Shown: one piece after another, positions 1 to 64,000 of the stretch
Layout: every line of letters starts with the position of its first letter
How positions within the stretch are numbered: the stretch's first letter is position 1
Source: an uncultured Lachnospiraceae bacterium
Lineage (GTDB): Bacteria; Bacillota; Clostridia; Lachnospirales; Lachnospiraceae
DNA length: 64,000 nt
Direction: 5' to 3'
NCBI GenBank assembly: GCA_946405625.1
Contig: CAMJHQ010000019.1
Coordinates: forward strand, 1 to 64,000
Program-made: the position numbers and the translations under genes
Notes under the pieces: generated by a model
Seen by the model: only the letters and a program-made list of their open reading frames with translations
What the model was told of the DNA's origin: nothing
Databases searched by the model: none

Positions 1-70
1 TATTTAATCAAATTATATACAATCAGATTATAAAGAAAAAGATGGTATATCTGGAAAAATGATATTATGA

Positions 71-223
71 TATATTAGGTTATTGGTTAGATTGTTTTTC
101 GGAGAAGGCTTCGCAAAACCATTACTACGGAACGGCAAAGTTGTTCTTGTAGGAGATCGGTATGGCATTGGTGCAACGCCGGCATATTGTGCAAGTAATA
201 ATGTTATTAAATAATTTAAATAA
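71..223 (+). pseudogene. Possible 3' remnant of an unidentified gene
   Basis: One frame is open from 71 to a TAA at 221-223. It reads as convincing protein, including GDRYGIGATPAYCAS near its end, but it has no start codon and no ribosome site and begins right after an in-frame TGA at 68-70. It looks like the C-terminal stub of a decayed gene. I do not recognise the family. It overlaps nothing, because the next gene starts at 237. Low certainty. Confidence 0.3.
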
Positions 224-236
224 ATATGAGGTTAAT

Positions 237-1853
237 ATGATCACAATCAGAGACTGCCGTTTTAATATTGATTATACAAAACAGGATATAGAAAAGACTA
301 TCAGCAAAAAACTTAGAAATGTTTCATGGAAGAGTTATAAGATTTATAAGAGATCCCTTGATTCAAGAAAAAAGGAAGATATTCATTATGTTATAACTCT
401 TCAGGTTGAATTGATGGATAAGAATACTGAAAGCAGCTTGGTCAGAAAGATTAACGATAAAAAAGTTATGTTAACTGAACAAGACTCATACAGTTTTCCC
501 TATGTTTTCGAAGGTGAGATTGAAGAGTCGGACAGACCTGTAATAGCCGGTGCTGGGCCGGCGGGATACTTTGCTGCGATTTATCTTTCTGAAGCGGGAT
601 TTAGGCCTATTGTTCTTGAGAGAGGTTTTGAGGTAGAGAAGAGAACTAAGGATGTTGATGAATTCTGGAACGGCGGTAAGCTTAATCCTGAAAGTAATGT
701 AAGCTTCGGTGAAGGCGGGGCAGGTACATTTTCGGATGGTAAGCTTTATACCGGAAATAAGAATAAAGGCGGCTATTTTACTGAAGTGCTTCATACATTT
801 CACAGGTTCGGTGCTCCCGAAGCCATAACTTATGATGCTAAACCGCATATAGGAACGGATGTTTTAAAAACTATTATGAAAAATATGCGTGAGTTTATTA
901 TTTCTCATGGCGGAGATATTCTTTTCGGGCATAGATTTGACGATATCGAAATAACGTATAATTCATATAAGCTTAAGGTTCATTCTTATGTGGAAGATAT
1001 TGATAAAGAAATCACTACTAAAAATCTGATCCTTGCCTTAGGTCATAGTTCCAGGGATACTATGAAAATGCTTTATCATAAAGGATTGAAGATGGAGCAG
1101 AAGCCCTATGCAATCGGTCTCAGGATCGAACATAAACGTGAAATGATTGATAGAGCTATGTACGGAAAAGAATTTGCTGATAGGCTTCCTGCTGCTGATT
1201 ATAAGCTGACTTATCATGCATCTAACGGAAGACCTGTATTTTCTTTCTGTATGTGTCCGGGTGGATATGTAGTCAATGCTTCGAGTGAAGAGGGAGCGCT
1301 TGTTGTTAATGGTATGAGTTACAGCGGAAGAAATTCCGATAATTCAAATACAGCGCTTGTGACAGGTATTACACCTGATGACTTCCCCGGAGATACTCCG
1401 ATTGACGCGATTGAGTTTCAGCTTTCACTTGAGAAAGCATTTTATAATGCATGTAACGGAAAGATTCCGGTTCAGAGACTTGAGGACTTTATGAACAAGA
1501 CTGAATCTACTGAACTCGGCCATATTACTCCGTGTATGAAGGGACAGTATCAGTTATCTGAGCTTACACATTTATTACCTGAATATGTGGTAGATGCCCT
1601 GACTGAAAGCTTTGAGAGCTTTGCAAGAACTATTAAGGGCTATGATGACGGTGATGCGGTGCTTTCAGGTATTGAGTCAAGAACCTCTTCCCCTGTCAGA
1701 ATTGTTCGTGATAATGATTATATGGCTGAAGGCTATCCGGGCATTTTCCCGGCGGGTGAAGGTGCAGGATATGCAGGAGGAATTACATCTGCAGCTGCTG
1801 ATGGAATAAAGGTTGCTGAAGCGGTTGCACGTAAGATTAAATCGATTGCATAA
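237..1853 (+). CDS. FAD-dependent dehydrogenase (COG2509-like)
   Basis: Predicted flavoprotein oxidoreductase of about 538 residues, probably cytosolic. The N-terminal ~95 residues form a small alpha/beta extension seen in this family. It is followed by a dinucleotide-binding loop GAGPAGYFAA, which holds the ADP part of FAD, and LERG at the end of the second strand. A glycine-rich stretch SFGEGGAGTFSDGKL and a C-terminal FPAGEGAGYAGG match the FAD-contacting segments of the COG2509 family. The ATG at 237 is preferred over upstream in-frame starts because GAGG lies 5 nt before it and the family begins about there. The substrate is unknown and the neighbours give no pathway. The family call is firm and the reaction is not. 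Confidence 0.85.
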   Translation: MITIRDCRFNIDYTKQDIEKTISKKLRNVSWKSYKIYKRSLDSRKKEDIHYVITLQVELMDKNTESSLVRKINDKKVMLTEQDSYSFPYVFEGEIEESDRPVIAGAGPAGYFAAIYLSEAGFRPIVLERGFEVEKRTKDVDEFWNGGKLNPESNVSFGEGGAGTFSDGKLYTGNKNKGGYFTEVLHTFHRFGAPEAITYDAKPHIGTDVLKTIMKNMREFIISHGGDILFGHRFDDIEITYNSYKLKVHSYVEDIDKEITTKNLILALGHSSRDTMKMLYHKGLKMEQKPYAIGLRIEHKREMIDRAMYGKEFADRLPAADYKLTYHASNGRPVFSFCMCPGGYVVNASSEEGALVVNGMSYSGRNSDNSNTALVTGITPDDFPGDTPIDAIEFQLSLEKAFYNACNGKIPVQRLEDFMNKTESTELGHITPCMKGQYQLSELTHLLPEYVVDALTESFESFARTIKGYDDGDAVLSGIESRTSSPVRIVRDNDYMAEGYPGIFPAGEGAGYAGGITSAAADGIKVAEAVARKIKSIA

Positions 1854-1891
1854 AAATGGGATATTCGTTTGTTTAAATAATTGATTTAAGT

Positions 1892-1920
1892 GTGACATTA
1901 TTTATAAAATGTGTTAGAAT
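1892..1920 (+). promoter_or_regulatory. Promoter of proB
   Basis: GTGACA at 1892-1897 and TAGAAT at 1915-1920 are separated by exactly 17 nt, about 60 nt before the proB start. This is a good housekeeping-sigma match in the 118-nt gap. Confidence 0.55.
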
Positions 1921-1980
1921 AATGCACGGTGCGTAAAAGCCCAATAAAGCTATAGAGAAAGATAGTAGTAGGTGTATATA

Positions 1981-2835
1981 ATGGATTTCAGAAGTGAATT
2001 GAAAAATAAGAAAAGAATCGTTGTTAAGGTTGGTTCATCTTCACTTGTTCATCAGGAGACAGGCGAGCTTGATCTGGTAAAGGTTGAACGACTTATCAGA
2101 GTTCTGAGTGATCTGAAGAATCAGGGAAAGGACGTTGTTCTTGTTTCTTCCGGTGCTGTTACGGTTGGATGTAAGACACTTGGACTTAATAAACGCCCCG
2201 AAATTCTTTCTATGATTCAGGCATGTGCAGCTATCGGACAGGGAGAGCTCATGATGCTGTATCAGAAGCTTTTCCTTGAATATAATCATAAGGCTGCGCA
2301 GGTACTTCTTACATTTGACGTTATTACATCAGCAGAAAGAAGAAAGAATGCAGAGAATACTCTTAAGCAGCTTCTTGACCTTGATATTATTCCGGTTGTA
2401 AATGAGAATGATACGGTTGCAACTGAAGAGATTGAGTTTGGTGATAATGATACACTTTCAGCAATCGTTTCAACTCTGATAAATGCAGATATGCTCATTC
2501 TTCTTACGGATATTGACGGATTCTATACTGATAATCCACATAAGAATAAGCATGCAAAGAGATTATCTGTTATTGAAACCATAGATGATGAGCTTCTTGA
2601 TATGGCTAAGGGTACTGTGACCAGATATGGAACAGGCGGAATGTATACTAAGATTGCCGCAGCAAGAATCGCAACTCATGCCGGAGCTGATATGGCTATT
2701 ATCGATTCTTCAGACCTTGATATTATCAGACAGCTTCTTAACGGAGAAGACGTCGGATCACTCTTTACAGCTGATGTATCAAGAGATTTTGATATAATGG
2801 ATTTCATACTTAATAAGAGATATCTTGCAAGGTAA
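1981..2835 (+). CDS. proB: Glutamate 5-kinase, short form without PUA domain
   Basis: Phosphorylates L-glutamate with ATP to gamma-glutamyl phosphate, the first step of proline synthesis, in the cytosol. The amino-acid-kinase fold is complete: KVGSSSLV at the N terminus, VSSGAVTVG, the glutamate-site VNENDTV, FGDNDTLSA, LLTDIDGFY, and the G-T-G-G-M-Y-T-K segment near residue 220. At 284 residues it stops at the end of the kinase domain. The C-terminal PUA domain of the usual ~365-residue enzyme is absent. ATG 1981 is chosen over GTG 1972 because GTAGG lies 7-8 nt before it. Gamma-glutamyl phosphate reductase (proA), often adjacent, is not here. A terminator follows. Confidence 0.92.
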   Translation: MDFRSELKNKKRIVVKVGSSSLVHQETGELDLVKVERLIRVLSDLKNQGKDVVLVSSGAVTVGCKTLGLNKRPEILSMIQACAAIGQGELMMLYQKLFLEYNHKAAQVLLTFDVITSAERRKNAENTLKQLLDLDIIPVVNENDTVATEEIEFGDNDTLSAIVSTLINADMLILLTDIDGFYTDNPHKNKHAKRLSVIETIDDELLDMAKGTVTRYGTGGMYTKIAAARIATHAGADMAIIDSSDLDIIRQLLNGEDVGSLFTADVSRDFDIMDFILNKRYLAR

Positions 2836-2860
2836 TCCGTATATTTTATAATGAATAATA

Positions 2861-2915
2861 GGGTGTATATACATAGGGTAATTAAAATTATATTTATGTA
2901 TATGCGCCTTTTTCT
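2861..2915 (+). terminator. Terminator after proB
   Basis: GGGTGTATATACATA (2861-2875) pairs with TATGTATATGCGCC (2895-2908), with G-T wobbles, followed by TTTTTCTTTT. Confidence 0.6.
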
Positions 2916-3054
2916 TTTATTTCAGCTAATTACCGTTCACGACAATTAAGTTGTAATTCACAACAAGATTTTAAATTTTTCTTAATAAAATATTATTATC
3001 TCACATGTGTACAACATATATCTGCAGAGTAAGAATGAATCGGAGGGAGGAATA

Positions 3055-3213
3055 ATGATCGCAGTAAAACATGATTTTGGAAAAGATCTCATGAAAAAGG
3101 TATGGGATGATCTTCATCCCGAAAATAAAGTACCCGGTGGAAAACCGATTTCCCGTAAAAGAAAGAAGAACATTGAAAAAGCTTTGAAGAAAAGCTCGGA
3201 GGATAAAAAATGA
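3055..3213 (+). CDS. Small basic protein of 52 residues, unknown
   Basis: Starts MIAVKHDFGKDLMKKVWDDL and ends in a Lys/Arg-rich helix (SRKRKKNIEKALKKSSEDKK). The ribosome site GGAGGGAGG 5 nt before the ATG is among the strongest in the window. The stop overlaps the start of the next gene (ATGA-type, 3210-3213), so the two are probably translationally coupled. No signal peptide or membrane segment is seen. I do not recognise the family. It is credible as a gene because of the ribosome site and the coupling. Confidence 0.65.
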   Translation: MIAVKHDFGKDLMKKVWDDLHPENKVPGGKPISRKRKKNIEKALKKSSEDKK

Positions 3214-5078
3214 TCAAGAAGTTATGTAAAAAGACTATAGGACTTATTCTTGCTGCTGCAATGATGCTTTCAGCCGCAGGCTGCGGAACGACTGATAAGG
3301 CTGCTTCGAATACACAGGCAGCTTCAAATACAAGTGCTGCCCAGGAAAGTCTTGTAAAGTATGCAGATAAAGAAAATGAGGAATTTGAAAAATTCATTCA
3401 GGATAAATTTGTTGAAGATATGTCAAGTGATACACCGACATATATTCAGAATTTTAAAGATGGATCGGCATTTGGCGTTGAAAGACCTGAAGCTAAATGG
3501 GCTGTATTACCTGAAGGAAAGGATATACCTGAAAAGATAGAGAATGAAAAGAAAAAGCTTGATGATGAATATGCTAAGCTTATGTCTTTCGAGGGTGCTG
3601 ATCTTACAGAAGAAGAATATTTTATATTTCTCACTTTGAAGAGTGATTATGAAATGGCTCTGAAGAGTTATGAATATATTCTTTTTTCTGAGCCAATGGG
3701 ACCTAGCAGAGGAATTCAGGCAAATGCTGGAGTTGCACTTGTTGAGTATTCATTCAGACAAAAGCAGGATATAGATGATTATCTTGTGCTTGAAGAAACA
3801 TTTCCGGAGCTTATTCAGTATTATGTTGATCTAAATGCATGGAGAGCAGAGCAGGGATATGCACTTCAGGATGTAAAAGCCGATACTGTAATCGGACAAT
3901 GTGATTTATTCCTTGCTGATAAGGAAAACAATTACGTTGTAGTAGATTTTAATAATAAAATAGACGCTTGTGATTTCCTTTCGGAAGCAGAGAAAAAGGA
4001 ATATAAAGAAAAGAATAAAAAGAGTGTAGAAGGTTTATTCAAGGGTTATGAGATGATCCGTGATTCGGTAAAGGCGAATAAAGGAAAATCAATGACTCAG
4101 GGAGGAATTTGTGAATATACAAACGGTAAGGACTATATTAACGAATATATAATTCCTTATAATTCAGGAAACAAGAAGACAGCTGAAGAAGTTATTGAAG
4201 GATTTGATAAGAGAGTAGTTGAAATTCAAAATGAGATGACTCTTATAGCTCAGAGCAGTCCGGAAGTTTACCAGGATTTCATGGCTAATAATTATTCATA
4301 TATTGCAAAATATGATAATATGGATCTCAATCAGCTTGTTGATGAATTACAGGAGAAGACACTTGGTGATTATCCTGAACTTCCTGAAAAGTTGAAATAT
4401 AATGCAACAATAATGTCAGATGTTCAGTCGCAGATAATGCCGACCACTATTGCATATTATTGTCATCCTGCATATGATGAGCTTGATAAGAATGTTATGA
4501 AGGGTAATGCTCTTGCTCCACAGCAGAGATGGTATTTCTTCTCACATGAAGGCTGTCCGGGTCATATGTACCAGTTTAATTACTTCATGTCAACAAATCC
4601 GAAAAATATAAGAAAAGCAGCTCACAATCTCGGATATATGGAAGGTTGGGCAGTATATGTTATGTATGATGTATATAAATACTGCGATTTTGACAACGTT
4701 GCTGATGAAGATAAAGAAACAGTAGCTAAGCTTTTTGCTCTTAACGGTGAATTTAATTATATTATACAGAACAGAGTAGATCTTGGAATTAATTATGAAG
4801 GATGGAAAGTTGAAGACCTTCAGGCTTATTTAAATAAAATAGGAACGCCTATTGATGCTCAGAACTTGTATGATGCTTTCAGTACAATGGATTGTGGAGT
4901 TATTCTCAGCTATGGACAGGGATATAATGAGATGATGGATATTCATAAATATGCTGAAAAGAAGCTTGGACCTAACTATGATGTTAAAGAAATTAATAAG
5001 GTCATTCTTGAGGCAGGTCCTTGCTATTACTGGGATCTCAAGTTCAAGGTTGATGAATATATCGCCGAGCATAAGTAA
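3210..5078 (+). CDS. DUF885-family lipoprotein, predicted zinc peptidase
   Basis: Exported 622-residue protein. The N terminus is a lipoprotein signal (basic MIKKLCKK, a hydrophobic stretch, lipobox SAAG with Cys25), so it should be anchored on the outer face of the membrane. A Thr/Ser/Ala-rich spacer follows. The DUF885 domain carries HEGCPGHMYQ near residue 450, which matches the HExxPGH-type motif thought to bind zinc in this family. GYMEGWAVY further on supplies a conserved Glu. The family is regarded as metallo-carboxypeptidase-like, but few members have been tested, so peptidase activity is an inference. It is coupled to the 52-aa gene before it and followed by a strong terminator. Confidence 0.85.
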   Translation: MIKKLCKKTIGLILAAAMMLSAAGCGTTDKAASNTQAASNTSAAQESLVKYADKENEEFEKFIQDKFVEDMSSDTPTYIQNFKDGSAFGVERPEAKWAVLPEGKDIPEKIENEKKKLDDEYAKLMSFEGADLTEEEYFIFLTLKSDYEMALKSYEYILFSEPMGPSRGIQANAGVALVEYSFRQKQDIDDYLVLEETFPELIQYYVDLNAWRAEQGYALQDVKADTVIGQCDLFLADKENNYVVVDFNNKIDACDFLSEAEKKEYKEKNKKSVEGLFKGYEMIRDSVKANKGKSMTQGGICEYTNGKDYINEYIIPYNSGNKKTAEEVIEGFDKRVVEIQNEMTLIAQSSPEVYQDFMANNYSYIAKYDNMDLNQLVDELQEKTLGDYPELPEKLKYNATIMSDVQSQIMPTTIAYYCHPAYDELDKNVMKGNALAPQQRWYFFSHEGCPGHMYQFNYFMSTNPKNIRKAAHNLGYMEGWAVYVMYDVYKYCDFDNVADEDKETVAKLFALNGEFNYIIQNRVDLGINYEGWKVEDLQAYLNKIGTPIDAQNLYDAFSTMDCGVILSYGQGYNEMMDIHKYAEKKLGPNYDVKEINKVILEAGPCYYWDLKFKVDEYIAEHK

Positions 5079-5097
5079 TAATATAGTTTAATTACTG

Positions 5098-5128
5098 CCG
5101 ACAGATCGTATCGATCTGTCGGTTTTTT
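5098..5128 (+). terminator. Strong terminator after the DUF885 gene
   Basis: An 11-bp perfect stem CCGACAGATCG / CGATCTGTCGG with a 3-nt loop is followed by TTTTTT. Confidence 0.9.
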
Positions 5129-5189
5129 ATTTTTCAATTTCTAATTTAAAATTCATATAATATAAAATGATTTTCTGAATTATCTCTGT

Positions 5190-5195
5190 TATAAT
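5190..5195 (+). promoter_or_regulatory. -10 box before the patatin gene
   Basis: A perfect TATAAT sits 48 nt before the start. The -35 region (TGATTT, 17 nt upstream) is weak. Confidence 0.4.
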
Positions 5196-5242
5196 AGATT
5201 TATGGTATTTATATTAATTGTCTAACATTTAAGGGGAATATA

Positions 5243-6580
5243 ATGTACAGTTTTTTAGGAAATAATGAGATCGATGATCTGATGAAAAAATATGATGCAA
5301 TCGATAAGGCGACGGGTTCATCAGTTGATGAATTTATGAAAATACCGGATGATAATTCATCGGTTGAAGATATAATGGGAGTGCCTGCAGAAAAAGCAGA
5401 AGCTGATGACTTCACCGAAGTACCGGTAGAAAAAGCAGAAGCTGACGATTTCACAGAAGTACCGGTTGATAAAACAGGTTCTGATGAATTTATGGAAGTT
5501 GAGTCTGATAATAGTACTTCCGATGATGAGTTTATGGAAGTAAAGCCCGGAATTGACAGAGATGATGATTTCAGAGAGATTGTTGACGGCCATCTGATGC
5601 TTGATCCATCGATTCCTTCATATATTCCGAAAATAGATACAAATGGCACCGGCCTTGTGCTTGCAGGCGGCGGTGGAAAGGGTATCTATCAGGTTGGTAT
5701 GCTGAAGGTGCTCAGCGAAGCCGGCGTCCTTGATGATGTTGTAGGTATATCAGGAACTTCAATAGGTGCTGTTAATACAATTCTTTATGCTATGGGCGTT
5801 GATAAGATGGAGAAGGTCTGGGATGAAATCGATATGAGCACGCTCTTTGATTTCGATGAGAAACAGATTGCATCCGGAAACACACATTTCTCAAGATCGG
5901 AGATGAATAATCTTATCGAGAAATATCTCGATTATAATGATATAAGAAATGAGAAAAGAGTTCTGTTTTGCGGAACTTCAAAATGTGCGGCAAACTTCAG
6001 TGAACTTGATCCGACTTATGGCTGTACCGCTAGATATTTCATGTTTAATGGTGCTACAGATGATGATATCAGAAGCTATATGCTTGCATCTACTGCGCTT
6101 CCGTACATTTACAGTCCTGTGAGAATCGGAACGGACAGATATCTGGATGGCGGTATTAATGATAATATTCCTATCAGACCATTATATGACCTTGGAATCA
6201 GAAAGTTTATCGTAATAGAACTTTCACCTGTTTCAAAGTTCAAACCTTCTGAATTCCCAGGTGCTGAATTTATCAGCATTGTACCGAGCCATGATCTTGG
6301 AGATCTCTTTACGGGAACTCTTAATTTTGAAAATAAGGATAAACGTTTTAAGAAAGAGCTCGGTGAACGAGATGGCAAAATATATGTAAAGACAAAGTTT
6401 GAGAAGGATGAAACATATATTGCCATTGAGCAGACGCTGCTTACCATGGAATATAATGCTATGGTAAATGAACAGGCACATATGGAGCAGCAGATCAAGC
6501 TTGAAAACAGCGTGAATAGCAATCTGGATAAATTTAATTCGATTGCCAATAAATACGGCGCAAATATATGGGATGATTAA
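5243..6580 (+). CDS. Patatin-like phospholipase with acidic repeat N terminus
   Basis: Serine esterase of the patatin/RssA family, 445 residues. The catalytic core starts near residue 130: the oxyanion loop GGGGKGIYQVG, the nucleophile elbow GTSIGA, and the dyad Asp in DGGINDNIPI near residue 297. It probably hydrolyses acyl esters of lipids, with substrate unknown. Residues ~28-105 are unusual: an acidic low-complexity region of a ~13-residue repeat (D/E-D/E-F-M/T-E-V-P, as in VPVEKAEADDFTE), with two copies nearly identical in DNA. No signal peptide is seen, so it is cytosolic or membrane-peripheral. AAGGGG precedes ATG 5243. The family is certain; the role of the extension is not known. 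Confidence 0.88.
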   Translation: MYSFLGNNEIDDLMKKYDAIDKATGSSVDEFMKIPDDNSSVEDIMGVPAEKAEADDFTEVPVEKAEADDFTEVPVDKTGSDEFMEVESDNSTSDDEFMEVKPGIDRDDDFREIVDGHLMLDPSIPSYIPKIDTNGTGLVLAGGGGKGIYQVGMLKVLSEAGVLDDVVGISGTSIGAVNTILYAMGVDKMEKVWDEIDMSTLFDFDEKQIASGNTHFSRSEMNNLIEKYLDYNDIRNEKRVLFCGTSKCAANFSELDPTYGCTARYFMFNGATDDDIRSYMLASTALPYIYSPVRIGTDRYLDGGINDNIPIRPLYDLGIRKFIVIELSPVSKFKPSEFPGAEFISIVPSHDLGDLFTGTLNFENKDKRFKKELGERDGKIYVKTKFEKDETYIAIEQTLLTMEYNAMVNEQAHMEQQIKLENSVNSNLDKFNSIANKYGANIWDD

Positions 6581-6709
6581 TTGCAGTAAATGCATGAGAT
6601 TTATGTAGGTAATTTTCCGCAACTAATGAAATTGAATTTATTATTTGTTATAATAAATGAGGGAGAGCTGAGAAACTAATGGGACGATTGATGTAATAGG
6701 AGGGGTACT

Positions 6710-7327
6710 ATGGCAAACACGATTGTAACTATCGGACGTCAATTCGGAAGCAACGGAAGACTTATAGGAGAAAAGCTCGCAGAATTAATGGGTGTAAAAT
6801 GCTATGACAAGCAGCTTATCAAGGAAGCTGCCAAGCAGTCCGGAATGTGGGAAGACTTTCTCGACAATATGGATGAAAAACCTACTAACAGTTTCTTATA
6901 TTCTGTTGTTATGGATCCTTATTCTTATCTTTCTTTTGACAATAAACAAAGCTATGGAATAAGTCTTAATCAGAAGGCTTTTATGGCAACATATGATACG
7001 ATTAAAGCTATAGCTGAACGTGAATCATGCGTGATCATCGGAAGATGTTCGAATTACGTACTTAGAGAATATGAAAATGTTCTCAGCGTATTTATTTATG
7101 CACCTCTTGATGTTCGTATTGATACTGTTATGAAGAGATTTAATCTGAGCGATAAGCAGGCACGTGATCAGATAACCAAAGAAGATAAAGCAAGAGCATC
7201 ATATTTTAACTTCTATACTTCATATAAATGGGGTAAGAGTGAAAGCTATGATATGATGATCGACAGTTCTTTATTTGGACCTGATGGTACGGCAGAGCTT
7301 CTTAAGGACATTGCCGGAAGATTATAA
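6710..7327 (+). CDS. Cytidylate kinase-like protein
   Basis: A 205-residue P-loop-type protein of the cytidylate kinase-like family (AAK6-type). It opens with TIVTIGRQFGSNGRLIGEKLA, where the G-R-Q-F-G-S-N-G-R loop replaces the classic GxxGxGKS of true cytidylate kinase. A second conserved segment is VIIGRCSNYVLRE (residues ~107-119), and the C-terminal YYTSYKWG-like region is also typical. Members are widespread in Clostridia, where they are annotated as kinase-like without proven substrate. The ribosome site AGGAGGGG is 5 nt from the ATG. No operon partner is obvious; a long hairpin separates it from the next gene. Confidence 0.75.
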   Translation: MANTIVTIGRQFGSNGRLIGEKLAELMGVKCYDKQLIKEAAKQSGMWEDFLDNMDEKPTNSFLYSVVMDPYSYLSFDNKQSYGISLNQKAFMATYDTIKAIAERESCVIIGRCSNYVLREYENVLSVFIYAPLDVRIDTVMKRFNLSDKQARDQITKEDKARASYFNFYTSYKWGKSESYDMMIDSSLFGPDGTAELLKDIAGRL

Positions 7328-7341
7328 TATATTGATAATTA

Positions 7342-7420
7342 TTTACCACAGGGGTGGGCTTGGTTTTTTTTATGAATCGACAGGACTCGTTCCTATTTCA
7401 GCCCATAAACCTGTGGTAAA
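7342..7420 (+). promoter_or_regulatory. Long hairpin between two genes
   Basis: TTTACCACAGG (7342-7352) pairs perfectly with CCTGTGGTAAA (7410-7420). Inside it TGGGCT (7355-7360) pairs with AGCCCA. The loop is about 40 nt. The U-rich tract expected of a terminator is poor on the + strand (AAAATTTTG), so this may be a leader structure of the DJ-1 gene, whose ribosome site follows 11 nt later, or a weak terminator. Confidence 0.45.
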
Positions 7421-7441
7421 AAATTTTGTGGAGGTATAAAA

Positions 7442-8053
7442 ATGAGTATTATTAAAAGAGCAATAATCTTTCTTGCAGAAGGATTTGAAGAAGTTGAAGC
7501 AATTACACCTATAGACCTTCTCAGACGTGCCGGGTTTGATGTTACAACTGTATCGATAAATGATGAGCCTCTTGTTAACGGAGCTCATAATATTCCTGTT
7601 AAGGCTGATATGACGATCAATGAGCTTATTAACAAGGATGGATATGATGTTGTTATCCTGCCGGGTGGAGCTAAAGGTACGCAGAATCTCGGAAACAGTG
7701 GAAGAGTATGCGAAATTATCAAGAGCTATAATGAAAATCCTGATAAGTACGTTGCCGCGATCTGTGCTGCACCGACTGTGCTTGCAGATAATGGAATACT
7801 TAAAGATCGTAAGGCAGTTTGTTATCCTTCACCTGATCTTATTCAGAAGCTCATAGATGGTGGAGCAGTACTTAAAGAGAATTATAATGAGATAAATGCG
7901 ATAATAGACGATCATATTATTACAAGTAAAGGTGCCGGAACAGCTATAGAATTTGCACTTGCGATCATAACTGCAATGGAAAATATTGAAGCTGCTGATT
8001 CAATAGCTGAAAAGATAGTATATAAATGGAATAAAGAATTATTAATGGAATAA
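7442..8053 (+). CDS. DJ-1/PfpI family protein
   Basis: A 203-residue protein of the DJ-1/ThiJ/PfpI superfamily with class-I glutamine-amidotransferase-like fold. It shows the conserved acidic residue in AEGFEEVEA (residue ~15-18), GGAKGTQNL, and the nucleophilic Cys in AAICAAPTVL (residue ~106), the arrangement of the YajL/DJ-1 branch. Proposed activities in the family include chaperone and glyoxalase/deglycase functions; none can be assigned from sequence. GGAGG precedes ATG 7442 by 7 nt. The stop codon lies inside a 19-bp tandem duplication (8025-8062), which also carries a spare in-frame-looking ATG before the next gene. Confidence 0.88.
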   Translation: MSIIKRAIIFLAEGFEEVEAITPIDLLRRAGFDVTTVSINDEPLVNGAHNIPVKADMTINELINKDGYDVVILPGGAKGTQNLGNSGRVCEIIKSYNENPDKYVAAICAAPTVLADNGILKDRKAVCYPSPDLIQKLIDGGAVLKENYNEINAIIDDHIITSKGAGTAIEFALAIITAMENIEAADSIAEKIVYKWNKELLME

Positions 8054-8062
8054 AGAATTATT
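8025..8062 (+). repeat. 19-bp perfect tandem duplication
   Basis: The unit AATGGAATAAAGAATTATT occurs twice head to tail and spans the end of the DJ-1 gene, including its stop. It is likely a replication-slippage duplication that did not alter the reading frame before the stop. Confidence 0.85.
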
Positions 8063-8074
8063 AATGGGGCTGTA

Positions 8075-10123
8075 ATGAGTAAATATATTTTTGGTAAACC
8101 GATCAATATGCTTCTCCATGGTGGAGATTATAATCCGGATCAATGGCTTGATTATCCTGACATTTTTAAGAAGGATATTGAATTGATGAAGCAGGCCGGA
8201 ATAAATGAAGCTACTCTGGGAGTTTTCTCATGGGCAGCGTATGAGCCTAAGGAAGGTGAATTCTCATTTGAGTGGCTTAAAAAAGTCATGGATGAACTAT
8301 ATGATAACGGAATTTATACAATACTTGCTACACCGTCAGGAGCTCGTCCTGTATGGATGGACCTCAAATATCCGGAGGTTATGCGTGTAGACGGTATGGG
8401 ACATAGAAATCGTCATGGATTCAGACATAATCATTGTCTTTCGTCAATGGTATTCAGAGATAAAGTGAGAATCATCAACTCGAAGCTTGCGGAAAACTTC
8501 AGTGATCATCCGGGACTTCTTGCTTGGCATATATCAAATGAGTTCGGCGGTGAATGTTTCTGTGACAACTGCAAGGAAAGGTTCAGAGATTTTCTGAGAG
8601 AAAAATATCACAATGATATAAATGAACTTAACCATGCATGGTGGACATCGTTCTGGAGTGCTAAATATTCTGATTTTAATGAGATTGAACCGCCGTATAC
8701 AAATGGTCAGTTTGCGATAAATGGCATGAATCTTGACTGGAAGAGATTCACAACATGGAATTATTCGGATTACATTTCAACGGAGATTGATTCAATCAAG
8801 CAGGCATCAAAGAATAAAAATGTTCCGATTACTACGAACTTTATGTCTAGATTTTATGGGATTGATTACAAGGTTCTTGCAAAACAGCTCGATGTAATTT
8901 CCTGGGATAGTTATCCTGCATTTCATAACGATGAGGAAACCTATGCAGACACGATGCTTCTTGCCGCATTTGACAATGCAATTATGAGGAGCATGAAGAA
9001 GGATACGCCTTTCCTTTTGATGGAAAGTGCACCGGGTCTTGTAAACTGGATGGAATATAATAAAGTGAAACGACCGGGAGTCCATGAACAGTTTGCGCTT
9101 CAGACAGTTGCATCAGGATCTGACTCTGTTCAATACTTCCAGATAAGGAAGTCCAGAGGCTCGGCTGAACAGCATCACGGGGCTCTGATTGACCATGTCG
9201 GTACTAATGAGACAAGGATATTCAGAGAGGTTTCAGAAACCGGAGAAATGCTTAGGAGACTTCATGAAGTTGAAGGTTCTATAATGCATAATCAGGCGGC
9301 TGTCATATTTGACTGGGAAAACTGGTGGGCTGTAGACGGCGCTCAGGCATTCAGCAGACATACAAAGAATTATGATAAGACATGTTTCAGCTATTGGCGG
9401 AAGCTTATGGAATTCGGCGTTGAAGCGGATGTTATATCAATGGAGGACGATTTTTCTGATTATAAGCTCCTGATTGCACCAATGCTATATATGCTGAAAC
9501 CGGGTGTTGCAGACAGATTAAAGGCATTTGTTGAGAATGGAGGAATCCTTCTTGCAACCTATATTACCGGATATGTAAATGAAACATGCCTTTGCAATCT
9601 CGGCGGTTTCCCGGGCGAAGGACTTACAGATCTTTTCGGAATAATAAATACAGAAATTGATACATTATATCCATCTGATAGAAATGAGATTGTTATTTCC
9701 GACAGTAAGTACGGAAAAACGATGACTGTAAAGGATTATGCTGAAATACTGCGTGTTATTGATGCGGATATAATAGGAACATATAAAGATGATTTTTATT
9801 CAGAAACACCTGCAATAACAGTAAAGAAACACGGTAGTGGAAGAGCGTATTATCAGGCGGCAAGATGCGATATAAGCAAAATGAGCGATTTCTTCAAGTG
9901 TCTGCTTGATGAATCGGGTATAGAAGCAAAGAAGTTACCTGCAGGAACAGAATATCATGTAAGATACGGAGAAGAGTACAAATACGAATTCTACCTGAAT
10001 ATATCAGATGATATTATTGAAATAGATGATATTTCAGGAACAGATATGAATAGCGGAGATGAGATAAGCGGTAATGCAGTATTGAAACCTAAGAAATATA
10101 TTGTTATCAGATCTGCAATATAA
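8075..10123 (+). CDS. Beta-galactosidase, glycoside hydrolase family 42
   Basis: Hydrolyses terminal beta-galactosides from oligosaccharides. The 682-residue length is normal for GH42. The TIM barrel (residues ~1-390) has the acid/base Glu156 in HISNEFGG and the nucleophile Glu317 in LLMESAPG. A cysteine cluster CFCDNCKERF (Cys161, 163, 166) matches the zinc site of many GH42 enzymes. The trimerisation domain (to ~600) and a small beta-domain follow. No signal peptide is seen, so it acts on imported sugars in the cytosol. No sugar transporter or LacI/AraC regulator is adjacent, so it is a stand-alone gene. It is transcribed with or just after the DJ-1 gene and faces the recombinase gene across a terminator. 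Confidence 0.93.
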   Translation: MSKYIFGKPINMLLHGGDYNPDQWLDYPDIFKKDIELMKQAGINEATLGVFSWAAYEPKEGEFSFEWLKKVMDELYDNGIYTILATPSGARPVWMDLKYPEVMRVDGMGHRNRHGFRHNHCLSSMVFRDKVRIINSKLAENFSDHPGLLAWHISNEFGGECFCDNCKERFRDFLREKYHNDINELNHAWWTSFWSAKYSDFNEIEPPYTNGQFAINGMNLDWKRFTTWNYSDYISTEIDSIKQASKNKNVPITTNFMSRFYGIDYKVLAKQLDVISWDSYPAFHNDEETYADTMLLAAFDNAIMRSMKKDTPFLLMESAPGLVNWMEYNKVKRPGVHEQFALQTVASGSDSVQYFQIRKSRGSAEQHHGALIDHVGTNETRIFREVSETGEMLRRLHEVEGSIMHNQAAVIFDWENWWAVDGAQAFSRHTKNYDKTCFSYWRKLMEFGVEADVISMEDDFSDYKLLIAPMLYMLKPGVADRLKAFVENGGILLATYITGYVNETCLCNLGGFPGEGLTDLFGIINTEIDTLYPSDRNEIVISDSKYGKTMTVKDYAEILRVIDADIIGTYKDDFYSETPAITVKKHGSGRAYYQAARCDISKMSDFFKCLLDESGIEAKKLPAGTEYHVRYGEEYKYEFYLNISDDIIEIDDISGTDMNSGDEISGNAVLKPKKYIVIRSAI

Positions 10124-10188
10124 TCTGATTATAACTGGATAAAATCGTAATTTATCAGATCCCTCCAATGATCTGAATAATTAAAAAC

Positions 10189-10223
10189 GAACCGGCGAAA
10201 GATGAAAATTTTTTCGTCGGTTC
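10189..10223. terminator. Terminator between convergent genes
   Basis: A 12-bp stem GAACCGGCGAAA / TTTCGTCGGTTC (one G-T) is followed on the - strand by GTTTTTAATT. It can serve the recombinase transcript and probably the GH42 one. Confidence 0.65.
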
Positions 10224-10355
10224 AAATTTATGCATGCTTGTTTACATAATATATTTATGGTATACTAAAGTAAAGATACATTTATGATACAAATTTTCGG
10301 CAGAGTTTCCTTTATCTGCAGAGTTTCCATATTTAAATATTTTTGGTTCTGGCTC

Positions 10356-11408
10356 TTAATCATTTTCTTTTCTGAGAGATACCTTATTTCGATTAAGACG
10401 TTTTGAATTTTCGTCCATTTCAGCATAATGCTTACGAGTCGTATTTACGTCCTTATGGCCCAGAACATTAGCTACAAGGTAAATATCACCGGTTTCCTGA
10501 TAGAGAGCCGTACCGTACGTGCTACGGAGCTTGTGAGGCGTGATATGCTTGAGCGGAGTCGTTACACGGGCATATTTTTTTACAATATACTCAATAGACC
10601 TTACAGATAAGCGTTTCCTTTGACCGGAGAGGAAAAGAGCCTGTTCATGACCGTCAGCAGGAACGATTTTCTTACGTTGTTCAAGATAATCAGCAACAAG
10701 AGAAGCGGCTTCATCAGAAAAATAAACAGTGTCTTCCTTGCCACCTTTTCGTGTAACCCTGATCATCGTGTTATCAAGGTCCAGATCGTTTAGATTCAGA
10801 CCTACACATTCTGATACACGGATTCCGGTACTTAGCATCAGAGATAGAAGAGCAAGGTCACGAGTTTTCTCCTTTTCATGGAATTTAGCCTGTCTATCAG
10901 TCATTTTTGTACCATATTCGACATTATCAAGGAAATCAGCCACCTCATTGGATTCCATACGAATAATGTTTTTCTCGTGGATTTTCGGCATGTTGACCTT
11001 AATTATGACATTATCCTTGATCAATTCATTTTTATATAAGTACGTAAAAAATGTTCTGAGTGCACATAATTTGCGTTTCTTTGACATCAGATCATTCGTA
11101 TATTCACGGCCGTCACGTGTATAATATGACAGATAATCCAGCCAGTTTTCGAAATCAAATACAGCAAGCGTATCCAGGTCTGAACAAGTAATTTCCTTAG
11201 TTGTTTTACCGGAAAAATGATCGACATTCTGAATTAAATATTCGAAAAAATACTTAATATCATAGGCATAACCGATACGTGTACGAGGCTGCGTTGTCTG
11301 CTCAATACCGCGCATAAACTGTGCAACATACGGCGGTAAATCACTGATTAAACCGCGCAATTTCTGAATATGTTTCTTTGATAATTCCTTAGCATATGAA
11401 TCAGGCAT
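10356..11408 (-). CDS. Tyrosine recombinase, XerC/D-like
   Basis: Site-specific recombinase, 350 residues. It has an N-terminal SAM-like DNA-binding domain (residues ~20-135) and a catalytic domain with Arg in TGIRVSECVGL, the lysine beta-hairpin near RKGGKEDTV, H-K-L-R in ITPHKLRSTYG, and LGHKDVNTTRKHYAE carrying the last His and the nucleophilic Tyr. It is not beside a tRNA gene or cargo. Instead it sits alone, with a 540-bp repeat-rich stretch upstream of its start (AAGGAG 6 nt before ATG). It could be a chromosomal XerC/D-type protein acting on dif, or a recombinase using the local repeats. I cannot decide which. Confidence 0.85.
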   Translation of the reverse strand: MPDSYAKELSKKHIQKLRGLISDLPPYVAQFMRGIEQTTQPRTRIGYAYDIKYFFEYLIQNVDHFSGKTTKEITCSDLDTLAVFDFENWLDYLSYYTRDGREYTNDLMSKKRKLCALRTFFTYLYKNELIKDNVIIKVNMPKIHEKNIIRMESNEVADFLDNVEYGTKMTDRQAKFHEKEKTRDLALLSLMLSTGIRVSECVGLNLNDLDLDNTMIRVTRKGGKEDTVYFSDEAASLVADYLEQRKKIVPADGHEQALFLSGQRKRLSVRSIEYIVKKYARVTTPLKHITPHKLRSTYGTALYQETGDIYLVANVLGHKDVNTTRKHYAEMDENSKRLNRNKVSLRKEND

Positions 11409-11660
11409 AATAACTCCTTAAATTAACGTATTTTTATCAAAATCAGTAAGTAAATATATTGCTAAATAATTTAACTGAAATATTGGCAAATAATCCAGTA
11501 AATCAATAAGTAAATTTATAAATAATATAATAAGCAAATAAATAAAGTAAAACAAAGAAAAAACAAAGTAAATATATATACATATAAATACGATCAGATG
11601 ATAATTGATAATTATGATATAAGCATCAAATATTTAAATCAACACAGTTATCAACAACCA
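11409..11660. other. Very AT-rich gene-free stretch
   Basis: About 250 bp upstream of the recombinase without a coding frame. A short word (A)AGTAAAT recurs at irregular spacing (for example near 11449, 11507 and 11565), and a GTTATCAACAA sequence at 11647 only loosely resembles a DnaA box. I see no further defined signal. Confidence 0.5.
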
Positions 11661-11698
11661 AGTTGGGTTTTCTGCAAAAATAGAATGACTGTGTATTA

Positions 11699-11914
11699 GG
11701 TTTTCCGAAAAGATTATGCATGAATAAATAATATTCGCATTGGTTTTCCGAAAAATAAGTAACGATCATGGTTTTCCGAAAAGATTATGCGTGAATAAAT
11801 ATTATTAGTGATGGTTTTCCGAAAAAATAAGCAACGATCATGGTTTTCCGAAAAGATTATGCATGAAATAATGACTAAATGCTGATAATAACTGCATAAT
11901 CTTTTCGGAAAACT
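11699..11914. repeat. Alternating A/B repeat array with perfect 21-bp inverted repeat
   Basis: The word GGTTTTCCGAAAA occurs in direct orientation at 11699, 11742, 11770, 11813 and 11842, and inverted at 11902-11914. Copies alternate between a long form A (continuing GATTATGCATGAATAAAT, ~43 nt) and a short form B (continuing ATAAGTAACGATCAT, ~28 nt), giving a 71-72-bp AB period. The last A copy (11843-11863) and its inverted partner (11893-11913) form a perfect 21-bp inverted repeat around a 29-nt spacer. The spacers are related to each other, so it is not a CRISPR array. Confidence 0.85.
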
Positions 11915-11949
11915 ATACTTTCACGCAAAAATTGCTTGAGATTATTATA

Positions 11950-12945
11950 TTACTCTGCTCTCAATTTTTCAAGTACATTAATAAAATATTCAGGTAATTC
12001 GGAATTAAATTCGATATATTCATTTGTTGATGGATGAATAAATCCGAGTGTTCCGGCATGAAGTAATTGCCCGGACAAATTGAATGGACATTTCTTTGGA
12101 CCGTAAACGTCATCGCCGAGTATCGGATGATTGATACTGGACAAATGAACACGGATCTGATGTGTGCGTCCGGTTTCAAGACGACAATTGATCAATGAAA
12201 AGTTATTTTTCAGACGCTCAATAACTTTGACGTGAGTAACTGCTCTTCGACCGGATGAATCTATTGCCATTTTTTTACGATCCTTTTTATCACGTGCGAT
12301 AGCTTTATTTATAGTTATTTCATCATCTGAAAAATAATTATATGAAATTGCAGTATATATTCTGGTGATTGAATGAACTGCAAATTGTTCTGCCAATGCA
12401 TGATGAGCTTTGTCATTTCGACATATAACAAGAAGTCCGCTGGTATTCTTATCGATTCGATGAACAATACCGGGACGTATTATACCGTTTATGGTAGATA
12501 AGCCCTCTCCGTAACGGTACATCAGGGCATTTACAAGGGTTCCCGAATAATTGCCAGCTGCAGGATGGACAACCATTCCTTGAGGCTTATTGACAATTAT
12601 AATGTCGGAATCTTCGTATACTATATCAAGTGGAATGTTTTCAGGGATTATCTGCTCGGGCATCTCAGGAGCAGGAATGGATAAATGTATAATATCTCCT
12701 TCACGAAGCTTATATGATGCCTTTACAGGTTTATCGGATACGGTAATTTTACCGTTTGAAATAAGACCAGACAGATAAGATCTGGAATAATCGGATAACT
12801 CTTCTGCTATATACTTATCAATTCTGAAACCAGCGAAATCAGGTTCCGGTTCCAGTACAATCTTTGTATCAGCAGCCTTTGTATCAGAAGCTGTTTTAAG
12901 TTCATTCAGATTTTCTGTTTCGCTTTTCAATATATTCTCCATCAT
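11950..12945 (-). CDS. rluD: 23S rRNA pseudouridine synthase, RluD family
   Basis: Isomerises uridines in 23S rRNA to pseudouridine. The length of 331 residues includes an N-terminal extension of ~35 residues. An S4 RNA-binding domain (about 38-100: FRIDKYIAEEL, LISNGKITVS, LREGDII) is followed by the catalytic domain with the diagnostic GIVHRIDKNTSGLLV containing the catalytic Asp. RLETGRTHQIRVHL and HPILGDDVYG come later. It is the last gene of the long - strand block and overlaps lspA by about 44 nt, so the two form one transcript, a common lspA-rluD pair. Exact target uridines cannot be read from sequence. Confidence 0.92.
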   Translation of the reverse strand: MMENILKSETENLNELKTASDTKAADTKIVLEPEPDFAGFRIDKYIAEELSDYSRSYLSGLISNGKITVSDKPVKASYKLREGDIIHLSIPAPEMPEQIIPENIPLDIVYEDSDIIIVNKPQGMVVHPAAGNYSGTLVNALMYRYGEGLSTINGIIRPGIVHRIDKNTSGLLVICRNDKAHHALAEQFAVHSITRIYTAISYNYFSDDEITINKAIARDKKDRKKMAIDSSGRRAVTHVKVIERLKNNFSLINCRLETGRTHQIRVHLSSINHPILGDDVYGPKKCPFNLSGQLLHAGTLGFIHPSTNEYIEFNSELPEYFINVLEKLRAE

Positions 12946-13447
12946 CAGTAAGAATCTTATCGCCCATAATTACATCAAAATCATCACCTTTATATTTAAA
13001 GATAACGAGTAAGATCATAATAATTACAGGAACCGTAACGAAAATGTCTGCAAAATTAAAAACAGGGAAATTGATCAATTTGAAATACAGATAATCGACT
13101 ACATAATGTAATCTTATGCGGTCTATAAAGTTACCGAGTGCTCCTCCGAGAATCATCGCAAGACAAACTCTGAGAGGTGTATAATGTGATTGATATATAT
13201 TCATAAATACATATCCGATAACCATCATTGCAAATATCGAAACTAAAACAAGAATTATAGTATGTCCGGAAAGCATTCCCCATGCAGATCCGGTATTTCT
13301 TATATAGTGAATTGTAAAAATATCACCCAGTACCTTTATTTCACTGTCAAGGATCATGTTGCTTGTAATTATATGCTTAATCACTTGATCGATGGCCATT
13401 ATAATAATACTGATTATAAGACCGATAATTGCATTTTTCTTTTTCAT
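12902..13447 (-). CDS. lspA: Signal peptidase II (prolipoprotein signal peptidase)
   Basis: Membrane aspartyl protease that removes lipoprotein signal peptides, 181 residues. Four hydrophobic helices are visible. The catalytic aspartates lie in GNFIDRIRLHYVVDYL and VFNFADIFVTV, both hallmark segments. The tail beyond residue ~155 is hydrophilic. It shares a transcript with rluD, whose start lies inside its end. A terminator after divIVA (13517-13547) separates it from the septum genes upstream, so it should have its own promoter in the 111-nt gap. The DUF885 and right-end lipoproteins are plausible substrates. Confidence 0.95.
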   Translation of the reverse strand: MKKKNAIIGLIISIIIMAIDQVIKHIITSNMILDSEIKVLGDIFTIHYIRNTGSAWGMLSGHTIILVLVSIFAMMVIGYVFMNIYQSHYTPLRVCLAMILGGALGNFIDRIRLHYVVDYLYFKLINFPVFNFADIFVTVPVIIMILLVIFKYKGDDFDVIMGDKILTDDGEYIEKRNRKSE

Positions 13448-13516
13448 CGTCTGTATATCCTAACATTTATTTTTACAATATCGTTCCTTTGTAAGGCCGA
13501 AGTTGTATTTAAATAT

Positions 13517-13547
13517 ATAAAACAGCATCCGTTTTAAGGATGCTGCT
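13517..13547 (-). terminator. Terminator after divIVA
   Basis: On the - strand CAGCATCC (13545-13538) pairs with GGATGCTG (13530-13523) around a 7-nt loop, followed by TTTTATAT. Confidence 0.85.
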
Positions 13548-13558
13548 TATAAATAGAA

Positions 13559-14206
13559 TTATCTTTTAATCTTAAACGGATTAATTCCTTCTCCGCCAAG
13601 CGTAGAACCATAAACATTCGATGAATTACTTCTTCTTTCATCTCTCGAACTGTTGATTCCGCCGCCTCCACCACCGAGACCCTGGAAATCATCCATCATA
13701 TTTCCTCTGGATGGCTGTTCAGGTTCAGGATTCTTAGGAACTGCAGCATTCGGATCGAAATCCATTTTCTTTAGCTCTTCCATAGATTTTCTGAGAAGTG
13801 CAGCAAACTTGATCTTGTATTCTGCATACATAGACTGAAGTTTTGCCATCTCAGTTTTCATTACTTCGAGTTCTTCCTTTGCATCACGAACAATATCGTT
13901 AGCTCTGTTACGTGCTTCCATTTCAATAGTCTTTGCAGCTTTTTCGGCAGCTGTCTTGGACTCTTCACTGTTCTTTTCTGCAAGAAGGAGTGATTTTTGC
14001 AGATTATCCTCCTGTGCCTTATAATGCTGCACAGTATCTGTTAATGTTATAAGCTGATCCTTAAGATCTGCATTTGCTCTGTAAAGCTCAACATAGCTTT
14101 GGGAAACTTCCTCAAAAAATGACTGAACATCATTCTTATCATATCCCAATCCTATCTTAAACTTCTTCTGTTGTAAATCAACCGGTGTTAACATGTTCTC
14201 CCCCAC
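13559..14206 (-). CDS. divIVA: DivIVA-family cell division/polarity protein
   Basis: A 215-residue coiled-coil protein that marks negatively curved membrane at septum and poles. The N-terminal lipid-binding motif is clear: MLTPVDLQQKKFKIGLGYDK, then NDVQSFFEEVSQSY. A long coiled coil (residues ~35-140) follows. The C terminus is Pro/Gly/Ser-rich, with a run of glycines, and ends in NPFKIKR. The likely start is MLTPVD (13 nt after the listed one); both are in frame. It directly follows sepF, which places it in the septum part of the operon. A strong terminator ends the transcript here. Confidence 0.92.
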   Translation of the reverse strand: MGENMLTPVDLQQKKFKIGLGYDKNDVQSFFEEVSQSYVELYRANADLKDQLITLTDTVQHYKAQEDNLQKSLLLAEKNSEESKTAAEKAAKTIEMEARNRANDIVRDAKEELEVMKTEMAKLQSMYAEYKIKFAALLRKSMEELKKMDFDPNAAVPKNPEPEQPSRGNMMDDFQGLGGGGGGINSSRDERRSNSSNVYGSTLGGEGINPFKIKR

Positions 14207-14231
14207 ACTAAGTATTACTTAATGAAATAAA

Positions 14232-14912
14232 TTACTCGCTGAGATTCGGACTAGTAAGAATCTCCTCACGTAAATCGCCTGATACTTCCATATTGCTTGG
14301 TACAGCAATAAAGATATTTGATGAAATGGCTTTAAGTTCGCCGTTAATTCCATAGCAGGCACCACCGATAAAGTCAATGATACGCTGTGCAGGCTCGAGG
14401 GCTAATCCTTCCATGTTAACTACAATAGCACGGCCCTTTGTAAGAAAATCAACAACTGTCTGTGCGTCATCAATCTCTACAGGCTTGATAACATACACTT
14501 CGCTTGACGGCTTATACGGGGATTTCTTCTCCATATGTGCGTTGTTGAAGGAAACAAGATTATCATTGTTTCTCACTGCGCTTGTTCTCCTGGATGAACT
14601 GCTACTCTGCTGCTGCGGCTGAGACTGCGGCTGCGAATAAGCGGTTCTTGTAGTGGATCCGCTGTAACTGCTTGTGTATGCAGGCTGTGGCTTATAATTG
14701 TTTGAAGGGGGTGTATAAGATGACTCCGTATTTACAGGAGCTTTATCATTCTTCTTATTTTTATCCTTTCTGAAGCCAAACGATGGAAAACCGCCGCCGA
14801 CATCATCGTCGTCGTCATCTTCATCGAAGAAATCTTCGTCATACTCGTCGTATTCTTCGTCAGAATCGTCCATCTTGAAAAAGTCTAAAAAACCTTTCTT
14901 CTTGCCGCTCAT
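14232..14912 (-). CDS. sepF: SepF, cell-division FtsZ anchor
   Basis: A 226-residue septum protein. The N-terminal amphipathic stretch (GFLDFFKMDD) would bind membrane. A highly acidic Asp/Glu region (residues ~18-37) and a long Ser/Gln/Tyr-rich linker (to ~125) follow. The C-terminal SepF domain shows VYVIKPVEIDDAQTVVDFL, GRAIVVNMEGL and AQRIIDFIGGACYG. It tethers FtsZ filaments to the membrane. The linker is longer than in Bacillus SepF (~150 residues). It lies between yggS and divIVA, the usual Gram-positive order. Confidence 0.93.
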   Translation of the reverse strand: MSGKKKGFLDFFKMDDSDEEYDEYDEDFFDEDDDDDDVGGGFPSFGFRKDKNKKNDKAPVNTESSYTPPSNNYKPQPAYTSSYSGSTTRTAYSQPQSQPQQQSSSSSRRTSAVRNNDNLVSFNNAHMEKKSPYKPSSEVYVIKPVEIDDAQTVVDFLTKGRAIVVNMEGLALEPAQRIIDFIGGACYGINGELKAISSNIFIAVPSNMEVSGDLREEILTSPNLSE

Positions 14913-14966
14913 CTCATTGTCTCCATTTCATGATTCATAGATTAATAGTTATATATTAAATATTTT

Positions 14967-15662
14967 TTATTTATTACTGTAATCTCTTGCGCCAAAAATT
15001 GCGGTGCCAACTCTTACATGAGTCGCACCCTCTTCTACGGCGACTATATAATCATTTGTCATACCCATAGACAAAAAATCCATAAAGACATTATGTATGT
15101 TTTTAGATTTTATGTCAAGCAATAATTCTTTCATACCCCTGAATACAGCTCTGTTTTCTTCGGCATTTTCAACAAAAGGAGCTATGGTCATAAGACCTCT
15201 GACTCTAATGTTATGTAAACTGGAAATGTCTCTTATAAGGCTTTCTGCATCATCGGGATTCACTCCAAACTTCGATTCTTCCCCAGCATAATTAACTTCT
15301 GTTAAAACATCAGCTATTATACCTCTCTTAGCAGCCTCTTTATCGATTGCTTGTGCAAGATGCATAGAATCTACAGAATGTATGAGATTTACCTTTTCTA
15401 TAATATATTTTACTTTATTTGTCTGTAAATGGCCTATCTGATGGAAATGAACCGGCATTGAAATATTATTATACTTCTCTGCAAGTTCCTGCGGATAGTT
15501 TTCTCCGAATTCTGTAATCCCTTCTTTCGCAAGTTCCTCAATATCAGAAAGAGGCTTTGTCTTACTTACTGCTATAAGTGTTACTTCATTCGGATCACGC
15601 CCTACTCTCTTACAGGTCTCATCAATTATATTCCTTACTTTATTATAGTTGTCGATTAACAT
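14967..15662 (-). CDS. yggS: PLP homeostasis protein, YggS/PROSC family
   Basis: A 231-residue single-domain PLP-binding barrel protein that helps regulate pyridoxal phosphate and amino-acid pools. The PLP lysine lies in LIAVSKTKP (residue ~36). Other family segments are FGENYPQE, HFHQIGHLQTNK and FLSMGMTNDY with the phosphate-binding Ser-Met-Gly-Met. It has no catalytic activity in characterised members. It stands in the usual place between the HlyD-like gene and sepF, with a 14-nt gap to the former. Confidence 0.95.
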   Translation of the reverse strand: MLIDNYNKVRNIIDETCKRVGRDPNEVTLIAVSKTKPLSDIEELAKEGITEFGENYPQELAEKYNNISMPVHFHQIGHLQTNKVKYIIEKVNLIHSVDSMHLAQAIDKEAAKRGIIADVLTEVNYAGEESKFGVNPDDAESLIRDISSLHNIRVRGLMTIAPFVENAEENRAVFRGMKELLLDIKSKNIHNVFMDFLSMGMTNDYIVAVEEGATHVRVGTAIFGARDYSNK

Positions 15663-15676
15663 ATGTACTGCCTTCT

Positions 15677-17080
15677 TTAATATAATGTCTGATTTTCCTC
15701 GATATCATTTACATCAAGAACAATATTATCAAATTCCTTTAAATATCCGGTGTCGTCGATGATGGTAAACTCATCTTGTGACTTGAGAACATTTACTTCA
15801 GTGAACTCCGCGACACCTTCATTTGCAAGATATACGCCTTTGAGAGCTTCTCTTTCAAGTGAAAGAACAGGTTTTGTATCTGAACCTGAAGCACTTACTA
15901 TCATATCGGTTTCAGCAAAATCTGCTGTATTGATATAAAAGAAATCATCTTCATGTCTGTAATATGTAAAGGTTCTTTCTACTGTTTCCTGATTACCGTT
16001 TTCATCTGTGGCAATAACTTTGACTACTCTGTCATTATCTTCATTTCTGTATACAAATGCTTCCGGAACCTTGTAAACCTCTCTATCGACAAGCGATGAG
16101 TTCGGAATCTTAAGACCCTCATACTTATCCATTACTATCTCTATAGAAAGAAATCTTTCATCAGCAAACTCTATCATATATTTATTTAGATTCAGAACAA
16201 GGAAATAACTGTTATCTCTCTGGTCTATTCTGAAGTCAGCTGTTCCGAAATCATTCGGATGCTTGTTGATGTTGAAATTTATATATGTCTGACCGCTGAG
16301 TGTTGTTGCCTGATCCTTGGTAAGCTGACAGACAATACTCCAGTTTTCATCAGCCATGACCTTAAATACAGTTGATCCTGCATCGAGTATATCTCCGGTT
16401 TTAAGAGAGGTTTTCTTATATTCGTTCTTGTTGAATGCGGCCGATGTGATCGTATCTATAGTATAATTCTCATATCCGTCAACATAATAGGCAATAATAC
16501 CGCTTTCAGGTGCATTGATATTCTCAAGTGAAGATCTGAGTGTTGCTCCGCCTGCATTAACCTCTTTACGCATAACCTGATTGGAAAGCTCAAGAACCTT
16601 GCTTTCGATATTGGCTTTAAAGTTATATACATTTGAGAAGTTTACATCACTGTACGAATTCTTATATGTATCGATTGCATTTCTCACTGCTACATAATCT
16701 GACTGAGAAAGCGTTGCAGTTGATGTACCCTCTTCGCCCGTATCTTCAATCGCATTTATTATTGTCTTTGTTTCATCTACAGTGCACACAGGTGAGGACT
16801 TTCTTACCTTATCTCCTTCTCTCACGAAATAAATGAGGTATCCGGATTTTGAAGAAGTTACCTGAAGCTCATTTCTCACTGCAATACCTGTAACTGAAAT
16901 GTTGTTATTAATATTACTTGAGCTGACCTTATATGTTGTAATAGGAGTTTTTGCCCACGCCCTTATAACACTTGCAGCTACATACAGGAAGATTATCAGG
17001 AAAATGATAATGGCGGCATTAATCTTCGCTGTACGCATATGTTTATTCATTTTTACGACATTAGATTTTTTATGTGCCAT
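15677..17080 (-). CDS. HlyD-like membrane-anchored protein in the septum operon
   Basis: A 467-residue protein with a short cytosolic Lys/Arg-rich start, one membrane helix (residues ~20-42: AAIIIFLIIFLYVAASVIRA) and a large extracellular part. Residues ~55-115 resemble the biotinyl-lipoyl-like hairpin of HlyD/RND adaptor proteins (SGYLIYFVREGDKVRKSSPV), and a second half near 200-245 (SGIIAYYVDGYE...LKTGDILDAGSTVFKV) fits the returning lipoyl half. No ABC transporter or outer-membrane partner is present, so a role as an exporter adaptor is doubtful. Its conserved place between the D,D-carboxypeptidase and yggS suggests an envelope or division function. Confidence 0.75.
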   Translation of the reverse strand: MAHKKSNVVKMNKHMRTAKINAAIIIFLIIFLYVAASVIRAWAKTPITTYKVSSSNINNNISVTGIAVRNELQVTSSKSGYLIYFVREGDKVRKSSPVCTVDETKTIINAIEDTGEEGTSTATLSQSDYVAVRNAIDTYKNSYSDVNFSNVYNFKANIESKVLELSNQVMRKEVNAGGATLRSSLENINAPESGIIAYYVDGYENYTIDTITSAAFNKNEYKKTSLKTGDILDAGSTVFKVMADENWSIVCQLTKDQATTLSGQTYINFNINKHPNDFGTADFRIDQRDNSYFLVLNLNKYMIEFADERFLSIEIVMDKYEGLKIPNSSLVDREVYKVPEAFVYRNEDNDRVVKVIATDENGNQETVERTFTYYRHEDDFFYINTADFAETDMIVSASGSDTKPVLSLEREALKGVYLANEGVAEFTEVNVLKSQDEFTIIDDTGYLKEFDNIVLDVNDIEENQTLY

Positions 17081-17092
17081 TGTATCCTTGAA

Positions 17093-18091
17093 TTAATTAT
17101 CCTTTGTGAGATTAAACATTACTGTATATTTCTGATACAGATCTTCAGGGCCGATACTGTCGGCTATAAACATGGTATATTCCTTACCGTCGATATCAGC
17201 GATCATAGTAAGAACACTACCGGCACGAGCCGTAGTTCCTGTCTTCCACTCCTTTATTGTTATATTAGAAGGAAGTGTATAATTTCCGGCAAGGAACTGG
17301 TTTGTAGGAGTTATATTGTCCTCCTGCTCAACTCCATCGGAATCAAGATATGTATAGGTAAAGGAATCATATTTGTCGATTTCACGGATTATATCATACT
17401 TTGCTGCCTCGTTAATGATAAGGTACATATCGTAAGCAGTCGTATAATGATCGTCACGATGAAGTCCGTGTGGATTTACGAAATGTGTTCCTGTCGCTCC
17501 TATTTCTGCAGCTTTTTCATTCATAAGCTTTGCGAAGCCTTCATTACTTCCGCCAACATATTCGGCAAGGATCATGGCGTAATCGTTATAGGATTCCATA
17601 AGCATTCCGAATAAAAGATTACGAACAGTAATCGTTTCGTCAATCGTAAGCATGCTGGCAACTGCATCCGGATTTGAAAGGTTTATATAATGATCAAGAT
17701 ATACTTCATCATCATAGCTTATCTTACCCTTTTCTACCGCATCACATACAACTATAGCGGTCATAAGCTTTGTGGTTGATGCCGGATAAATTCTTTTAAG
17801 AGCATTATGAGCTACAAGAACTTTATTATCTGTATTATCAATAAGAAGAGCAGCATAGGAAGAACCCTGAAACTGCTCGGGATTGATATTTTGATTAACT
17901 TTTAAAATTGCATATTTGTCGGCAGCACCTGAAAGCTTATATATAGGAAACTCACCGGTCATTGCCGAACCTATAGCCTCTTTTGTATCAAAATGTTTTG
18001 AATATCCTGAACTCTTCAGGAAAAATATACTGATGGTCAGTAAACAAACACATACAACAATAGAATAAAACAGTACTAGCTTCTTCATCAA
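17093..18091 (-). CDS. D-alanyl-D-alanine carboxypeptidase (low-molecular-weight PBP)
   Basis: A 332-residue S11-family serine peptidase that trims the terminal D-Ala of peptidoglycan pentapeptides outside the membrane. An N-terminal hydrophobic helix (residues ~4-25) serves as signal or anchor. The penicillin-binding motifs are in order: S-T-T-K in PASTTKLMTA, S-Y-N in MESYNDYAMI, and K-T-G in EWKTGTTARAG. No long C-terminal amphipathic anchor is visible, so the uncleaved N-terminal helix may hold it. It lies 8 nt after mgsA and 12 nt before the HlyD-like gene, within the mre-rod operon. Confidence 0.92.
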   Translation of the reverse strand: MMKKLVLFYSIVVCVCLLTISIFFLKSSGYSKHFDTKEAIGSAMTGEFPIYKLSGAADKYAILKVNQNINPEQFQGSSYAALLIDNTDNKVLVAHNALKRIYPASTTKLMTAIVVCDAVEKGKISYDDEVYLDHYINLSNPDAVASMLTIDETITVRNLLFGMLMESYNDYAMILAEYVGGSNEGFAKLMNEKAAEIGATGTHFVNPHGLHRDDHYTTAYDMYLIINEAAKYDIIREIDKYDSFTYTYLDSDGVEQEDNITPTNQFLAGNYTLPSNITIKEWKTGTTARAGSVLTMIADIDGKEYTMFIADSIGPEDLYQKYTVMFNLTKDN

Positions 18092-18099
18092 TACACCTA

Positions 18100-18501
18100 C
18101 TAATGTTTATATAATTCTCTCCAGTTGAGATCTCCTCTTTCAAGAGCCTTAACCAGAAGTTCGGCTGATGCCAGATTAGAAGCAATCGGAATATTATGGA
18201 TATCGCATAATGTAGAAATATTATGAAAATCATTATTATGCGGCTGACTGTTCAGCATTGGTTCCCTAAGGAATATAACTAGATCCATCTGATTACTTTC
18301 AATCTGTGTACATATCTGCTGGACACCGCCGAGATGTCCTGCAAGGAATTTGTGCACCTGAACACCCGATGCCTCTTCTACGAGACGGCCTGTAGTTTCA
18401 GTGGCATAAATATCGTGCCTGCTGAGAATACCCCTGTAAGCTATACAAAAATTCTGCATAAGCTTCTTCTTCGCTTCGTGCGCGATGAGTACAATATTCA
18501 T
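18100..18501 (-). CDS. mgsA: Methylglyoxal synthase
   Basis: Converts dihydroxyacetone phosphate to methylglyoxal and phosphate, a bypass of lower glycolysis used when sugar phosphates accumulate. The 133-residue length is normal. IALIAHEAKKK-like start (VLIAHEAKKK), ATETTGRLVEE for phosphate binding, the L-G-G-V-Q-Q segment, and the catalytic Asp in MDLVIFLREPM are all present. G-H-L-G-G replaces the common G-P-L-G-G. Its place between rodA and a D,D-carboxypeptidase is seen in other Lachnospiraceae-type clusters, but no functional link to wall synthesis is established. Confidence 0.93.
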   Translation of the reverse strand: MNIVLIAHEAKKKLMQNFCIAYRGILSRHDIYATETTGRLVEEASGVQVHKFLAGHLGGVQQICTQIESNQMDLVIFLREPMLNSQPHNNDFHNISTLCDIHNIPIASNLASAELLVKALERGDLNWRELYKH

Positions 18502-18517
18502 TTACATATCCTCCCGA

Positions 18518-19630
18518 CTAATACCTTCTACGTTGTAATGAAACATTAAGAACAAGCCCTATACCAACAGAGACACTGAGCAGAGAACTCAGACCGTAGC
18601 TGAAAAATGGAAGCGGCAGTCCCGTGTTAGGTAGGAGCTGTGTTGTAACCCCGATATTTAGGAATGACTGATACCCGATAAGACATCCGACCCCCATACT
18701 GATCAGCTGTCCGCAATCATCTCTGGCCAGTCTTCCAACCCTAATACATTGTAACACTATAACAAGAATTATTCCAATAGTAATTACGCTTCCGACAAAT
18801 CCAAAAGCTTCTCCGATAACTGAAAAAATGAAGTCTGTCTGCTGCTCGGATACGAGCTTTGCATTCTTAACAGAAGCCACTTTTTCATCTGGATAAAGGC
18901 CTTTACCTTTTAATTCTCCGGAACCGATTGCAAGAACTGAATTCTCCTGCTGCTCTGCTCCTTCGGAATATTCAGCAGGGTTGATGAAGGACATTATTCT
19001 GTCTCGCTGATATCCTGAAAGCAGTTTCTGATCCGGTTTTTGTATATACCATATAAATATACTGCCAAGAGGTATAAGTATCAGTAAAACCGTTATAATG
19101 AGCTTATATGATAGTCCTGACAGATATATCAATGTAACAAGTACGAGCGTTATACAGATCGTTGTTGAAAGATCGGGCTCAATAACTATGAGAAGAAGCG
19201 GAATTCCGCAATAAATTCCGATCTTTATAATACCCTTTAAGGTATTGATTTCGTTATTCTCTTTCATATCACTAAGAAGTTTGGACATGAAGATTATCAT
19301 AACGATCTTTACGAACTCTGATGGCTGAAACTGATATCCACCTAATTCTACCCATCTGGTCGCGCCACCGATATTCTCTCCGACAAGCAGTACGGCCGCA
19401 AGTACAAACATCGAAACTATATATATAACATTTCTGAAATTGCATATGATGTGGTAATCGATCATCGATATTACGATAATAATAACGAAGGAAGCAGCGA
19501 CACCGATTGCCTGCTTTACAAACAGACTTTCCTTAACACTCTGAATTATTACCGCACCGGAGCACATACAGAAAAGTGCCAAAATAAATATAATGAAATT
19601 GTAATTTTTAAAATTATATTTTTTAAACAT
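18518..19630 (-). CDS. rodA: RodA, peptidoglycan glycosyltransferase (SEDS)
   Basis: Polymerises lipid II in the elongation complex together with PBP2. A 370-residue SEDS protein with about ten membrane helices. Signature segments are GGATRWVELGGYQFQPSEFVKI, the extracellular loop with the catalytic-type Asp and GSGELKGKGLYPDEKVASVKNAKLVSEQQTDFIFSVIGEAFGF (read in pieces), and GLPLPFFSYGLSSLL near the C terminus. Its start shares one nucleotide with the end of the PBP2 gene, so the two partners are translationally coupled. Confidence 0.95.
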   Translation of the reverse strand: MFKKYNFKNYNFIIFILALFCMCSGAVIIQSVKESLFVKQAIGVAASFVIIIVISMIDYHIICNFRNVIYIVSMFVLAAVLLVGENIGGATRWVELGGYQFQPSEFVKIVMIIFMSKLLSDMKENNEINTLKGIIKIGIYCGIPLLLIVIEPDLSTTICITLVLVTLIYLSGLSYKLIITVLLILIPLGSIFIWYIQKPDQKLLSGYQRDRIMSFINPAEYSEGAEQQENSVLAIGSGELKGKGLYPDEKVASVKNAKLVSEQQTDFIFSVIGEAFGFVGSVITIGIILVIVLQCIRVGRLARDDCGQLISMGVGCLIGYQSFLNIGVTTQLLPNTGLPLPFFSYGLSSLLSVSVGIGLVLNVSLQRRRY

Positions 19631-22482
19631 CAGTCACCTGCTGAACTCTTATTCTGTTCAAATGTAGCATTTACAAGTGCTTCTTTATCATACATATACG
19701 CATAGATAAAGCCTGCCAGCTGACCGGCATTTCTGGATGTATATCCGTTAGGTATTATGACCGAAACGGAAACTTCAGGAGTTTCATATGGAGCATAGGA
19801 AATAAAGAGCGCATTTGCAGCATGCTCATCTCCGACCTGGGCTGTACCGGTCTTTCCGGCTACATCTACATTTATACCGTTTAGCATATTGTCATCCTGA
19901 AGGTCATCGGTAACAACAAGTCTCATACCCCATCTTATCTGGTCCCACATTTCAGGAGGTCCTTCAACATGGGAATATACAGTCTTTGGAGTTTCTTTAA
20001 TTGTATTACCGTTAAAATCAGTGATCCTGCTCAGAATCGAAAGATTATAAACCTTACCGTTGTTGGCTATTCCTGTAGCATATTTAGAAAGCTGTACAGG
20101 AGTATAAAGATTGGTACCCTGACCGATACAAGAAAGAACGGAGTCTCTGTCTGACAGATTAGGGCTTGTTTCATACAGTTCAAGTCCTGATTTTTCACCA
20201 AGACCAAACTCAGCCGCATATTTATTAAGACGTCTCAGACCTGCAGTATCGTTATATGAACCGGATTCCGTAGCAAGTCTGTATCCTACTTCATAGAAGA
20301 AATAGTTACAGGACACATCAATGGCGGCAGGAATATTTATAACACCGTGAGTTGTATTATAATCTCTGTGGATCCAGCATTCAGGCTCGGTCCAGGCTTT
20401 TTTGAATACACCCATATCGGCTATAAATTCATCTATTCCAAGTACGCCTTCGTTAACACCGGCAACAGTTGATACGATCTTAAATGTAGAACCCGGAGGT
20501 GTAAGCATATTACAGCTTCTGTTGAGAAGCGGACTTGTTCCGTTTGACTGAAGATCGGCATAATAATCAGGATCAACATAGTTGGTCAGATAATTGTTAT
20601 CGTAGCTTGGATAGCTTACCAGAGCTCTTACTTCACCGGTATTAACGTCAGTAACTACAACACTTCCCGAACATGGCTCAAGATTCAGCATAGCCGGAGT
20701 TATATCCCCGTTCTTAAGCTTGGCAACAAAATAACTGTATGTTGTCATTCCACCGTTTATAAAGGATTCATACTCGAGATCACCGGCTCTTTTAAGTATT
20801 CCCTGATCATAAATAAGATTGATTATATCATCACCGGAAATCTCACCCTGTCTGATCATATTTGTAAGAATACGATGATTGAAGTTTTCATTATCTCTGA
20901 GATGCTTTATTATATAATCTCTGATTATCAGATATACATCTTCATTATCGTTATATTCGCTTATATCTTTAAGATTCTTGACGTCAATAGCTTCAATGTT
21001 TATACAATACTTAAGATAATCCTGAAGGCTCATCTCATGATTAATATAACGTTGATATTCTTCGGCAAAAGGATCAACTTTTCCGAAATCATAGAGATCA
21101 TCTTCACTGAGCATTTCACATACATATTCGCAATAATCCCTGTATTCGTTGGAAAGATCGGATAATGGAGCATTATTTGTTGTAAGAAGTTCGTCCATGC
21201 TCTCAAGGGTACTCTTCTGATGCTCTAAAAAGCTGGCATATACACGCTTTTCAAGATCACTGGCTTCATATCCCTTCATATGATCCATAGAAAATCTGTT
21301 ATTGTTGAAGAAAGCGGCATATATGTCCGTAATAGGGATATCATGCTGTGAATTTGTATCCGGGGCATAAGCCACATCTACCAGATGGGTGATAATTATA
21401 TTTGCAATCTCCTGCTCAAGCATATCATAGCAGTATTTCTGGAGATCTGAATCTATTGAAAGATATACATCATTTCCCGCGAGTGCAGGCGTTGACTCCT
21501 TAACTTCAAGAACCTTACCGAGATTATCAACATACATAGTCTGTGTTCCATCGGTTCCATGAAGCTCTGCCTCGTAAACTCTCTCTACACCGTCTTTGCC
21601 GACATAATCTTCACCATCATATGTATTTCCTGTGTTGAGTGAGTTGAAATATTCAATATCATCCTGTGAAGCTTTTCCCACATATCCGATTATATGTGCA
21701 AAATATTCGGCATCATTGTATTTTCTGATCGAAGTAACCAGAATATCCATTCCGAGAAGCATATCCTTTGCTTCTACTATTGATGAACGGCTTGCTTCAC
21801 TTATATTATGAGCAATCTCTACATTTACATACTGTTTAAAACGATTCATCCAAAGATTATATCTGCAGACAAGAATCTGATAAGCGGTCTCTCTGTCATA
21901 TTCGCTGCTGATGCCAAACTGCTCATTAAGATATGCAACTGCCTGTTCAGGAGTTGTATTAAGCTGTTCTTCAGTCAGCTCATCTATTGAATTGAGGGCA
22001 TAAATATCCTTCAGGAAATGCTTGAGCTGAGTCCCGCTTATCCTGTATGAATAGTTTCCACCGGAATACTTTATGGAAAAGCTTATATCGATATCGTCAC
22101 CGTTTTTATGAAGTATATCAAGTGTATTCTTGATGACTCTGTTTCGGAGTTCATCATTACTGATACCCATCTTTTCAGCTTCTTCAGGAAGTGACGTATC
22201 ATTTCCGTAAGTAAGCGTATAAGCTATCTCGTTATATGCAAGAAGTTTACCGTTAACATCATAGATATTTCCTCTGATGGAATTAACCTGAATGGTTTTC
22301 TCAGAGCGGACATCTATTGTCTCGGTATACTGATTACCCTGTTTAATCTGGAGCTTAAAGAGTCTTCCGACCAGAGAACAGAAAAGCAGAATAATTATAA
22401 CCGTTACCGGAAATATACGGCTTTTCAGATATTCTAATGTCACTTCCTTAAGTGCTATAAGGAAATCTCTTACTAATCTCAT
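19630..22482 (-). CDS. mrdA: Penicillin-binding protein 2, large form
   Basis: Class-B transpeptidase that cross-links the strands made by RodA. At 950 residues it is far longer than the usual ~650-750. After the membrane anchor (residues ~22-40) and the dimerisation domain, the region of roughly residues 345-620 is an acidic, Tyr/Asp-rich insertion before the transpeptidase core resumes at SGSVVVTDVNTGEVRALVSYP. Catalytic motifs: S-T-F-K in PPGSTFKIVST (Ser ~662), S-C-N in IDVSCNYFFYE, and K-T-G in AGKTGTAQVG (~874). It is coupled to rodA downstream and abuts mreD upstream (1 nt). Confidence 0.93.
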   Translation of the reverse strand: MRLVRDFLIALKEVTLEYLKSRIFPVTVIIILLFCSLVGRLFKLQIKQGNQYTETIDVRSEKTIQVNSIRGNIYDVNGKLLAYNEIAYTLTYGNDTSLPEEAEKMGISNDELRNRVIKNTLDILHKNGDDIDISFSIKYSGGNYSYRISGTQLKHFLKDIYALNSIDELTEEQLNTTPEQAVAYLNEQFGISSEYDRETAYQILVCRYNLWMNRFKQYVNVEIAHNISEASRSSIVEAKDMLLGMDILVTSIRKYNDAEYFAHIIGYVGKASQDDIEYFNSLNTGNTYDGEDYVGKDGVERVYEAELHGTDGTQTMYVDNLGKVLEVKESTPALAGNDVYLSIDSDLQKYCYDMLEQEIANIIITHLVDVAYAPDTNSQHDIPITDIYAAFFNNNRFSMDHMKGYEASDLEKRVYASFLEHQKSTLESMDELLTTNNAPLSDLSNEYRDYCEYVCEMLSEDDLYDFGKVDPFAEEYQRYINHEMSLQDYLKYCINIEAIDVKNLKDISEYNDNEDVYLIIRDYIIKHLRDNENFNHRILTNMIRQGEISGDDIINLIYDQGILKRAGDLEYESFINGGMTTYSYFVAKLKNGDITPAMLNLEPCSGSVVVTDVNTGEVRALVSYPSYDNNYLTNYVDPDYYADLQSNGTSPLLNRSCNMLTPPGSTFKIVSTVAGVNEGVLGIDEFIADMGVFKKAWTEPECWIHRDYNTTHGVINIPAAIDVSCNYFFYEVGYRLATESGSYNDTAGLRRLNKYAAEFGLGEKSGLELYETSPNLSDRDSVLSCIGQGTNLYTPVQLSKYATGIANNGKVYNLSILSRITDFNGNTIKETPKTVYSHVEGPPEMWDQIRWGMRLVVTDDLQDDNMLNGINVDVAGKTGTAQVGDEHAANALFISYAPYETPEVSVSVIIPNGYTSRNAGQLAGFIYAYMYDKEALVNATFEQNKSSAGD

Positions 22483-23004
22483 TTATACAATCGACCTTTT
22501 TTCTTTTCTTACAGTTCTTCTCTTCAATAATTTGTTAACGACTACATAGAATCTGTAGATAACAGCTGCAACAATTACGGTATATACAGTCTCAGGCAGG
22601 ATAACATGTACGAAATAATAGAAAAATCCGGTTCTGTTCCTGAGAAGGTAACTTACAACATAGATCAGACTGTTATATACGATCTCATCAACCGTAACAA
22701 CAAGTACCGGAAGCATCGCATTTTCCATAACAAAATTCTTATGGAAGAATCCGTTTACATATCCGATAGTCATATAGATAAACATATACGGACCCATAAG
22801 GCTGTTATAAAAAACATCCATCAGAAATCCTGATGCAAATCCGACAAGCATTCCTTCGCGTCTGCCTCGCATGATTCCGAAAGACATAGTAATTATCATC
22901 AGGAGATTCGGAGAAAAACCTGATGCATTATGAAATGATAAAATCGTAGTCTGAAGCAGGAAGGATAAGATTATTAAAATTGTCAGAGTAATAAATCTTT
23001 TCAT
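22483..23004 (-). CDS. mreD: MreD, rod-shape membrane protein
   Basis: A 173-residue integral membrane protein of the elongation complex with about five helices. It opens MKRFITLTILIILSFLLQTT and has the family features SPNLLMIITMSFGIMRGRREGM and GFASGFLMDVFY. It abuts mreC and mrdA with no gap. A cytosolic Arg/Lys tail (LLKRRTVRKEKR) ends the protein. MreB, the usual first gene of the set, is not in this window. Confidence 0.92.
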   Translation of the reverse strand: MKRFITLTILIILSFLLQTTILSFHNASGFSPNLLMIITMSFGIMRGRREGMLVGFASGFLMDVFYNSLMGPYMFIYMTIGYVNGFFHKNFVMENAMLPVLVVTVDEIVYNSLIYVVSYLLRNRTGFFYYFVHVILPETVYTVIVAAVIYRFYVVVNKLLKRRTVRKEKRSIV

Positions 23005-23886
23005 TTAATGCTCAATTTCCTGTTTACGTTCAAGAATGACCGAAACGTCCTTGATTTCAGTGAAATCGACAGCCGGTGCTATCTTGACGGTCTTTGTAAG
23101 ATTGTTTGAATCATTTGTAATGTCTATAACATAACCGATGGTTATTCCGTAGAGATAACGATCGGAAACTGATGATGTAATAACTCTGTCACCTTGGACA
23201 ATATTTGCATTTTTATCTATATCGATACCGATTATATAGCCGTTCTCCATACTCTGAAGACTTCCTTCTACAGTACAGATAGTGCCATCTACGCCGATTT
23301 CTCCGGTAATGTATGAATGATCGTCGATTATACCTCTTACCTTTGAATAATCAGGGTAGGATTCGGTAACGATACCGAGAAGACCGTTATCACAAAGTAC
23401 ATTACAGTTCTCGTATACTCCGTCATTCAGACCTTTATTGATATAGAATTCATTAAACCATTTTGATCCGGATACGGAAAATACTCTCGCACCGGTCTTT
23501 TCATAGTCAGGATAAAGCTTATCAAGATCATAGAGTTTTCTGAGCTCGGTAAGCTCGGTAAGTTCTGCCTGATTCTGATTTATTTCCTTCTGATATTCGC
23601 TAATCTGCTGCTTAAGCTGTTCATTTTCTTCCTTAAGCTCCTTGATATTACCGAAATACTCTAGTTTATCGTCGATGTATTCACCGATATTGTTGACTCC
23701 CTTTTGAAGAGGCACAATAAATCTGCCCGTGATTGAACGGACTGCTTTCAGAGAGTCCGGTGCAAAGGCAGACACAACAATAAGCACTATACATACAATT
23801 GATAGTGCAAGAAACAGGTATTTAGGACTTATATCTTTATTCCAATTAAACTTCAATTCTTTCACGCTCCGTATTAAACTTCGCAA
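23005..23886 (-). CDS. mreC: MreC, rod-shape determining protein
   Basis: A 293-residue bitopic protein that scaffolds MreB, MreD, RodA and PBP2 in elongation. It has an N-terminal cytosolic tail and a membrane helix (residues ~22-44). A coiled coil of ~35 residues (ELKEENEQLKQQISEYQKEI and on) precedes the beta-domain pair with NKGLNDGVYENCNVLCDNGLLGIVTE, the typical MreC region. It begins the mreCD-mrdA-rodA run and follows radC by 15 nt, the classical radC-mreC arrangement. Confidence 0.95.
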   Translation of the reverse strand: MRSLIRSVKELKFNWNKDISPKYLFLALSIVCIVLIVVSAFAPDSLKAVRSITGRFIVPLQKGVNNIGEYIDDKLEYFGNIKELKEENEQLKQQISEYQKEINQNQAELTELTELRKLYDLDKLYPDYEKTGARVFSVSGSKWFNEFYINKGLNDGVYENCNVLCDNGLLGIVTESYPDYSKVRGIIDDHSYITGEIGVDGTICTVEGSLQSMENGYIIGIDIDKNANIVQGDRVITSSVSDRYLYGITIGYVIDITNDSNNLTKTVKIAPAVDFTEIKDVSVILERKQEIEH

Positions 23887-23901
23887 ATGTTTATCCTGAG
23901 A

Positions 23902-24594
23902 TCATATCAGGCCCATCTCCTTCAGACTCACATATCGCATATCTCCGATTATTACATGATCAAGAAGTTTGATTCCCAGTTCATTTCCCATACTTTTAAT
24001 ACGCTTTGAAATCGATATATCTTCAGTACTGGGCTGAGGATCGCCTGATGGGTGATTATGTATCAAGACAACATTTACCGCATTACATTCAAGAGCTTCA
24101 ACAAAAACCTCACGAGGTGATACCAGAGAACTGTTTATCGTTCCGGTTGAAAGAAGCTTCTCTTTTATAACGGAATTGTTTGATGCCATAAAAAGCGCAT
24201 ATAGTCTTTCTCTTGTAAGATACCTTGTTTTTTCCATAAAATATGATGCCACACTTGAAGGGCTATCAAGTGAAATATCAGATTTAAAGGAATTTGAGGA
24301 CATCCTTCTGGAAAGCTCAGTCAGAGCCATTATCTGACAGGCCTTGGCCTTCCCTATTCCGGGAATATCGGTCAGACTTTTAAATGACATATAGTTAAGT
24401 CCGGCAAGTCCTTTATAAACAGGATGACTGTTGAGAAGCAGCTGTGACAGCTGAATCGCACTCATATCTCTGGTCCCGCATCGTAAGATGACAGCCAGAA
24501 GTTCTGCATCGGACATAACTTCAGTCCCGGATTCGATCATCTTCTCACAAGGCTTTTCTTCATGCGCCATATCGGCTATTCTTAAGTTGTTCAT
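23902..24594 (-). CDS. radC: RadC-family JAB-domain protein
   Basis: A 230-residue protein. Residues ~1-100 contain a helix-hairpin-helix-like region (LTDIPGIGKAKACQIMALTEL). The C-terminal JAB/MPN metal-binding domain shows the HNHPSGDPQPSTED motif (HxHx~7-S-x2-D) near residue 180. Despite the name, a role in DNA repair is unproven and the biochemical activity of the family is not settled. It stands first in the radC-mreC-mreD block with its own 89-nt upstream gap, and its likely start MNNLRIADM is short of a perfect ribosome site. Confidence 0.93.
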   Translation of the reverse strand: MNNLRIADMAHEEKPCEKMIESGTEVMSDAELLAVILRCGTRDMSAIQLSQLLLNSHPVYKGLAGLNYMSFKSLTDIPGIGKAKACQIMALTELSRRMSSNSFKSDISLDSPSSVASYFMEKTRYLTRERLYALFMASNNSVIKEKLLSTGTINSSLVSPREVFVEALECNAVNVVLIHNHPSGDPQPSTEDISISKRIKSMGNELGIKLLDHVIIGDMRYVSLKEMGLI

Positions 24595-24683
24595 ATAATT
24601 CTGTAAAGTGGAATCAGTGACGTGATCTTATATGCATAAAACCAGCCAATAATGTATTATATCATATATTTCAAGATATAATC

Positions 24684-25964
24684 TTAAGATTTCCTTGCTT
24701 TTATAACGTTATCTGCAGCCTTGATAATACCAAGCTTTGCATGTGCATAAGTGAGACCACCCTGGAAGAATACGGCATAAGGCTCTCTGAGAGGTGCATC
24801 TGCCGAAAGCTCAATAGATGCGCCTGAAACGAAGGCACCGGCGGCCATTATTACTTCACTGTCATATCCCGGCATATCCCATGGAACTGGTTTAACATAG
24901 CTGTCTACGGGAGCGGCTTCCTGTATTCCTTCACAGAATGCGATCAGGAGCTCTCTTGAGCCGAGAATAACAGATTCAATGATATCTGCTCTCTTCTCAT
25001 CGGATGCCGGAATTGCTTTAAATCCAAGCTTTTCAAATACTGCAGACGCAAATATAGCGCCCTTTACGGCAGCTGCTGTAACTGTAGGTGCAAGAAAGAA
25101 ACCCTGTGTCATCTGTCTTGTAACGCCAAGAGATGCTCCTACTTCCTTACCGAGCCCCGGTGTAGTAAGTCTTGCTGCTGCTCTTTCGATACAATCATGT
25201 GTACCGCATATATATCCGCCGATCGGAGCCAGTCCGCCGCCGGGATTCTTGATAAGAGAACCCACAACCATATCAGCACCGACATCAGAAGGTTCTCTTG
25301 TTTCAACAAATTCGCCGTAGCAATTGTCTACCATAACGATAACATCAGGTCTTCTGCTCTTTACAAATGATATTGCTGCTTCAATTGCATCAATTGACAA
25401 AGAAGGTCTTGTGGCATATCCCTTGGAACGCTGAATTTCTACAAGTCTGATCTTATCATTTTTGAGAGCTTCCTCAATACCGTCGAAATCCCATCCTCCA
25501 TCAGGTAAAAGATCAACCTGATTATATTTTATTCCGAATTCTGCAAGTGATCCTATTTCGGGTCTTATTCCGATGACACCCTGAAGCGTATCGTAAACCA
25601 GTCCGGCTATTGAAAGCATTTCATCACCGGGTCTGAGATTACCGTGAAGCGCAGTTGAAAGCGCATGGGTTCCGCATGTGATCTGCGGTCTTACAAGGGC
25701 ATCCTCTGTATGAAAAACATCAGCATATATCTTCTCAAGAGTATCCCTGCCGGTATCGGTATAGCCATAACCTGTTGATCCATACAGATGATCTTCAGCG
25801 AGTCTGTTTTTCTGCATTGCACTGACAACCTTGATCTGGTTATATTCAGCAATTTTGTCAATCTCATCGAATCGCTCTTTGAGACTTTCTTCAATCTCCG
25901 AACACATATCAAATGTTTCGGCAGCAATTCCCATATCTGTATAGTATTTCTTCAGAAAATCCAT
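24684..25964 (-). CDS. Methionine gamma-lyase family (aluminium-resistance-like) PLP enzyme
   Basis: A 426-residue fold-type I PLP enzyme of the YnbB family, once named aluminium resistance protein. The PLP-binding lysine is in VGSLIKNPGGGLAPIGGYICG (near residue 237). SCGTHALSTALHG-like (TCGTHALSTALHGNLRPGDE) and MVDNCYGEFVE with the PLP-ring Asp are also visible. A C-S lyase activity on sulfur amino acids is presumed from homology to cystathionine/methionine gamma-lyases. It follows miaA by 54 nt, as in other Firmicutes. Confidence 0.88.
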   Translation of the reverse strand: MDFLKKYYTDMGIAAETFDMCSEIEESLKERFDEIDKIAEYNQIKVVSAMQKNRLAEDHLYGSTGYGYTDTGRDTLEKIYADVFHTEDALVRPQITCGTHALSTALHGNLRPGDEMLSIAGLVYDTLQGVIGIRPEIGSLAEFGIKYNQVDLLPDGGWDFDGIEEALKNDKIRLVEIQRSKGYATRPSLSIDAIEAAISFVKSRRPDVIVMVDNCYGEFVETREPSDVGADMVVGSLIKNPGGGLAPIGGYICGTHDCIERAAARLTTPGLGKEVGASLGVTRQMTQGFFLAPTVTAAAVKGAIFASAVFEKLGFKAIPASDEKRADIIESVILGSRELLIAFCEGIQEAAPVDSYVKPVPWDMPGYDSEVIMAAGAFVSGASIELSADAPLREPYAVFFQGGLTYAHAKLGIIKAADNVIKARKS

Positions 25965-26018
25965 TATCTTATCTCCCTTTTCGGTGATTATTTGATATAT
26001 TCTATTAGATGACTTTTA

Positions 26019-26948
26019 TTACAGATCATTAAAATCTTTTGAAATATAGTCAACTATTTCATCATCATTTGAATACTCATCTTTATTTATAAAAATGACA
26101 TCTTTTTCCCGGCGGAACCAGGTCATCTGACGTTTTGCAAAATGACGTGTGTTCTGCTTTATATTATATACAGCCTCATCAAGAGTAGATGTGCCTTTCA
26201 GATATTCATATATTTCTTTATATCCGATTCCCTGCATGGAAATGTATGAATCATCGAGCCCTTCAGTTATAAGGCTTCTAACTTCATCAACAAGTCCGTT
26301 ATCGATCATAATATCAACTCGTCGCTCAATACGATCGTAAAGTTTCGCTCTGTCCATCGTAAGAACATAATACTTAGAGTCAAATACAGATTCCTTGGCT
26401 CTCTCTGTTTCGTTATGCTTCGATATAGGATAGCCGTTATAATGGTAAAATTCAAGAGCTCTTATAACTTTCTTTACATTATTCGGATGAATAACATCAC
26501 AAGAAGCAGGATCAACGGCTCTCAGCTTTTCAAACAGTTTCTCTGATCCATATACTTCAGCCTCTTTTTCAAGCTCTTCTCTATATCCGTCACTTTCTTC
26601 CTCGCTGAAATTTATGTCATAAAGAAGTGCCTGAATATAGAAACCTGTCCCTCCGACAATAATCGGAATATTGCGTCTTTCGTATATCTCATCAGCAGCC
26701 TTACTTGCAAGCTTTTTAAATACGGCAACATTAAAGGGTTCGGTCGGTTCAAGAACATCTATAAGATGATGCTTTACACCCTGCATTTCTTCAGGAGTAA
26801 TCTTGGCTGTACCTATATTCATCCTTTTATATACCTGCATAGAATCGGCGGAGATTATCTCTCCGCCAATCCTCTTTGCTAGTTTTATTGAAATGTCTGT
26901 CTTACCGGCAGCTGTTGGGCCGGTGAGAATGATCAGTGGTTTATTCAT
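26019..26948 (-). CDS. miaA: tRNA dimethylallyltransferase
   Basis: Adds an isopentenyl group to A37 of tRNAs reading UNN codons. The 309-residue length is normal. Motifs: P-loop LTGPTAAGKTDIS, the catalytic Asp in ISADSMQVYKRMNIGTAK, VGGTGFYIQALLY, and QNTRHFAKRQMTWFRRE at the C terminus. It shares an ATGA-type overlap with mutL. MiaB, which thiomethylates the product, is encoded in the same run, so both steps of ms2i6A37 formation are co-expressed. The tRNA-Leu(CAA) in this window has A37 and is a likely substrate. Confidence 0.96.
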   Translation of the reverse strand: MNKPLIILTGPTAAGKTDISIKLAKRIGGEIISADSMQVYKRMNIGTAKITPEEMQGVKHHLIDVLEPTEPFNVAVFKKLASKAADEIYERRNIPIIVGGTGFYIQALLYDINFSEEESDGYREELEKEAEVYGSEKLFEKLRAVDPASCDVIHPNNVKKVIRALEFYHYNGYPISKHNETERAKESVFDSKYYVLTMDRAKLYDRIERRVDIMIDNGLVDEVRSLITEGLDDSYISMQGIGYKEIYEYLKGTSTLDEAVYNIKQNTRHFAKRQMTWFRREKDVIFINKDEYSNDDEIVDYISKDFNDL

Positions 26949-29170
26949 TCAACGATCCTCTTGAATTTCTTATCAAGTTCATCCTTTGTCATTCTTATAA
27001 TTGTAGGTCTTCCATGTGGACAAGTATATGGATTCTCAAGAGTCAGAAGTTTTTCAATCAGAGCTTCGGCTTCGCTTAAGGAAATCTCCTGATTTCCTTT
27101 GATTGCAGCCTTGCAGCCCATAGTTCCGAGTTTTCTTACAAATATATCTTCCGTAAGTCCGGTTACACCGGATGAAAGATATTCTGCGAATTCCAGGAAT
27201 ATATCCTTTGGATCAAGTCCTATCAGATTGACCGGTACAGCAGAGATATTTACTTCGTTTCCTCCGAAATCTCCGATTTCAAAGCCGGTCTTATTAAAAT
27301 ACTCTATATTATCCATAACTGCAAGCTTTTCAGCGGCGGATAATGTGATAATAAGTGGCGGGAAAAGCTGCTGAGAAACAATTCTACGTTCTTTGAACTC
27401 TGCAAGAAAGGTTTCATAATTGACCTTTTCATGAGCAGCATGCTGATCCATTATATATAATTCATTATTATATTCAGTAAGCCAGTAAGTCTTAAAAAGC
27501 TGACCTATTATATGATGTTTTGAAAGAGCTTCCTTTGAAAGATATTGAAATGTTTTCAGCTGTTCGCCCTGTGCCTTTAATAAAGCATCAGAATTTACAG
27601 AAACCGAGTCAGATTCAGATGAGGCTATGGCTTCGGATTTAGATGAAGTTGCAGCTTCATTATCCGGATTTACAGCTTCTGATTCAGTGTAGCTTCTGCT
27701 CTCATGTAGTTGATCCCTGTATTCTTTAGGAAGTATGCTTTCAAGTATTGAGTAACTATTCTTCGAAGAACTTCCTGAGTCATTAATTGAACTGAAGCTT
27801 TTGATGTTAGCTGCATCACTTCTTCTTACAGATTCCGTATTTGAACCTGTTCCGGTTGAAGAATTATTAATCTGTTCAGAAGAATTTGAATCCTGACTAT
27901 CGGTATTTTTATTATGTTCAGAAATATTAGAAACTGGTTGAGTTTCAGTATTCTTAAGCCCCTCAGGAATACTTGGATTCTGACTTTCAGTATTTATATT
28001 CTGTTCCTGAATATCTGAAACTGATCGGGTTTCGGTATTCTTAAGCTGTTCAGAAGTATTGAAATTACAATTATCGGATATCATGATCTGTTCTGCCTGA
28101 TATTTACTTCGTTCTGCATTATTCTGTTTGATCGGAGTATAAATGGTCTGCCTTTGACCATAATCGGCCTCTGCATCCGGAAGTAATTCCTTCTCCTGAA
28201 GTGTATCATGAACTGCATGAAATACAGCATGGAATAAAGCTTTCTCATTATCATAACGGAACTCAAGCTTAGCCGGATGAATGTTTACGTCACAGCTTTC
28301 GGGATTAACTTCAAGGAAAAGTACCGTAAATGGAAATCTATGCTGCATTACATAGGTTTTATAAGCTTCTTCGATTGCTTTGTTAATTACATTACTCTTT
28401 ATATATCTTTTGTTTACGAAATAATTCTCAAAGCTTCTGTTTCCCTTTGACAGGAAAGGCTTTCCGATAAATCCCGTAATTCTGATATCTTCATATGAAT
28501 AATCAACCGGAAGAAGTGACTTCGTGATATCGCTTCCATAAAGAGAATAAATAGTCTCTTTGAGTCTTCCGTCACCGGCAGTGCTTATCACATTTTTACC
28601 ATTCGATATAAGCTTAAATGAAATCTCCGGATGAGAAAGAGCCATATGATTTACAAGATCGGAAATATATGCTCCCTCAGTCATAGAAGTTTTAAGGAAT
28701 TTAAGTCTTGCAGGTGTATTAAAGAAAATATTCTTTGAAATAATAGTTGTTCCGTCCGGAGCACCTATTTCAACAAGTTCCTCTTCTTTTCCGCCTTTAA
28801 TGACATATTTAACACCGGTCATACTGTCTCTGGTCTTTGTGATCATTTCGGTTTCGGTAACTGCTGCTATGGTTGAAAGAGCTTCGCCTCTGAAACCGAG
28901 AGTACCGATTCCGACAAGATCATCTGCAGTATTCAGTTTACTTGTTGCATGTGACAGATATGCAGTGCGTACCTCATCGGCTGCAATGCCACATCCGTTA
29001 TCAGTAACTCTGATCATGGAAATACCGCCCTCTTTTATTTCGACGGTAATCCTTGTAGAGCCAGCATCGACAGAATTTTCTATAAGTTCTTTTACTATCG
29101 AAAGGGGTCTTTCAATGACCTCTCCGGCTGCAATCTTATCTATAGTTGACTGTTCAAGTACTTTAATCAT
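26945..29170 (-). CDS. mutL: DNA mismatch repair protein MutL
   Basis: A 741-residue GHKL ATPase and latent endonuclease. The N-terminal ATPase has IAAGEVIERP, VDAGSTRI, DNGCGI and GFRGEALSTI. Residues ~345-520 form a long Ser/Asn/Glu linker with ~30-residue repeats (NTETRSVSDIQEQ, NTETQPVSNISEH). The C-terminal domain carries the endonuclease motif DQHAAHEKVNYE near residue 577 and the zinc-site GCKAAIKGN and CPHGRPT. This is the methyl-independent nicking type. It overlaps mutS and miaA by 4 nt each. Confidence 0.96.
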   Translation of the reverse strand: MIKVLEQSTIDKIAAGEVIERPLSIVKELIENSVDAGSTRITVEIKEGGISMIRVTDNGCGIAADEVRTAYLSHATSKLNTADDLVGIGTLGFRGEALSTIAAVTETEMITKTRDSMTGVKYVIKGGKEEELVEIGAPDGTTIISKNIFFNTPARLKFLKTSMTEGAYISDLVNHMALSHPEISFKLISNGKNVISTAGDGRLKETIYSLYGSDITKSLLPVDYSYEDIRITGFIGKPFLSKGNRSFENYFVNKRYIKSNVINKAIEEAYKTYVMQHRFPFTVLFLEVNPESCDVNIHPAKLEFRYDNEKALFHAVFHAVHDTLQEKELLPDAEADYGQRQTIYTPIKQNNAERSKYQAEQIMISDNCNFNTSEQLKNTETRSVSDIQEQNINTESQNPSIPEGLKNTETQPVSNISEHNKNTDSQDSNSSEQINNSSTGTGSNTESVRRSDAANIKSFSSINDSGSSSKNSYSILESILPKEYRDQLHESRSYTESEAVNPDNEAATSSKSEAIASSESDSVSVNSDALLKAQGEQLKTFQYLSKEALSKHHIIGQLFKTYWLTEYNNELYIMDQHAAHEKVNYETFLAEFKERRIVSQQLFPPLIITLSAAEKLAVMDNIEYFNKTGFEIGDFGGNEVNISAVPVNLIGLDPKDIFLEFAEYLSSGVTGLTEDIFVRKLGTMGCKAAIKGNQEISLSEAEALIEKLLTLENPYTCPHGRPTIIRMTKDELDKKFKRIVE

Positions 29171-31809
29171 GATAATCGGTCCTTTAATTCCTGAAGGTAT
29201 AACATTGCCTTGACAGGAGTCATATTGTTAAGATCAAGTGCTTTAAGCTCAGCAGTAACACTTATATCTTCCGGTGAACCGAAAAGACTAAGCTGAGAAT
29301 TATCAGAAGGAGCTTTCTTTTCTTTATGCGTGCTTACGACATCAATAGTCTTAGCTTTACCGGTAATGTCTTCTTCAGCAAGATAATTGGATATATCTCT
29401 TGCTCTTTCAATAACTTCATTCGGTATACCGGCAAGTTTAGCTACTTCAATACCATAGGATCTGTCCGCACCGCCACGGATGATCTTTCTGAGGAATACA
29501 AGATGGTCGCCTTCCTGTTTGATAGCGATACAGTAGTTATTTACACTTGATAACTTTCCTTCGAGTTCTGTCAGTTCATGATAATGTGTGGCAAATAATG
29601 TTTTTGCACCTACAAAATCCTTATCCGCAATATATTCTACAACGGACCACGCTATTGAAAGTCCGTCAAAGGTTGAGGTTCCTCGTCCTATTTCATCCAT
29701 GATAATAAGTGAATCTTTAGTTGCATTTCTTAGAATATTTGCAACCTCACTCATCTCGACCATAAATGTTGATTGTCCTTGAGCAAGATCGTCACTTGCA
29801 CCGACTCTCGTAAATATCCTGTCAGAAACAGAAATGTCTGCAGAATCCGCAGGAACAAAACTTCCAAGCTGAGCCATAAGACATATAAGGGCTGTCTGTC
29901 TCATATATGTCGATTTACCGGCCATATTTGGTCCGGTTATGATCATTATCCTGTTTGCGGTTTCATCAAGATATGTATCATTTGGTATAAATGAATCATC
30001 CATTGTCATTGTTTCGACAACAGGATGTCTTCCACCGTGAATCTCAATAACACCGTTACTGTTTATATGAGGTCTGACATAATTATTTCTCATTGAAACA
30101 TAAGAAAGTGAAGCCAGAACATCAATAAGCGCTATCTGTGCTGCGGTTTTCTGAACTCTTACAATCTGTGATTCAAGGTAGTCACGAAGCTTACAGAATT
30201 CATCATACTCCATTCCGAACAGCTTATCCTCTGCTCCGAGAATTACATCAGACAAGCGGCTGAGTTCATCGGTAGTATATCTTTCGGAATTTGCAAGAGT
30301 CTGTTTTCTGATAAAATAATCGGGAACCAGATTCTTAAAGGAATTTGTGACATCAAAGAAATATCCGAAAACGCGGTTATATTTTATCTTCAGATTCTTG
30401 ATTCCTGTAGCAGTACGTTCCTTCTCTTCTATTTCTGCGAGATGCTGCTTTGAATTAGTCTTAGCTTCTTTGAAATCATCTATTTCTTTACTGTAACCTG
30501 TTTTGAAGATACCACCCTCTTTTACTGTAATAGGCGCATCATCATCGATTGCTTTAAGCAGAAGTTCATATATATCTTCAAGTGTATCAAAATCTTCTGC
30601 CATCTCATTAAAGATACTACCGGAAAGTTCCTTGATATTATTCTTTATATATGGCAGATAGTAAATTGAATTTCTGAAGCTGATCAAATCTCGCGGATTG
30701 GCCGATTTCATTGCAATCCTCGACATCAATCTTTCAAGATCGTATATTGAATTCAGATATTCACGCATTTCATCGCGGCAGATAACATTAACATTCAGAC
30801 TGTCGATTGCATCATATCTTTTCTCAATCTCATCTATGTTTAAAAGAGGCATATCGACAAAGCTTTTAAGGAGTCTCGCTCCCATGGCCGTCTTTGTTTT
30901 ATCCAATACCCAGATGAGTGATCCTCGTTTAGATTTATCCCTCATCGTTTCTGTAAGTTCAAGATTTCTCTTGGTTGATGAATCAATTATCATATATTCA
31001 CTGATAAAATACAGCTCAATATGATTTATCTGATTCAGGAGATCCATCTGTGTATCGAGCAGATACTGAAGAAGCGATCCGGATGCCATAACAGCTCCGG
31101 GATAGTCCTTAAGACCGAGTCCTTCAAGGTTTGTTACCTTCATCTGTTTAAGGATCTTTTCAGTACATACAGAAGCTGTATAATAACGATCCTTTAATTC
31201 CGTATCTGTTATATTCATACGCTTCTTCAGGTCATTATAAACCTCATAAAAGCTTTTTCCGGGATCGTTATCTAAATGAAGAATTATCTCGCTGGGTTCA
31301 AATCTGATTATTTCATCGAGTATTTTTGACTTATCCTTAACTTCGGTAGTCAGAAAACTTCCTGTTGATATATCGGCTACTGCAATACCGAAAGAACCAC
31401 TCTCACCGTAAACGGACATTATATAATTATTCTTATCATCAGACAGAGTATCTCCGGTCATACTTGTACCGGGAGTTACTATACGAATAACTTTTCGCTC
31501 AACAAGCCCTTTGGCTTCCTTTGGATCCTGGACCTGTTCGCAGATAGCTACTTTGTATCCGAGCTTTATAAGTCTGCTGATATATGTTTCCGCAGCATGA
31601 AAAGGAACGCCGCACATAGGCGCGCGTTCTTCCATTCCACAGTCTTTTCCTGTTAATGTAAGTTCAAGTTCCCTCGATACAAGCTCTGCATCGTCGAAAA
31701 ACATTTCATAGAAGTCACCCAGTCTGTAAAAGAGAATGCAGCCTTCATTTTCATCCTTCATCTTAAGATAATGCTGCATCATAGGTGACAGTTTACTTCT
31801 GTCAATCAT
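29167..31809 (-). CDS. mutS: DNA mismatch repair protein MutS
   Basis: An 880-residue mismatch sensor. The mismatch-binding domain has the Phe-x-Glu wedge in YRLGDFYEMF (residues ~28-40), followed by connector, lever and clamp domains. The ATPase has Walker A GPNMAGKSTYMRQ, Walker B LIIMDEIGRGTSTFDG, and ATHYHELTELE. The C-terminal extension includes SQLSLFG, which is a plausible beta-clamp binding peptide (QLSLF). It overlaps miaB by 8 nt and mutL by 4 nt. Confidence 0.97.
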   Translation of the reverse strand: MIDRSKLSPMMQHYLKMKDENEGCILFYRLGDFYEMFFDDAELVSRELELTLTGKDCGMEERAPMCGVPFHAAETYISRLIKLGYKVAICEQVQDPKEAKGLVERKVIRIVTPGTSMTGDTLSDDKNNYIMSVYGESGSFGIAVADISTGSFLTTEVKDKSKILDEIIRFEPSEIILHLDNDPGKSFYEVYNDLKKRMNITDTELKDRYYTASVCTEKILKQMKVTNLEGLGLKDYPGAVMASGSLLQYLLDTQMDLLNQINHIELYFISEYMIIDSSTKRNLELTETMRDKSKRGSLIWVLDKTKTAMGARLLKSFVDMPLLNIDEIEKRYDAIDSLNVNVICRDEMREYLNSIYDLERLMSRIAMKSANPRDLISFRNSIYYLPYIKNNIKELSGSIFNEMAEDFDTLEDIYELLLKAIDDDAPITVKEGGIFKTGYSKEIDDFKEAKTNSKQHLAEIEEKERTATGIKNLKIKYNRVFGYFFDVTNSFKNLVPDYFIRKQTLANSERYTTDELSRLSDVILGAEDKLFGMEYDEFCKLRDYLESQIVRVQKTAAQIALIDVLASLSYVSMRNNYVRPHINSNGVIEIHGGRHPVVETMTMDDSFIPNDTYLDETANRIMIITGPNMAGKSTYMRQTALICLMAQLGSFVPADSADISVSDRIFTRVGASDDLAQGQSTFMVEMSEVANILRNATKDSLIIMDEIGRGTSTFDGLSIAWSVVEYIADKDFVGAKTLFATHYHELTELEGKLSSVNNYCIAIKQEGDHLVFLRKIIRGGADRSYGIEVAKLAGIPNEVIERARDISNYLAEEDITGKAKTIDVVSTHKEKKAPSDNSQLSLFGSPEDISVTAELKALDLNNMTPVKAMLYLQELKDRLS

Positions 31810-33289
31810 TTATCTCACCTAAATAGTAAAATCCTTTTGCTTCACGTAAGAATACACTCTGAATAGTACCGATCATACTACTGTCTCCCGGAAAATGTAC
31901 CAGAATGTTGTTACTCATTCTGCCTGTTACATATCCATCGAGATGATCATTCATTTCTTCAACAAGAACATCGGCAACTGTTCCTTCGAATCTTCCGGAA
32001 CTCTTTGCGGTAACCTCATGTACAAGGTCAAGTACACGCTGGAATCTTTCGTTTACAATTTCAGCCGGAAGCTGTTCCATAGAAGCTGCTGGTGTACCTG
32101 TTCTTATGGAATATATAAATGTAAATACCTGATCATATTGTGAATGACGTATAACATCCATAGTATCCTGAATATCCTCTTCAGTCTCACCAGGGAAGCC
32201 TATCATTATATCGGTAGAAAGTGATATATCAGGTATTTCCTTGCGGATCTTATCTACGAGATTCAGATATTGATCCTTTGTATAATGACGGTTCATTTTC
32301 TGAAGAAGTTTAGTTGAGCCGCACTGAACAGGAAGATGAAGCTGCCTGCATATCTTAGGCTCATTCTTCATAACTTCAATAAGCTTATCTGAAAGGTCTT
32401 TCGGATGGCTTGTCATAAAGCGGACTCTTTCAATTCCATCTATTTTGCAGACATCGGATAGCAGTTCAGGAAATCCGTAATCAGGGTTATTACTGATAAT
32501 CTCGCTTTCATCCATAAAGTTAATTCCGTATGAATTAACATTTTGTCCGAGAAGCATGATTTCGATAACTCCCTCATCACGAAGAGATTTGACTTCATCA
32601 AGTATATCCTCCGGAGTACGGCTTCTTTCTCTGCCGCGCACATACGGAACTATACAGTATGTACAGAAATTATTACATCCGTACATTATATTTACACCGG
32701 ATTTAAAACTATACTTTCTCTTTTGAGGTAGTCTTTCAACACTTTTTTCCGGAGATTTAAGCACTTCAACAATCTGCTTTTCTTTTCCCGTAAATCTTCT
32801 GTACAGAAGCTCGGCAAGCTTATAGAAATTGAAAGTTCCGAACATAAGATCAACAAATCTGTACTTGGTCCTGATATATTCAACCAGATCCTCCTGCTGC
32901 ATCATGCATCCGCAGATTGCAATCATATCAACGGTTCCGTTCTCCTTAAGCTTCTTAAGAGCTCCGAGATGTCCGTAGACCTTCGTGTTGGCATTTTCTC
33001 TTACAGTGCAAGTATTAAATACGATAAGATCTGCTTTCTCATCTTCGGCTTCTACCATTCCGATACGATTCAGAATACCAATGATTTTTTCTGAATCATG
33101 TGAATTCATCTGACATCCGAAGGTCTGAACAGAGAAAGTATAAGGACGTCCGAGTGCTTCGGACTTTGCCTTAACTATCTCCACACATTTATCCATAAAG
33201 TATTCTTGACGTTCTTCTTCTGTAAGACCGTCAAGAACACTTTCATAATCAGTATATGTACTTTTAACTTTGATATTATCTAAATCCAT
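31802..33289 (-). CDS. miaB: tRNA-2-methylthio-N6-dimethylallyladenosine synthase
   Basis: Radical-SAM methylthiotransferase that converts i6A37 to ms2i6A37. At 495 residues it includes an N-terminal extension of ~45. The UPF0004 domain has three cluster cysteines (TFGCQMN, NTCTVREN, CGCMMQQ). The radical-SAM domain has YGCNNFCTYCIVPYVRGRERSR with CxxxCxxC. A C-terminal TRAM domain (EEMNDHLDGYVTGRMSNNI and on) follows. Its start shares a nucleotide with the end of nadE, and it overlaps mutS. Confidence 0.96.
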   Translation of the reverse strand: MDLDNIKVKSTYTDYESVLDGLTEEERQEYFMDKCVEIVKAKSEALGRPYTFSVQTFGCQMNSHDSEKIIGILNRIGMVEAEDEKADLIVFNTCTVRENANTKVYGHLGALKKLKENGTVDMIAICGCMMQQEDLVEYIRTKYRFVDLMFGTFNFYKLAELLYRRFTGKEKQIVEVLKSPEKSVERLPQKRKYSFKSGVNIMYGCNNFCTYCIVPYVRGRERSRTPEDILDEVKSLRDEGVIEIMLLGQNVNSYGINFMDESEIISNNPDYGFPELLSDVCKIDGIERVRFMTSHPKDLSDKLIEVMKNEPKICRQLHLPVQCGSTKLLQKMNRHYTKDQYLNLVDKIRKEIPDISLSTDIMIGFPGETEEDIQDTMDVIRHSQYDQVFTFIYSIRTGTPAASMEQLPAEIVNERFQRVLDLVHEVTAKSSGRFEGTVADVLVEEMNDHLDGYVTGRMSNNILVHFPGDSSMIGTIQSVFLREAKGFYYLGEIND

Positions 33290-35229
33290 TATAGAGTTTC
33301 AAGCTCCTTCATCCATAAATCTGCAGCCGCATCGGATGGCATTCTGAAATCACCTCTCGGTGAAAGCGAAATTGTTCCGACTTTAACGCCGTCAGGCATG
33401 CAGCTTCTCTTAAACTGCTGCTGGAAGAATCTTTTGTAGAACATATTCATCCATTTTTTGATCTCTGCTTCGGAATAATCCCCTCCCAAAGCTTTCTTTG
33501 CAAGGAAATATACTTTTGACGGAGAGAATCCGAATCTTAAAGTATAATACAGGAAGAAATCATGAAGTTCATAAGGACCAACAGAATCTTCCGTTTTCTG
33601 AGAAATCTCACCATTTTCATCTGGAGGCAGAAGCTCCGGACTGATCGGAGTATCAAGTATATCCTTCAGTACATTTTCACTTCCTGGGAAAATGTTATTC
33701 TCAACAACACTGTCGATCATCCATCTTACAAGAGTCTTCGGAATACTTCCATTGACACCGTACATAGCCATCTGATCTCCGTTATATGTGCACCATCCCA
33801 AAGCAAGCTCAGAGAGGTCACCGGTACCGACAACAAGACCGCCAACCTTATTTGCATAATCCATAAGAACCTGAGTTCTTTCTCTTGCCTGGGTATTTTC
33901 ATATGTTGTATTCTTCTCTTCCGGATCATGACCGATATCCTTGAAATGCTGTAAGCAAGCATCCTTGATATTTATGACAATCGGTTCTGTTCCCAGACTC
34001 TTAATAAGTTCAAGTGAGTTATTATAGGTTCTGTCAGTAGTACCGAATGCAGGCATCGTAATTGCAATAAGATCACTTGCCGGTCTTCCGAGCTTGCGAA
34101 GTGCCTTTGCACAAACAAGGAGGGCCAGTGTAGAATCCATTCCACCCGATACTCCTATAACAGGCTTGCTGTTAGTGATCTTAAGCCTCTTAACGAGTCC
34201 GCCGACCTGCATATCAAATATTTCGTTACATCTCTTAACTCTTTTCGTCTTTGATGAAGGAATGAAAGGATGTTTTCTTGTGATAACGTATTCTCCATCG
34301 GATTCAGGAAGAATGATGTCACTAAGAGATACAAACATTGTATCCTTCAAAGTTTTTCTGTATATTTTTCTTGCATCACCGAAGGTTGTATTCTTCATTC
34401 GATCTGCTCTTATACGTCCCAGATCCATATCTGCAATCAGAATATAATCACTTGCAATAAATTCCTTATTCTCATTGAGAATTCTTCCATATTCGGCAAT
34501 AATGCTCTGACCTGAGAATATGACATCCTGTGTTGATTCATCACAACCTGCAGATACATAAATATAGTCACATATATTTGCTGAACTGAGATGCTTAACA
34601 AGCTCACGTCTGTATTCACGTTTTCCAATCACTTCGTTACTTGCGGAGATATTTACAATTATTTCAGCTCCTGCAAGTGCCATCCATGAACCCGGCGTAA
34701 CTGATCCCCATGCATCTTCGCAAATTTCAATTCCGAGCGAAACACCACCCAGATCATATACAACAGAACTGCCTACAGGAATACTGTAATCACCGATTGC
34801 AGGTATATATACATAATCAGTATCGAGCTCTGCGGCTGATGTAAACCATCTCTTCTCATAGAATTCGTTATAATTCGGAAGCATAGTCTTGACTGTTATA
34901 CCGATAACAGTTCCGTTTACGATGACAAATGCTCCGTTATATAGTCTGTTATTTATAACTACGGGTGCACCGAGAATAACAACCTGTGAACTGTTTTCCG
35001 TAGCTGAAACAATCTCTGCAACGGCTTTGTTAGATGCTTCGATCAGAGTCTTCTGAAAGAAAAGATCCTGACATGTATAACCCGTTACAGCAAGCTCGGG
35101 AAATGCGATTATTCCGGTATCATAGCTTGCAGCCTCAACAAGCTTATCGAGAATCTGCTTTTTATTGAATTCAACATCTCCTACACGTAATTCGGGAACA
35201 CAAGCTGCAGCTCTGTAAAAATCAAACAT
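33289..35229 (-). CDS. nadE: Glutamine-dependent NAD+ synthetase
   Basis: Amidates deamido-NAD+ to NAD+ using glutamine. A 646-residue two-domain enzyme. The nitrilase-type glutaminase (residues ~1-290) has the triad Glu in FPELAVTGYT, Lys near VKTMLPNYNEFYEKRWF, and Cys in GIEICEDAW. The synthetase domain has the PP-loop VSGGMDSTLALLV and GTGDLSELALGW. It heads the nadE-miaB-mutS-mutL-miaA overlapping run. Since the island cargo may act on NAD- or ADP-ribose-linked substrates, its presence nearby is probably coincidence. Confidence 0.96.
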   Translation of the reverse strand: MFDFYRAAACVPELRVGDVEFNKKQILDKLVEAASYDTGIIAFPELAVTGYTCQDLFFQKTLIEASNKAVAEIVSATENSSQVVILGAPVVINNRLYNGAFVIVNGTVIGITVKTMLPNYNEFYEKRWFTSAAELDTDYVYIPAIGDYSIPVGSSVVYDLGGVSLGIEICEDAWGSVTPGSWMALAGAEIIVNISASNEVIGKREYRRELVKHLSSANICDYIYVSAGCDESTQDVIFSGQSIIAEYGRILNENKEFIASDYILIADMDLGRIRADRMKNTTFGDARKIYRKTLKDTMFVSLSDIILPESDGEYVITRKHPFIPSSKTKRVKRCNEIFDMQVGGLVKRLKITNSKPVIGVSGGMDSTLALLVCAKALRKLGRPASDLIAITMPAFGTTDRTYNNSLELIKSLGTEPIVINIKDACLQHFKDIGHDPEEKNTTYENTQARERTQVLMDYANKVGGLVVGTGDLSELALGWCTYNGDQMAMYGVNGSIPKTLVRWMIDSVVENNIFPGSENVLKDILDTPISPELLPPDENGEISQKTEDSVGPYELHDFFLYYTLRFGFSPSKVYFLAKKALGGDYSEAEIKKWMNMFYKRFFQQQFKRSCMPDGVKVGTISLSPRGDFRMPSDAAADLWMKELETL

Positions 35230-35303
35230 TTACGTACCCTCCGTTTTATTCAAATTCAAATGATTATCTAGATATATTTCAATGAATTATAGATCTGATA
35301 TGG

Positions 35304-35340
35304 ATCTGATGTATCGTAAACAATCATTTGTACATCAGAT
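35304..35340. promoter_or_regulatory. Hairpin between recU and nadE
   Basis: ATCTGATGTA (35304-35313) pairs perfectly with TACATCAGAT (35331-35340) around 17 nt. There is no U tract on either side, so it is a weak terminator or an mRNA processing or operator structure. Confidence 0.35.
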
Positions 35341-35346
35341 TTGGTT

Positions 35347-35883
35347 TTATTCATCCCTTGATTCAAGATCAAGTGCTAATCCCTGCAGATAATTAACAAC
35401 CGCACCACCTGAAGGTTTTAGGAAATATTCATCTGCAAGTTCAACATATTTGAAATTCTTGGGATGTCCTTCTTTGACACGTTCTATATATTTCTTGAGT
35501 TCAACAAAAGGCATATAATACATGTCATTTCTCATAGTAAAATGTATCAGAAGAAAGGAAACACCGCCCTGACTTTCAAATTCCTCCATGAATTTATACT
35601 GATGCTCATGGATATTCTGAAGAGCAAAAGTATCGGTCTTACATTCTTTTGCATCAAAGCATATCGGTACAGATTGAACTACTCCTATATAATCTACAGT
35701 TGAATCTTTTTCAAAATAAGCTTCTGTAATAAGTTTCTTCTCTGAATTAAATTTCAGAGGTGTTATAGGAGTTGGAATCTTTTGTACAAGTCCAAGATTC
35801 TGTTTTCTGTAATATTCATTTGTACTATTTATAAGGTCTTCAAAGGTAGAACCTCTGAGTCCTCTGGAATTCCATGTCGCCAT
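35347..35883 (-). CDS. recU: Holliday junction resolvase RecU
   Basis: A 178-residue PD-(D/E)XK-type resolvase that cuts four-way junctions in recombination and segregation. It opens MATWNSRGLRGSTFEDLINS, the family N terminus. IPTPITPLK, EAYFEKDSTVDYIGV with a metal-binding Asp, and CFDAKECKT (the E-x-K of the active site) follow. The ATG at 35883 is chosen because it starts one base after the stop of the pseudouridine synthase gene and the family begins there; longer in-frame versions add unrelated residues. Confidence 0.9.
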   Translation of the reverse strand: MATWNSRGLRGSTFEDLINSTNEYYRKQNLGLVQKIPTPITPLKFNSEKKLITEAYFEKDSTVDYIGVVQSVPICFDAKECKTDTFALQNIHEHQYKFMEEFESQGGVSFLLIHFTMRNDMYYMPFVELKKYIERVKEGHPKNFKYVELADEYFLKPSGGAVVNYLQGLALDLESRDE

Positions 35884-35884
35884 A

Positions 35885-36874
35885 TTAGAAGTATTCCTCA
35901 ATATCTTTTGGAAAATCGGCTCTAAAAACCTCAGTTTCACTGAGTTTCAGCAATCCGGCATGAAGGAGTTGTCTCTTCGGTCTTGGTTTTAATTTTCTGT
36001 CAAGTTCCGTATCTCCGTATTTTCTGTCTCCGACTATCGGAAAACCGAGATACCGGAGAGAGACTCTTATCTGATGAGATTTTCCGGTATATAATACAGC
36101 CTCAACAAGAGAGATATTATTCTCATCATTATATTTCAGAAATCTGAAACCGGTCTTTATATAGTCGCTTCCGGTTACATCTTTCAATACTTTTACGGTA
36201 TTATCTTTTTCGTTTTTGGAAAAACCGAGTGTATATATTCCGTCCTTATCGAATCTTCCGTGAACAACAGCAAAATAAGATTTTAATACTTTGGATTCTT
36301 CACCTTTTTCACGCATTTTATCGGATAGATATCTGAGACCTTTCTGAGTTTTTCCGGCGGTTATGATTCCGCTTGTATTTCTATCTAATCTGTTGCATAC
36401 GGATGGTCTGAAGTTTTCAAGCTGAGATCTGCTGATCATATTACATTCCAGCATATGGTCTATAACAGCTTCATTTATACTGTAATCTTCAGCTGATGCC
36501 TTCTGAGATAAAACTCCCGCGGGTTTATTGATTATGATATAGTCATCGTTTTCATAAATTATATTATCTTCGGTTAATTTGATAATCTTATCATTCTTAC
36601 CGGTTTTATGCCTATTAACGCTGTTTGGGCTATCGGCGCTGTTATCCGAATATGAAGAATGAAACAGCCGGATGGTATCATCGGAAAGATATAATTTAAC
36701 TTTGTCACCATCTTTCAGAATTTCTTCTCCGTCAGCTTTCTTATCATTTAAAACTATATTCTTTTTTCGAAGCATTTTATAAGTAAAGGACTGAGGTGCT
36801 TTATCAAAATATTTAAAGCACAGCTTCTTGAGCTTCTGACCTTCATCAAGTTTTGATATTTTTAATTCAATCAT
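35885..36874 (-). CDS. RluA/RluC-family pseudouridine synthase
   Basis: A 329-residue RNA pseudouridine synthase, second of its type in the window. The N-terminal S4-like domain (residues ~12-70: EGQKLKKLCFKYFDKAP..., LRKKNIVLNDKKADGEEILKDGD read in parts) is followed by an Asn/Ser-rich linker. The catalytic domain has VCNRLDRNTSGIITAGKT with the catalytic Asp, YTGKSHQIRVSLRYLG and PIVGDRKYGD. The target is probably 23S rRNA (RluC-like), but it could be tRNA. It lies one base before recU. Confidence 0.88.
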   Translation of the reverse strand: MIELKISKLDEGQKLKKLCFKYFDKAPQSFTYKMLRKKNIVLNDKKADGEEILKDGDKVKLYLSDDTIRLFHSSYSDNSADSPNSVNRHKTGKNDKIIKLTEDNIIYENDDYIIINKPAGVLSQKASAEDYSINEAVIDHMLECNMISRSQLENFRPSVCNRLDRNTSGIITAGKTQKGLRYLSDKMREKGEESKVLKSYFAVVHGRFDKDGIYTLGFSKNEKDNTVKVLKDVTGSDYIKTGFRFLKYNDENNISLVEAVLYTGKSHQIRVSLRYLGFPIVGDRKYGDTELDRKLKPRPKRQLLHAGLLKLSETEVFRADFPKDIEEYF

Positions 36875-36900
36875 TTATTGATACCCGATATAAAATATAG

Positions 36901-37479
36901 TTAAAAACCGGCCTCCAGAAGCTTTGTGCGAAGCTTTTCACTTTGCTTGATCTCTTTTGATGCTTTTTTTAATCTTCCGATCTCTTTGTCAAAGCCATCA
37001 ATATTGTCAACTATGCAAATTCTGACTTTATCTTTGCTGTCTGAAAATACATTTTCAAGATATTCTGTAGATTGTTTCTTTTCAGCAGTATCAGATGCTT
37101 CGGGACGGTATGCAACTATTCCGTTATTTATGATTGCAGCAACCGGGAAAAACTTAACATCATCATCAGTAACTGATATATCATATAAAAGATTCAGAGA
37201 ATGATTCTCGCTTATTTTTTCGGTTTTTTCATATTCATCTTTACTGAGAGGCTTACATTTTAGACTCAGAAGGTATGATACGAAATTCTTTGCAAAAGGA
37301 ATAGACATTACTGCCGCAATTACAATAAACAATGTTCTTCTTGTCTGGAACACTATGAGACTGAATACAACGTCAGTCAGTATAAAAAGAAAACAGATAA
37401 ATATTATTGCAAGTTTGATCAGTTTATATCTTTTTAAATGTCCGTAATGTCCTTTACGAAGATTTTTTTCTTCTTTCAT
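36901..37479 (-). CDS. Membrane protein, unknown
   Basis: About 192 residues with a basic N terminus and two adjacent hydrophobic helices (about residues 22-44 and 48-70). The rest is a cytosolic domain rich in Lys/Glu, ending in a charged helix (KKASKEIKQSEKLRTKLLEA). The ATG at 37479 overlaps the stop of the methyltransferase gene as ATGA, with GGAG 9 nt before it, which decides the start. I do not recognise the family. It sits between two RNA-modification genes. Confidence 0.7.
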   Translation of the reverse strand: MKEEKNLRKGHYGHLKRYKLIKLAIIFICFLFILTDVVFSLIVFQTRRTLFIVIAAVMSIPFAKNFVSYLLSLKCKPLSKDEYEKTEKISENHSLNLLYDISVTDDDVKFFPVAAIINNGIVAYRPEASDTAEKKQSTEYLENVFSDSKDKVRICIVDNIDGFDKEIGRLKKASKEIKQSEKLRTKLLEAGF

Positions 37480-38867
37480 GACATAATTCTCCATCCCGGA
37501 AGATACTTATTCTTAATGCTTCCTCTGTCATCGGCCTTACCAAATCCAAGCGGGAAGCCGTCAACAGCAACAAGAACCCATCCCTTCCTGACTGCTTCAT
37601 CGCTGTATTCAATAGTTTCGCCTTTAAGATATCTGATAATTCTCTCATCATCCGCCGAAAGATTAAGGACATTGTCAAATTCATCGGCTTTAAGATTCAT
37701 TGCAAGAGCCTGACTTGGTTCGAATCGGTTTTTCTTAACCTCTCCCATTAGCAGACCTCGTCTCAATACATGAAGTCGACCGTTTTCCGGACAACCATCG
37801 GGGATATAATATATCCTGCCATTCATATCCTCAAAACGGTCATTTTTGAAGTTCCTTTTTATATGAGTAAGAAATTCCGCTTGTTCCTCACTTATCTTAT
37901 ATTTCTTAGGATAGTAATCACTGACGGACGAGAATGCATTATCTGTCGATTCATCTTTGATGAGCGATACAAAATGTCCTTCTCCTTTTACTTTATGTGG
38001 AAACAGGTGTGCTGTATTTTCCAATTTGGCAGATGCTGCATTATCAAAATCAGTCCATTCGGGATTTCCGTCAACAAATCCATCGAATTTTCTGACAGGA
38101 ATAAGCTTTAGATTATCATTTAATGAAAGAAGGAACATTATACTGTCCTCATCTTCCTTTCCGGAAAATGTGCAGGTAGAATATAGAATTGTTCCACCGG
38201 GCTTTAACATTTTCACGGCTTCCGTCAGGATGGATTTTTGTATTGTTGCGAAATACTCATTACCATTACGTTCCCAGGCCGTGATCATTGAAGATGACTT
38301 TCTGAACATTCCCTCTCCTGAGCAAGGAGCATCTATAAGTATCTTGTCAAAATAATGATCATATACACCGGCTAATTTATCGGTAGACTCGCAGGTGACG
38401 AGTACATTTTCAGCACCAAATAATTCAAGATTTTTAATAAGAGCTTTTGCACGAGAGGCACTGATATCATTCGAAACCAGATATCCCGTTCCGTCAAGCT
38501 TTGCAAGCAGTTCGGTGGATTTTCCACCCGGAGCCGCACATATATCAAGAACCTTATCGCCTGGTTCAATAGGTATTTCAGCAGCCGGAAGAAGTGCACT
38601 TGGCTCCTGAAGATAATAAAGACCTGCATAATAATATGGATGTTTGGATGGCGAACACTCGCTTTCATCATAATAAAATCCATTATTGCTCCAAGGTACC
38701 GGAGTCAGCTTAAATGGTGAAATCTTTAAAAAGTCTTCAACACTGATCTTAAGAGTGTTTACTCTGAGTGCGTGATACATCGGCTTCTCAAGTGCATCAA
38801 GATAGTCGTTATATTCATCTCCAAGCATCATTTTCATTTGTTCTGCAAAAGAATCAGGAAGTCTCAT
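37476..38867 (-). CDS. RsmF/NOL1-NOP2-Sun-type RNA m5C methyltransferase
   Basis: A 463-residue SAM-dependent RNA cytosine-C5 methyltransferase. The Rossmann domain has LDICAAPGGKSTELLAKL for SAM, NDISASRAKALIKNLE, the TCxxPCSGEG-like catalytic stretch ILIDAPCSGEGMFRK, and the second cysteine in LYSTCTFSGKEDEDSI. The C-terminal region (residues ~290-463) matches the RsmF-type extension, including LHVLRRGLLMGEVKKNRFEP and GWVLVAVDGFPLGFGK. The substrate is 16S rRNA by family, not proven here. Confidence 0.92.
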   Translation of the reverse strand: MRLPDSFAEQMKMMLGDEYNDYLDALEKPMYHALRVNTLKISVEDFLKISPFKLTPVPWSNNGFYYDESECSPSKHPYYYAGLYYLQEPSALLPAAEIPIEPGDKVLDICAAPGGKSTELLAKLDGTGYLVSNDISASRAKALIKNLELFGAENVLVTCESTDKLAGVYDHYFDKILIDAPCSGEGMFRKSSSMITAWERNGNEYFATIQKSILTEAVKMLKPGGTILYSTCTFSGKEDEDSIMFLLSLNDNLKLIPVRKFDGFVDGNPEWTDFDNAASAKLENTAHLFPHKVKGEGHFVSLIKDESTDNAFSSVSDYYPKKYKISEEQAEFLTHIKRNFKNDRFEDMNGRIYYIPDGCPENGRLHVLRRGLLMGEVKKNRFEPSQALAMNLKADEFDNVLNLSADDERIIRYLKGETIEYSDEAVRKGWVLVAVDGFPLGFGKADDRGSIKNKYLPGWRIMS

Positions 38868-38885
38868 TTCATCCTCGTTATAATG

Positions 38886-39776
38886 TTATTCGTCTTCATC
38901 CCAGCCGTGCTTTTCTTCTCCCGCATTTACAGGAGTTTCATCAATATTTACCCTTGAATTCAGGAAGTCATATTCTTTTTCAAAATCGATATTATCCGGA
39001 TATGCAAGATGAAGTTCACTGATTATCTTATATGCTTCTGCGTAATTCTTCTGTCTTTCAAGGATTACGGCTTTGTTATATTCAAGAAGATACATATATT
39101 TGTCATCTCCGCTATATACACCTTGTTGAATATATTCAGAAGCCTTTGCATCATCCCCTATTCCTACATAATATGAAGCAAGCTGAGATGCAACGTAAGT
39201 ATTCATTCCATAATCATTTATATAATTATCAAATGCGGCCTGCATCTTATCTCCGTCTCCATTATTTGCATAACATGCACCGAGATAAATATTCAGACTG
39301 GAATCACCTTTTTCAATAAGCTTTTCAAGCTTTGCTGCAGCAGAACTGTAATCCTTTTGATTTATAAATGTATCCATTGCATCGGCAAATTCGATTCTAT
39401 CTTTAAGAAATTCCTTATTGGAATATTCATTACTGTTAAGCAGCTCATTATAAAGAGTAAGGGCTTTTGCATAGTCACCTCGTTTTAATGTAGACTCAGC
39501 AATATAAACCTTAGAATCTATATCCATTGATTTTGAAAACCATTGTTTCTCATCTATAGATTCCTGTAAGAGCTGTTCGGCTTTTTCATAATTGCCGCTG
39601 TTAAACTCTGCAATACCCTGCTCTCGTAATTCTTCTTTATAAGATGTACAGTTGATAATAACTATAATCGTTGCAATAATAGAAATTACGCTGATTATAA
39701 GTCCTGTAATAGCAATCTTTTTCATTCTTTCTTTTTTCCTGCTGCTTCGTCTTGTATTATTTGAAACTTCAGACAT
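38886..39776 (-). CDS. TPR-repeat membrane-anchored protein
   Basis: About 296 residues. A basic start (NTRRSSRKKERMKK) leads into one membrane helix (residues ~20-45, IAITGLIISVISIIATIIVII). An extracellular part with about five tetratricopeptide-like repeats (FNSGNYEKAEQLLQESI, RGDYAKALTLYNELL and so on) follows, ending in an acidic tail. It is probably a protein-protein scaffold; the partner is unknown. The start at 39776 is chosen for AGGAG 10 nt upstream. It lies 13 nt after galE. Confidence 0.8.
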   Translation of the reverse strand: MSEVSNNTRRSSRKKERMKKIAITGLIISVISIIATIIVIINCTSYKEELREQGIAEFNSGNYEKAEQLLQESIDEKQWFSKSMDIDSKVYIAESTLKRGDYAKALTLYNELLNSNEYSNKEFLKDRIEFADAMDTFINQKDYSSAAAKLEKLIEKGDSSLNIYLGACYANNGDGDKMQAAFDNYINDYGMNTYVASQLASYYVGIGDDAKASEYIQQGVYSGDDKYMYLLEYNKAVILERQKNYAEAYKIISELHLAYPDNIDFEKEYDFLNSRVNIDETPVNAGEEKHGWDEDE

Positions 39777-39789
39777 TTCAGTAACTCTC

Positions 39790-40800
39790 CTATTCGTTCG
39801 CAAGGGTCATTTTAGCAAATCTCCAGGAATCCTTACACATTCTTTCGAGATCTAATTCAGCAACCCATCCGAGTTCTTTCTTTGCCTTAGATGCATCAGC
39901 ATAACATGTGGCAATGTCACCCGGACGACGAGCCTTTATAACATAAGGAATTTTAATATCATTTGCTTTTTCAAATGCATGAACTATATCCAGTACGCTA
40001 TATCCGATACCTGTTCCAAGGTTATAAATATTTACACCGGTACTGTTTATAACCTTGTCTACAGCACAGAGATGTCCCTTGGCAAGATCTGTAACGTGAA
40101 TATAATCACGCACTCCTGTTCCATCCGGAGTATCATAATCATTTCCGAATACACCAAGTTCAGGAAGCTTTCCTATAGCAACCTGCATTATATAAGGCAT
40201 AAGGTTATTTGGTATTCCGTTAGGAGACTCACCGATTATTCCACTCTCGTCAGCTCCGATAGGATTAAAGTATCTGAGAAGAACAACGCTCCATTCTTTA
40301 TCAGAAACATATAGATCACTCAGTATCTGCTCAAGCATAGATTTTGTCCATCCATATGGATTAGTACAGACACCCTTCGGACATTCTTCAGTAATAGGAA
40401 TGAAAGCAGGATCACCGTAAACAGTTGCTGATGATGAGAAAATGATCTTCTTTACATTATATTTTGCCATCAGCTTAACAAGGTTAATGGTTCCTGTAAT
40501 GTTATTCTCATAATAAGCAACAGGTTTAGCAACTGATTCACCTACTGCCTTAAGGCCTGCAAAATGAATCACACAGTCGATCTTGTTTTCTTTGAAGATC
40601 GGTTCCATTTCCTCAGGATTAAGCATATCAGCTTTATAGAACTTTACCTCTTTACCGGTAATCTTCTTTATCTTATCCAGTGTGTCGATCTTTGAATTAT
40701 AAAGATTATCAAAAACAACAACATCATGTCCCTTCTTAAGAAGTTCAACAACTGTATGTGAACCAATATAGCCTGTTCCACCTGATACAAGTACATTCAT
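39790..40800 (-). CDS. galE: UDP-glucose 4-epimerase
   Basis: Interconverts UDP-glucose and UDP-galactose with bound NAD+. A 336-residue extended short-chain dehydrogenase. [16 protein letters not shown] binds NAD, with the catalytic Ser in [10 protein letters not shown] and Tyr-x-x-x-Lys in [12 protein letters not shown], where the usual Y-G-x-[ST]-K is intact. [12 protein letters not shown] and [13 protein letters not shown] follow. It would feed the Leloir pathway, which fits the GH42 galactosidase at 8 kb. It has AGGAGG 6 nt before the ATG and starts the long - strand run. Confidence 0.95.
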
Positions 40801-40957
40801 GATAAAACCTCCTGAATTATGTCTGGTAAATAATCTATAGTTCTCATAGAACTTATCTTATTGAATAATTAAATTTAATCTATCATAAGATGTTTCCATC
40901 CCGTAAATAGATTAAATAATATACATTATCAAAATCATATACAATATATAGTATTCT

Positions 40958-40986
40958 TTGACATCATTAATGCATTATGTTATTAT
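40958..40986 (+). promoter_or_regulatory. Promoter of tRNA-Leu
   Basis: A perfect TTGACA (40958-40963) is followed after exactly 17 nt by TATTAT (40981-40986), 77 nt before the tRNA. Confidence 0.8.
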
Positions 40987-41002
40987 AACAAAGATTTAGC
41001 AT

Positions 41003-41035
41003 AAAAAAAACAGAATTCTACACAGAATTCTGTTT
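41003..41035 (-). terminator. - strand terminator beside the tRNA
   Basis: AACAGAATTCT (41009-41019) pairs with AGAATTCTGTT (41024-41034). On the - strand it is followed by eight T, so it ends transcripts from the integrase side before they reach galE. It also lies in the tRNA 5' leader on the + strand, where it lacks a U tract. Confidence 0.75.
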
Positions 41036-41062
41036 AAGATTTTATTATGCTACAAATATTTA

Positions 41063-41146
41063 GCCGGCATGTCGGAATTGGCAGACGAGGCAGACTCAAA
41101 ATCTGTTGATGGCAACATCGTGCGGGTTCGACCCCCGCTGCCGGCA
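41063..41146 (+). tRNA. tRNA-Leu (anticodon CAA)
   Basis: An 84-nt cloverleaf. The acceptor stem GCCGGCA pairs with TGCCGGC, the anticodon stem is GCAGA/TCTGT with loop CTCAAAA (anticodon CAA, codon UUG), the long variable arm is TGATGGCAACATCG as expected for a class-II tRNA, and the T arm is GCGGGTTCGACCCCCGC. CCA is not encoded. The 3' end is the attachment site of the genomic island to its right; the tRNA is left intact. Confidence 0.96.
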
Positions 41147-41171
41147 CTTCAAAACCCCAGTAAAATCGGGC
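41127..41171. other. attL of the island
   Basis: The 22 bp at 41127-41148 (T loop, T stem and acceptor 3' side of the tRNA) are repeated exactly at 62234-62255. After a diverged 11-nt stretch, GTAAAATCGGGC (41160-41171) is also shared with 62266-62277. Confidence 0.92.
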
Positions 41172-41189
41172 ATTCCCAAGATTTGAAAA

Positions 41190-41230
41190 GTTACTTTTGT
41201 TACTTTTTACCCCGAAATAGGTTACTTTTT
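41190..41230 (+). repeat. GTTACTTTT repeats inside attL (integrase arm sites?)
   Basis: GTTACTTTT occurs at 41190, 41199 and 41221, the last overlapping the end of the integrase gene. The same word recurs near attR at 62156 and 62167. Such repeats flanking the core fit arm-type binding sites of tyrosine integrases. Confidence 0.6.
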
Positions 41231-42496
41231 TGAGTCGGATGAGCATATCATGCCGGCTTTTTCTATTATTTCCCTCTTTAATGCCATATCAGACACATCA
41301 TAAGTATAGTAGTTCGAGTTAACTCTCTCGGAATTACCAAGGAGTGATGATGTAATAGTTGTTGATACTCCATTACACTTCATATTACTGTTAAATGTTC
41401 TTCTTATTGCGTGTATACTCTTCTTTCCGGAAAACTTCGGTCCTCCGGTACGGTTTCTCATGGAATCAGAGATCTTTGTCGATGATATACGTCCGTTTTT
41501 ATCCATGAAGACAAATTCTCCGAGCAATCCATTAGAAATCTCGTATTCCTTTATTCTGTTAAAGAGGTTGATGAGTTCATCAGATAATGGGAATATACGA
41601 TCTTTTCCTGTCTTTGTAGTAGATACCGTATATTCGTTTGTCAGGCGATTATGTTTCTCTGAATGTCTGATCAGCATTATACCTTCATCGTATAATATAT
41701 CTTCCCATTTGAGACCGGATATCTCTCCTACTCTCATTCCCGTGAGAAGTGATAATTCAATTGCAAAACACACAACCTTATTAGCATTTTTTGAAACAGG
41801 GTTATGTATGCTCTGCAGCAATGCCTGCTGTTCAGCCATAGACAGAGTTCTTTCTCTGGCAGTTTTAATAGATGGTTCCTTGCATAATGAACGGTACATC
41901 GGCAGATCAACGTAATTACATGGATTATCCCTTATTACACGATCACGTATGGCTTTATTAAATATTCCATTCACATATCCCCATATACTTTGTAGAGCTT
42001 TCCATGGTATAGGTTTTTCTTCCAGAACTTTTCTTATATGAGAAGTAAGGTCAGTATCTTCGATATCTCGTATATCCATCTTCTCTATGGGATATCCTTT
42101 AAAAAACCTGTTATAGTCGGATGTATACTTATATATAGTATTGTCAGAACGCCCACAGAGGCTCTGTCTTTCCATCCATAACTGAAAGGCTGTCTCAAAA
42201 TCATAATGGTCTATATGAGTCTTATAAAAGCCGATGACTACATCTTCCAGATCTTTAAGATGCTTTTTCTTTATAAGTTTAGTAAACTTACTTTTATTAT
42301 CCGGAAGCTTTGTTTTCCAGAATCCATCGGATGCCTGCCATATCCTGTACGAGTGCTTATCAAGAAACTGTTTATTATCCATTTTCCTAATCTGCTCCTC
42401 AATGATGGCCTCATCTATGATACCATTGTCGGCAAGCATTCTCAATTCTTCGAGAGAAAAATTATTAAGTTTTTCGCCTGATATCGTTATATTCAT
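41222..42496 (-). CDS. int: Island integrase, tyrosine recombinase family
   Basis: Catalyses integration and probably excision at the tRNA-Leu site. About 424 residues: an N-terminal arm-binding region (residues ~1-90), a SAM-like core-binding domain (YHIDHYDFETAFQLWMER... to ~200) and the catalytic domain. Catalytic residues: Arg in LLTGMRVGEISGLKW, Lys region near TTKTGKDRIFPL, His-x-x-Arg in IHAIRRTFNS and Tyr in SNYYTYDVSD. The usual third-box LGH is LGN here (LLGNSERVNS). ATG 42496 is chosen for AGGAG 5 nt before it. It reads toward attL, as in most tRNA islands. Confidence 0.93.
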   Translation of the reverse strand: MNITISGEKLNNFSLEELRMLADNGIIDEAIIEEQIRKMDNKQFLDKHSYRIWQASDGFWKTKLPDNKSKFTKLIKKKHLKDLEDVVIGFYKTHIDHYDFETAFQLWMERQSLCGRSDNTIYKYTSDYNRFFKGYPIEKMDIRDIEDTDLTSHIRKVLEEKPIPWKALQSIWGYVNGIFNKAIRDRVIRDNPCNYVDLPMYRSLCKEPSIKTARERTLSMAEQQALLQSIHNPVSKNANKVVCFAIELSLLTGMRVGEISGLKWEDILYDEGIMLIRHSEKHNRLTNEYTVSTTKTGKDRIFPLSDELINLFNRIKEYEISNGLLGEFVFMDKNGRISSTKISDSMRNRTGGPKFSGKKSIHAIRRTFNSNMKCNGVSTTITSSLLGNSERVNSNYYTYDVSDMALKREIIEKAGMICSSDSKK

Positions 42497-42638
42497 TCCA
42501 TCTCCTATGAAAAGCAGATTTAACATGTGTACGTGTGTTTATAATAAAATTATAAACATTCGATTCTGCTAAAATTCTCATAGAATGATGAAATTTAATA
42601 GAAAAGTTATCAATTCTGATAAATTTTGCATATCAGAC

Positions 42639-42700
42639 TTTTTTTCCATTGGAAAAAAATCGGTCACAGGTTATTCACTTATTCTCCAGTGGAGAATAAG
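42639..42700. promoter_or_regulatory. Two adjacent palindromes upstream of the integrase
   Basis: TTTTTTTCCATTGGAAAAAA (42639-42658) and a 23-bp palindrome at 42678-42700 (CTTATTCTCCA-G-TGGAGAATAAG) share a CCA-N-TGG centre and are 19 bp apart. They are likely binding sites for a dimeric regulator of the integrase or of the RNA element to the right. The regulator is not identified. Confidence 0.5.
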
Positions 42701-42729
42701 TTTAGGTATCATAAGTAGCTTTCTTGCTA

Positions 42730-42830
42730 ATGGGAATTGGGGCGAGCCCCAAGATGTAGTCTTATTTTGAAAATTGCAAGTTGAAGCATCGCGAAATTTG
42801 CAATTTTTGCATAAAGACTTTGCTTGTAAG
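42730..42830 (+). ncRNA. Structured element, copy 1
   Basis: About 101 nt, related base by base to 61064-61162 on the other strand. Conserved parts: a first hairpin TTGGGG-loop-CCCCAA; a longer stem AGTCTT.../...AAAGACT with inner 8-bp stem AATTGCAA/TTGCAATT; the word GAAGCA in the loop; and a CAAG/CTTG pair that could close the outside. The stems are kept in the other copy by different bases, which argues for RNA structure. It is not adjacent to a gene start. The Rfam identity is unknown to me. Confidence 0.55.
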
Positions 42831-42868
42831 GGATTGGACAGCTTAGATGCGAGATGATTAAGTGATCG

Positions 42869-44536
42869 TCATATTAATTTATTAAAAATCTTTTTCATAG
42901 TTTCAATTCCTATATCTTCATATATATCATATTCCTCTCTCCACATCTTCCATATCTTTGAGGCTTTTTCTTCATCTTTTTCAAGGGTATTACTTAATCG
43001 TATTAAAATATCATCATCTTCAGTCATTTCTTCAGGCTTAACTTTTTTTAATCTATACAATGGTGAAAGCATAGGTTCATACGAGCCTAATTCTGCATGT
43101 TTATAAAATCTTTTATGCTTCAGTGATGTCATTCTCCATTTATCAGTAAATGGGACTTTAAATATTATTGTAGGAAAACAGCAGTCATATAATGAGCTTG
43201 ATTCTAAAATCATTGCATGAAATGGCGGTCCGAAAGGACGACAATCAATTCGCACAATATCGCCGGTGCGATAAGGAACGCTTCGGTTCAAGTCGATTTC
43301 TCCACTAGATAATCTTCTTGAAGCCGGTATATAATACGTATTTCCATTATCTTGAGCTTTCGGACTCATTTTTTCAAACCAACAAATACGACCATCAAAT
43401 ATATAGTAATCACATTTATGTATCTTTTTATAATGTCCAAATTTAGAATTCTCTGGTTTCCAAGATTCTATGCGGTAATAATGATCATTTAGATCATCAT
43501 CCTCTTTTTCATTATTTATATAATTCATAATTTCCTTAATTGAGGAAAATAAACCGTTACCAAATGATTTTTCTACAAATGAATCAGTATCATACCATTC
43601 AGAAAAAAGATAGAATAAACCTTCGCCTTCATACTCGGTAAGATAATCATCCATCATATTTATAGCATCTCTTATTTCATCACGTGCATCCCACATATAT
43701 GACCATCCATCATCATATGTCCAGTCCACAAGATCTTTGATATTTTTTTTAATCTTTTTCCATTTTTCTTCTGTTTTCAATGATTTATATACATTATTAT
43801 ATATATTAAATTTCAGATTCCTTTTTTTCATCAAGAAATCAAATAGGGATTCTTTTTCTTTTAAAGCAATTGGAGCCTGACATATAATATCTGTTATGCC
43901 ATAACAATAAACATCTTGCTGATTTTTAGCATAATCTGATATATCATAATCCCCATAATCTGAAAACGGAACCAGATGCGCTATCATTTCATTTGAAAAA
44001 CCGCACCTATCCAAAACAAACCTTATATCATCCACTGTCCACTCGCATCTGTTGCCTCGGTATGCTTTTAAATCTTCAATTGATTTAATATCAATCCATT
44101 TATTCTCATTCAACAGATACACCCTGCTTTTTTTGCCTAATATAGTAAGATTCAAAAGATTTATAAATGTTCCAATGCTTTTACCATCCCATATTCCTAT
44201 TCCTTCATCAGCATCATGTGCCATCTGAAAATCCTTTTCAATTCTCATACTATAAGCAGTCCTTCGTTTACCATCAATTTGAAAATGCTTTTCTTCCCAG
44301 TTGCCAATATTATGGCGGGCTTTTGTTTTAGATCCTGAAACATAAACTTTGACATTTCTATACCCTGTAGAGTTTAGATACTTCTGAACTAGTTCATAAA
44401 TTCCAAAGCAATCACCAATAATAATATCTGCACTTTCTTTTATAATATTATCTATTGCCGATACAACATCATATGGGAGTTGATTATATAACGTTTTTTT
44501 ATTTATATTTTCAGTTCCGCAAATAAATATCTTCAT
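42869..44536 (-). CDS. SLOG-fold-like N terminus protein, unknown function
   Basis: About 555 residues. Residues 1-150 look like a Rossmann-type SLOG domain: MKIFICGTENINKKTL, then IIGDCFGIYELVQKYL, KVYVSGSK, and IGIWDGKSIGTFINLL. These match in position the GGA.GvD and W.G.S.GT signals of nucleotide- or NAD-ligand-binding SLOG proteins. The remaining 400 residues are unrecognised; a region around 420-510 (RTGDIVRIDCRPFGPPFHAM) looks like a beta-barrel. The same architecture recurs at 47748-48944. ATG 44536 is chosen for GGAGGAGG 4 nt upstream. It is the second gene of the leftmost operator-controlled unit. Confidence 0.7.
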   Translation of the reverse strand: MKIFICGTENINKKTLYNQLPYDVVSAIDNIIKESADIIIGDCFGIYELVQKYLNSTGYRNVKVYVSGSKTKARHNIGNWEEKHFQIDGKRRTAYSMRIEKDFQMAHDADEGIGIWDGKSIGTFINLLNLTILGKKSRVYLLNENKWIDIKSIEDLKAYRGNRCEWTVDDIRFVLDRCGFSNEMIAHLVPFSDYGDYDISDYAKNQQDVYCYGITDIICQAPIALKEKESLFDFLMKKRNLKFNIYNNVYKSLKTEEKWKKIKKNIKDLVDWTYDDGWSYMWDARDEIRDAINMMDDYLTEYEGEGLFYLFSEWYDTDSFVEKSFGNGLFSSIKEIMNYINNEKEDDDLNDHYYRIESWKPENSKFGHYKKIHKCDYYIFDGRICWFEKMSPKAQDNGNTYYIPASRRLSSGEIDLNRSVPYRTGDIVRIDCRPFGPPFHAMILESSSLYDCCFPTIIFKVPFTDKWRMTSLKHKRFYKHAELGSYEPMLSPLYRLKKVKPEEMTEDDDILIRLSNTLEKDEEKASKIWKMWREEYDIYEDIGIETMKKIFNKLI

Positions 44537-44645
44537 TAATCCTCCTCCATTTTTGTATTCTGCCACATACAGTTTTTTCACTAGTTTCTACTCATACAAG
44601 TCTCAAAATCATTCAAAGTATCTATAATCATACTTATAATAGTCT

Positions 44646-45755
44646 TTATTCTCGTATACGATTCTTAAACTCATATTCTATACCGCCTTCATAAGCAGCG
44701 TTAAATATTTCTTCAGCAAGAAAGTCAATATAATTACAAACATCTTCAATAGATATATCAATAGTAAAACTCGAAGATCCACTATTGTATATTTTGCCAT
44801 AACGTTCTGTACGGTGTTGTACTACTACATCAATACCGATTTTTTTCAAAGATAAATCATCATTATGCCCAAGATAGTTTACAATACAATAATGTAATCC
44901 ATTGGCAAATTGTCGAGCAGCCTCAAACTCCCAAGGTTTACAGCCTTCAATGTCTGTAGGTTTTTTATTTCGCATATCACCTATGTTTTCAATGAGTGTA
45001 ATGTCTTTTCGATACACATTGTCTTTCGTCACGCGTGGAATAATATACTCCATTGTATTTTTGTACAGATCCTTAAATCCATCATAATCAAAATAATTGT
45101 TTTCTAACTGTTCATATAATAAATACCAATAATACTCTAACTCTGTGAGACATTTATCCATATTTTCAAAAATAATATTTTCTAGATTTGGAGATTCTTC
45201 CTGTTCATAACATCCTATCATAGTGTACTTATCTTCAATTTTTATGAATAATCCTTCTTCGGTTATATCTAAAGCATACTCATATCCTCCCAAAACACTT
45301 TTATAATCCCCATTTCCAATAAGTATGATACTTGAACGCTTTGAAGCAAATGTCATTATGGCTTTAAGCATTTCCTGCATTTTAATTACATTTTCTGATA
45401 ATATTTCTACATCCTCTATAATAAGAACAATCCATCCACAAGTAGGCGGTAAGCTATCTATAATACTATAAAGATCTGATTTTTCATCAACCTCATGCTG
45501 ATAAAGTTCCCCAATATCAGAATAATAATTTCGCATATTACGATGAAAGTTTTTCGCCGAATAATGAGCAAGATACACTTCTCCAGGCATTTCCTGATCA
45601 ATGATATCAAACATCATCTTCTTGATTGTTGCATTAGTTAATTTTCGCTCATGGCTATTTACATATAATATATTCTGATGTTTAGGTCGTATATCTCCAT
45701 ATCTATTACACCAATTTTTTAAATATATATACATATCTTTATCAACAATCGACAC
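44646..45755 (-). CDS. AAA-like protein without a P-loop, unknown function
   Basis: A 369-residue protein with the pattern of an AAA+/STAND module. A Walker-B-like WIVLIIEDVEIL is near residue 110, and a sensor-1-like strand SSIILIGNGDY is near 140. At the place of Walker A the sequence is NILYVNSHERKLTNATIKK, with no G-K-T/S, so it may bind but not hydrolyse nucleotide, or may be only a scaffold. The C-terminal part (residues ~220-369) is unrecognised. The start is GTG 45755 with AAGGAG 9 nt before it. It is the first gene after the operator-promoter at 45831-45865. Confidence 0.6.
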   Translation of the reverse strand: MSIVDKDMYIYLKNWCNRYGDIRPKHQNILYVNSHERKLTNATIKKMMFDIIDQEMPGEVYLAHYSAKNFHRNMRNYYSDIGELYQHEVDEKSDLYSIIDSLPPTCGWIVLIIEDVEILSENVIKMQEMLKAIMTFASKRSSIILIGNGDYKSVLGGYEYALDITEEGLFIKIEDKYTMIGCYEQEESPNLENIIFENMDKCLTELEYYWYLLYEQLENNYFDYDGFKDLYKNTMEYIIPRVTKDNVYRKDITLIENIGDMRNKKPTDIEGCKPWEFEAARQFANGLHYCIVNYLGHNDDLSLKKIGIDVVVQHRTERYGKIYNSGSSSFTIDISIEDVCNYIDFLAEEIFNAAYEGGIEYEFKNRIRE

Positions 45756-45830
45756 TTAACTCTTCTCCTTTCTGATATAAAAAATACAATCACATACCTT
45801 TTGACTATACATGTTCATTACTATAACTGT

Positions 45831-45865
45831 ATTGTACATGGATATATGTCCTTTTTTTGTCCCAT
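45831..45865 (-). promoter_or_regulatory. Island operator-promoter 1
   Basis: The 20-bp dyad ATGGGACAAAAAAAGGACAT on the - strand (45865-45846) is followed after 9 nt by the -10-like TACAAT. It drives the AAA-like / SLOG-like pair (44536-45755). Confidence 0.75.
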
Positions 45866-45866
45866 T

Positions 45867-45899
45867 AAAAAAGAGGAGAAGTCAATTCTACATCTCCTC
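45867..45899 (-). terminator. Terminator after the PRGRV-protein gene
   Basis: GAGGAGA (45899-45893, - strand) pairs with TCTCCTC, followed by TTTTTT. The stop codon of the gene lies in the loop. It ends the unit that began at the operator at 49377-49411, 2 nt before the next operator. Confidence 0.8.
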
Positions 45900-46223
45900 A
45901 TCAAGATAACAATGATAGTGCTTACTATGATCAATTTTTATTATTGGTTTTTCCGTCAACCCAAAAGCTTTTACAATATCTTTTATATAAGAATCATCAA
46001 CATGTGGACTCATATATATAATAGGCTTTCCCTTTCCCGTATAATCAACCCTTCCTCTTGGATAATAATCAAAAGGTTTATTACATCTTTTGGATTTTAT
46101 AGTCTCCCATAACTTTTTATGATTGTATGTTTTACCAGATTTAGATATTCCTTCTATATATTTCTCGTCAAACGGAAATGCCAGCATTTTATCATTGATA
46201 ATCCAAAAAACACCTCTTACCAT
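45888..46223 (-). CDS. Conserved hypothetical protein with PRGRV motif
   Basis: A 111-residue soluble protein. The pattern F-W-I-I-N-D-K-M...KSGKTYNHKKLW, then DYYPRGRVDYTGKGKPIIYMSPHVDD, looks like a conserved small family I have seen described only as hypothetical; FGL near the end recurs too. No function is known to me. It is the last gene of a six-gene unit, and its stop lies within the terminator stem-loop. The C-terminal segment HYHCYLDEEM could bind metal, but that is only a guess. Confidence 0.6.
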   Translation of the reverse strand: MVRGVFWIINDKMLAFPFDEKYIEGISKSGKTYNHKKLWETIKSKRCNKPFDYYPRGRVDYTGKGKPIIYMSPHVDDSYIKDIVKAFGLTEKPIIKIDHSKHYHCYLDEEM

Positions 46224-46249
46224 GCTTCTCCCACCTTATGGATGTTTTT

Positions 46250-46567
46250 TTATACATATGTCCAGTCTAAATCATATAGCCTTTTATATGTGCTTCTTTG
46301 ATAAATTTCATTAGCAGGTGAATATCTTACTTTTCTTTGTGCAAATTTTCGTAATGTTTTTATATTGGTATTAATTCGATGTACTCCATATTTATATTCG
46401 TCAATGTTATAATCATAATTTAGATAATAACCCCTGCAACAACGATACTCACCATTCCGATACTTGATAATGCGGCTTCGCTTTTTCTTTTTGGTTTCTA
46501 TTCGTCGTAGGTTGTGTATCAGTTTACGTTTATTGATATCATATATTTCGCCCTTGACTTTAGACAT
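46250..46567 (-). CDS. Small basic protein, unknown
   Basis: About 105 residues, strongly basic (IETKKKKRSRIIKYRNGEYRCC-type stretch) with many Tyr. GAGGA 7 nt before the ATG at 46567 decides the start. The charge suggests binding to nucleic acid. There are two adjacent Cys but no recognisable zinc ribbon. The gene lies 19 nt after the phosphoesterase gene and 26 nt before the PRGRV-protein gene. Confidence 0.5.
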   Translation of the reverse strand: MSKVKGEIYDINKRKLIHNLRRIETKKKKRSRIIKYRNGEYRCCRGYYLNYDYNIDEYKYGVHRINTNIKTLRKFAQRKVRYSPANEIYQRSTYKRLYDLDWTYV

Positions 46568-46586
46568 AACACATTCCTCTTCTAAA

Positions 46587-47297
46587 TCAACATGCTGAAG
46601 AATAATACTCTTCTCCTGTTTCAAGACATATTACTGCTAATTTGCCACCCGGAATTCCACAACCACAGTCTATGGCTATATGCATATTCTCTTTATATAT
46701 ATAGCCTGGATTCGGATTATTTTTTATGTATTGAGTTGGTGTATGTCCCGTAACTACATATTTATCATCAAAATAACGAATACTATAATCAGTTGAATCC
46801 CAAACAAGGTTTTTTATAGAATAGTTTTCTATTTGTTTTTTCGGAGAATAATCTCCCAAACCAGCATGAACAAGAAAAAACTTCTTATCATTAACAATCA
46901 GTTCCTCATACATTGAAAAACTCAATATATACTCAATTATTTTGGCTTTCATTACAGAGTCCAATTGCTTGAACTCATTTACAGTTGTTTCACATCCATT
47001 CCTTTGCCAATCTATAAGATTACCTAACATTTCAGCATCAATAGAATCAGTATCTTTAAGATTTTTGCCGGAATTTAAAAAACGCAATCCATCTAATGCC
47101 ATAAGCTCATGATTACCAACCAAACAAATCACGTTAGACATTTCCATCAACTTTTGTAATGTCTTAATGGGGTGTGGACCACGATCTACGATATCTCCCA
47201 ATATGTATAAAGTATCTGTATCCTTTAATTGAATTTTTTCAATAAGTTCTATAAACTTGTCATATTCTCCGTGAATATCGCCCATCACGTAATTCAT
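46587..47297 (-). CDS. PP2A/ApaH-like metallophosphoesterase
   Basis: A 236-residue calcineurin-like phosphoesterase of the PrpA/ApaH type. All metal-binding motifs are present: GDIHGEYDKF (residue ~7), GDIVDRGPHPI (~34), GNHELMALDG (~61), then HAGLG and VTGHTPTQYI. Substrates of this group are phosphoproteins, diadenosine polyphosphates or other nucleotides. Within this island a nucleotide or RNA-end phosphate is plausible but unproven. It is fourth in the unit starting at the 49.4-kb operator. Confidence 0.88.
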   Translation of the reverse strand: MNYVMGDIHGEYDKFIELIEKIQLKDTDTLYILGDIVDRGPHPIKTLQKLMEMSNVICLVGNHELMALDGLRFLNSGKNLKDTDSIDAEMLGNLIDWQRNGCETTVNEFKQLDSVMKAKIIEYILSFSMYEELIVNDKKFFLVHAGLGDYSPKKQIENYSIKNLVWDSTDYSIRYFDDKYVVTGHTPTQYIKNNPNPGYIYKENMHIAIDCGCGIPGGKLAVICLETGEEYYSSAC

Positions 47298-47298
47298 G

Positions 47299-47718
47299 TC
47301 ATTCTCCTATATTTCCACTAGCAATACAGTAGCCATATGATACATTATCCCAATAAATTTTCCCGGATAAATCGGAAACTGAAATACTTGCAGAACTTAC
47401 ATATGGGTGTGAAAGCAAGAAATCTACAATTATTTGATACCAATTTGTATCTATTGCAGCAATTCTGAATGTCAATTTATCATCATTCCATAGTCTAACC
47501 TTACACCAATCTCGATTATAAGAGTGTAATATAGAAGCTTTTGAATCATCTGAATGTGTAGCTTTCCAAACTCTGCAAATATCTTTTTCCTGCTCTGACC
47601 CATAACTTGAAACTATATCTACGATACTATCAAATTCAAATGATTCTGTAGGATGAGCATAAACGTCTATGCAGGCACCGGACTTATTTATTAACCAGGC
47701 TTTCCCAAATGAATCCAT
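47299..47718 (-). CDS. Hypothetical protein
   Basis: About 139 residues, no signal or membrane segment. It has alternating beta-strands with Trp/Tyr (KAWLINKSGACIDVYAHP, SGKIYWDNVSYGYCI). I do not recognise it. The start at 47718 (GGAG 9 nt before the ATG) is preferred to GTG 47751, which overlaps the preceding stop but has no ribosome site. It lies one base before the phosphoesterase gene. Confidence 0.55.
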   Translation of the reverse strand: MDSFGKAWLINKSGACIDVYAHPTESFEFDSIVDIVSSYGSEQEKDICRVWKATHSDDSKASILHSYNRDWCKVRLWNDDKLTFRIAAIDTNWYQIIVDFLLSHPYVSSASISVSDLSGKIYWDNVSYGYCIASGNIGE

Positions 47719-47747
47719 ACTTCTTATCTCCTTACATTGATTGCAAA

Positions 47748-48944
47748 TCACTCAACAACAGTATCTTCACATATGTAATTATCATTTACGCTGATGAACG
47801 ATGCCGGTTCAAACGGATCATGATCGTTGATATGACACTCTCTCATAAATTGAAATCCCTTCAATTCAGTATCATCCGTATAAAATGTTATACGATGGAC
47901 AAAATATACTATAGCGTCATCTTCTCTTTTCCTTTCCCACACTTCTATCTTTCCACCATTTGAAGTCATAGTCTCCAGATAGTATAAAGCTTCATCGATA
48001 TCTGCATACATACCAGCCGGAATGTATTTATATGTTCCTTTATATTCAACACATTCCCATAGATACATAACGATATCGTCATTACTTCCATCCATACCTT
48101 CTATCCATGAGACAGCAATATCAAAATCATTATTAGCATGTGTAAAAGAATGCTCATATGTATTCATGAGAACTTGTCTCAATTCATCTTTATTCCCATT
48201 ATTACATTTCCATTCAGAAACTTTTCTTATAAGTTCACAACAAATATCTTCTTTTTCAGAAAGCAGTTCGATTATTTTCTTTTTCTTTTTTATTGAAGCA
48301 TCAGCCTTGCAGATCATTCTTTTCAAGTCATTCTTGCATAGTTTCTCCCCATTATTCTTCAGTATAAGATTCAGCATCTCATCGAAGTTTTTCTCATATT
48401 TGAAAAGAACATCTATATCAACCACATCCCCATTAAATAAATCTGTGTCAATCTTGTCCTCATCATATCTTTCAGCCAATATGTATTCCTGTAAATCTTC
48501 AAGCTCTTTTATTTCAGTGATATCTCCTCTTTTGACGTTATATACTGAACACTTTTTACAATACCCAAGAAATGCAAGCATTCCGATAAACACATCTATA
48601 TCTGTCCCATCCCAGGCAAAGAAACCCTCGTCACATTTCTCAGCCATTAAACATTGAATTAATGGATCCAGACTGAATTCATGCTGCCTTATATATATCA
48701 TTCTATAAGGCCACTCCCCTATATTCACTCTTGGCCATTCTTCATACTCATCACTGTCTCTCATAGAAATAATCGTGACATTCCTATATTTTAAATCAGC
48801 CAGATACTTCTGAATCTCGAAATCTCCGTAATTATATTCAGACACAAAAATGTCTGATTCGATCCTAATATATTCATCTATCTTACGAGTTATTATGTTT
48901 TCACTGCTGCAGGACATCTGCACCCCATAACAAAATACTTTCAT
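47748..48944 (-). CDS. Second SLOG-like protein, unknown function
   Basis: About 398 residues. The N-terminal ~140 residues follow the same plan as the protein at 42869-44536: MKVFCYGVQMSCSSENI, DIFVSEYNYGDFEIQKYLADLKYRNV, and GFFAWDGTDIDVFIGML. The two are therefore paralogous domains. In place of the Gly-rich loop it has SEYNYGDFEI, so ligand binding may differ. The middle is helical and charged, with a Lys run, and the C terminus is unrecognised. ATG 48944 is chosen for GGAGAG 5 nt before it; it overlaps the end of the frameshifted SLOG gene by none. Confidence 0.65.
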   Translation of the reverse strand: MKVFCYGVQMSCSSENIITRKIDEYIRIESDIFVSEYNYGDFEIQKYLADLKYRNVTIISMRDSDEYEEWPRVNIGEWPYRMIYIRQHEFSLDPLIQCLMAEKCDEGFFAWDGTDIDVFIGMLAFLGYCKKCSVYNVKRGDITEIKELEDLQEYILAERYDEDKIDTDLFNGDVVDIDVLFKYEKNFDEMLNLILKNNGEKLCKNDLKRMICKADASIKKKKKIIELLSEKEDICCELIRKVSEWKCNNGNKDELRQVLMNTYEHSFTHANNDFDIAVSWIEGMDGSNDDIVMYLWECVEYKGTYKYIPAGMYADIDEALYYLETMTSNGGKIEVWERKREDDAIVYFVHRITFYTDDTELKGFQFMRECHINDHDPFEPASFISVNDNYICEDTVVE

Positions 48945-48961
48945 ACGTTCTCTCCAATCTA

Positions 48962-49325
48962 TCAGATATCGCAAATGTATGTTTTCACATTGTTCTTCTC
49001 AGCTAATTTAATCATGGATCCTGTTCCCTTGGATTTATAATCCCAGAAAGCTATCAACGCTCCATTTTCACCCACATATTCAGCCACTTCTTTATTTCTT
49101 ACAGGTCCTGCACTTCTTCCATATTTTTTCCAATTAGCATTAAATACTTTTAAAACAATCCATTTTTTCATTAGCATACTTTTCAGCCATTATATCTACG
49201 CCTGAAGCTCCACCTGATACTATTTCTGATATTTCAATTGCATTATTATGAATTATCTTTTCCAATTCACTTTTGAATAAGTCATAATCATTAAAGCCTC
49301 TTAATCCGGCAATTATCACTTTCAT
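48962..49325 (-). pseudogene. YspA/DUF2493-type SLOG protein, frameshifted
   Basis: Two frames together encode one ~120-residue SLOG-family protein. The first (from ATG 49325, with GGAAGGAG 7 nt upstream) gives MKVIIAGLRGFNDYDLF and VSGGASGVDIMAEKYA. The second gives VFNANWKKYGRSAGPVRNK and FWDYKSKGTGSMIKLAEK, the other half of the family signature. The join falls at a run of six A near 49160; five A would restore one frame. Either it is a recent pseudogene, a sequencing error, or frameshifting is used. It is the first gene of its unit. Confidence 0.8.
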
Positions 49326-49376
49326 CACCGGTCTCCTTCCTGATATTTGACACATGATTATTTGCTTCTGTATCAT

Positions 49377-49411
49377 ATTGTATACGGAGTTATGGGACAA
49401 ATATGTCACAT
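49377..49411 (-). promoter_or_regulatory. Island operator-promoter 2
   Basis: Dyad ATGTGACATATTTGTCCCAT (49411-49392, - strand) with TACAAT 9 nt later. It lies 67 nt before the SLOG start and inside the end of the upstream PTP-like gene. Confidence 0.8.
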
Positions 49412-49933
49412 TAGTATCTGCCAACGCACGTATTTCCCGGCATTTTTGTTTTTCTGTGCAGTTTTATAAGCCTCATCATTTATTCTCAATCTATCTGAAA
49501 CCGCTTCATCTGACATATCAATACCAAACTCCCTACAAAGTTCTCTGAAAACAAGATAATTTGGCGTATAATATGGATTCTTCCATACATCATCATCGCT
49601 TCTATTCGACATGAGCATCAACACAGCTGCACACCCTGTACTTTTCGAACCACCCTTTGAACAGCAAATATATAAATCAGTAATACATTCCGGAAGATTA
49701 CGGATAAACTTTATGATCATCCTGGCATGTTCTCGTGTAAATGCACCATATAGTTCTGTACTCTCAACATCCTGAATATCTACAACAAGTTTTCTTATCT
49801 TAATTCTATTTAATCCCGGCGTGGTTCGTGTAGTGAGGGTTATCATTGCACAATCCTCCAAAGGAATATCAAACACACTCTCTGATATTGCAGTTACTGC
49901 CAGAATATGGATCACATACTTTTTTATATACAT
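49406..49933 (-). CDS. PTP-like protein with C-x5-K active-site loop
   Basis: A 175-residue protein resembling the small dual-specificity-phosphatase-like family of Clostridia. Its conserved loop, normally C-D-A-G-x-S-R-S, reads YICCSKGGSKSTGCAAVLM here. The catalytic Arg is Lys, and the Asp after Cys is Ser. It is thus probably inactive or altered, perhaps a binding module. N-PHYxPN-like NPYYTPNYLVFRELCREFGI fits the family. The start 49933 covers the family N terminus; 49846 has the better ribosome site (GGAGG, 8 nt). It overlaps the small interrupted frame upstream. Confidence 0.65.
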   Translation of the reverse strand: MYIKKYVIHILAVTAISESVFDIPLEDCAMITLTTRTTPGLNRIKIRKLVVDIQDVESTELYGAFTREHARMIIKFIRNLPECITDLYICCSKGGSKSTGCAAVLMLMSNRSDDDVWKNPYYTPNYLVFRELCREFGIDMSDEAVSDRLRINDEAYKTAQKNKNAGKYVRWQILM

Positions 49934-50103
49934 ATCTTCTTTTTTATAACCTCCAGCTGTGCATTAAAATCCGCATCCATTTTTCTCTTCTCTTCGACTC
50001 TTTTTTCCGGTAATTACAGTTCGAAAATAACGATGCCAACATCATACTGTGTTTCAAGAAGTTTCATTATATTGTCCCAGTTTTCTATAATATTTTGCTT
50101 CAT
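49924..50103 (-). pseudogene. Small leader gene interrupted by an in-frame stop
   Basis: From ATG 50103 a frame of 29 codons (MKQNIIENWDNIMKLLETQY...) ends at TAA 50016-50014. The same frame then stays open for 29 more codons (LPEKRVEEKRKMDADFNAQL...) and ends overlapping the PTP-like start. The reading is protein-like on both sides, so this is probably one 59-codon gene with a nonsense mutation. The ATG lies 51 nt after the operator, as in the other units. Confidence 0.5.
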
Positions 50104-50138
50104 CCTTTATCCCCGAATAATACAAATATATTTGAATG

Positions 50139-50173
50139 ATTATATACCCTGTCATGTACCATTTTAGTCACAT
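50139..50173 (-). promoter_or_regulatory. Island operator-promoter 3
   Basis: Dyad ATGTGACTAAAATGGTACAT (50173-50154, - strand) with TATAAT 9 nt later, before the small interrupted gene and the PTP-like gene. Confidence 0.82.
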
Positions 50174-50239
50174 AAAAAAGGCGACATTTCTGCCGCCCTA
50201 AAACACTTGATTTCAATAATATATAAATAATATGTAAAA

Positions 50240-50881
50240 CTAACTCTTATGCATAAAGTCACATGTTTTATTAATTTCTTCTTTAAGTATTCTCTCCCCA
50301 CATGTTTCTTTTGCTCTACTCCAATAGTAATAATCAAACATTATTCGATTAATCTTTAATCCTGATATAGAAATAATTGAATCAATTGCTTTCTGATAAT
50401 TCTCATATTCTCCTTCTTTATTCTCAAGCGTGCTCCAAGCTTTATATTTATCATAACCAGGCTTTTCATTAAAAAAATATTTATAGCATTCAAACACGAA
50501 CTTCATCATATAACTATCCATCGGTGCATCACATTTATTAAAATGTTTTGCAATCTTTGGATTGTCATAGTATTTGACATATATATATTTCATAGTCATA
50601 TTGATTAGCTTTTGAATCTTTCCGAATAAAAATGCATCAATCTTTTTATTGCTCTTATTATTCTCTTCAATTATTTTATTTACGGTCTCATCAAAACTCG
50701 GATTATTGTCACCATTTATTATGCTCTCTGCATATTCTTTCACAGCATTTTTGATTCCGCTAATATCTATCAAATTTTTCTTTTCACCTTCTTTTGATAC
50801 TCGATTCATCGCATCATTTACTGCCATCTCGTAGTAAAAATCAAATATAAAATCATCTATTATAATTCGTTTATTAACCAT
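50240..50881 (-). CDS. Hypothetical helical protein
   Basis: About 213 residues, predominantly charged helices with many Tyr and Asn. No known motif is recognised. It begins MVNKRIIIDDFIFDFYYEMA, and the C terminus has YYYWSRAKETCGERILKEEI. ATG 50881 is chosen because AGGAG is 8 nt upstream, while the ATG 6 nt earlier touches the ribosome site. It is the second gene of the unit that starts at the operator at 51.9 kb, 34 nt after its partner. Confidence 0.6.
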   Translation of the reverse strand: MVNKRIIIDDFIFDFYYEMAVNDAMNRVSKEGEKKNLIDISGIKNAVKEYAESIINGDNNPSFDETVNKIIEENNKSNKKIDAFLFGKIQKLINMTMKYIYVKYYDNPKIAKHFNKCDAPMDSYMMKFVFECYKYFFNEKPGYDKYKAWSTLENKEGEYENYQKAIDSIISISGLKINRIMFDYYYWSRAKETCGERILKEEINKTCDFMHKS

Positions 50882-50914
50882 ACCCATTTCTCCTTCTTTA
50901 CTTTTTATTATTCA

Positions 50915-51817
50915 TCATTCAATCACATTGAAAAAATGACCATAGACCCATAGTGCTCTATCTACATCTCTGTTAGTTTTCCATTCATCTTCGTTGTTAT
51001 AATACATTTTGCAAAATTCTTTCAATAATTCAATATAGTCTGAATAGATCCCCTTTTTTAAAATATTTTGAGCTGCTTTTGTGTCCTTTGATGGCAAAGA
51101 ACATCCTCGAACTATAGTTTCATCTGTTATAACTATCCTATCCTTTTCAATACACTTTAATTTCCATGCAACCAAGGACGCCATAGCAAAACGATCAAAT
51201 ATTGGATATTCAGTGTTCGTAATAAAGTGTAAAAGCGTAATGAGATAAACAGTTCCTATCCCCCTCATCAGTTCCTTATACGTTGAATCATTTGATAAAT
51301 TCAACAGTTCACTCCAAGCTGATTGTACATCTTTAGATTTACAATAATTCTTCTTAATGTCTTTTATCTCTTTTGCAATAGGTTCAAATTCATTCCATTC
51401 AACTTTACGCTGATAAGGTATTTGAAGAGAAACAAAACAATCCTCTTTATCACTTTCTTTCCAGTTTTTATCATATTCTATAATTGGTCCTGTTTCACCG
51501 GTTTTATTATAATTTATTTTTCCAGTTTTCCATGCAAGAATCCGGAAGATATCTTTAGCTTTCCAATCTGACTTCCGACAATCATTATATATCTGTTCTT
51601 CAACCCATCTTCGTGTTTTTTCTATACTGTCTGGTTGAATAATATCGTCAACGTCATCATCAATAAAGTATGATTTAGAATACCCTTTATGAAACTCAAC
51701 TTCTTCTCCTAATGCACAACAAGTTTCTATTATTATATTGTTTGGAAATCGATACTGAGTCCATTTCGTATATTTCAACTCTCTTTCATCCCACTGATTT
51801 ATAAGATCATTATTCAT
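50915..51817 (-). CDS. Unrecognised family, paralogue of 52984-53691
   Basis: A 300-residue soluble protein. The C-terminal ~150 residues align with the gene at 52984: GIGTVYLITLLHFITNTEYPIFDRFA against VGAVYLITILFFLSDKEYPIYDYFA, and RDVDRALWVYGHFF against RELDRALWVYGHYK. A middle segment (ILAWKTGKI against LWKAGRL) also fits. The Y-P-I-x-D-x-F-A helix pattern faintly recalls helix-hairpin-helix DNA glycosylases, but I would not assign that. GGAGG 6 nt before ATG. It is first in its operator unit. Confidence 0.65.
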   Translation of the reverse strand: MNNDLINQWDERELKYTKWTQYRFPNNIIIETCCALGEEVEFHKGYSKSYFIDDDVDDIIQPDSIEKTRRWVEEQIYNDCRKSDWKAKDIFRILAWKTGKINYNKTGETGPIIEYDKNWKESDKEDCFVSLQIPYQRKVEWNEFEPIAKEIKDIKKNYCKSKDVQSAWSELLNLSNDSTYKELMRGIGTVYLITLLHFITNTEYPIFDRFAMASLVAWKLKCIEKDRIVITDETIVRGCSLPSKDTKAAQNILKKGIYSDYIELLKEFCKMYYNNEDEWKTNRDVDRALWVYGHFFNVIE

Positions 51818-51878
51818 AAAGCACCTCCATATTGAATCTATATAATTATATCAACTTGATTTTTTGTTTCTGAATCAT

Positions 51879-51913
51879 ATATTATACGTGTAGATGAGGT
51901 AAATTTGTCACAT
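51879..51913 (-). promoter_or_regulatory. Island operator-promoter 4
   Basis: Dyad ATGTGACAAATTTACCTCAT (51913-51894, - strand). TATAAT starts 7 nt later, and the hexamer at the common 9-nt position is TAATAT. It precedes the gene starting at 51817. Confidence 0.82.
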
Positions 51914-51951
51914 CCTATAAGAGACCACTATTAGTGGTCTTCTGTAATTAA

Positions 51952-52866
51952 TTAGTTTCTTGTGAGTTTTGAAGAAATATCGCTTATAATCGAATCTATA
52001 TCTTTCTTATACTTTCCATCAACTTGCTCTTCAATATAATTACTGAGCTCTTCTTGATCAAACTCGCCCTGTTGAACAGCTCTATTAAATCTATACAGTA
52101 CATTTCTCATGTCATCTGTTATACGACTTTCACATTGTTCCTTAAAAAAGTTGTCGCAACTATAATATGCCTCTGCCATAGCTCCGGCGATATCTGTAAG
52201 AGTATCACAATCGCCGCCGAGAGATACTGCTGTTCTAATTACATCTTCAAAACTTACTCCTTCCAGAAATGCAGTAATCGCTTCGGGAACAGTCTCCTGA
52301 CAGCTTTCTACATGATAATATTCTGGCCGGATCTCGTCACATGTTCTGGATAAATCATAACCAAATTCATTTATAACATATTCTTTTATTTTATCTTTTG
52401 ACATTCCATTTCTTGAAAGAAATATCACTGATGCAACTGACTCTGCACCTTTTATACCTTCTGGATGATTATGAGTGATTTCAGCGGTCCACCTAGCGAC
52501 TTTTCTGGTCACTTCTATCGTATTATAAAGCCATCCGGCAGCCGATACCCTCATTGCTGAACCATTTCCGAAACTTCCATATGGTTCTGATTTTTCAGAA
52601 AAAAGCCAGCTACCGAACATTCCACCATACCCAGCATTTGGAATGGCTCTTCCCCATTTTTTCATATTGCGTATCAATAAATGCTTTGCTGTCTTTTCAT
52701 CTGGTTCTTTTCCTGCATTCAAAAGTGCCTCGGCTACGGCAATGGTCATAACAGAATCATCTGTAAACTCGGATGAGCTGTCAAAAAGATTAAACTCTTT
52801 AACTTTAGGACTCCTATCAAATTCAAATCTGCTTCCTATGATATCTCCCAGAATTGCTCCGTACAT
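51952..52866 (-). CDS. ADP-ribosylglycohydrolase (DraG family)
   Basis: A 304-residue all-helical hydrolase that removes ADP-ribose from proteins, nucleic acids or small molecules. It has the first metal-binding motif in EFTDDSVMTIAVAEALL (T-D-D-S) and the second in SLGGDCDTLTDIAGAMAEAYY (G-G-D-x-D-T), both complete, so it should be active with Mg2+. GDIIGSRFEF at the N terminus is typical. No ADP-ribosyltransferase is recognisable in the window, so it may reverse a host or invader modification. AGGAG is 12 nt upstream of ATG. Confidence 0.93.
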   Translation of the reverse strand: MYGAILGDIIGSRFEFDRSPKVKEFNLFDSSSEFTDDSVMTIAVAEALLNAGKEPDEKTAKHLLIRNMKKWGRAIPNAGYGGMFGSWLFSEKSEPYGSFGNGSAMRVSAAGWLYNTIEVTRKVARWTAEITHNHPEGIKGAESVASVIFLSRNGMSKDKIKEYVINEFGYDLSRTCDEIRPEYYHVESCQETVPEAITAFLEGVSFEDVIRTAVSLGGDCDTLTDIAGAMAEAYYSCDNFFKEQCESRITDDMRNVLYRFNRAVQQGEFDQEELSNYIEEQVDGKYKKDIDSIISDISSKLTRN

Positions 52867-52882
52867 ATTCTATGAACGCTCC

Positions 52883-52968
52883 TTATTTTTCTATATCAAA
52901 ATAATCTATAGTGGCATGGCCATAAACCCACAAAGCTTGATATAATTCCCTAGAAATATACATCGTAC
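52883..52968 (-). pseudogene. C-terminal remnant of a third ALWVYGH paralogue
   Basis: After the stop of the 52984-53691 gene, a short frame ending at TAA 52885-52883 encodes SRELYQALWVYGHATIDYF, which matches the C-terminal R-x-L/V-D-R-ALWVYGH of the two full paralogues. A neighbouring frame upstream (KWIFEWYDVYF) probably belongs to the same decayed gene, separated by a frameshift. It is a stub from tandem duplication and loss. Confidence 0.65.
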
Positions 52969-52983
52969 CATTCAAAAATCCAT

Positions 52984-53691
52984 TTACTGAATTTCTTTTT
53001 TGTAATGACCATATACCCATAATGCTCTATCTAACTCTCTTTCTATGTTATGATATCCCAAAACATGATCAAGCAAATATATATACTCTCCATACATGGC
53101 AAAAACCTTATCTTTTTCCTTTTTATCCGGTGCTGCACCCACAAAAACCTCATGAGGTTTCTTTTTCAAATACAAAGCCTTTACAGCCTTATGAGCAAAA
53201 TAATCATAAATAGGATATTCTTTATCACTCAAAAAAAACAATATCGTAATTAAATATACAGCTCCGACATTCTTTAGTTTTACTTGTTCTGAGATTTTCA
53301 ACAAACTATTGTAGTTTACTTTAAAGCTACCTTTTCCTTTTACTAGTGTCATTTTTTTAATCTCACTAATAAATTCATCAGCATTTTCTATCTTATGTCC
53401 CCTTCCGTTACGGACTTCACTAATTGAATTTGCATCCTTACATATAGCTTCATTTTTTTGTAGTCTTCCAGCTTTCCATAAAAAAACTCTCTTATCCAGA
53501 GGAATTGAATTATTTAGGACATTTTCTGCATATTCCTCGATAGCATATTGTGTCTTGTTTTTTAAAATAGTTCCTAGCACTTCTTTCTCTTTTTTGGTAT
53601 AGCTATCCTTAACAAAGTAAAACTGCTCATACGTTTCAATTAATGATTTTTTTTCAGCTTCATTCAAACTAAACACTTGTAAATTCCCCAT
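52984..53691 (-). CDS. Unrecognised family, paralogue of 50915-51817
   Basis: 235 residues. The C-terminal half is homologous to the 50915 protein (see GAVYLITILFFLSDKEYPIYDYF and LDRALWVYGH). The N-terminal ~70 residues are different and helical. No catalytic motif is recognised. The gene lies 123 nt after the WYL regulator gene without its own operator, so it is probably transcribed with it or from a separate weak promoter. It is followed directly by a remnant of the same family. Confidence 0.65.
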   Translation of the reverse strand: MGNLQVFSLNEAEKKSLIETYEQFYFVKDSYTKKEKEVLGTILKNKTQYAIEEYAENVLNNSIPLDKRVFLWKAGRLQKNEAICKDANSISEVRNGRGHKIENADEFISEIKKMTLVKGKGSFKVNYNSLLKISEQVKLKNVGAVYLITILFFLSDKEYPIYDYFAHKAVKALYLKKKPHEVFVGAAPDKKEKDKVFAMYGEYIYLLDHVLGYHNIERELDRALWVYGHYKKEIQ

Positions 53692-53814
53692 GATATTTTC
53701 CTTTCTCGATTAATTCTTATTAATGTAAGATTTAGCAATTATCATTCTTTTATTCCTTACTATATCCTGGATAATACGCAATCTCCAGTTAAAATCTTAC
53801 AGTATAAAAATACT

Positions 53815-54906
53815 TTATTTCTCATACGCCTCCACGGCTTTCTTCAGTTGCTCTACTATTTTCTTCCTTAATCTTTCCGGTCTGAGTACCATTACATCCG
53901 GTGCAAAGTTTAGTGCGAACTGCTCCATGGCACGTTCATTTGTGGTTGTTGATACGGTTACCCCTGTTTCATCTTTATCTGAAAACCTGACATCTGTTCC
54001 GAACATATCTATCACATCACCGATCATCGGAAGAACTACTCTGAAAGATACCATCACATCATCACTTGAATACATATACGGATGCTTCTTCATATAGTCA
54101 GCCAGATTAAGTTCTGCTTTATTTGACCATTTCAATTTCTTAAACGGTTTTATAGGTTCATTGGTAATCTCAATGTCAGAAATGCGGTCCAAACGATAAT
54201 TGGAGATATCATCATATTTGTCATAATTACATATGAGATAATACTTTCCCTCCCTTGCAGCCATCTGATAAGGTGAAACCAGATATATTCTTTCACTTCC
54301 GTCTTCACGTTTTTTGACATGCATTTTCTTATCGGTATCATATTCCAGATATTTAAATGTTATTTTCCTTTTCTTGCTAATTGATTCATCTATAAGTCCA
54401 ACATTAAGAAATAGAGCCTTATTATTTGATTTATCATCTGGAAGCGTTGAAATGTATTTAACCCTAGAACGGAAATGTTCGCTAGACAATCCTTCAATCT
54501 TCTCAACCAGATCTTTACATTCGCTATATGGTATATGTCTTGAAAAGAGCAAACCGTCTATCATGAGCCGTAGTTCATCATCAGTAAAATCTCTCACAAG
54601 ATAATAGTCTGACCAGATATAGTTATCTTCCTTGACTACCTCTCCGGTATCGGGATCTATTATTTTTTTCCCGGATTTATCCTTTACAGGCATCTTACGG
54701 ATTGTTTCTTTGTATTCGATTTCATAACCTAAATCCATAAGATTCATAATATTTCTACGGATACTTCTTCTGTTAGCCTCAATATCATATTGCTTATCAA
54801 GTATATCTATGATTTCATTTTGACTAAGTCGATGATTCTCATCGGAGTATCGCTTTAAGACTTCGAGAATATTCATCATTATTTTTTTCGGCGGCTTCCC
54901 AGTCAT
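53815..54906 (-). CDS. WYL-domain transcriptional regulator
   Basis: A 363-residue PafC/BrxR/CapW-type regulator. The winged helix-turn-helix lies at residues ~5-65 (LSQNEIIDILDKQY, RRSIRRNIMNLMDLG). The WYL domain at ~165-245 has YLVSPYQMAAREGKYYLICNY and NYRLDRISDIEI, and a WCX extension runs to the end (ERAMEQFALNFAPDVMVL). WYL domains sense ligands, often nucleic-acid-like, and such regulators control many defence loci. It is the only obvious DNA-binding regulator inside the operator regulon, and it lies 3 nt after the nuclease gene under operator 5, so it would be autoregulated. Confidence 0.92.
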   Translation of the reverse strand: MTGKPPKKIMMNILEVLKRYSDENHRLSQNEIIDILDKQYDIEANRRSIRRNIMNLMDLGYEIEYKETIRKMPVKDKSGKKIIDPDTGEVVKEDNYIWSDYYLVRDFTDDELRLMIDGLLFSRHIPYSECKDLVEKIEGLSSEHFRSRVKYISTLPDDKSNNKALFLNVGLIDESISKKRKITFKYLEYDTDKKMHVKKREDGSERIYLVSPYQMAAREGKYYLICNYDKYDDISNYRLDRISDIEITNEPIKPFKKLKWSNKAELNLADYMKKHPYMYSSDDVMVSFRVVLPMIGDVIDMFGTDVRFSDKDETGVTVSTTTNERAMEQFALNFAPDVMVLRPERLRKKIVEQLKKAVEAYEK

Positions 54907-54909
54907 CTC

Positions 54910-56394
54910 TTATTCCTCCTTTACTGCCTCTCTAAGTTTCTTCAGAACCTTAACCATTGCAAATGTGTCCAAACCACAATACTTGAGTAGATTCTTTCTT
55001 GTAATTTCTACCTCTTCAGGTGACATCTTTTGCATATTTACAAATGCAGACATTGCCTCCCCACCATGATGTATCCCTTCCAGGTTATGATAATCAAGTT
55101 CCGGATCATCAGGGAATAGTGCCGGAAGTACATATTTAATGGAATAACTTCCCTTCATAGCTTCGCTATAGTAATACTGATTTGAAAAAGGAATCATCAA
55201 ATCATGTATGTTTTCTCTGATATTAAGCAAATGATCAGACAAATCATCATATAATTCTGCGAGACTTCTTATAACACTTTTTTCAAACCCCATATTAAAA
55301 GCTAAAACGCATGTATTTTCGGGGATATCTTTTACTAAGCTCTCAGCTAATAATCTGCGAGGATCAGTTCCTGCTTCGGCTAAAAATTCTAAATGTTCGA
55401 GTGTTCCATCTTCCTTTTCAACATGTATTGAATATTGAAATGGTACCTTGGCATAAGGATGCATATTGTCAAAATCCGGAATGACTGGCGAATATGTTTC
55501 AAAATCCAGATGATAGAGCGGATAAGATAGTGTATCCAGGAAATCATTAATTTTCTCTTTTTCTATATGATCCGGTTTATGATAATAAGCTGTATCAACC
55601 TGCCTCATCTGTTTATCAGCCAGCTTAGGGTGCTCTCTTATGATATCTTCAAAACTTATTATTCCTTCCCTATATATTTTATATTTCTGACTTATTTTCA
55701 GATTCTTTATATCAAATACAGATTCATCAGGAAGGCTTCGTCTGCAATATTTGTAATATGCACATTTCTCCGGTTTATCGCAGCATATATCAATATCTTT
55801 TTCCGGTTCTTCTTCAAACTGAAGATACTCTCTTATCTCAAGTATCTTCTGCTCTACAAAGTTCTGCTTTTCTTTAACTGTATCTGTACAGTTTTCCATG
55901 ACAAATAAGCCCTGCAGGTCGATATCACCCTGTCGGACATATTGGTTATTTATATGCATAATGTAAACTTTATTTACTGGAATTCCTGATTTGAAAAGAA
56001 CGTAATACTGATAGCTTACGTCATAGATATGTTCTTCCTTAACCTCTGTAGAGCTTTTTACTTCGATCAGATCATAGCCTGACTCAGTCTTGCGAAGAAT
56101 GTCAACAGAACAAAAGCAGCCATCATAAAGAAAGCTTGCTTCTGCTATACATTTTGAACCATCTTCAAGAAGCCGTACGGTTTCATCTACCATAGCTTCT
56201 TTACTTGGATGAAATTGTACAAGCGAATACTCTCCGAAATATCCCCTTGCCAGCTCGCCGACCATTATACCGACTTCTATAACATCAGTTAAATCTTCAT
56301 TAGATGCCATCTCCGGTTTATGCTCGTCCAACCAAAGAATCTTCGGACATCTTACACCCTTGCAATACCTTGATTTGCTAAGTTCACCCCTCAT
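54910..56394 (-). CDS. Cas4/RecB-like nuclease fused to DEDD exonuclease domain (DUF2779, TM0106-like)
   Basis: A 494-residue two-nuclease protein. Residues ~80-225 form a PD-(D/E)XK domain with Asp98 in CSVDILR and E-x-K in LIEVKSS (111-113), ringed by cysteines (C11/C16 and C204, C211, C217) that fit a Cas4-type iron-sulfur site. Residues ~290-494 form a DUF2779 exonuclease-like domain with HLDFET (Asp297, Glu299), AFNMGFEKSV and YCGLDTFA, a DEDDy-like pattern. No Cas1/Cas2 or CRISPR array is present, so it is not an adaptation gene here. It heads the unit with the WYL gene. Confidence 0.85.
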   Translation of the reverse strand: MRGELSKSRYCKGVRCPKILWLDEHKPEMASNEDLTDVIEVGIMVGELARGYFGEYSLVQFHPSKEAMVDETVRLLEDGSKCIAEASFLYDGCFCSVDILRKTESGYDLIEVKSSTEVKEEHIYDVSYQYYVLFKSGIPVNKVYIMHINNQYVRQGDIDLQGLFVMENCTDTVKEKQNFVEQKILEIREYLQFEEEPEKDIDICCDKPEKCAYYKYCRRSLPDESVFDIKNLKISQKYKIYREGIISFEDIIREHPKLADKQMRQVDTAYYHKPDHIEKEKINDFLDTLSYPLYHLDFETYSPVIPDFDNMHPYAKVPFQYSIHVEKEDGTLEHLEFLAEAGTDPRRLLAESLVKDIPENTCVLAFNMGFEKSVIRSLAELYDDLSDHLLNIRENIHDLMIPFSNQYYYSEAMKGSYSIKYVLPALFPDDPELDYHNLEGIHHGGEAMSAFVNMQKMSPEEVEITRKNLLKYCGLDTFAMVKVLKKLREAVKEE

Positions 56395-56440
56395 ATGCTT
56401 ACCTCCAAAATAAGAAAAGAATATGCACCCCTACACATTC

Positions 56441-56475
56441 ATTATATTGGATAGCATGTACCTTTTTTAGCACAT
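56441..56475 (-). promoter_or_regulatory. Island operator-promoter 5
   Basis: Dyad ATGTGCTAAAAAAGGTACAT (56475-56456, - strand) with TATAAT 9 nt later. It drives the nuclease-WYL pair, so the regulator gene is part of the regulon. Confidence 0.8.
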
Positions 56476-56502
56476 ATATATTATATCAAGATGCGGATGT
56501 GA

Positions 56503-57264
56503 TTACAAACAATCAATAAAATGCTTCGTTGTTTTAAAATATTCTAATGAACCGCAGACAATATTTCCGCAATTATGATCTTCTATTTCTATATTTACAT
56601 TATAAACATCTCTAAGATAAGAATCTTCTTCATAAAAATCCTCATTATACATCATGATGCTGTAATCTACCATCCGAGTTGATTCCTGTATTTCTGATAA
56701 AACCAATACATTCACATTTTTCATTTCGGCAATTTTATTAAGTGCATCTAGAATCTCTATATATTCCTTTTCGTTCATATCCGAATGGCCAATCTTATCA
56801 ATGATTATCAACTGAGGCTCCTGTTCGAGATCATCAAATAATTTTAATATTTCATCCATATTAGGTATATTCTGGTGATGTATATAAACTGGGGATTCCC
56901 TAAAACATTGAAGTATTTCCTCATATTCACTGTTTTCTATTTCACAGGTTAGTGGATCTATTCCTTCGATACAGATGTGATAAATAATATCGAGTATTAC
57001 AGCAAAAGGTTTTTTATAGAAGGATATGTATAAAACCGGTATTTTATTATTGATAGCATTATAAATCAGCGTATCAAAAGCGAACGTTCTGATTCCTATT
57101 CCACCATCTGATGAAATAAGAATCAGCTCGCCTTTCCTGAATCCACCGTAACGTTCATCTATCAATTTATAACCAGTCTTTATCATGTCGCACTCATCAT
57201 ATATTATGCTCCGTGCTTTGCTGATTTCTTTATCAAACTTACGTCGTAGAATACTCTTATCCAC
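56503..57264 (-). CDS. DnaB/KaiC-like protein with degenerate Walker A
   Basis: A 253-residue RecA-fold protein resembling the C-terminal domain of replicative DnaB helicase: TGYKLIDERYGGFRKGELILI opens the domain. Where DnaB has G-K-T the loop reads SSDGGIGIRTFAFDTLIYNA (Lys to Arg with an extra residue). Walker B is PQLIIIDKIGHSD. A DnaB-like ENVLVLSEIQ-type strand (NVLVLSEIQES) follows. It is too short for a helicase and probably a regulator or adaptor. The start is GTG and overlaps the AAA gene by 8 nt, so the two are coupled. Confidence 0.7.
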   Translation of the reverse strand: MDKSILRRKFDKEISKARSIIYDECDMIKTGYKLIDERYGGFRKGELILISSDGGIGIRTFAFDTLIYNAINNKIPVLYISFYKKPFAVILDIIYHICIEGIDPLTCEIENSEYEEILQCFRESPVYIHHQNIPNMDEILKLFDDLEQEPQLIIIDKIGHSDMNEKEYIEILDALNKIAEMKNVNVLVLSEIQESTRMVDYSIMMYNEDFYEEDSYLRDVYNVNIEIEDHNCGNIVCGSLEYFKTTKHFIDCL

Positions 57265-59263
57265 AGAATCCCATCCTCACTATATTGTTTGCTTTCTTCT
57301 TCGGAAGTTCTATATCTTCTGCAGTAAATGTCAGGATATCTTCTCTTGTAATATTATCGATTTCTTTTGTAAGTAGCCTGCTGGACTGAGCCATTCTTGC
57401 CCTTTCTATGACATTACGCACATATCGACCATTACCAAAATCAGGTTCATTAATAGCAATGGAAAAACATTCCCTGAGACGGTCTATTGCATCCTCAGTA
57501 AAATGCATTCCTTTTTTATCTGCAATAACTTCAGCAATCTTGCAAAGCTCTTCAACATCATAGTCTTCAAATGATACCTGAAAAGCAATTCTGGAACGAA
57601 GTCCGGGATTCTTATCAAGGAATGCTTCCATCTTGTCAGGATATCCTGCAAAGATTACAATTACCTCATCCCTTCGATTCTCCATTTCCTGAACGATAGT
57701 ATTAATTGCTTCATCACCATATAATCCATCTCTGTCATCCACAAGAGAATATGCTTCATCTATAAAGAGAACTCCACCTTTTGCATCTTCAAATCTTGCC
57801 TTAACTGTCGGAGCTGTCCATCCCACATATTTTCCAACCAGATCCTGACGACCAACCTCCACAAGCTTTCCTGTAGATAAAACGCCATTATCTTTCATAA
57901 TATCTGTAAATAGTCTTGCTACCGTAGTCTTTGCCGTTCCAGGATTTCCAGTAAAGACCATATGCATAGATGGAGCATCCTGGTTAATTCCCTTATCCCT
58001 AAAAAGCTTTTGTGCCTTGTAATAGTCCAGAGCCTGATTGATAACTTTCTTTGCTTCAGTAAGTCCAATCATTTTCTCCAGATCATCATATGCAGAACCC
58101 TTAGGTGACTCATCTACTTTTTTCTTTGTCACAGATTCAATACATTGATACAGTGGATATATCGATCTTTTTAGTTTACCCCTAAACCATTCATGAAAAT
58201 CAGTATCCAGATCTCTTAACAGATAACTGCTGTCCGGTTTTATCTGGCCCAGAAGTTGCTTATCAGGTCTCACATGATAAGCCTTTGCCTTTGTTGATAA
58301 TACCTTTTTTGCATCTTCAGCTGAGATAAACTCTTCTTTAAGCTCTATAATACTAACATTTCCCAGATACTCAAAAAACCATCCCTTAATCTTTGTACAT
58401 TCCTTAGGAAAACAATAGATTGTAAGTACATCGTTGCTATACTTATTCATTAAGTTTGAAAGTTTCTCAATTGAATCTCGTACTCCGCTGGCTTTTGATC
58501 CTTCAACTTCTTCCTCACAACGAAATGTAATAACAATTGCCCCACCTGAGCTGGTCTTATATAAAGACTCTAACTCTTCCATCTCATTATTAAGTCTATA
58601 TCCCCTGTCAGCTTCAATTTCATACAAAGAAACTCTTTTGTTGCTTATCCTGTAATTATCATATAACGCCTGAAGAACTATTTTTGAAGTTGACTCTTTT
58701 ATATCATCATCATCGGATTCAATAATATAATGAACAGGATGCCCTGTTATTCTTTTTATATTCTTCCCACCATAGATACGATCTAATTCCGGTATAAGAG
58801 TATTACGTATATATAACTCTTCAGCCCTTTTATATATTGTTTGTTTTTCTGAATCGTCTAAAATTTCTTCTTTAAACAATCGGTTGTTTCGATAATTAAT
58901 AGAACTTAATCCTAATGAATTATATAGATTAATTTTACGTATAAAATTATTGTACTCCGATTCACCTATCATAAAGTCGATATCTCTAAATGTTATTTCT
59001 TCATACTGAATATTCGATAAAGAAATCCCCAATGATACAAGATATTTGTTCAGCTTTGCTTTTAAGCCATCTATACAATTAAGAAATGCACCTATCGTAA
59101 TTTCTTCAGCAGAAATCTCTTCTACGAAAAAGAATCCATCACTCCAAAAATCTTGATTTCTTGTTTTTGTTTGTATCTTTCTTTCTACTTTTCTATCAAC
59201 TTCCGAACATATCTGGATCGTATTTTTATCTTTGGGTTTCCCTTCTATTTTGATATAAAACAT
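57257..59263 (-). CDS. SpoVK/CbbX-type AAA ATPase with large N terminus
   Basis: A 668-residue protein. The C-terminal AAA+ domain (about 385-650) has Walker A FTGNPGTAKTTVARLF (439-446), VGRQDLVGKYVGWTAP pore-loop region, Walker B GGVLFIDEAYSL and the sensor/arginine segment NPGLRSRIAFQ. This is the CbxX/CfqX family of hexameric remodelers. Residues ~150-330 (TGHPVHYIIESDDDDIKES..., SGGAIVITFRCEEEV) look like a second, degenerate AAA module. The first 140 residues are unrecognised. It is coupled to the DnaB-like gene and is first in its unit. Confidence 0.88.
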   Translation of the reverse strand: MFYIKIEGKPKDKNTIQICSEVDRKVERKIQTKTRNQDFWSDGFFFVEEISAEEITIGAFLNCIDGLKAKLNKYLVSLGISLSNIQYEEITFRDIDFMIGESEYNNFIRKINLYNSLGLSSINYRNNRLFKEEILDDSEKQTIYKRAEELYIRNTLIPELDRIYGGKNIKRITGHPVHYIIESDDDDIKESTSKIVLQALYDNYRISNKRVSLYEIEADRGYRLNNEMEELESLYKTSSGGAIVITFRCEEEVEGSKASGVRDSIEKLSNLMNKYSNDVLTIYCFPKECTKIKGWFFEYLGNVSIIELKEEFISAEDAKKVLSTKAKAYHVRPDKQLLGQIKPDSSYLLRDLDTDFHEWFRGKLKRSIYPLYQCIESVTKKKVDESPKGSAYDDLEKMIGLTEAKKVINQALDYYKAQKLFRDKGINQDAPSMHMVFTGNPGTAKTTVARLFTDIMKDNGVLSTGKLVEVGRQDLVGKYVGWTAPTVKARFEDAKGGVLFIDEAYSLVDDRDGLYGDEAINTIVQEMENRRDEVIVIFAGYPDKMEAFLDKNPGLRSRIAFQVSFEDYDVEELCKIAEVIADKKGMHFTEDAIDRLRECFSIAINEPDFGNGRYVRNVIERARMAQSSRLLTKEIDNITREDILTFTAEDIELPKKKANNIVRMGFCG

Positions 59264-59312
59264 ATCCCCACCTCCATATAATATCCGTCAATCATTACAT
59301 CTTTATAAATAT

Positions 59313-59347
59313 ATAATATACGGATAGATGGGATGAAATTGTCTCAT
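59313..59347 (-). promoter_or_regulatory. Island operator-promoter 6
   Basis: Dyad ATGAGACAATTTCATCCCAT (59347-59328, - strand) with TATTAT 9 nt later. It precedes the AAA ATPase gene and overlaps the end of the RtcB gene. Confidence 0.8.
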
Positions 59348-60447
59348 CTATCTGATGCTTTAAAATTATATATTGGTTTAAGTACCTCTATTACATCTAC
59401 AGATTCATGTATCACATCAATGATGTTTTCCAATGATTTGTATGCCATAGGTGCTTCATCTATAGTTCTATTACTCACAGAGGTTGTATAAATCCCCTTC
59501 ATAGAATTTTGATACTCTTCTAATGTTAGCGCCTGCTTTGCTTCTTTTCTTGACATGATACGTCCGGCTCCATGTGGTGCAGAATAATTCCATTCAGGAT
59601 TACCTTTTCCTGTTGCGAGTACACTTCCATCTCTCATATTAATCGGAATTAATACCTTTTCGCCTTTATGTGCTGCAATAGCACCCTTACGGAGTATTCT
59701 CTCTTTCGTATCAATATAATTATGTATCGTATGAAATGATTCTCCTGCTGTAAAACCGGTTCTTTTCAATAATATTTCCGCTATCTTCTCTCGATTTTTC
59801 CTTGCAAAATGCTGACATATTTTTACATCATGCATATAGTCTTCTAAATAAGTTCCATAAAGCCAGCAGAGATCATCCGGAATATCATATTCTATATAAT
59901 TTCTATTTATTTCTATTGCAAGATTCTGATAATACTCTGCAACCTGCTTTCCAAGATTCCTGCTACCCGAGTGAATTACTAAGTAATTAGTTCCATCGGA
60001 TGACTGATCTATTTCAATAAAATGATTTCCGCCACCTAATGTCCCTATAGATCTTTCGATTTTTCTTGAATCATTCAATTCTACAAAACATCTCAGTTCC
60101 GTTAAATCAAATCTTTCCTGTCTGCTATCCCAGATATTTCTTCCTGAAGGAATATAATGAGCCGCATTATCAAACTTTTCCAGATTTATAAGTTCTTTAC
60201 CTAAATCAACGGTATACATGCCGCATCCAATATCTACTCCTACTATATTAGGAACAACTTTATCTGTGATGGTCATCGTGGTTCCAATGGTACAACCTCT
60301 ACCATAATGAACATCCGGCATGATACGTACCTTAGAACCTTCCGTAAATTCATAATCACACATACGTCTTATTTGCTCTATTGCACTCTCATCACATACT
60401 GTCGCATAACATATCGCTGTACATTTTTCACCTTTTATCTCAAACAT
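59344..60447 (-). CDS. rtcB: RtcB-family RNA ligase
   Basis: A 367-residue GTP-dependent ligase that seals RNA 2',3'-cyclic phosphate (3'-P) ends to 5'-OH ends. The Mn-binding and guanylation residues are present: VDIGCGM (Asp72, Cys75), GGGNHFIEI (His142), HSGSRNLG and the guanylated His292 in APHGAGRIMSR. It is shorter than E. coli RtcB (408) but similar to the RtcB2-type bacterial proteins. No RtcA, RtcR or archease gene is near. Its start overlaps the HAD gene, indicating co-translation. It should repair RNAs cut by ribotoxins such as anticodon nucleases. Confidence 0.94.
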   Translation of the reverse strand: MFEIKGEKCTAICYATVCDESAIEQIRRMCDYEFTEGSKVRIMPDVHYGRGCTIGTTMTITDKVVPNIVGVDIGCGMYTVDLGKELINLEKFDNAAHYIPSGRNIWDSRQERFDLTELRCFVELNDSRKIERSIGTLGGGNHFIEIDQSSDGTNYLVIHSGSRNLGKQVAEYYQNLAIEINRNYIEYDIPDDLCWLYGTYLEDYMHDVKICQHFARKNREKIAEILLKRTGFTAGESFHTIHNYIDTKERILRKGAIAAHKGEKVLIPINMRDGSVLATGKGNPEWNYSAPHGAGRIMSRKEAKQALTLEEYQNSMKGIYTTSVSNRTIDEAPMAYKSLENIIDVIHESVDVIEVLKPIYNFKASDR

Positions 60448-60937
60448 TGTTATCCTTCCTTTCCGTATTCAATATATTAATTGCCTTCTCTACATCGGAA
60501 TCTGATAATCCAATTCTGTAATCTGTCAATACCAGATTCTTCCTGATTTCATCATCAAAATCTGTAAATGTATGATCATCTATAACAACATACGCTTCTA
60601 CATTCTGAACCCTTTCAAGAAATTTATGGATTCCCTTTCCCCTATCTTCAAAATATGTATCGTACACATGATCATCATAGGTTTTAGAAGTTATTTTAAG
60701 ACCATGCTTTTTTAACTTACGATTCAGGTATTTAGCATCCTCAGAACAGCAGAAATCAAATTCCTCCCATCCAATCTTCCAATCACTTGTGAGAATAATC
60801 CTGGTATCAGTCTCTTCAACAATTTGTGCCAGCTTAGTTACCAGCTTATCGTCAATCCCCATACATCCACTTGGAGCAGAAGCTTTGGTATTTTCATAAT
60901 TCAAAACTCCATCAATATCTAAAAATATAAGTTTCAT
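60440..60937 (-). CDS. HAD-family phosphatase, RNA-repair-associated type
   Basis: About 165 residues. The HAD motif I is FLDIDGVLN (D-x-D), motif II is the Thr-Ser in IILTSDWK, and motif IV lies in VVIDDHTFTDFDDE. It resembles the HAD domain found in Swiss-army-knife RNA-repair proteins, which would remove 3' phosphates or process ends before ligation. That role is inferred from family resemblance and the overlap with rtcB. ATG 60937 has AGGGTGAG upstream; GTG 60946 is also in frame. First gene of its unit. Confidence 0.8.
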   Translation of the reverse strand: MKLIFLDIDGVLNYENTKASAPSGCMGIDDKLVTKLAQIVEETDTRIILTSDWKIGWEEFDFCCSEDAKYLNRKLKKHGLKITSKTYDDHVYDTYFEDRGKGIHKFLERVQNVEAYVVIDDHTFTDFDDEIRKNLVLTDYRIGLSDSDVEKAINILNTERKDNNV

Positions 60938-60996
60938 ATCACTCACCCTATCACTGAATACACATACTATTTGTTTTACACATAAACTCTGATATC

Positions 60997-61031
60997 AGCA
61001 TACACGTATCGATGTGACATTTTTGGAACAT
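60997..61031 (-). promoter_or_regulatory. Island operator-promoter 7
   Basis: Dyad ATGTTCCAAAAATGTCACAT (61031-61012, - strand) with the weaker -10 TATGCT 9 nt later. It lies immediately after the terminator of the structured element and before the HAD-rtcB pair. Confidence 0.78.
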
Positions 61032-61058
61032 AAAAAAAGGACATCAATAGTGATGTCC
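61032..61058 (-). terminator. Terminator after structured element copy 2
   Basis: GGACATCA / TGATGTCC (61039-61058) with a 4-nt loop is followed on the - strand by seven T. It isolates the operator-7 promoter from the upstream toxin region. Confidence 0.9.
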
Positions 61059-61063
61059 AAAAA

Positions 61064-61162
61064 CAGGCAAGCAACGGATTTATGTAAAAAGTGCAAATTC
61101 AGCTCTGCTTCATCAGCACTGTTTTCATAAATCCTGCTTCTTGGGGATACCCCAATCCCCAT
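61064..61162 (-). ncRNA. Structured element, copy 2
   Basis: About 99 nt, aligning throughout with 42730-42830. Hairpin 1 is TTGGGG-TAT-CCCCAA. Stem 2 is GGATTTATG/CATAAATCC (perfect 9 bp) with inner GTGC/GCAC. GAAGCA is in the loop, and there is a CAAG...CTTG outer pair. Together with the terminator just downstream it looks like a discrete ~130-nt transcript, or the trailer of the toxin mRNA beyond that gene's own terminator at 61163-61190. Confidence 0.6.
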
Positions 61163-61190
61163 AAAAAAAGATCTATCATTACGATAGATC
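61163..61190 (-). terminator. Terminator after zeta toxin gene
   Basis: GATCTATC / GATAGATC around ATTAC (61170-61190) with seven T on the - strand, directly before structured element copy 2. Confidence 0.88.
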
Positions 61191-61200
61191 CTTTAGTCAT

Positions 61201-61785
61201 TTAATTAATATATGAATTTACACCAGTAAGTTTTACAATATCTTCATCACTCCAAAATTCATTACTCCATTTGAAGAAAACGTCCTTTCGTTTTTTGAAT
61301 ATTCTAAAAGGATCTTCCGTGTTGTCATAAATATGTAAAATATCGCAGACTTCAACAAGTTGCGGAATTAATTTTAATGCCTTTTCATATCTGCTGCGAA
61401 TCTTATCTTCTGGAACCCCATGACCGCCTAGAGCTTTTCTGGCATTAACTCGGGCTACGTTTATATCTGCAGTAGATGTGATTACGTAAATACCTCTAAT
61501 AAAATACCCTTGATTTTTAGCTTTAATTAGCAATTTAAGATTTCTATCGGTAGATAATACAGTCTCGAAAGTAAAATCTTTCTTTGCATGAACAAAGTTT
61601 TCTCTTAATTCTTCTGCCTTTAAAGCAGCATCCATATCTGAACAAAGAGTTGTTGATTTTATATCATCTGCATTTATATATACTCCGACAGTTTTGGCCA
61701 TTTTGGTTATAGTGGTTTTTCCGCTTCCATTAGGACCTGCAAATACCATAATTTCGGGTAATATGATTTTATCATTCTCCGACAT
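61201..61785 (-). CDS. Zeta-type toxin, P-loop kinase
   Basis: About 194 residues of the zeta/COG4185 family. Walker A is FAGPNGSGKTTITKMA (residues ~15-30), then INADDIK, FTFETVLSTDRN and a basic segment ARVNARKALGGHGVPEDKI with a conserved Arg. Zeta toxins phosphorylate UDP-N-acetylglucosamine to poison wall synthesis; whether this branch does so is inferred. ATG 61785 is chosen for GGAGG 7 nt upstream. The gene overlaps its antitoxin by 14 nt. It is outside the operator regulon and likely stabilises the island. Confidence 0.85.
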   Translation of the reverse strand: MSENDKIILPEIMVFAGPNGSGKTTITKMAKTVGVYINADDIKSTTLCSDMDAALKAEELRENFVHAKKDFTFETVLSTDRNLKLLIKAKNQGYFIRGIYVITSTADINVARVNARKALGGHGVPEDKIRSRYEKALKLIPQLVEVCDILHIYDNTEDPFRIFKKRKDVFFKWSNEFWSDEDIVKLTGVNSYIN

Positions 61786-61966
61786 ACTCTTTCCTCCCAT
61801 CAGGATATTCCAAATATGCCCTCTTTGTGACTTTATCATATTTTGCAACAGGTAAACCTTTTATTTTTCTGATTTCGTTATCTATTCTAATAGATTCTTT
61901 AAATCTAACAGTTAATTCATCATCTGAAATACCACAAGTAGAATCTAATTCATTTGCGATGGTCAT
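61772..61966 (-). CDS. Antitoxin partner of the zeta toxin
   Basis: A 64-residue protein beginning MTIANELDSTCGISDDELTV, acidic at the start and basic in the middle (IRKIKGLPVAKYDKVTKRAY), ending in DGRKEYVGE. Such short proteins of the epsilon-like or zeta-antitoxin kind precede COG4185 kinases in many clostridia and neutralise them. ATG 61966 is preferred because AAGGGAG lies 9 nt upstream; the ATG 9 nt earlier touches the ribosome site. Overlap with the toxin gene supports the pairing. Confidence 0.75.
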   Translation of the reverse strand: MTIANELDSTCGISDDELTVRFKESIRIDNEIRKIKGLPVAKYDKVTKRAYLEYPDGRKEYVGE

Positions 61967-62046
61967 AGAAATCATCTCCCTTCGATTTTTATTTATTTTA
62001 TCAAATTAAAAAAGATATTTAAACATTTTAAATCAAATAAAAAAGA

Positions 62047-62090
62047 GAATCATATTATTGCTTCCCTTATGATTATGCTTTTTTATTGTA
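62047..62090. terminator. Bidirectional terminator
   Basis: AATCATA (62049-) pairs with TATGATT around ~13 nt. T-rich tracts flank it on both strands (TTTTTTATT on +, TTTTTTATTT on -). Confidence 0.6.
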
Positions 62091-62155
62091 ACCCGGCCAT
62101 CAGGAGGAGCATCTCCTTTCTTAATCATGTATGAGGTGAATGAGTAACAATTCTT

Positions 62156-62175
62156 GTTACTTTTTTGTTACTTTT
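62156..62175 (+). repeat. GTTACTTTT repeats inside attR
   Basis: Two tandem copies of the word found three times beside attL (41190-41230). GTTACC-type variants at 62297 and 62307 lie just outside attR. Confidence 0.6.
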
Positions 62176-62233
62176 AGCTTTTTCGTTCTCGAAAACCCTT
62201 ATTTTATGGGCATCCGCGCTATCGTACAGTGGA

Positions 62234-62277
62234 TTCGACCCCCGCTGCCGGCACTCGGAAAGCCCGTAAAATCGGGC
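62234..62277. other. attR of the island, with displaced tRNA terminator
   Basis: The 22-bp copy of the tRNA 3' end (62234-62255) is followed by AGCCCG-TAAAAT-CGGGCTTTTTT (62261-62284), a hairpin with U tract. This is the expected original terminator of tRNA-Leu, now 21 kb away from the gene. The version at attL (41156-41171) has lost one side of the stem and the U tract. Confidence 0.85.
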
Positions 62278-62411
62278 TTTTTTGATTTCGAAGAGGGTTA
62301 CCTAGGGTTACCTTTTTCTTATGTAAACCAAATCAGGCCAATATAGCAACCATTAAACGGAGTTTTAAATATTTCCTCATCCTTCGTCCCATCCTTTATA
62401 AAACACTTAAA

Positions 62412-62930
62412 CTATTTAGTTCTAAAACTACCTGCTGCTTCATCGAGAACCCTTTTCAGTATCTCCTCTTTTTCGGTTCCGACATTTTCCATAGGATAAT
62501 TAATGCAAAAGCATATATTATACTTTTCATGGCAATATAGATACATCATATTGCCATAATATTCAATCTTAGCCTTAAACAGAAATTCACTTCCATCTGC
62601 CGGTTCTGCTTCAAGGGCATTTTGAAATGTACCGTATTCCTTAAACTGCTGTACTGCATAACTTATCCATTCATCCTGAAGTATACAGACATTCGGAAGA
62701 TCATTCTCAGTCCAGGTCTCTTTATCCGGTGCATATACTGATATCACCCAGAATTCCTCAGGGTGATCCTCAGCTGCTTTAAATGTACTATCTATCTCAT
62801 ATTCATATATAGAATCATCAGCTGATATCCAATGCTTTTCACCCGATAATACTATATTATCGTTTGTCTTCTTTTGACATCCCGATAAACAAATAATCAT
62901 TACAATGTTTAATATAAAAAGTTTCTTCAT
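62412..62930 (-). CDS. Small lipoprotein, unknown
   Basis: About 172 residues. A signal sequence with lipobox (LFILNIVMIICLSGC, Cys ~18) predicts a membrane-anchored extracellular protein. The rest has many Tyr/Trp/Glu with strands such as EFWVISVYAPDKETW and FLFKAKIEYYGNMMYLYCHE. I do not recognise the family. ATG 62930 has GGAA 6 nt upstream and overlaps the end of the membrane protein gene by a few bases' distance, so the two form an operon. It lies outside the island. Confidence 0.72.
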   Translation of the reverse strand: MKKLFILNIVMIICLSGCQKKTNDNIVLSGEKHWISADDSIYEYEIDSTFKAAEDHPEEFWVISVYAPDKETWTENDLPNVCILQDEWISYAVQQFKEYGTFQNALEAEPADGSEFLFKAKIEYYGNMMYLYCHEKYNICFCINYPMENVGTEKEEILKRVLDEAAGSFRTK

Positions 62931-62931
62931 G

Positions 62932-64000
62932 TCAATTTCCAAAATGATACTTTATTGATTTCTGTAATATAGTCTGCTGTAATTCACGTGCCGCTTTATT
63001 GATAGCGTCAACATCAACTCTGTCAACTTTTCTTACAGGATAATAACACGGCGTAATGGAGTTCTTCTCCTCTCTCTTGTTTGGATGCATTGCAAGATCA
63101 TCTACATGGTGATATCCGTTTTCAATCGCTCTATCCGGATAATATACATCTTCATAATAGGTTGTAATATTATCCTCTTCAGAAAGCAGAATATAGTAAG
63201 GTCTGGTATATTCTCCAAAACATTCAATAATTGAATTACATTCGCCTCCTCCGATAAGAGCATATAAATGCCCATCGACATAAAGGATCTTACATTCTAT
63301 ATAATAATCCTTATAGAATGGGATAAATCCATTCTTAGTATCACCCGGACTATCCATATATCTTGCAATCGGAGCATATTTAAGCTCATCATCTTTTTCT
63401 TTAAGCATAACTATTGAATTATATATGTATACCGGACGTTTTGCCGATTCTCCGGGATGAATGACTTCAGTTTTATCAAACTTATCGGAATGCGGCCATT
63501 TAAATCCCATAATTACCGGTTTTGTATAGTAATTAAGTGTATTCCACTCTTCAATATACATTTTATACTTCTCATTCATACTCTCGAGAAGTGCATTATG
63601 TTCTTCTTCGATAAATGCGAGTCCACGAGCTTTCATATCATCATAAAAATCCTGAGCACTCTTATAATTATATGTTTCTACCCTATACCCATTCTTTCCC
63701 GAATAATAAAACTTTTCATGCAGATATCTGCCGATCTGCACTCTGAATATCAATAATAAAGAAAACGGAATCGGCAGACCGACAAGTAAAAATCCCCATC
63801 CGCTTAACTCCGAATGATACTTGATCATTATACGGATTGGATTAATAACATAAAAGATCACAGCGAGCGATATATTTATGGCGAATATATAATCACCCCT
63901 AAAATAGCATAGCCTAATCCATCCCAACCATTTCCCGATTCTTTATTCATTGTATGACTAATAATATACGGAAGTATAAACCATACAAAAACTCCCGAAA
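62932..64000 (-). pseudogene. Membrane protein, apparently frameshifted, cut by window end
   Basis: From 63885 leftward the frame encodes FAINISLAVIFYVINPIRIM and a second hydrophobic helix (WGFLLVGLPIPFSLLLIF). It is followed by a ~240-residue soluble domain with no recognised motif. Upstream a different frame, open through the window end, reads VFVWFILPYIISHTMNKESG and GWDGLGYAIL, a natural continuation. The two join if the run of four G (63896-63899 on +, as C) had five. It is probably one gene with a frameshift, or a sequencing error. The TTG start at 63927 seen otherwise is weak. Confidence 0.55.

Follow-up and report, generated by a model that had tools for sequence, protein, structure and literature searches.

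What does a bacterium gain from an RNA ligase, a nuclease fusion, an ADP-ribosylglycohydrolase and several families without assigned function grouped around one WYL-domain regulator? The question is raised by the window, the whole 64,000-nucleotide stretch of an uncultured Lachnospiraceae genome that was analysed here. An initial annotation had seen in it a single regulon for RNA repair and nucleotide signalling. The genes named there are real and lie where they had been placed, as Pfam and other matches confirm, and the set is more than a chance cluster. Our best explanation, to which we give an even chance of being right as a whole, is that a 21.1-kb mobile genomic island at a tRNA-Leu gene carries one representative of a family of modular islands that occurs chiefly in Clostridia.

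The gene set is carried by an integrative element

The integration target is a tRNA-Leu(CAA) gene located by ARAGORN (41063..41147, plus strand). A 22-bp attachment-site-like direct repeat, consisting of the 3' end of this gene and one further base (41127..41148, plus strand), recurs as an exact match at 62234..62255 (plus strand), at a spacing of 21,107 bp for which about 3e-5 such matches are expected by chance. The gene of a tyrosine integrase (41222..42526, minus strand; Pfam Phage_integrase 9.6e-18) adjoins the tRNA gene, giving the arrangement of a tRNA-targeted island, with an integrase beside a tRNA gene and a tRNA-end repeat at the far boundary. GC content is 33.4% within the element and 37.5% on its left side. 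Behind the right repeat come a GCCCG/CGGGC hairpin and a T-run, which may be the former terminator of tRNA-Leu. The whole gene set lies between these ends, together with a zeta-toxin-like kinase (61201..61848, minus strand; Pfam 3e-7) overlapped by a small ORF (61772..61975, minus strand), a possible antitoxin judging from position; a Pfam scan of this ORF gave no match. An exact-pattern search for an empty site in 27 genomes returned matches in the window's own genome only, and the gene flanking the element on the right was found in 3 of 41 genomes, including its own, with about 40% identity elsewhere.

A second copy of the island, on contig C35 of the same genome, is largely syntenic with the window copy. 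The order HAD, AAA, Cas4, WYL, g235 is identical in both, and the two WYL proteins are 87% identical. Neither the boundaries nor the second copy figured in the initial annotation.

Gene content of the window copy

All genes described in this section lie on the minus strand. An RtcB RNA ligase (59344..60447; 1.7e-61, PHROG 1075 9.7e-129) and an RNA-repair-type phosphatase (60440..60946; Pfam HAD_SAK_2 1.1e-25, a family titled 'HAD domain in Swiss Army Knife RNA repair proteins') are encoded by genes that overlap by 8 bp, in agreement with the ligase and end-processing-like phosphatase proposed earlier. Burroughs and Aravind reportedly treated such SAK HAD proteins in 2016, in a study that may already cover some of the RNA-repair set. 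Likewise borne out are an AAA+ remodeler (57257..59263; AAA plus AAA_lid_6) with a SpoVK/CbbX-type C-terminus, an N-terminus of no assigned type and an NCBIfam spore_V_K match that falls under the cut-off; its DnaB_C/KaiC-like ATPase partner (56503..57264; 4.6e-9); a fusion of Cas4-like and DUF2779 (DEDD-like, UU173-type) nuclease domains (54910..56394; DUF2779 7e-46, Cas4 3.5e-5); and the WYL regulator at the core of the module (53815..54906; Pfam WYL 1.8e-11).

Directly downstream of WYL lies g235 (52984..53691), an HhH-GPD-glycosylase-like protein of a family that we term A2. It is followed by an ADP-ribosylglycohydrolase (ARG/ARH; 51952..52866; Pfam 3.1e-31), whose description as active-looking accords with 'FTDDS' and 'GGDCDT', which we take to be its active-site motifs. 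A second A2 member, g300 (50915..51817), and the AGOG/HhH-glycosylase-like g215 (50240..50887), of family A3, come next. These three glycosylase-like proteins had been listed as unknown families.

The PTP-like protein (49406..49933) belongs to a family whose profile matches dual-specificity phosphatases; the window copy has CX5K and the other 14/15 aligned relatives CX5R, so that its earlier label 'degenerate' is correct. As for the three SLOG-like proteins claimed, one stands, a SLOG (YAcAr) gene split by frame shifts into a first piece (49140..49424; Pfam 6.9e-12) and a second in a different frame (48962..49177). The others, g570 (42869..44581) and g408 of the same family (47748..48974), are just weakly SLOG-like: pairwise hhalign of their N-terminal parts with SLOG gave a weak match in agreeing register (E 8e-4, probability 25), and the full-length profile gave none. 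In g570 this part precedes a C-terminal 'GDIVxIDCRPFGP' domain that is kin to family f504. The PP2A-like phosphoesterase is a NinI-like, calcineurin/PP2A-type metallophosphoesterase (46587..47297; Pfam 3e-17, PHROG 246 1.1e-45). The remaining genes encode g369 (44646..45755), of a conserved family without assigned function and 54% identical to its C35 copy; g111 (45888..46223), of a small family with conserved W/H/YYPRGRV residues (alignment A8); g124 (46250..46624), with a C35 counterpart at 69%; and the small domain g150 (47299..47751), which in the C35 copy is fused to a g215-type protein. The idea of one regulon fared less well, as the genes are separated by intergenic gaps at several points and no shared operator (dyad or 9-mer) emerged from a crude search of 26 intergenic stretches.

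One clade of WYL regulators is often followed by a swappable gene

We compared the gene directly behind WYL (within 300 bp) in a sample of 130 WYL genes, of which 17 near-identical ones were merged to leave 113 distinct and 7 at contig ends were unscored; merging at 95% identity removed near-repeats alone, and some genomes may duplicate records from an earlier sample. A2, A3, Macro or NADAR genes occupy this slot behind 39/69 WYLs that are at least 45% identical to the window WYL, and behind 0/37 more distant ones. When UDG-like proteins and two motif-only classes are included, the counts become 47/69 and 1/37. The slot classes HhH_3 and HhH_4, whose motifs were judged by eye, do not enter the strict count, and hhalign gave no match between them and A2 or A3. 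Among 10 members of the UDG-like class scanned with Pfam, one (L132) scored above the UDG cut-off, six below it, and three had no UDG match. The WYL tree requires at least 28 changes of slot kind; in its starred seven-row group, which includes the window WYL, the slot holds A3 (3), Macro (2) or A2 (2).

The same association is seen in whole loci. In 80 WYL loci, leaving out the window and C35 loci, glycosylase-like genes were present in 60, against none of 27 control stretches (Fisher 6e-13); 40 controls had been sought, and of the 27 that existed one is 426 bases long and one 7 kb. HhH-like proteins occur in 56/80, and A2, A3, Macro, NADAR, UDG-like, ARH or one motif-only class in 63/80 (0/27 controls). 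Among 299 genomes of the bacterial family, all seven WYL places at E <1e-98 (two from the window's own genome) have A2 or A3 within about 3 kb, a count that is not fully independent since A2 and A3 were themselves derived from WYL loci, among which one place (G130:C61) may equal a locus used for this (L118). Comparison of the loci thus shows a swappable gene often directly behind WYL, mostly of one of two families predicted to be HhH-glycosylase-like and sometimes Macro, NADAR or UDG-like. Across Clostridia, the constant part is the WYL regulator, of a narrow clade, with the HhH-glycosylase-like families as its most constant partner.

A general genomic-island hotspot, at which unrelated conflict genes pile up beside WYL and do not act jointly, would account for the high gene turnover between loci, for the recombinase and GmrSD-type restriction genes nearby and for DnaB-, DnaA- and PolIII-like paralogues that have no obvious shared role. 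It fits poorly with the tight spacing of WYL and slot: with the longest ORFs taken, the gap in WYL–HhH pairs is at most 80 bp in 35/36, with overlap in 15 (the window WYL–g235 gap is 123 bp). Since the gene order is also kept between the two copies in one genome and the families are nearly absent from controls, we consider such a hotspot improbable.

Models of the slot proteins resemble HhH-GPD glycosylases

Structure models of A2 and A3, the families most often met in the slot, look like HhH-GPD DNA glycosylases at middling scores. For A2, HhH glycosylases filled the top 35/35 VIA rows; for A3, the best row was AGOG. The spacing from the hairpin Gly to the putative catalytic Asp is 20 residues in 16/16 A2 sequences (the Gly itself being present in 15), and references from the same genome gave 20 for EndoIII and 21 for OGG. 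In A3, one Lys and one Asp, 28–48 residues apart, are invariant in 37/37 and may correspond to the catalytic Lys and Asp of Pa-AGOG. The AGOG Pfam family had no match in the same genome or in 14 controls, so these offered no AGOG sequence with which to align A3. Profiles of A2, A3 and A8 found nothing significant among PDB sequences, and a comparison of A2 with A3 gave no match, so the two are handled as separate families. In the window, no member of either family reaches the Pfam cut-off, g300 showing sub-threshold matches only (Recombinase, DUF7833). From the models, g235, g300 and g215 are probable DNA-base-removing proteins.

RNA repair is an accessory module

Other island families also recur at WYL loci: AAA in 24/80, Cas4-DEDD in 21/80, RtcB in 19/80, PP2A in 17/80, PTP in 16/80, SLOG in 15/80 and HAD in 7/80, each with 0/27 in controls, and the g111 family in 17/80. 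This enrichment upholds the notion of a recurring mobile gene set. RtcB, KptA or HAD is present in 26/80 loci (0/27 controls), KptA being found in three by Pfam. These enzymes are accessory and not constant, and RNA repair as the core of the system, as first proposed, does not hold.

RtcB was also ruled out as a defining gene. At E 1e-40 it occurs in 76/299 family genomes, against 20/299 (23 places) for WYL at E 1e-30, and comparison of both match lists found the two less than 20 kb apart in no genome but that of the window. Co-occurrence had been set beforehand as the check, and occurrence of the genes without one another as what would speak against the system. The families do recur at WYL loci; in the family genomes rtcB lies mostly apart from WYL, so for this gene the adverse outcome is partly what was found.

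It has been argued from these genes that the island serves RNA repair under stress, ribotoxins or host abortive systems cutting tRNA or rRNA, a premise that we think rather doubtful here. WYL would then sense RNA ends, HAD–RtcB (or KptA) would mend them and the remaining genes would assist, a scheme that seems just as improbable. The overlap of the HAD_SAK_2 and rtcB genes and the presence of RtcB, KptA or HAD at WYL loci but not in controls are in its favour, and passages of PMC9503650 propose WYL regulators as sensors of cyclic-ended RNA. Against it, 54/80 loci have none of the three enzymes (contig ends truncate many of the loci), RtcB is frequent outside such islands, and the commonest slot proteins are unlike RNA-repair enzymes. 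An RNA/NAD theme is plausible given KptA, NADAR and Macro in relatives of the island. We infer that the island may sense an RNA- or NAD-derived signal, as suggested before, in line with the WYL predictions in PMC9503650.

Relation to known systems

The kinds of system nearest to it are the ARG-centred ones predicted to act against ADP-ribosylation and glycosylase defence of the Brig type. Section 3.8 of PMC9503650 (Viruses 2022) predicts that viral ADP-ribosylation is countered by operons in which a regulator of the WYL or Nudix type is joined by ARG, rhodanese/PTP-type and calcineurin-like phosphatases, Macro and NADAR, together with exchangeable parts. As far as that section goes, the island family has in common with them WYL, ARG, both phosphatase types, the Macro/NADAR options and a conserved core with exchangeable parts, in a conflict-type mode of evolution. 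It differs in that ARG, although present in the window, is found in 3/80 related loci only, the commonest WYL partner being HhH-glycosylase-like; in adding AAA+, Cas4-DEDD, SLOG-like and RtcB/KptA/HAD genes; and in its hosts, mainly Clostridia, with a tRNA-integrated mobile element as the window example.

Could the island itself be such a counter-ADP-ribosylation system? Phage ADP-ribosyltransferases would modify host macromolecules, which we hold to be an unlikely basis for it. Freed ADP-ribose or nucleosides would act on WYL as a repressor, and adducts would be removed by ARG, Macro, NADAR and the phosphatases, also unlikely in our view; nor do we expect the AAA protein to be a chaperone or the HhH-like proteins extra erasers of base-linked ADP-ribose. 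The combination of genes in the operons predicted in that section, the WYL, ARG, PTP-like and calcineurin-like genes of the window and the Macro and NADAR slot genes of relatives argue for this explanation. The low frequency of any ADP-ribose eraser (12/80, whereas HhH-like proteins reach 56/80), the lack of the catalytic Arg in the PTP-like protein here and the sources of the published set (actinobacteria, planctomycetes and proteobacteria among others, in the parts of PMC9503650 concerned) argue against it.

Passages of PMC11078745 and PMC13160076 place the genes of a Brig1 homologue and of Brig3 beside predicted ADP-ribosyl glycohydrolases, a pairing of glycosylase-type protein and eraser in conflict islands that recalls our loci, and some slot proteins of the island family are UDG-like. 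Brig proteins, as presented there, belong to the UDG superfamily, whereas g235, g300 and g215, near WYL, are predicted HhH-like proteins without a UDG match. A word search of both main texts found neither WYL nor helix-hairpin-helix. The island also recalls Rtc operons under CARF (RtcR) control, as outlined in parts of PMC7790460, and SAK HAD proteins, in that RtcB and a HAD of end-processing type lie close to a regulator of the kind that senses nucleic acids; WYL takes the place of CARF, RNA repair is just one among many accessory modules, and Pfam scans of the element's 22 ORFs found neither RtcA nor RtcR. The island WYL resembles the WYL DNA-damage regulators PafBC, switched by ssDNA according to the abstract of PMC11804915, and DriD (PMC12340889, in part) in that genes of exonuclease, replication and probable base-excision type lie near it; as described there, those two control chromosomal damage responses, whereas the island WYL lies in a mobile element. 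In the open-licence PMC literature we recognised no description of a WYL regulator with an HhH-glycosylase slot.

A predicted function in conflict or damage response

From its sequence, we predict, with confidence and doubt in balance, that the island is a WYL-gated modular conflict or damage-response system that acts on modified or ADP-ribosylated bases and repairs RNA. The WYL domain would sense a nucleic-acid or ADP-ribose-type ligand arising from phage attack or genotoxic stress and would turn the cassettes on. Bases that are modified or ADP-ribosylated would be taken out by the glycosylase-like and ADP-ribose enzymes, either in invading DNA, in the manner of Brig proteins, or in host nucleic acid that has been damaged; nuclease, AAA and DnaB as a group would process nucleic acids, and HAD–RtcB would rejoin cut RNA, allowing the host to survive. 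A narrower version, which we advance only tentatively, is a WYL-gated base-excision immunity tied to one regulator clade in Clostridia. In it a dedicated, interchangeable slot for breakers of base- or ADP-ribose–sugar bonds (HhH-GPD-like, AGOG-like, UDG-like, NADAR, Macro) would be directed against phage DNA with non-canonical or ADP-ribosylated bases, and linked RtcB/KptA/HAD and exonuclease modules would limit host damage. If this is true, HhH would be a further fold in glycosylase immunity beside the UDG-fold Brig, and the entire kit would move as a small integrative element.

One regulator heading swappable kits across many Clostridia, common gut and rumen members among them, suggests a so far undescribed way in which microbes defend themselves or repair damage. 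Two lines would meet here in one recurring movable module: the conflict operons predicted for ADP-ribose and RNA repair, and the DNA-glycosylase immunity known from experiment. Its testable parts are the one WYL clade and two large DNA-glycosylase-looking families that stay below the Pfam cut-off in their window members. The single clade predicts the sites of further slot enzymes and, if it is phage or ADP-ribosylated bases that these remove, the order of genes at WYL would become a discovery tool for new base-modifying activities.

Occurrence on plasmids and viral contigs

The AAA protein was rejected as an anchor for finding related islands, its relatives being scattered (21/299 genomes at E 1e-60) and many matching via the SpoVK-type part alone. 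In 15 AAA loci, a full WYL relative was present in three and a short weak WYL in a fourth. A Lachnospira eligens megaplasmid has the order WYL–hypothetical–AAA, and the gene behind this WYL fits none of the slot models. Selenomonas pSRC1 carries AAA–metallophosphoesterase–hypothetical–DUF2779 with a distant WYL nearby; g235 had no match in plasmids. The faecal 'Bacteriophage sp.' MT835545 has an RtcB 66% identical to that of the island and no other island family in the stretch examined, so it does not speak for the system being carried by phages. In phages, g215 had no match.

The surroundings of WYL loci seem rich in defence genes: PADLOC matched 164 families among WYL-locus neighbours (140 from a pool of 399) and 38 among controls (136 from 310), counts of families and not proteins that hence give no rate. 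Among IMG/VR viral contigs, A3 occurs in eight loci and A2 in one. In these viral loci, BLAST or inspection by eye revealed a SLOG gene behind A3 (L137), methylase- and endonuclease-like genes (L137 and L143), a PTP-family gene (L138) and Cas4-DEDD (L144).

Organization of the island as a mobile element

The window takes up nearly the entire contig (64,228 bp) of a draft genome of 3.3 Mb. A tyrosine integrase gene comes next after the tRNA-Leu gene (41063–41147), and an exact repeat at 62234–62255 reproduces the last 21 bases of the tRNA-Leu gene plus one, giving a repeat-to-repeat distance of 21,107 bp. On this mobility signature of tRNA-Leu, integrase and repeat, the island is a mobile element. 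Capsid, terminase and relaxase families gave no match among the element's 22 Pfam-scanned ORFs, and no empty integration site was found when relatives' genomes were searched for one. All the genes considered here lie between the repeats, as do a gene for a zeta-toxin-like protein and the small ORF that overlaps it (61201–61975), located just within the right attachment repeat; this pair may contribute to stabilization of the element.

The genes named in the initial annotation are present, most with the domain assigned to them, and the HAD protein falls in the Pfam family of the RNA-repair 'Swiss Army Knife' HADs. Packing is tight: the HAD and rtcB genes overlap by 8 bp, as do those for the AAA and DnaB-like proteins, and cas4-DEDD is separated from the WYL regulator gene by 3 bp. 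The gene set was confirmed, with caveats on the SLOG and regulon claims. The YAcAr SLOG gene (48962–49424) is split over two frames, through either decay or a mistake in sequencing the draft contig, and a crude search of 26 intergenic stretches turned up no shared operator. Since the PTP-like protein is also degenerate, parts of the window copy may be decaying. Small proteins of the A8 family (g111 in the window, 45888–46223) share the strongly conserved pattern 'SGxTYNHKxLW...YYPRGRV...SxHYxCxxD'; comparison with the PDB gave no significant relative, and the family is possibly enzymatic.

A second copy in the same genome

Another contig of this genome, C35 (locus L008), carries a second copy, at which no integrase was seen. 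Its order is PP2A-like, HAD (77%), AAA (61%), Cas4-DEDD (66%), WYL (87%), two genes resembling g235 (the window gene directly downstream of the WYL), f504, DnaB-like, DnaA-like, a g150–g215 fusion, g124, g570, g369, g111, RtcB (67%) and a YpsA-type SLOG. The DnaA-like protein (L008 16403–17518), whose gene adjoins the DnaB-like gene, matches Bac_DnaA (4e-56) and the DnaA C-terminal domain. The large f504 family (e.g. L008 13811–15325) comprises 38 proteins in 23 loci including C35, and has a C-terminal 'PF.RGDI' region in common with g570 (hhalign 97%).

Recurrence of the WYL neighbourhood

Five such WYLs were aligned, and a scan with this alignment, limited to a single genome for each species, yielded 358 relatives; the best 80 were carried forward. 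Labels place most of these in the Lachnospiraceae, the Oscillospiraceae/Ruminococcaceae or other Clostridia; some come from Eggerthellaceae and Coriobacteria, and three MAGs (L078, L085, L133) bear a Bacteroidota-type label. Profile models were used to count, by locus, how often each family occurs in this set of 80 (1.26 Mb in total) and in controls, 27 stretches (0.51 Mb) from genomes holding such a WYL. Most frequent was A3, the HhH-glycosylase-like family of g215 (39/80), followed by g570/408 (31), AAA (24), f504 (22), Cas4-DEDD (21), a widened A2, the HhH-glycosylase-like family of g235 and g300 (20), RtcB and FtsH-like (19 each), g111 and PP2A (17 each), PTP (16), SLOG (15), UDG-like (9), NADAR and HAD (7 each), g369 (4), ADP-ribosylglycohydrolase (3) and Macro (2), all with 0/27 in controls. 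PHP-polymerase-like (PolIII-alpha/PHP-like) and DnaB-like families each occurred at 13/80 loci versus 1/27 controls. Clustering placed KptA at four of the best 80 loci, three of them Pfam-confirmed.

In 299 family genomes, eight of 16 A3 places were not within 10 kb of a window-type WYL. By eye, A3 genes on two viral contigs (L137, L143) lie near cytosine methylase- and restriction-like genes; a Vsr-like gene is present on L143 as well, and in L137 a SLOG gene is directly behind A3. One WYL that belongs to this broad group but is more distant directly adjoins a Cas9-like gene (L198 2727–6845, by eye). The cultured Lachnospira eligens ATCC 27750 carries WYL–AAA.

The gene directly behind the WYL regulator

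A second sample covered 392 genomes of the order, 42 with a match; pooling both samples gave 113 distinct WYLs, 106 of them scorable. The informative position was the slot directly behind the WYL, scored for genes lying on the WYL strand no more than 300 bp away. Behind WYLs at least 45% identical to that of the window, 39/69 slots held A2 (11), A3 (25), Macro (2) or NADAR (1) and other genes occupied 30/69, as against 0/37 with any of these four behind WYLs below 45%. Among 36 WYL–HhH pairs, all but one had a gap of no more than 80 bp, and 15 overlapped (longest ORFs); the window's own WYL–g235 gap is 123 bp. In g235 the invariant Asp is D163. On the WYL tree, slot kind changes at least 28 times versus 44.9 in shuffles, and a well-supported seven-row group around the window WYL contains three different kinds. 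Slot kind is therefore clustered on the tree, yet often exchanged. The strongest functional hint is that unrelated proteins predicted to act on N-glycosidic or ADP-ribose bonds are swapped behind a near-constant regulator. Our searches of the open-licence PMC literature gave no description of a WYL with a glycosylase-like slot.

Possible mechanism and relation to known systems

We propose that the WYL protein would sense a nucleic-acid or ADP-ribose ligand. As precedents, the WYL proteins PafBC (PMC11804915) and DriD (PMC12340889) have ssDNA as ligand, and ADP-ribose or cyclic-end sensing has been predicted (PMC9503650). The slot enzymes might next act on modified or ADP-ribosylated bases, the AAA, DnaB-like and Cas4-DEDD proteins could process nucleic acid, HAD–RtcB would reseal RNA, and phosphatases and SLOG-like proteins may handle nucleotide by-products.

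The initial annotation had read the WYL-controlled genes as a candidate RNA-repair and nucleotide-signalling stress or defence system, an interpretation that our results support in part. Because RNA repair is accessory, occurring at 26 of the best 80 of 358 WYL loci, and rtcB is common elsewhere, making it the title theme overstates its role. Also counting against are the A3 genes that lie away from this WYL, the 30/69 slots occupied by other genes, the negative operator search and the signs of decay in the PTP-like and SLOG genes. The window shares WYL, ARG (the ADP-ribosylglycohydrolase), PTP-like and calcineurin-like parts with a published ARG-centred system (PMC9503650), but ARG is rare in the island family (the three of the best 80 of 358 loci), so the window is not simply such a system. 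The island is a variant of predicted nucleotide/ADP-ribose conflict systems that carries a glycosylase-like slot.
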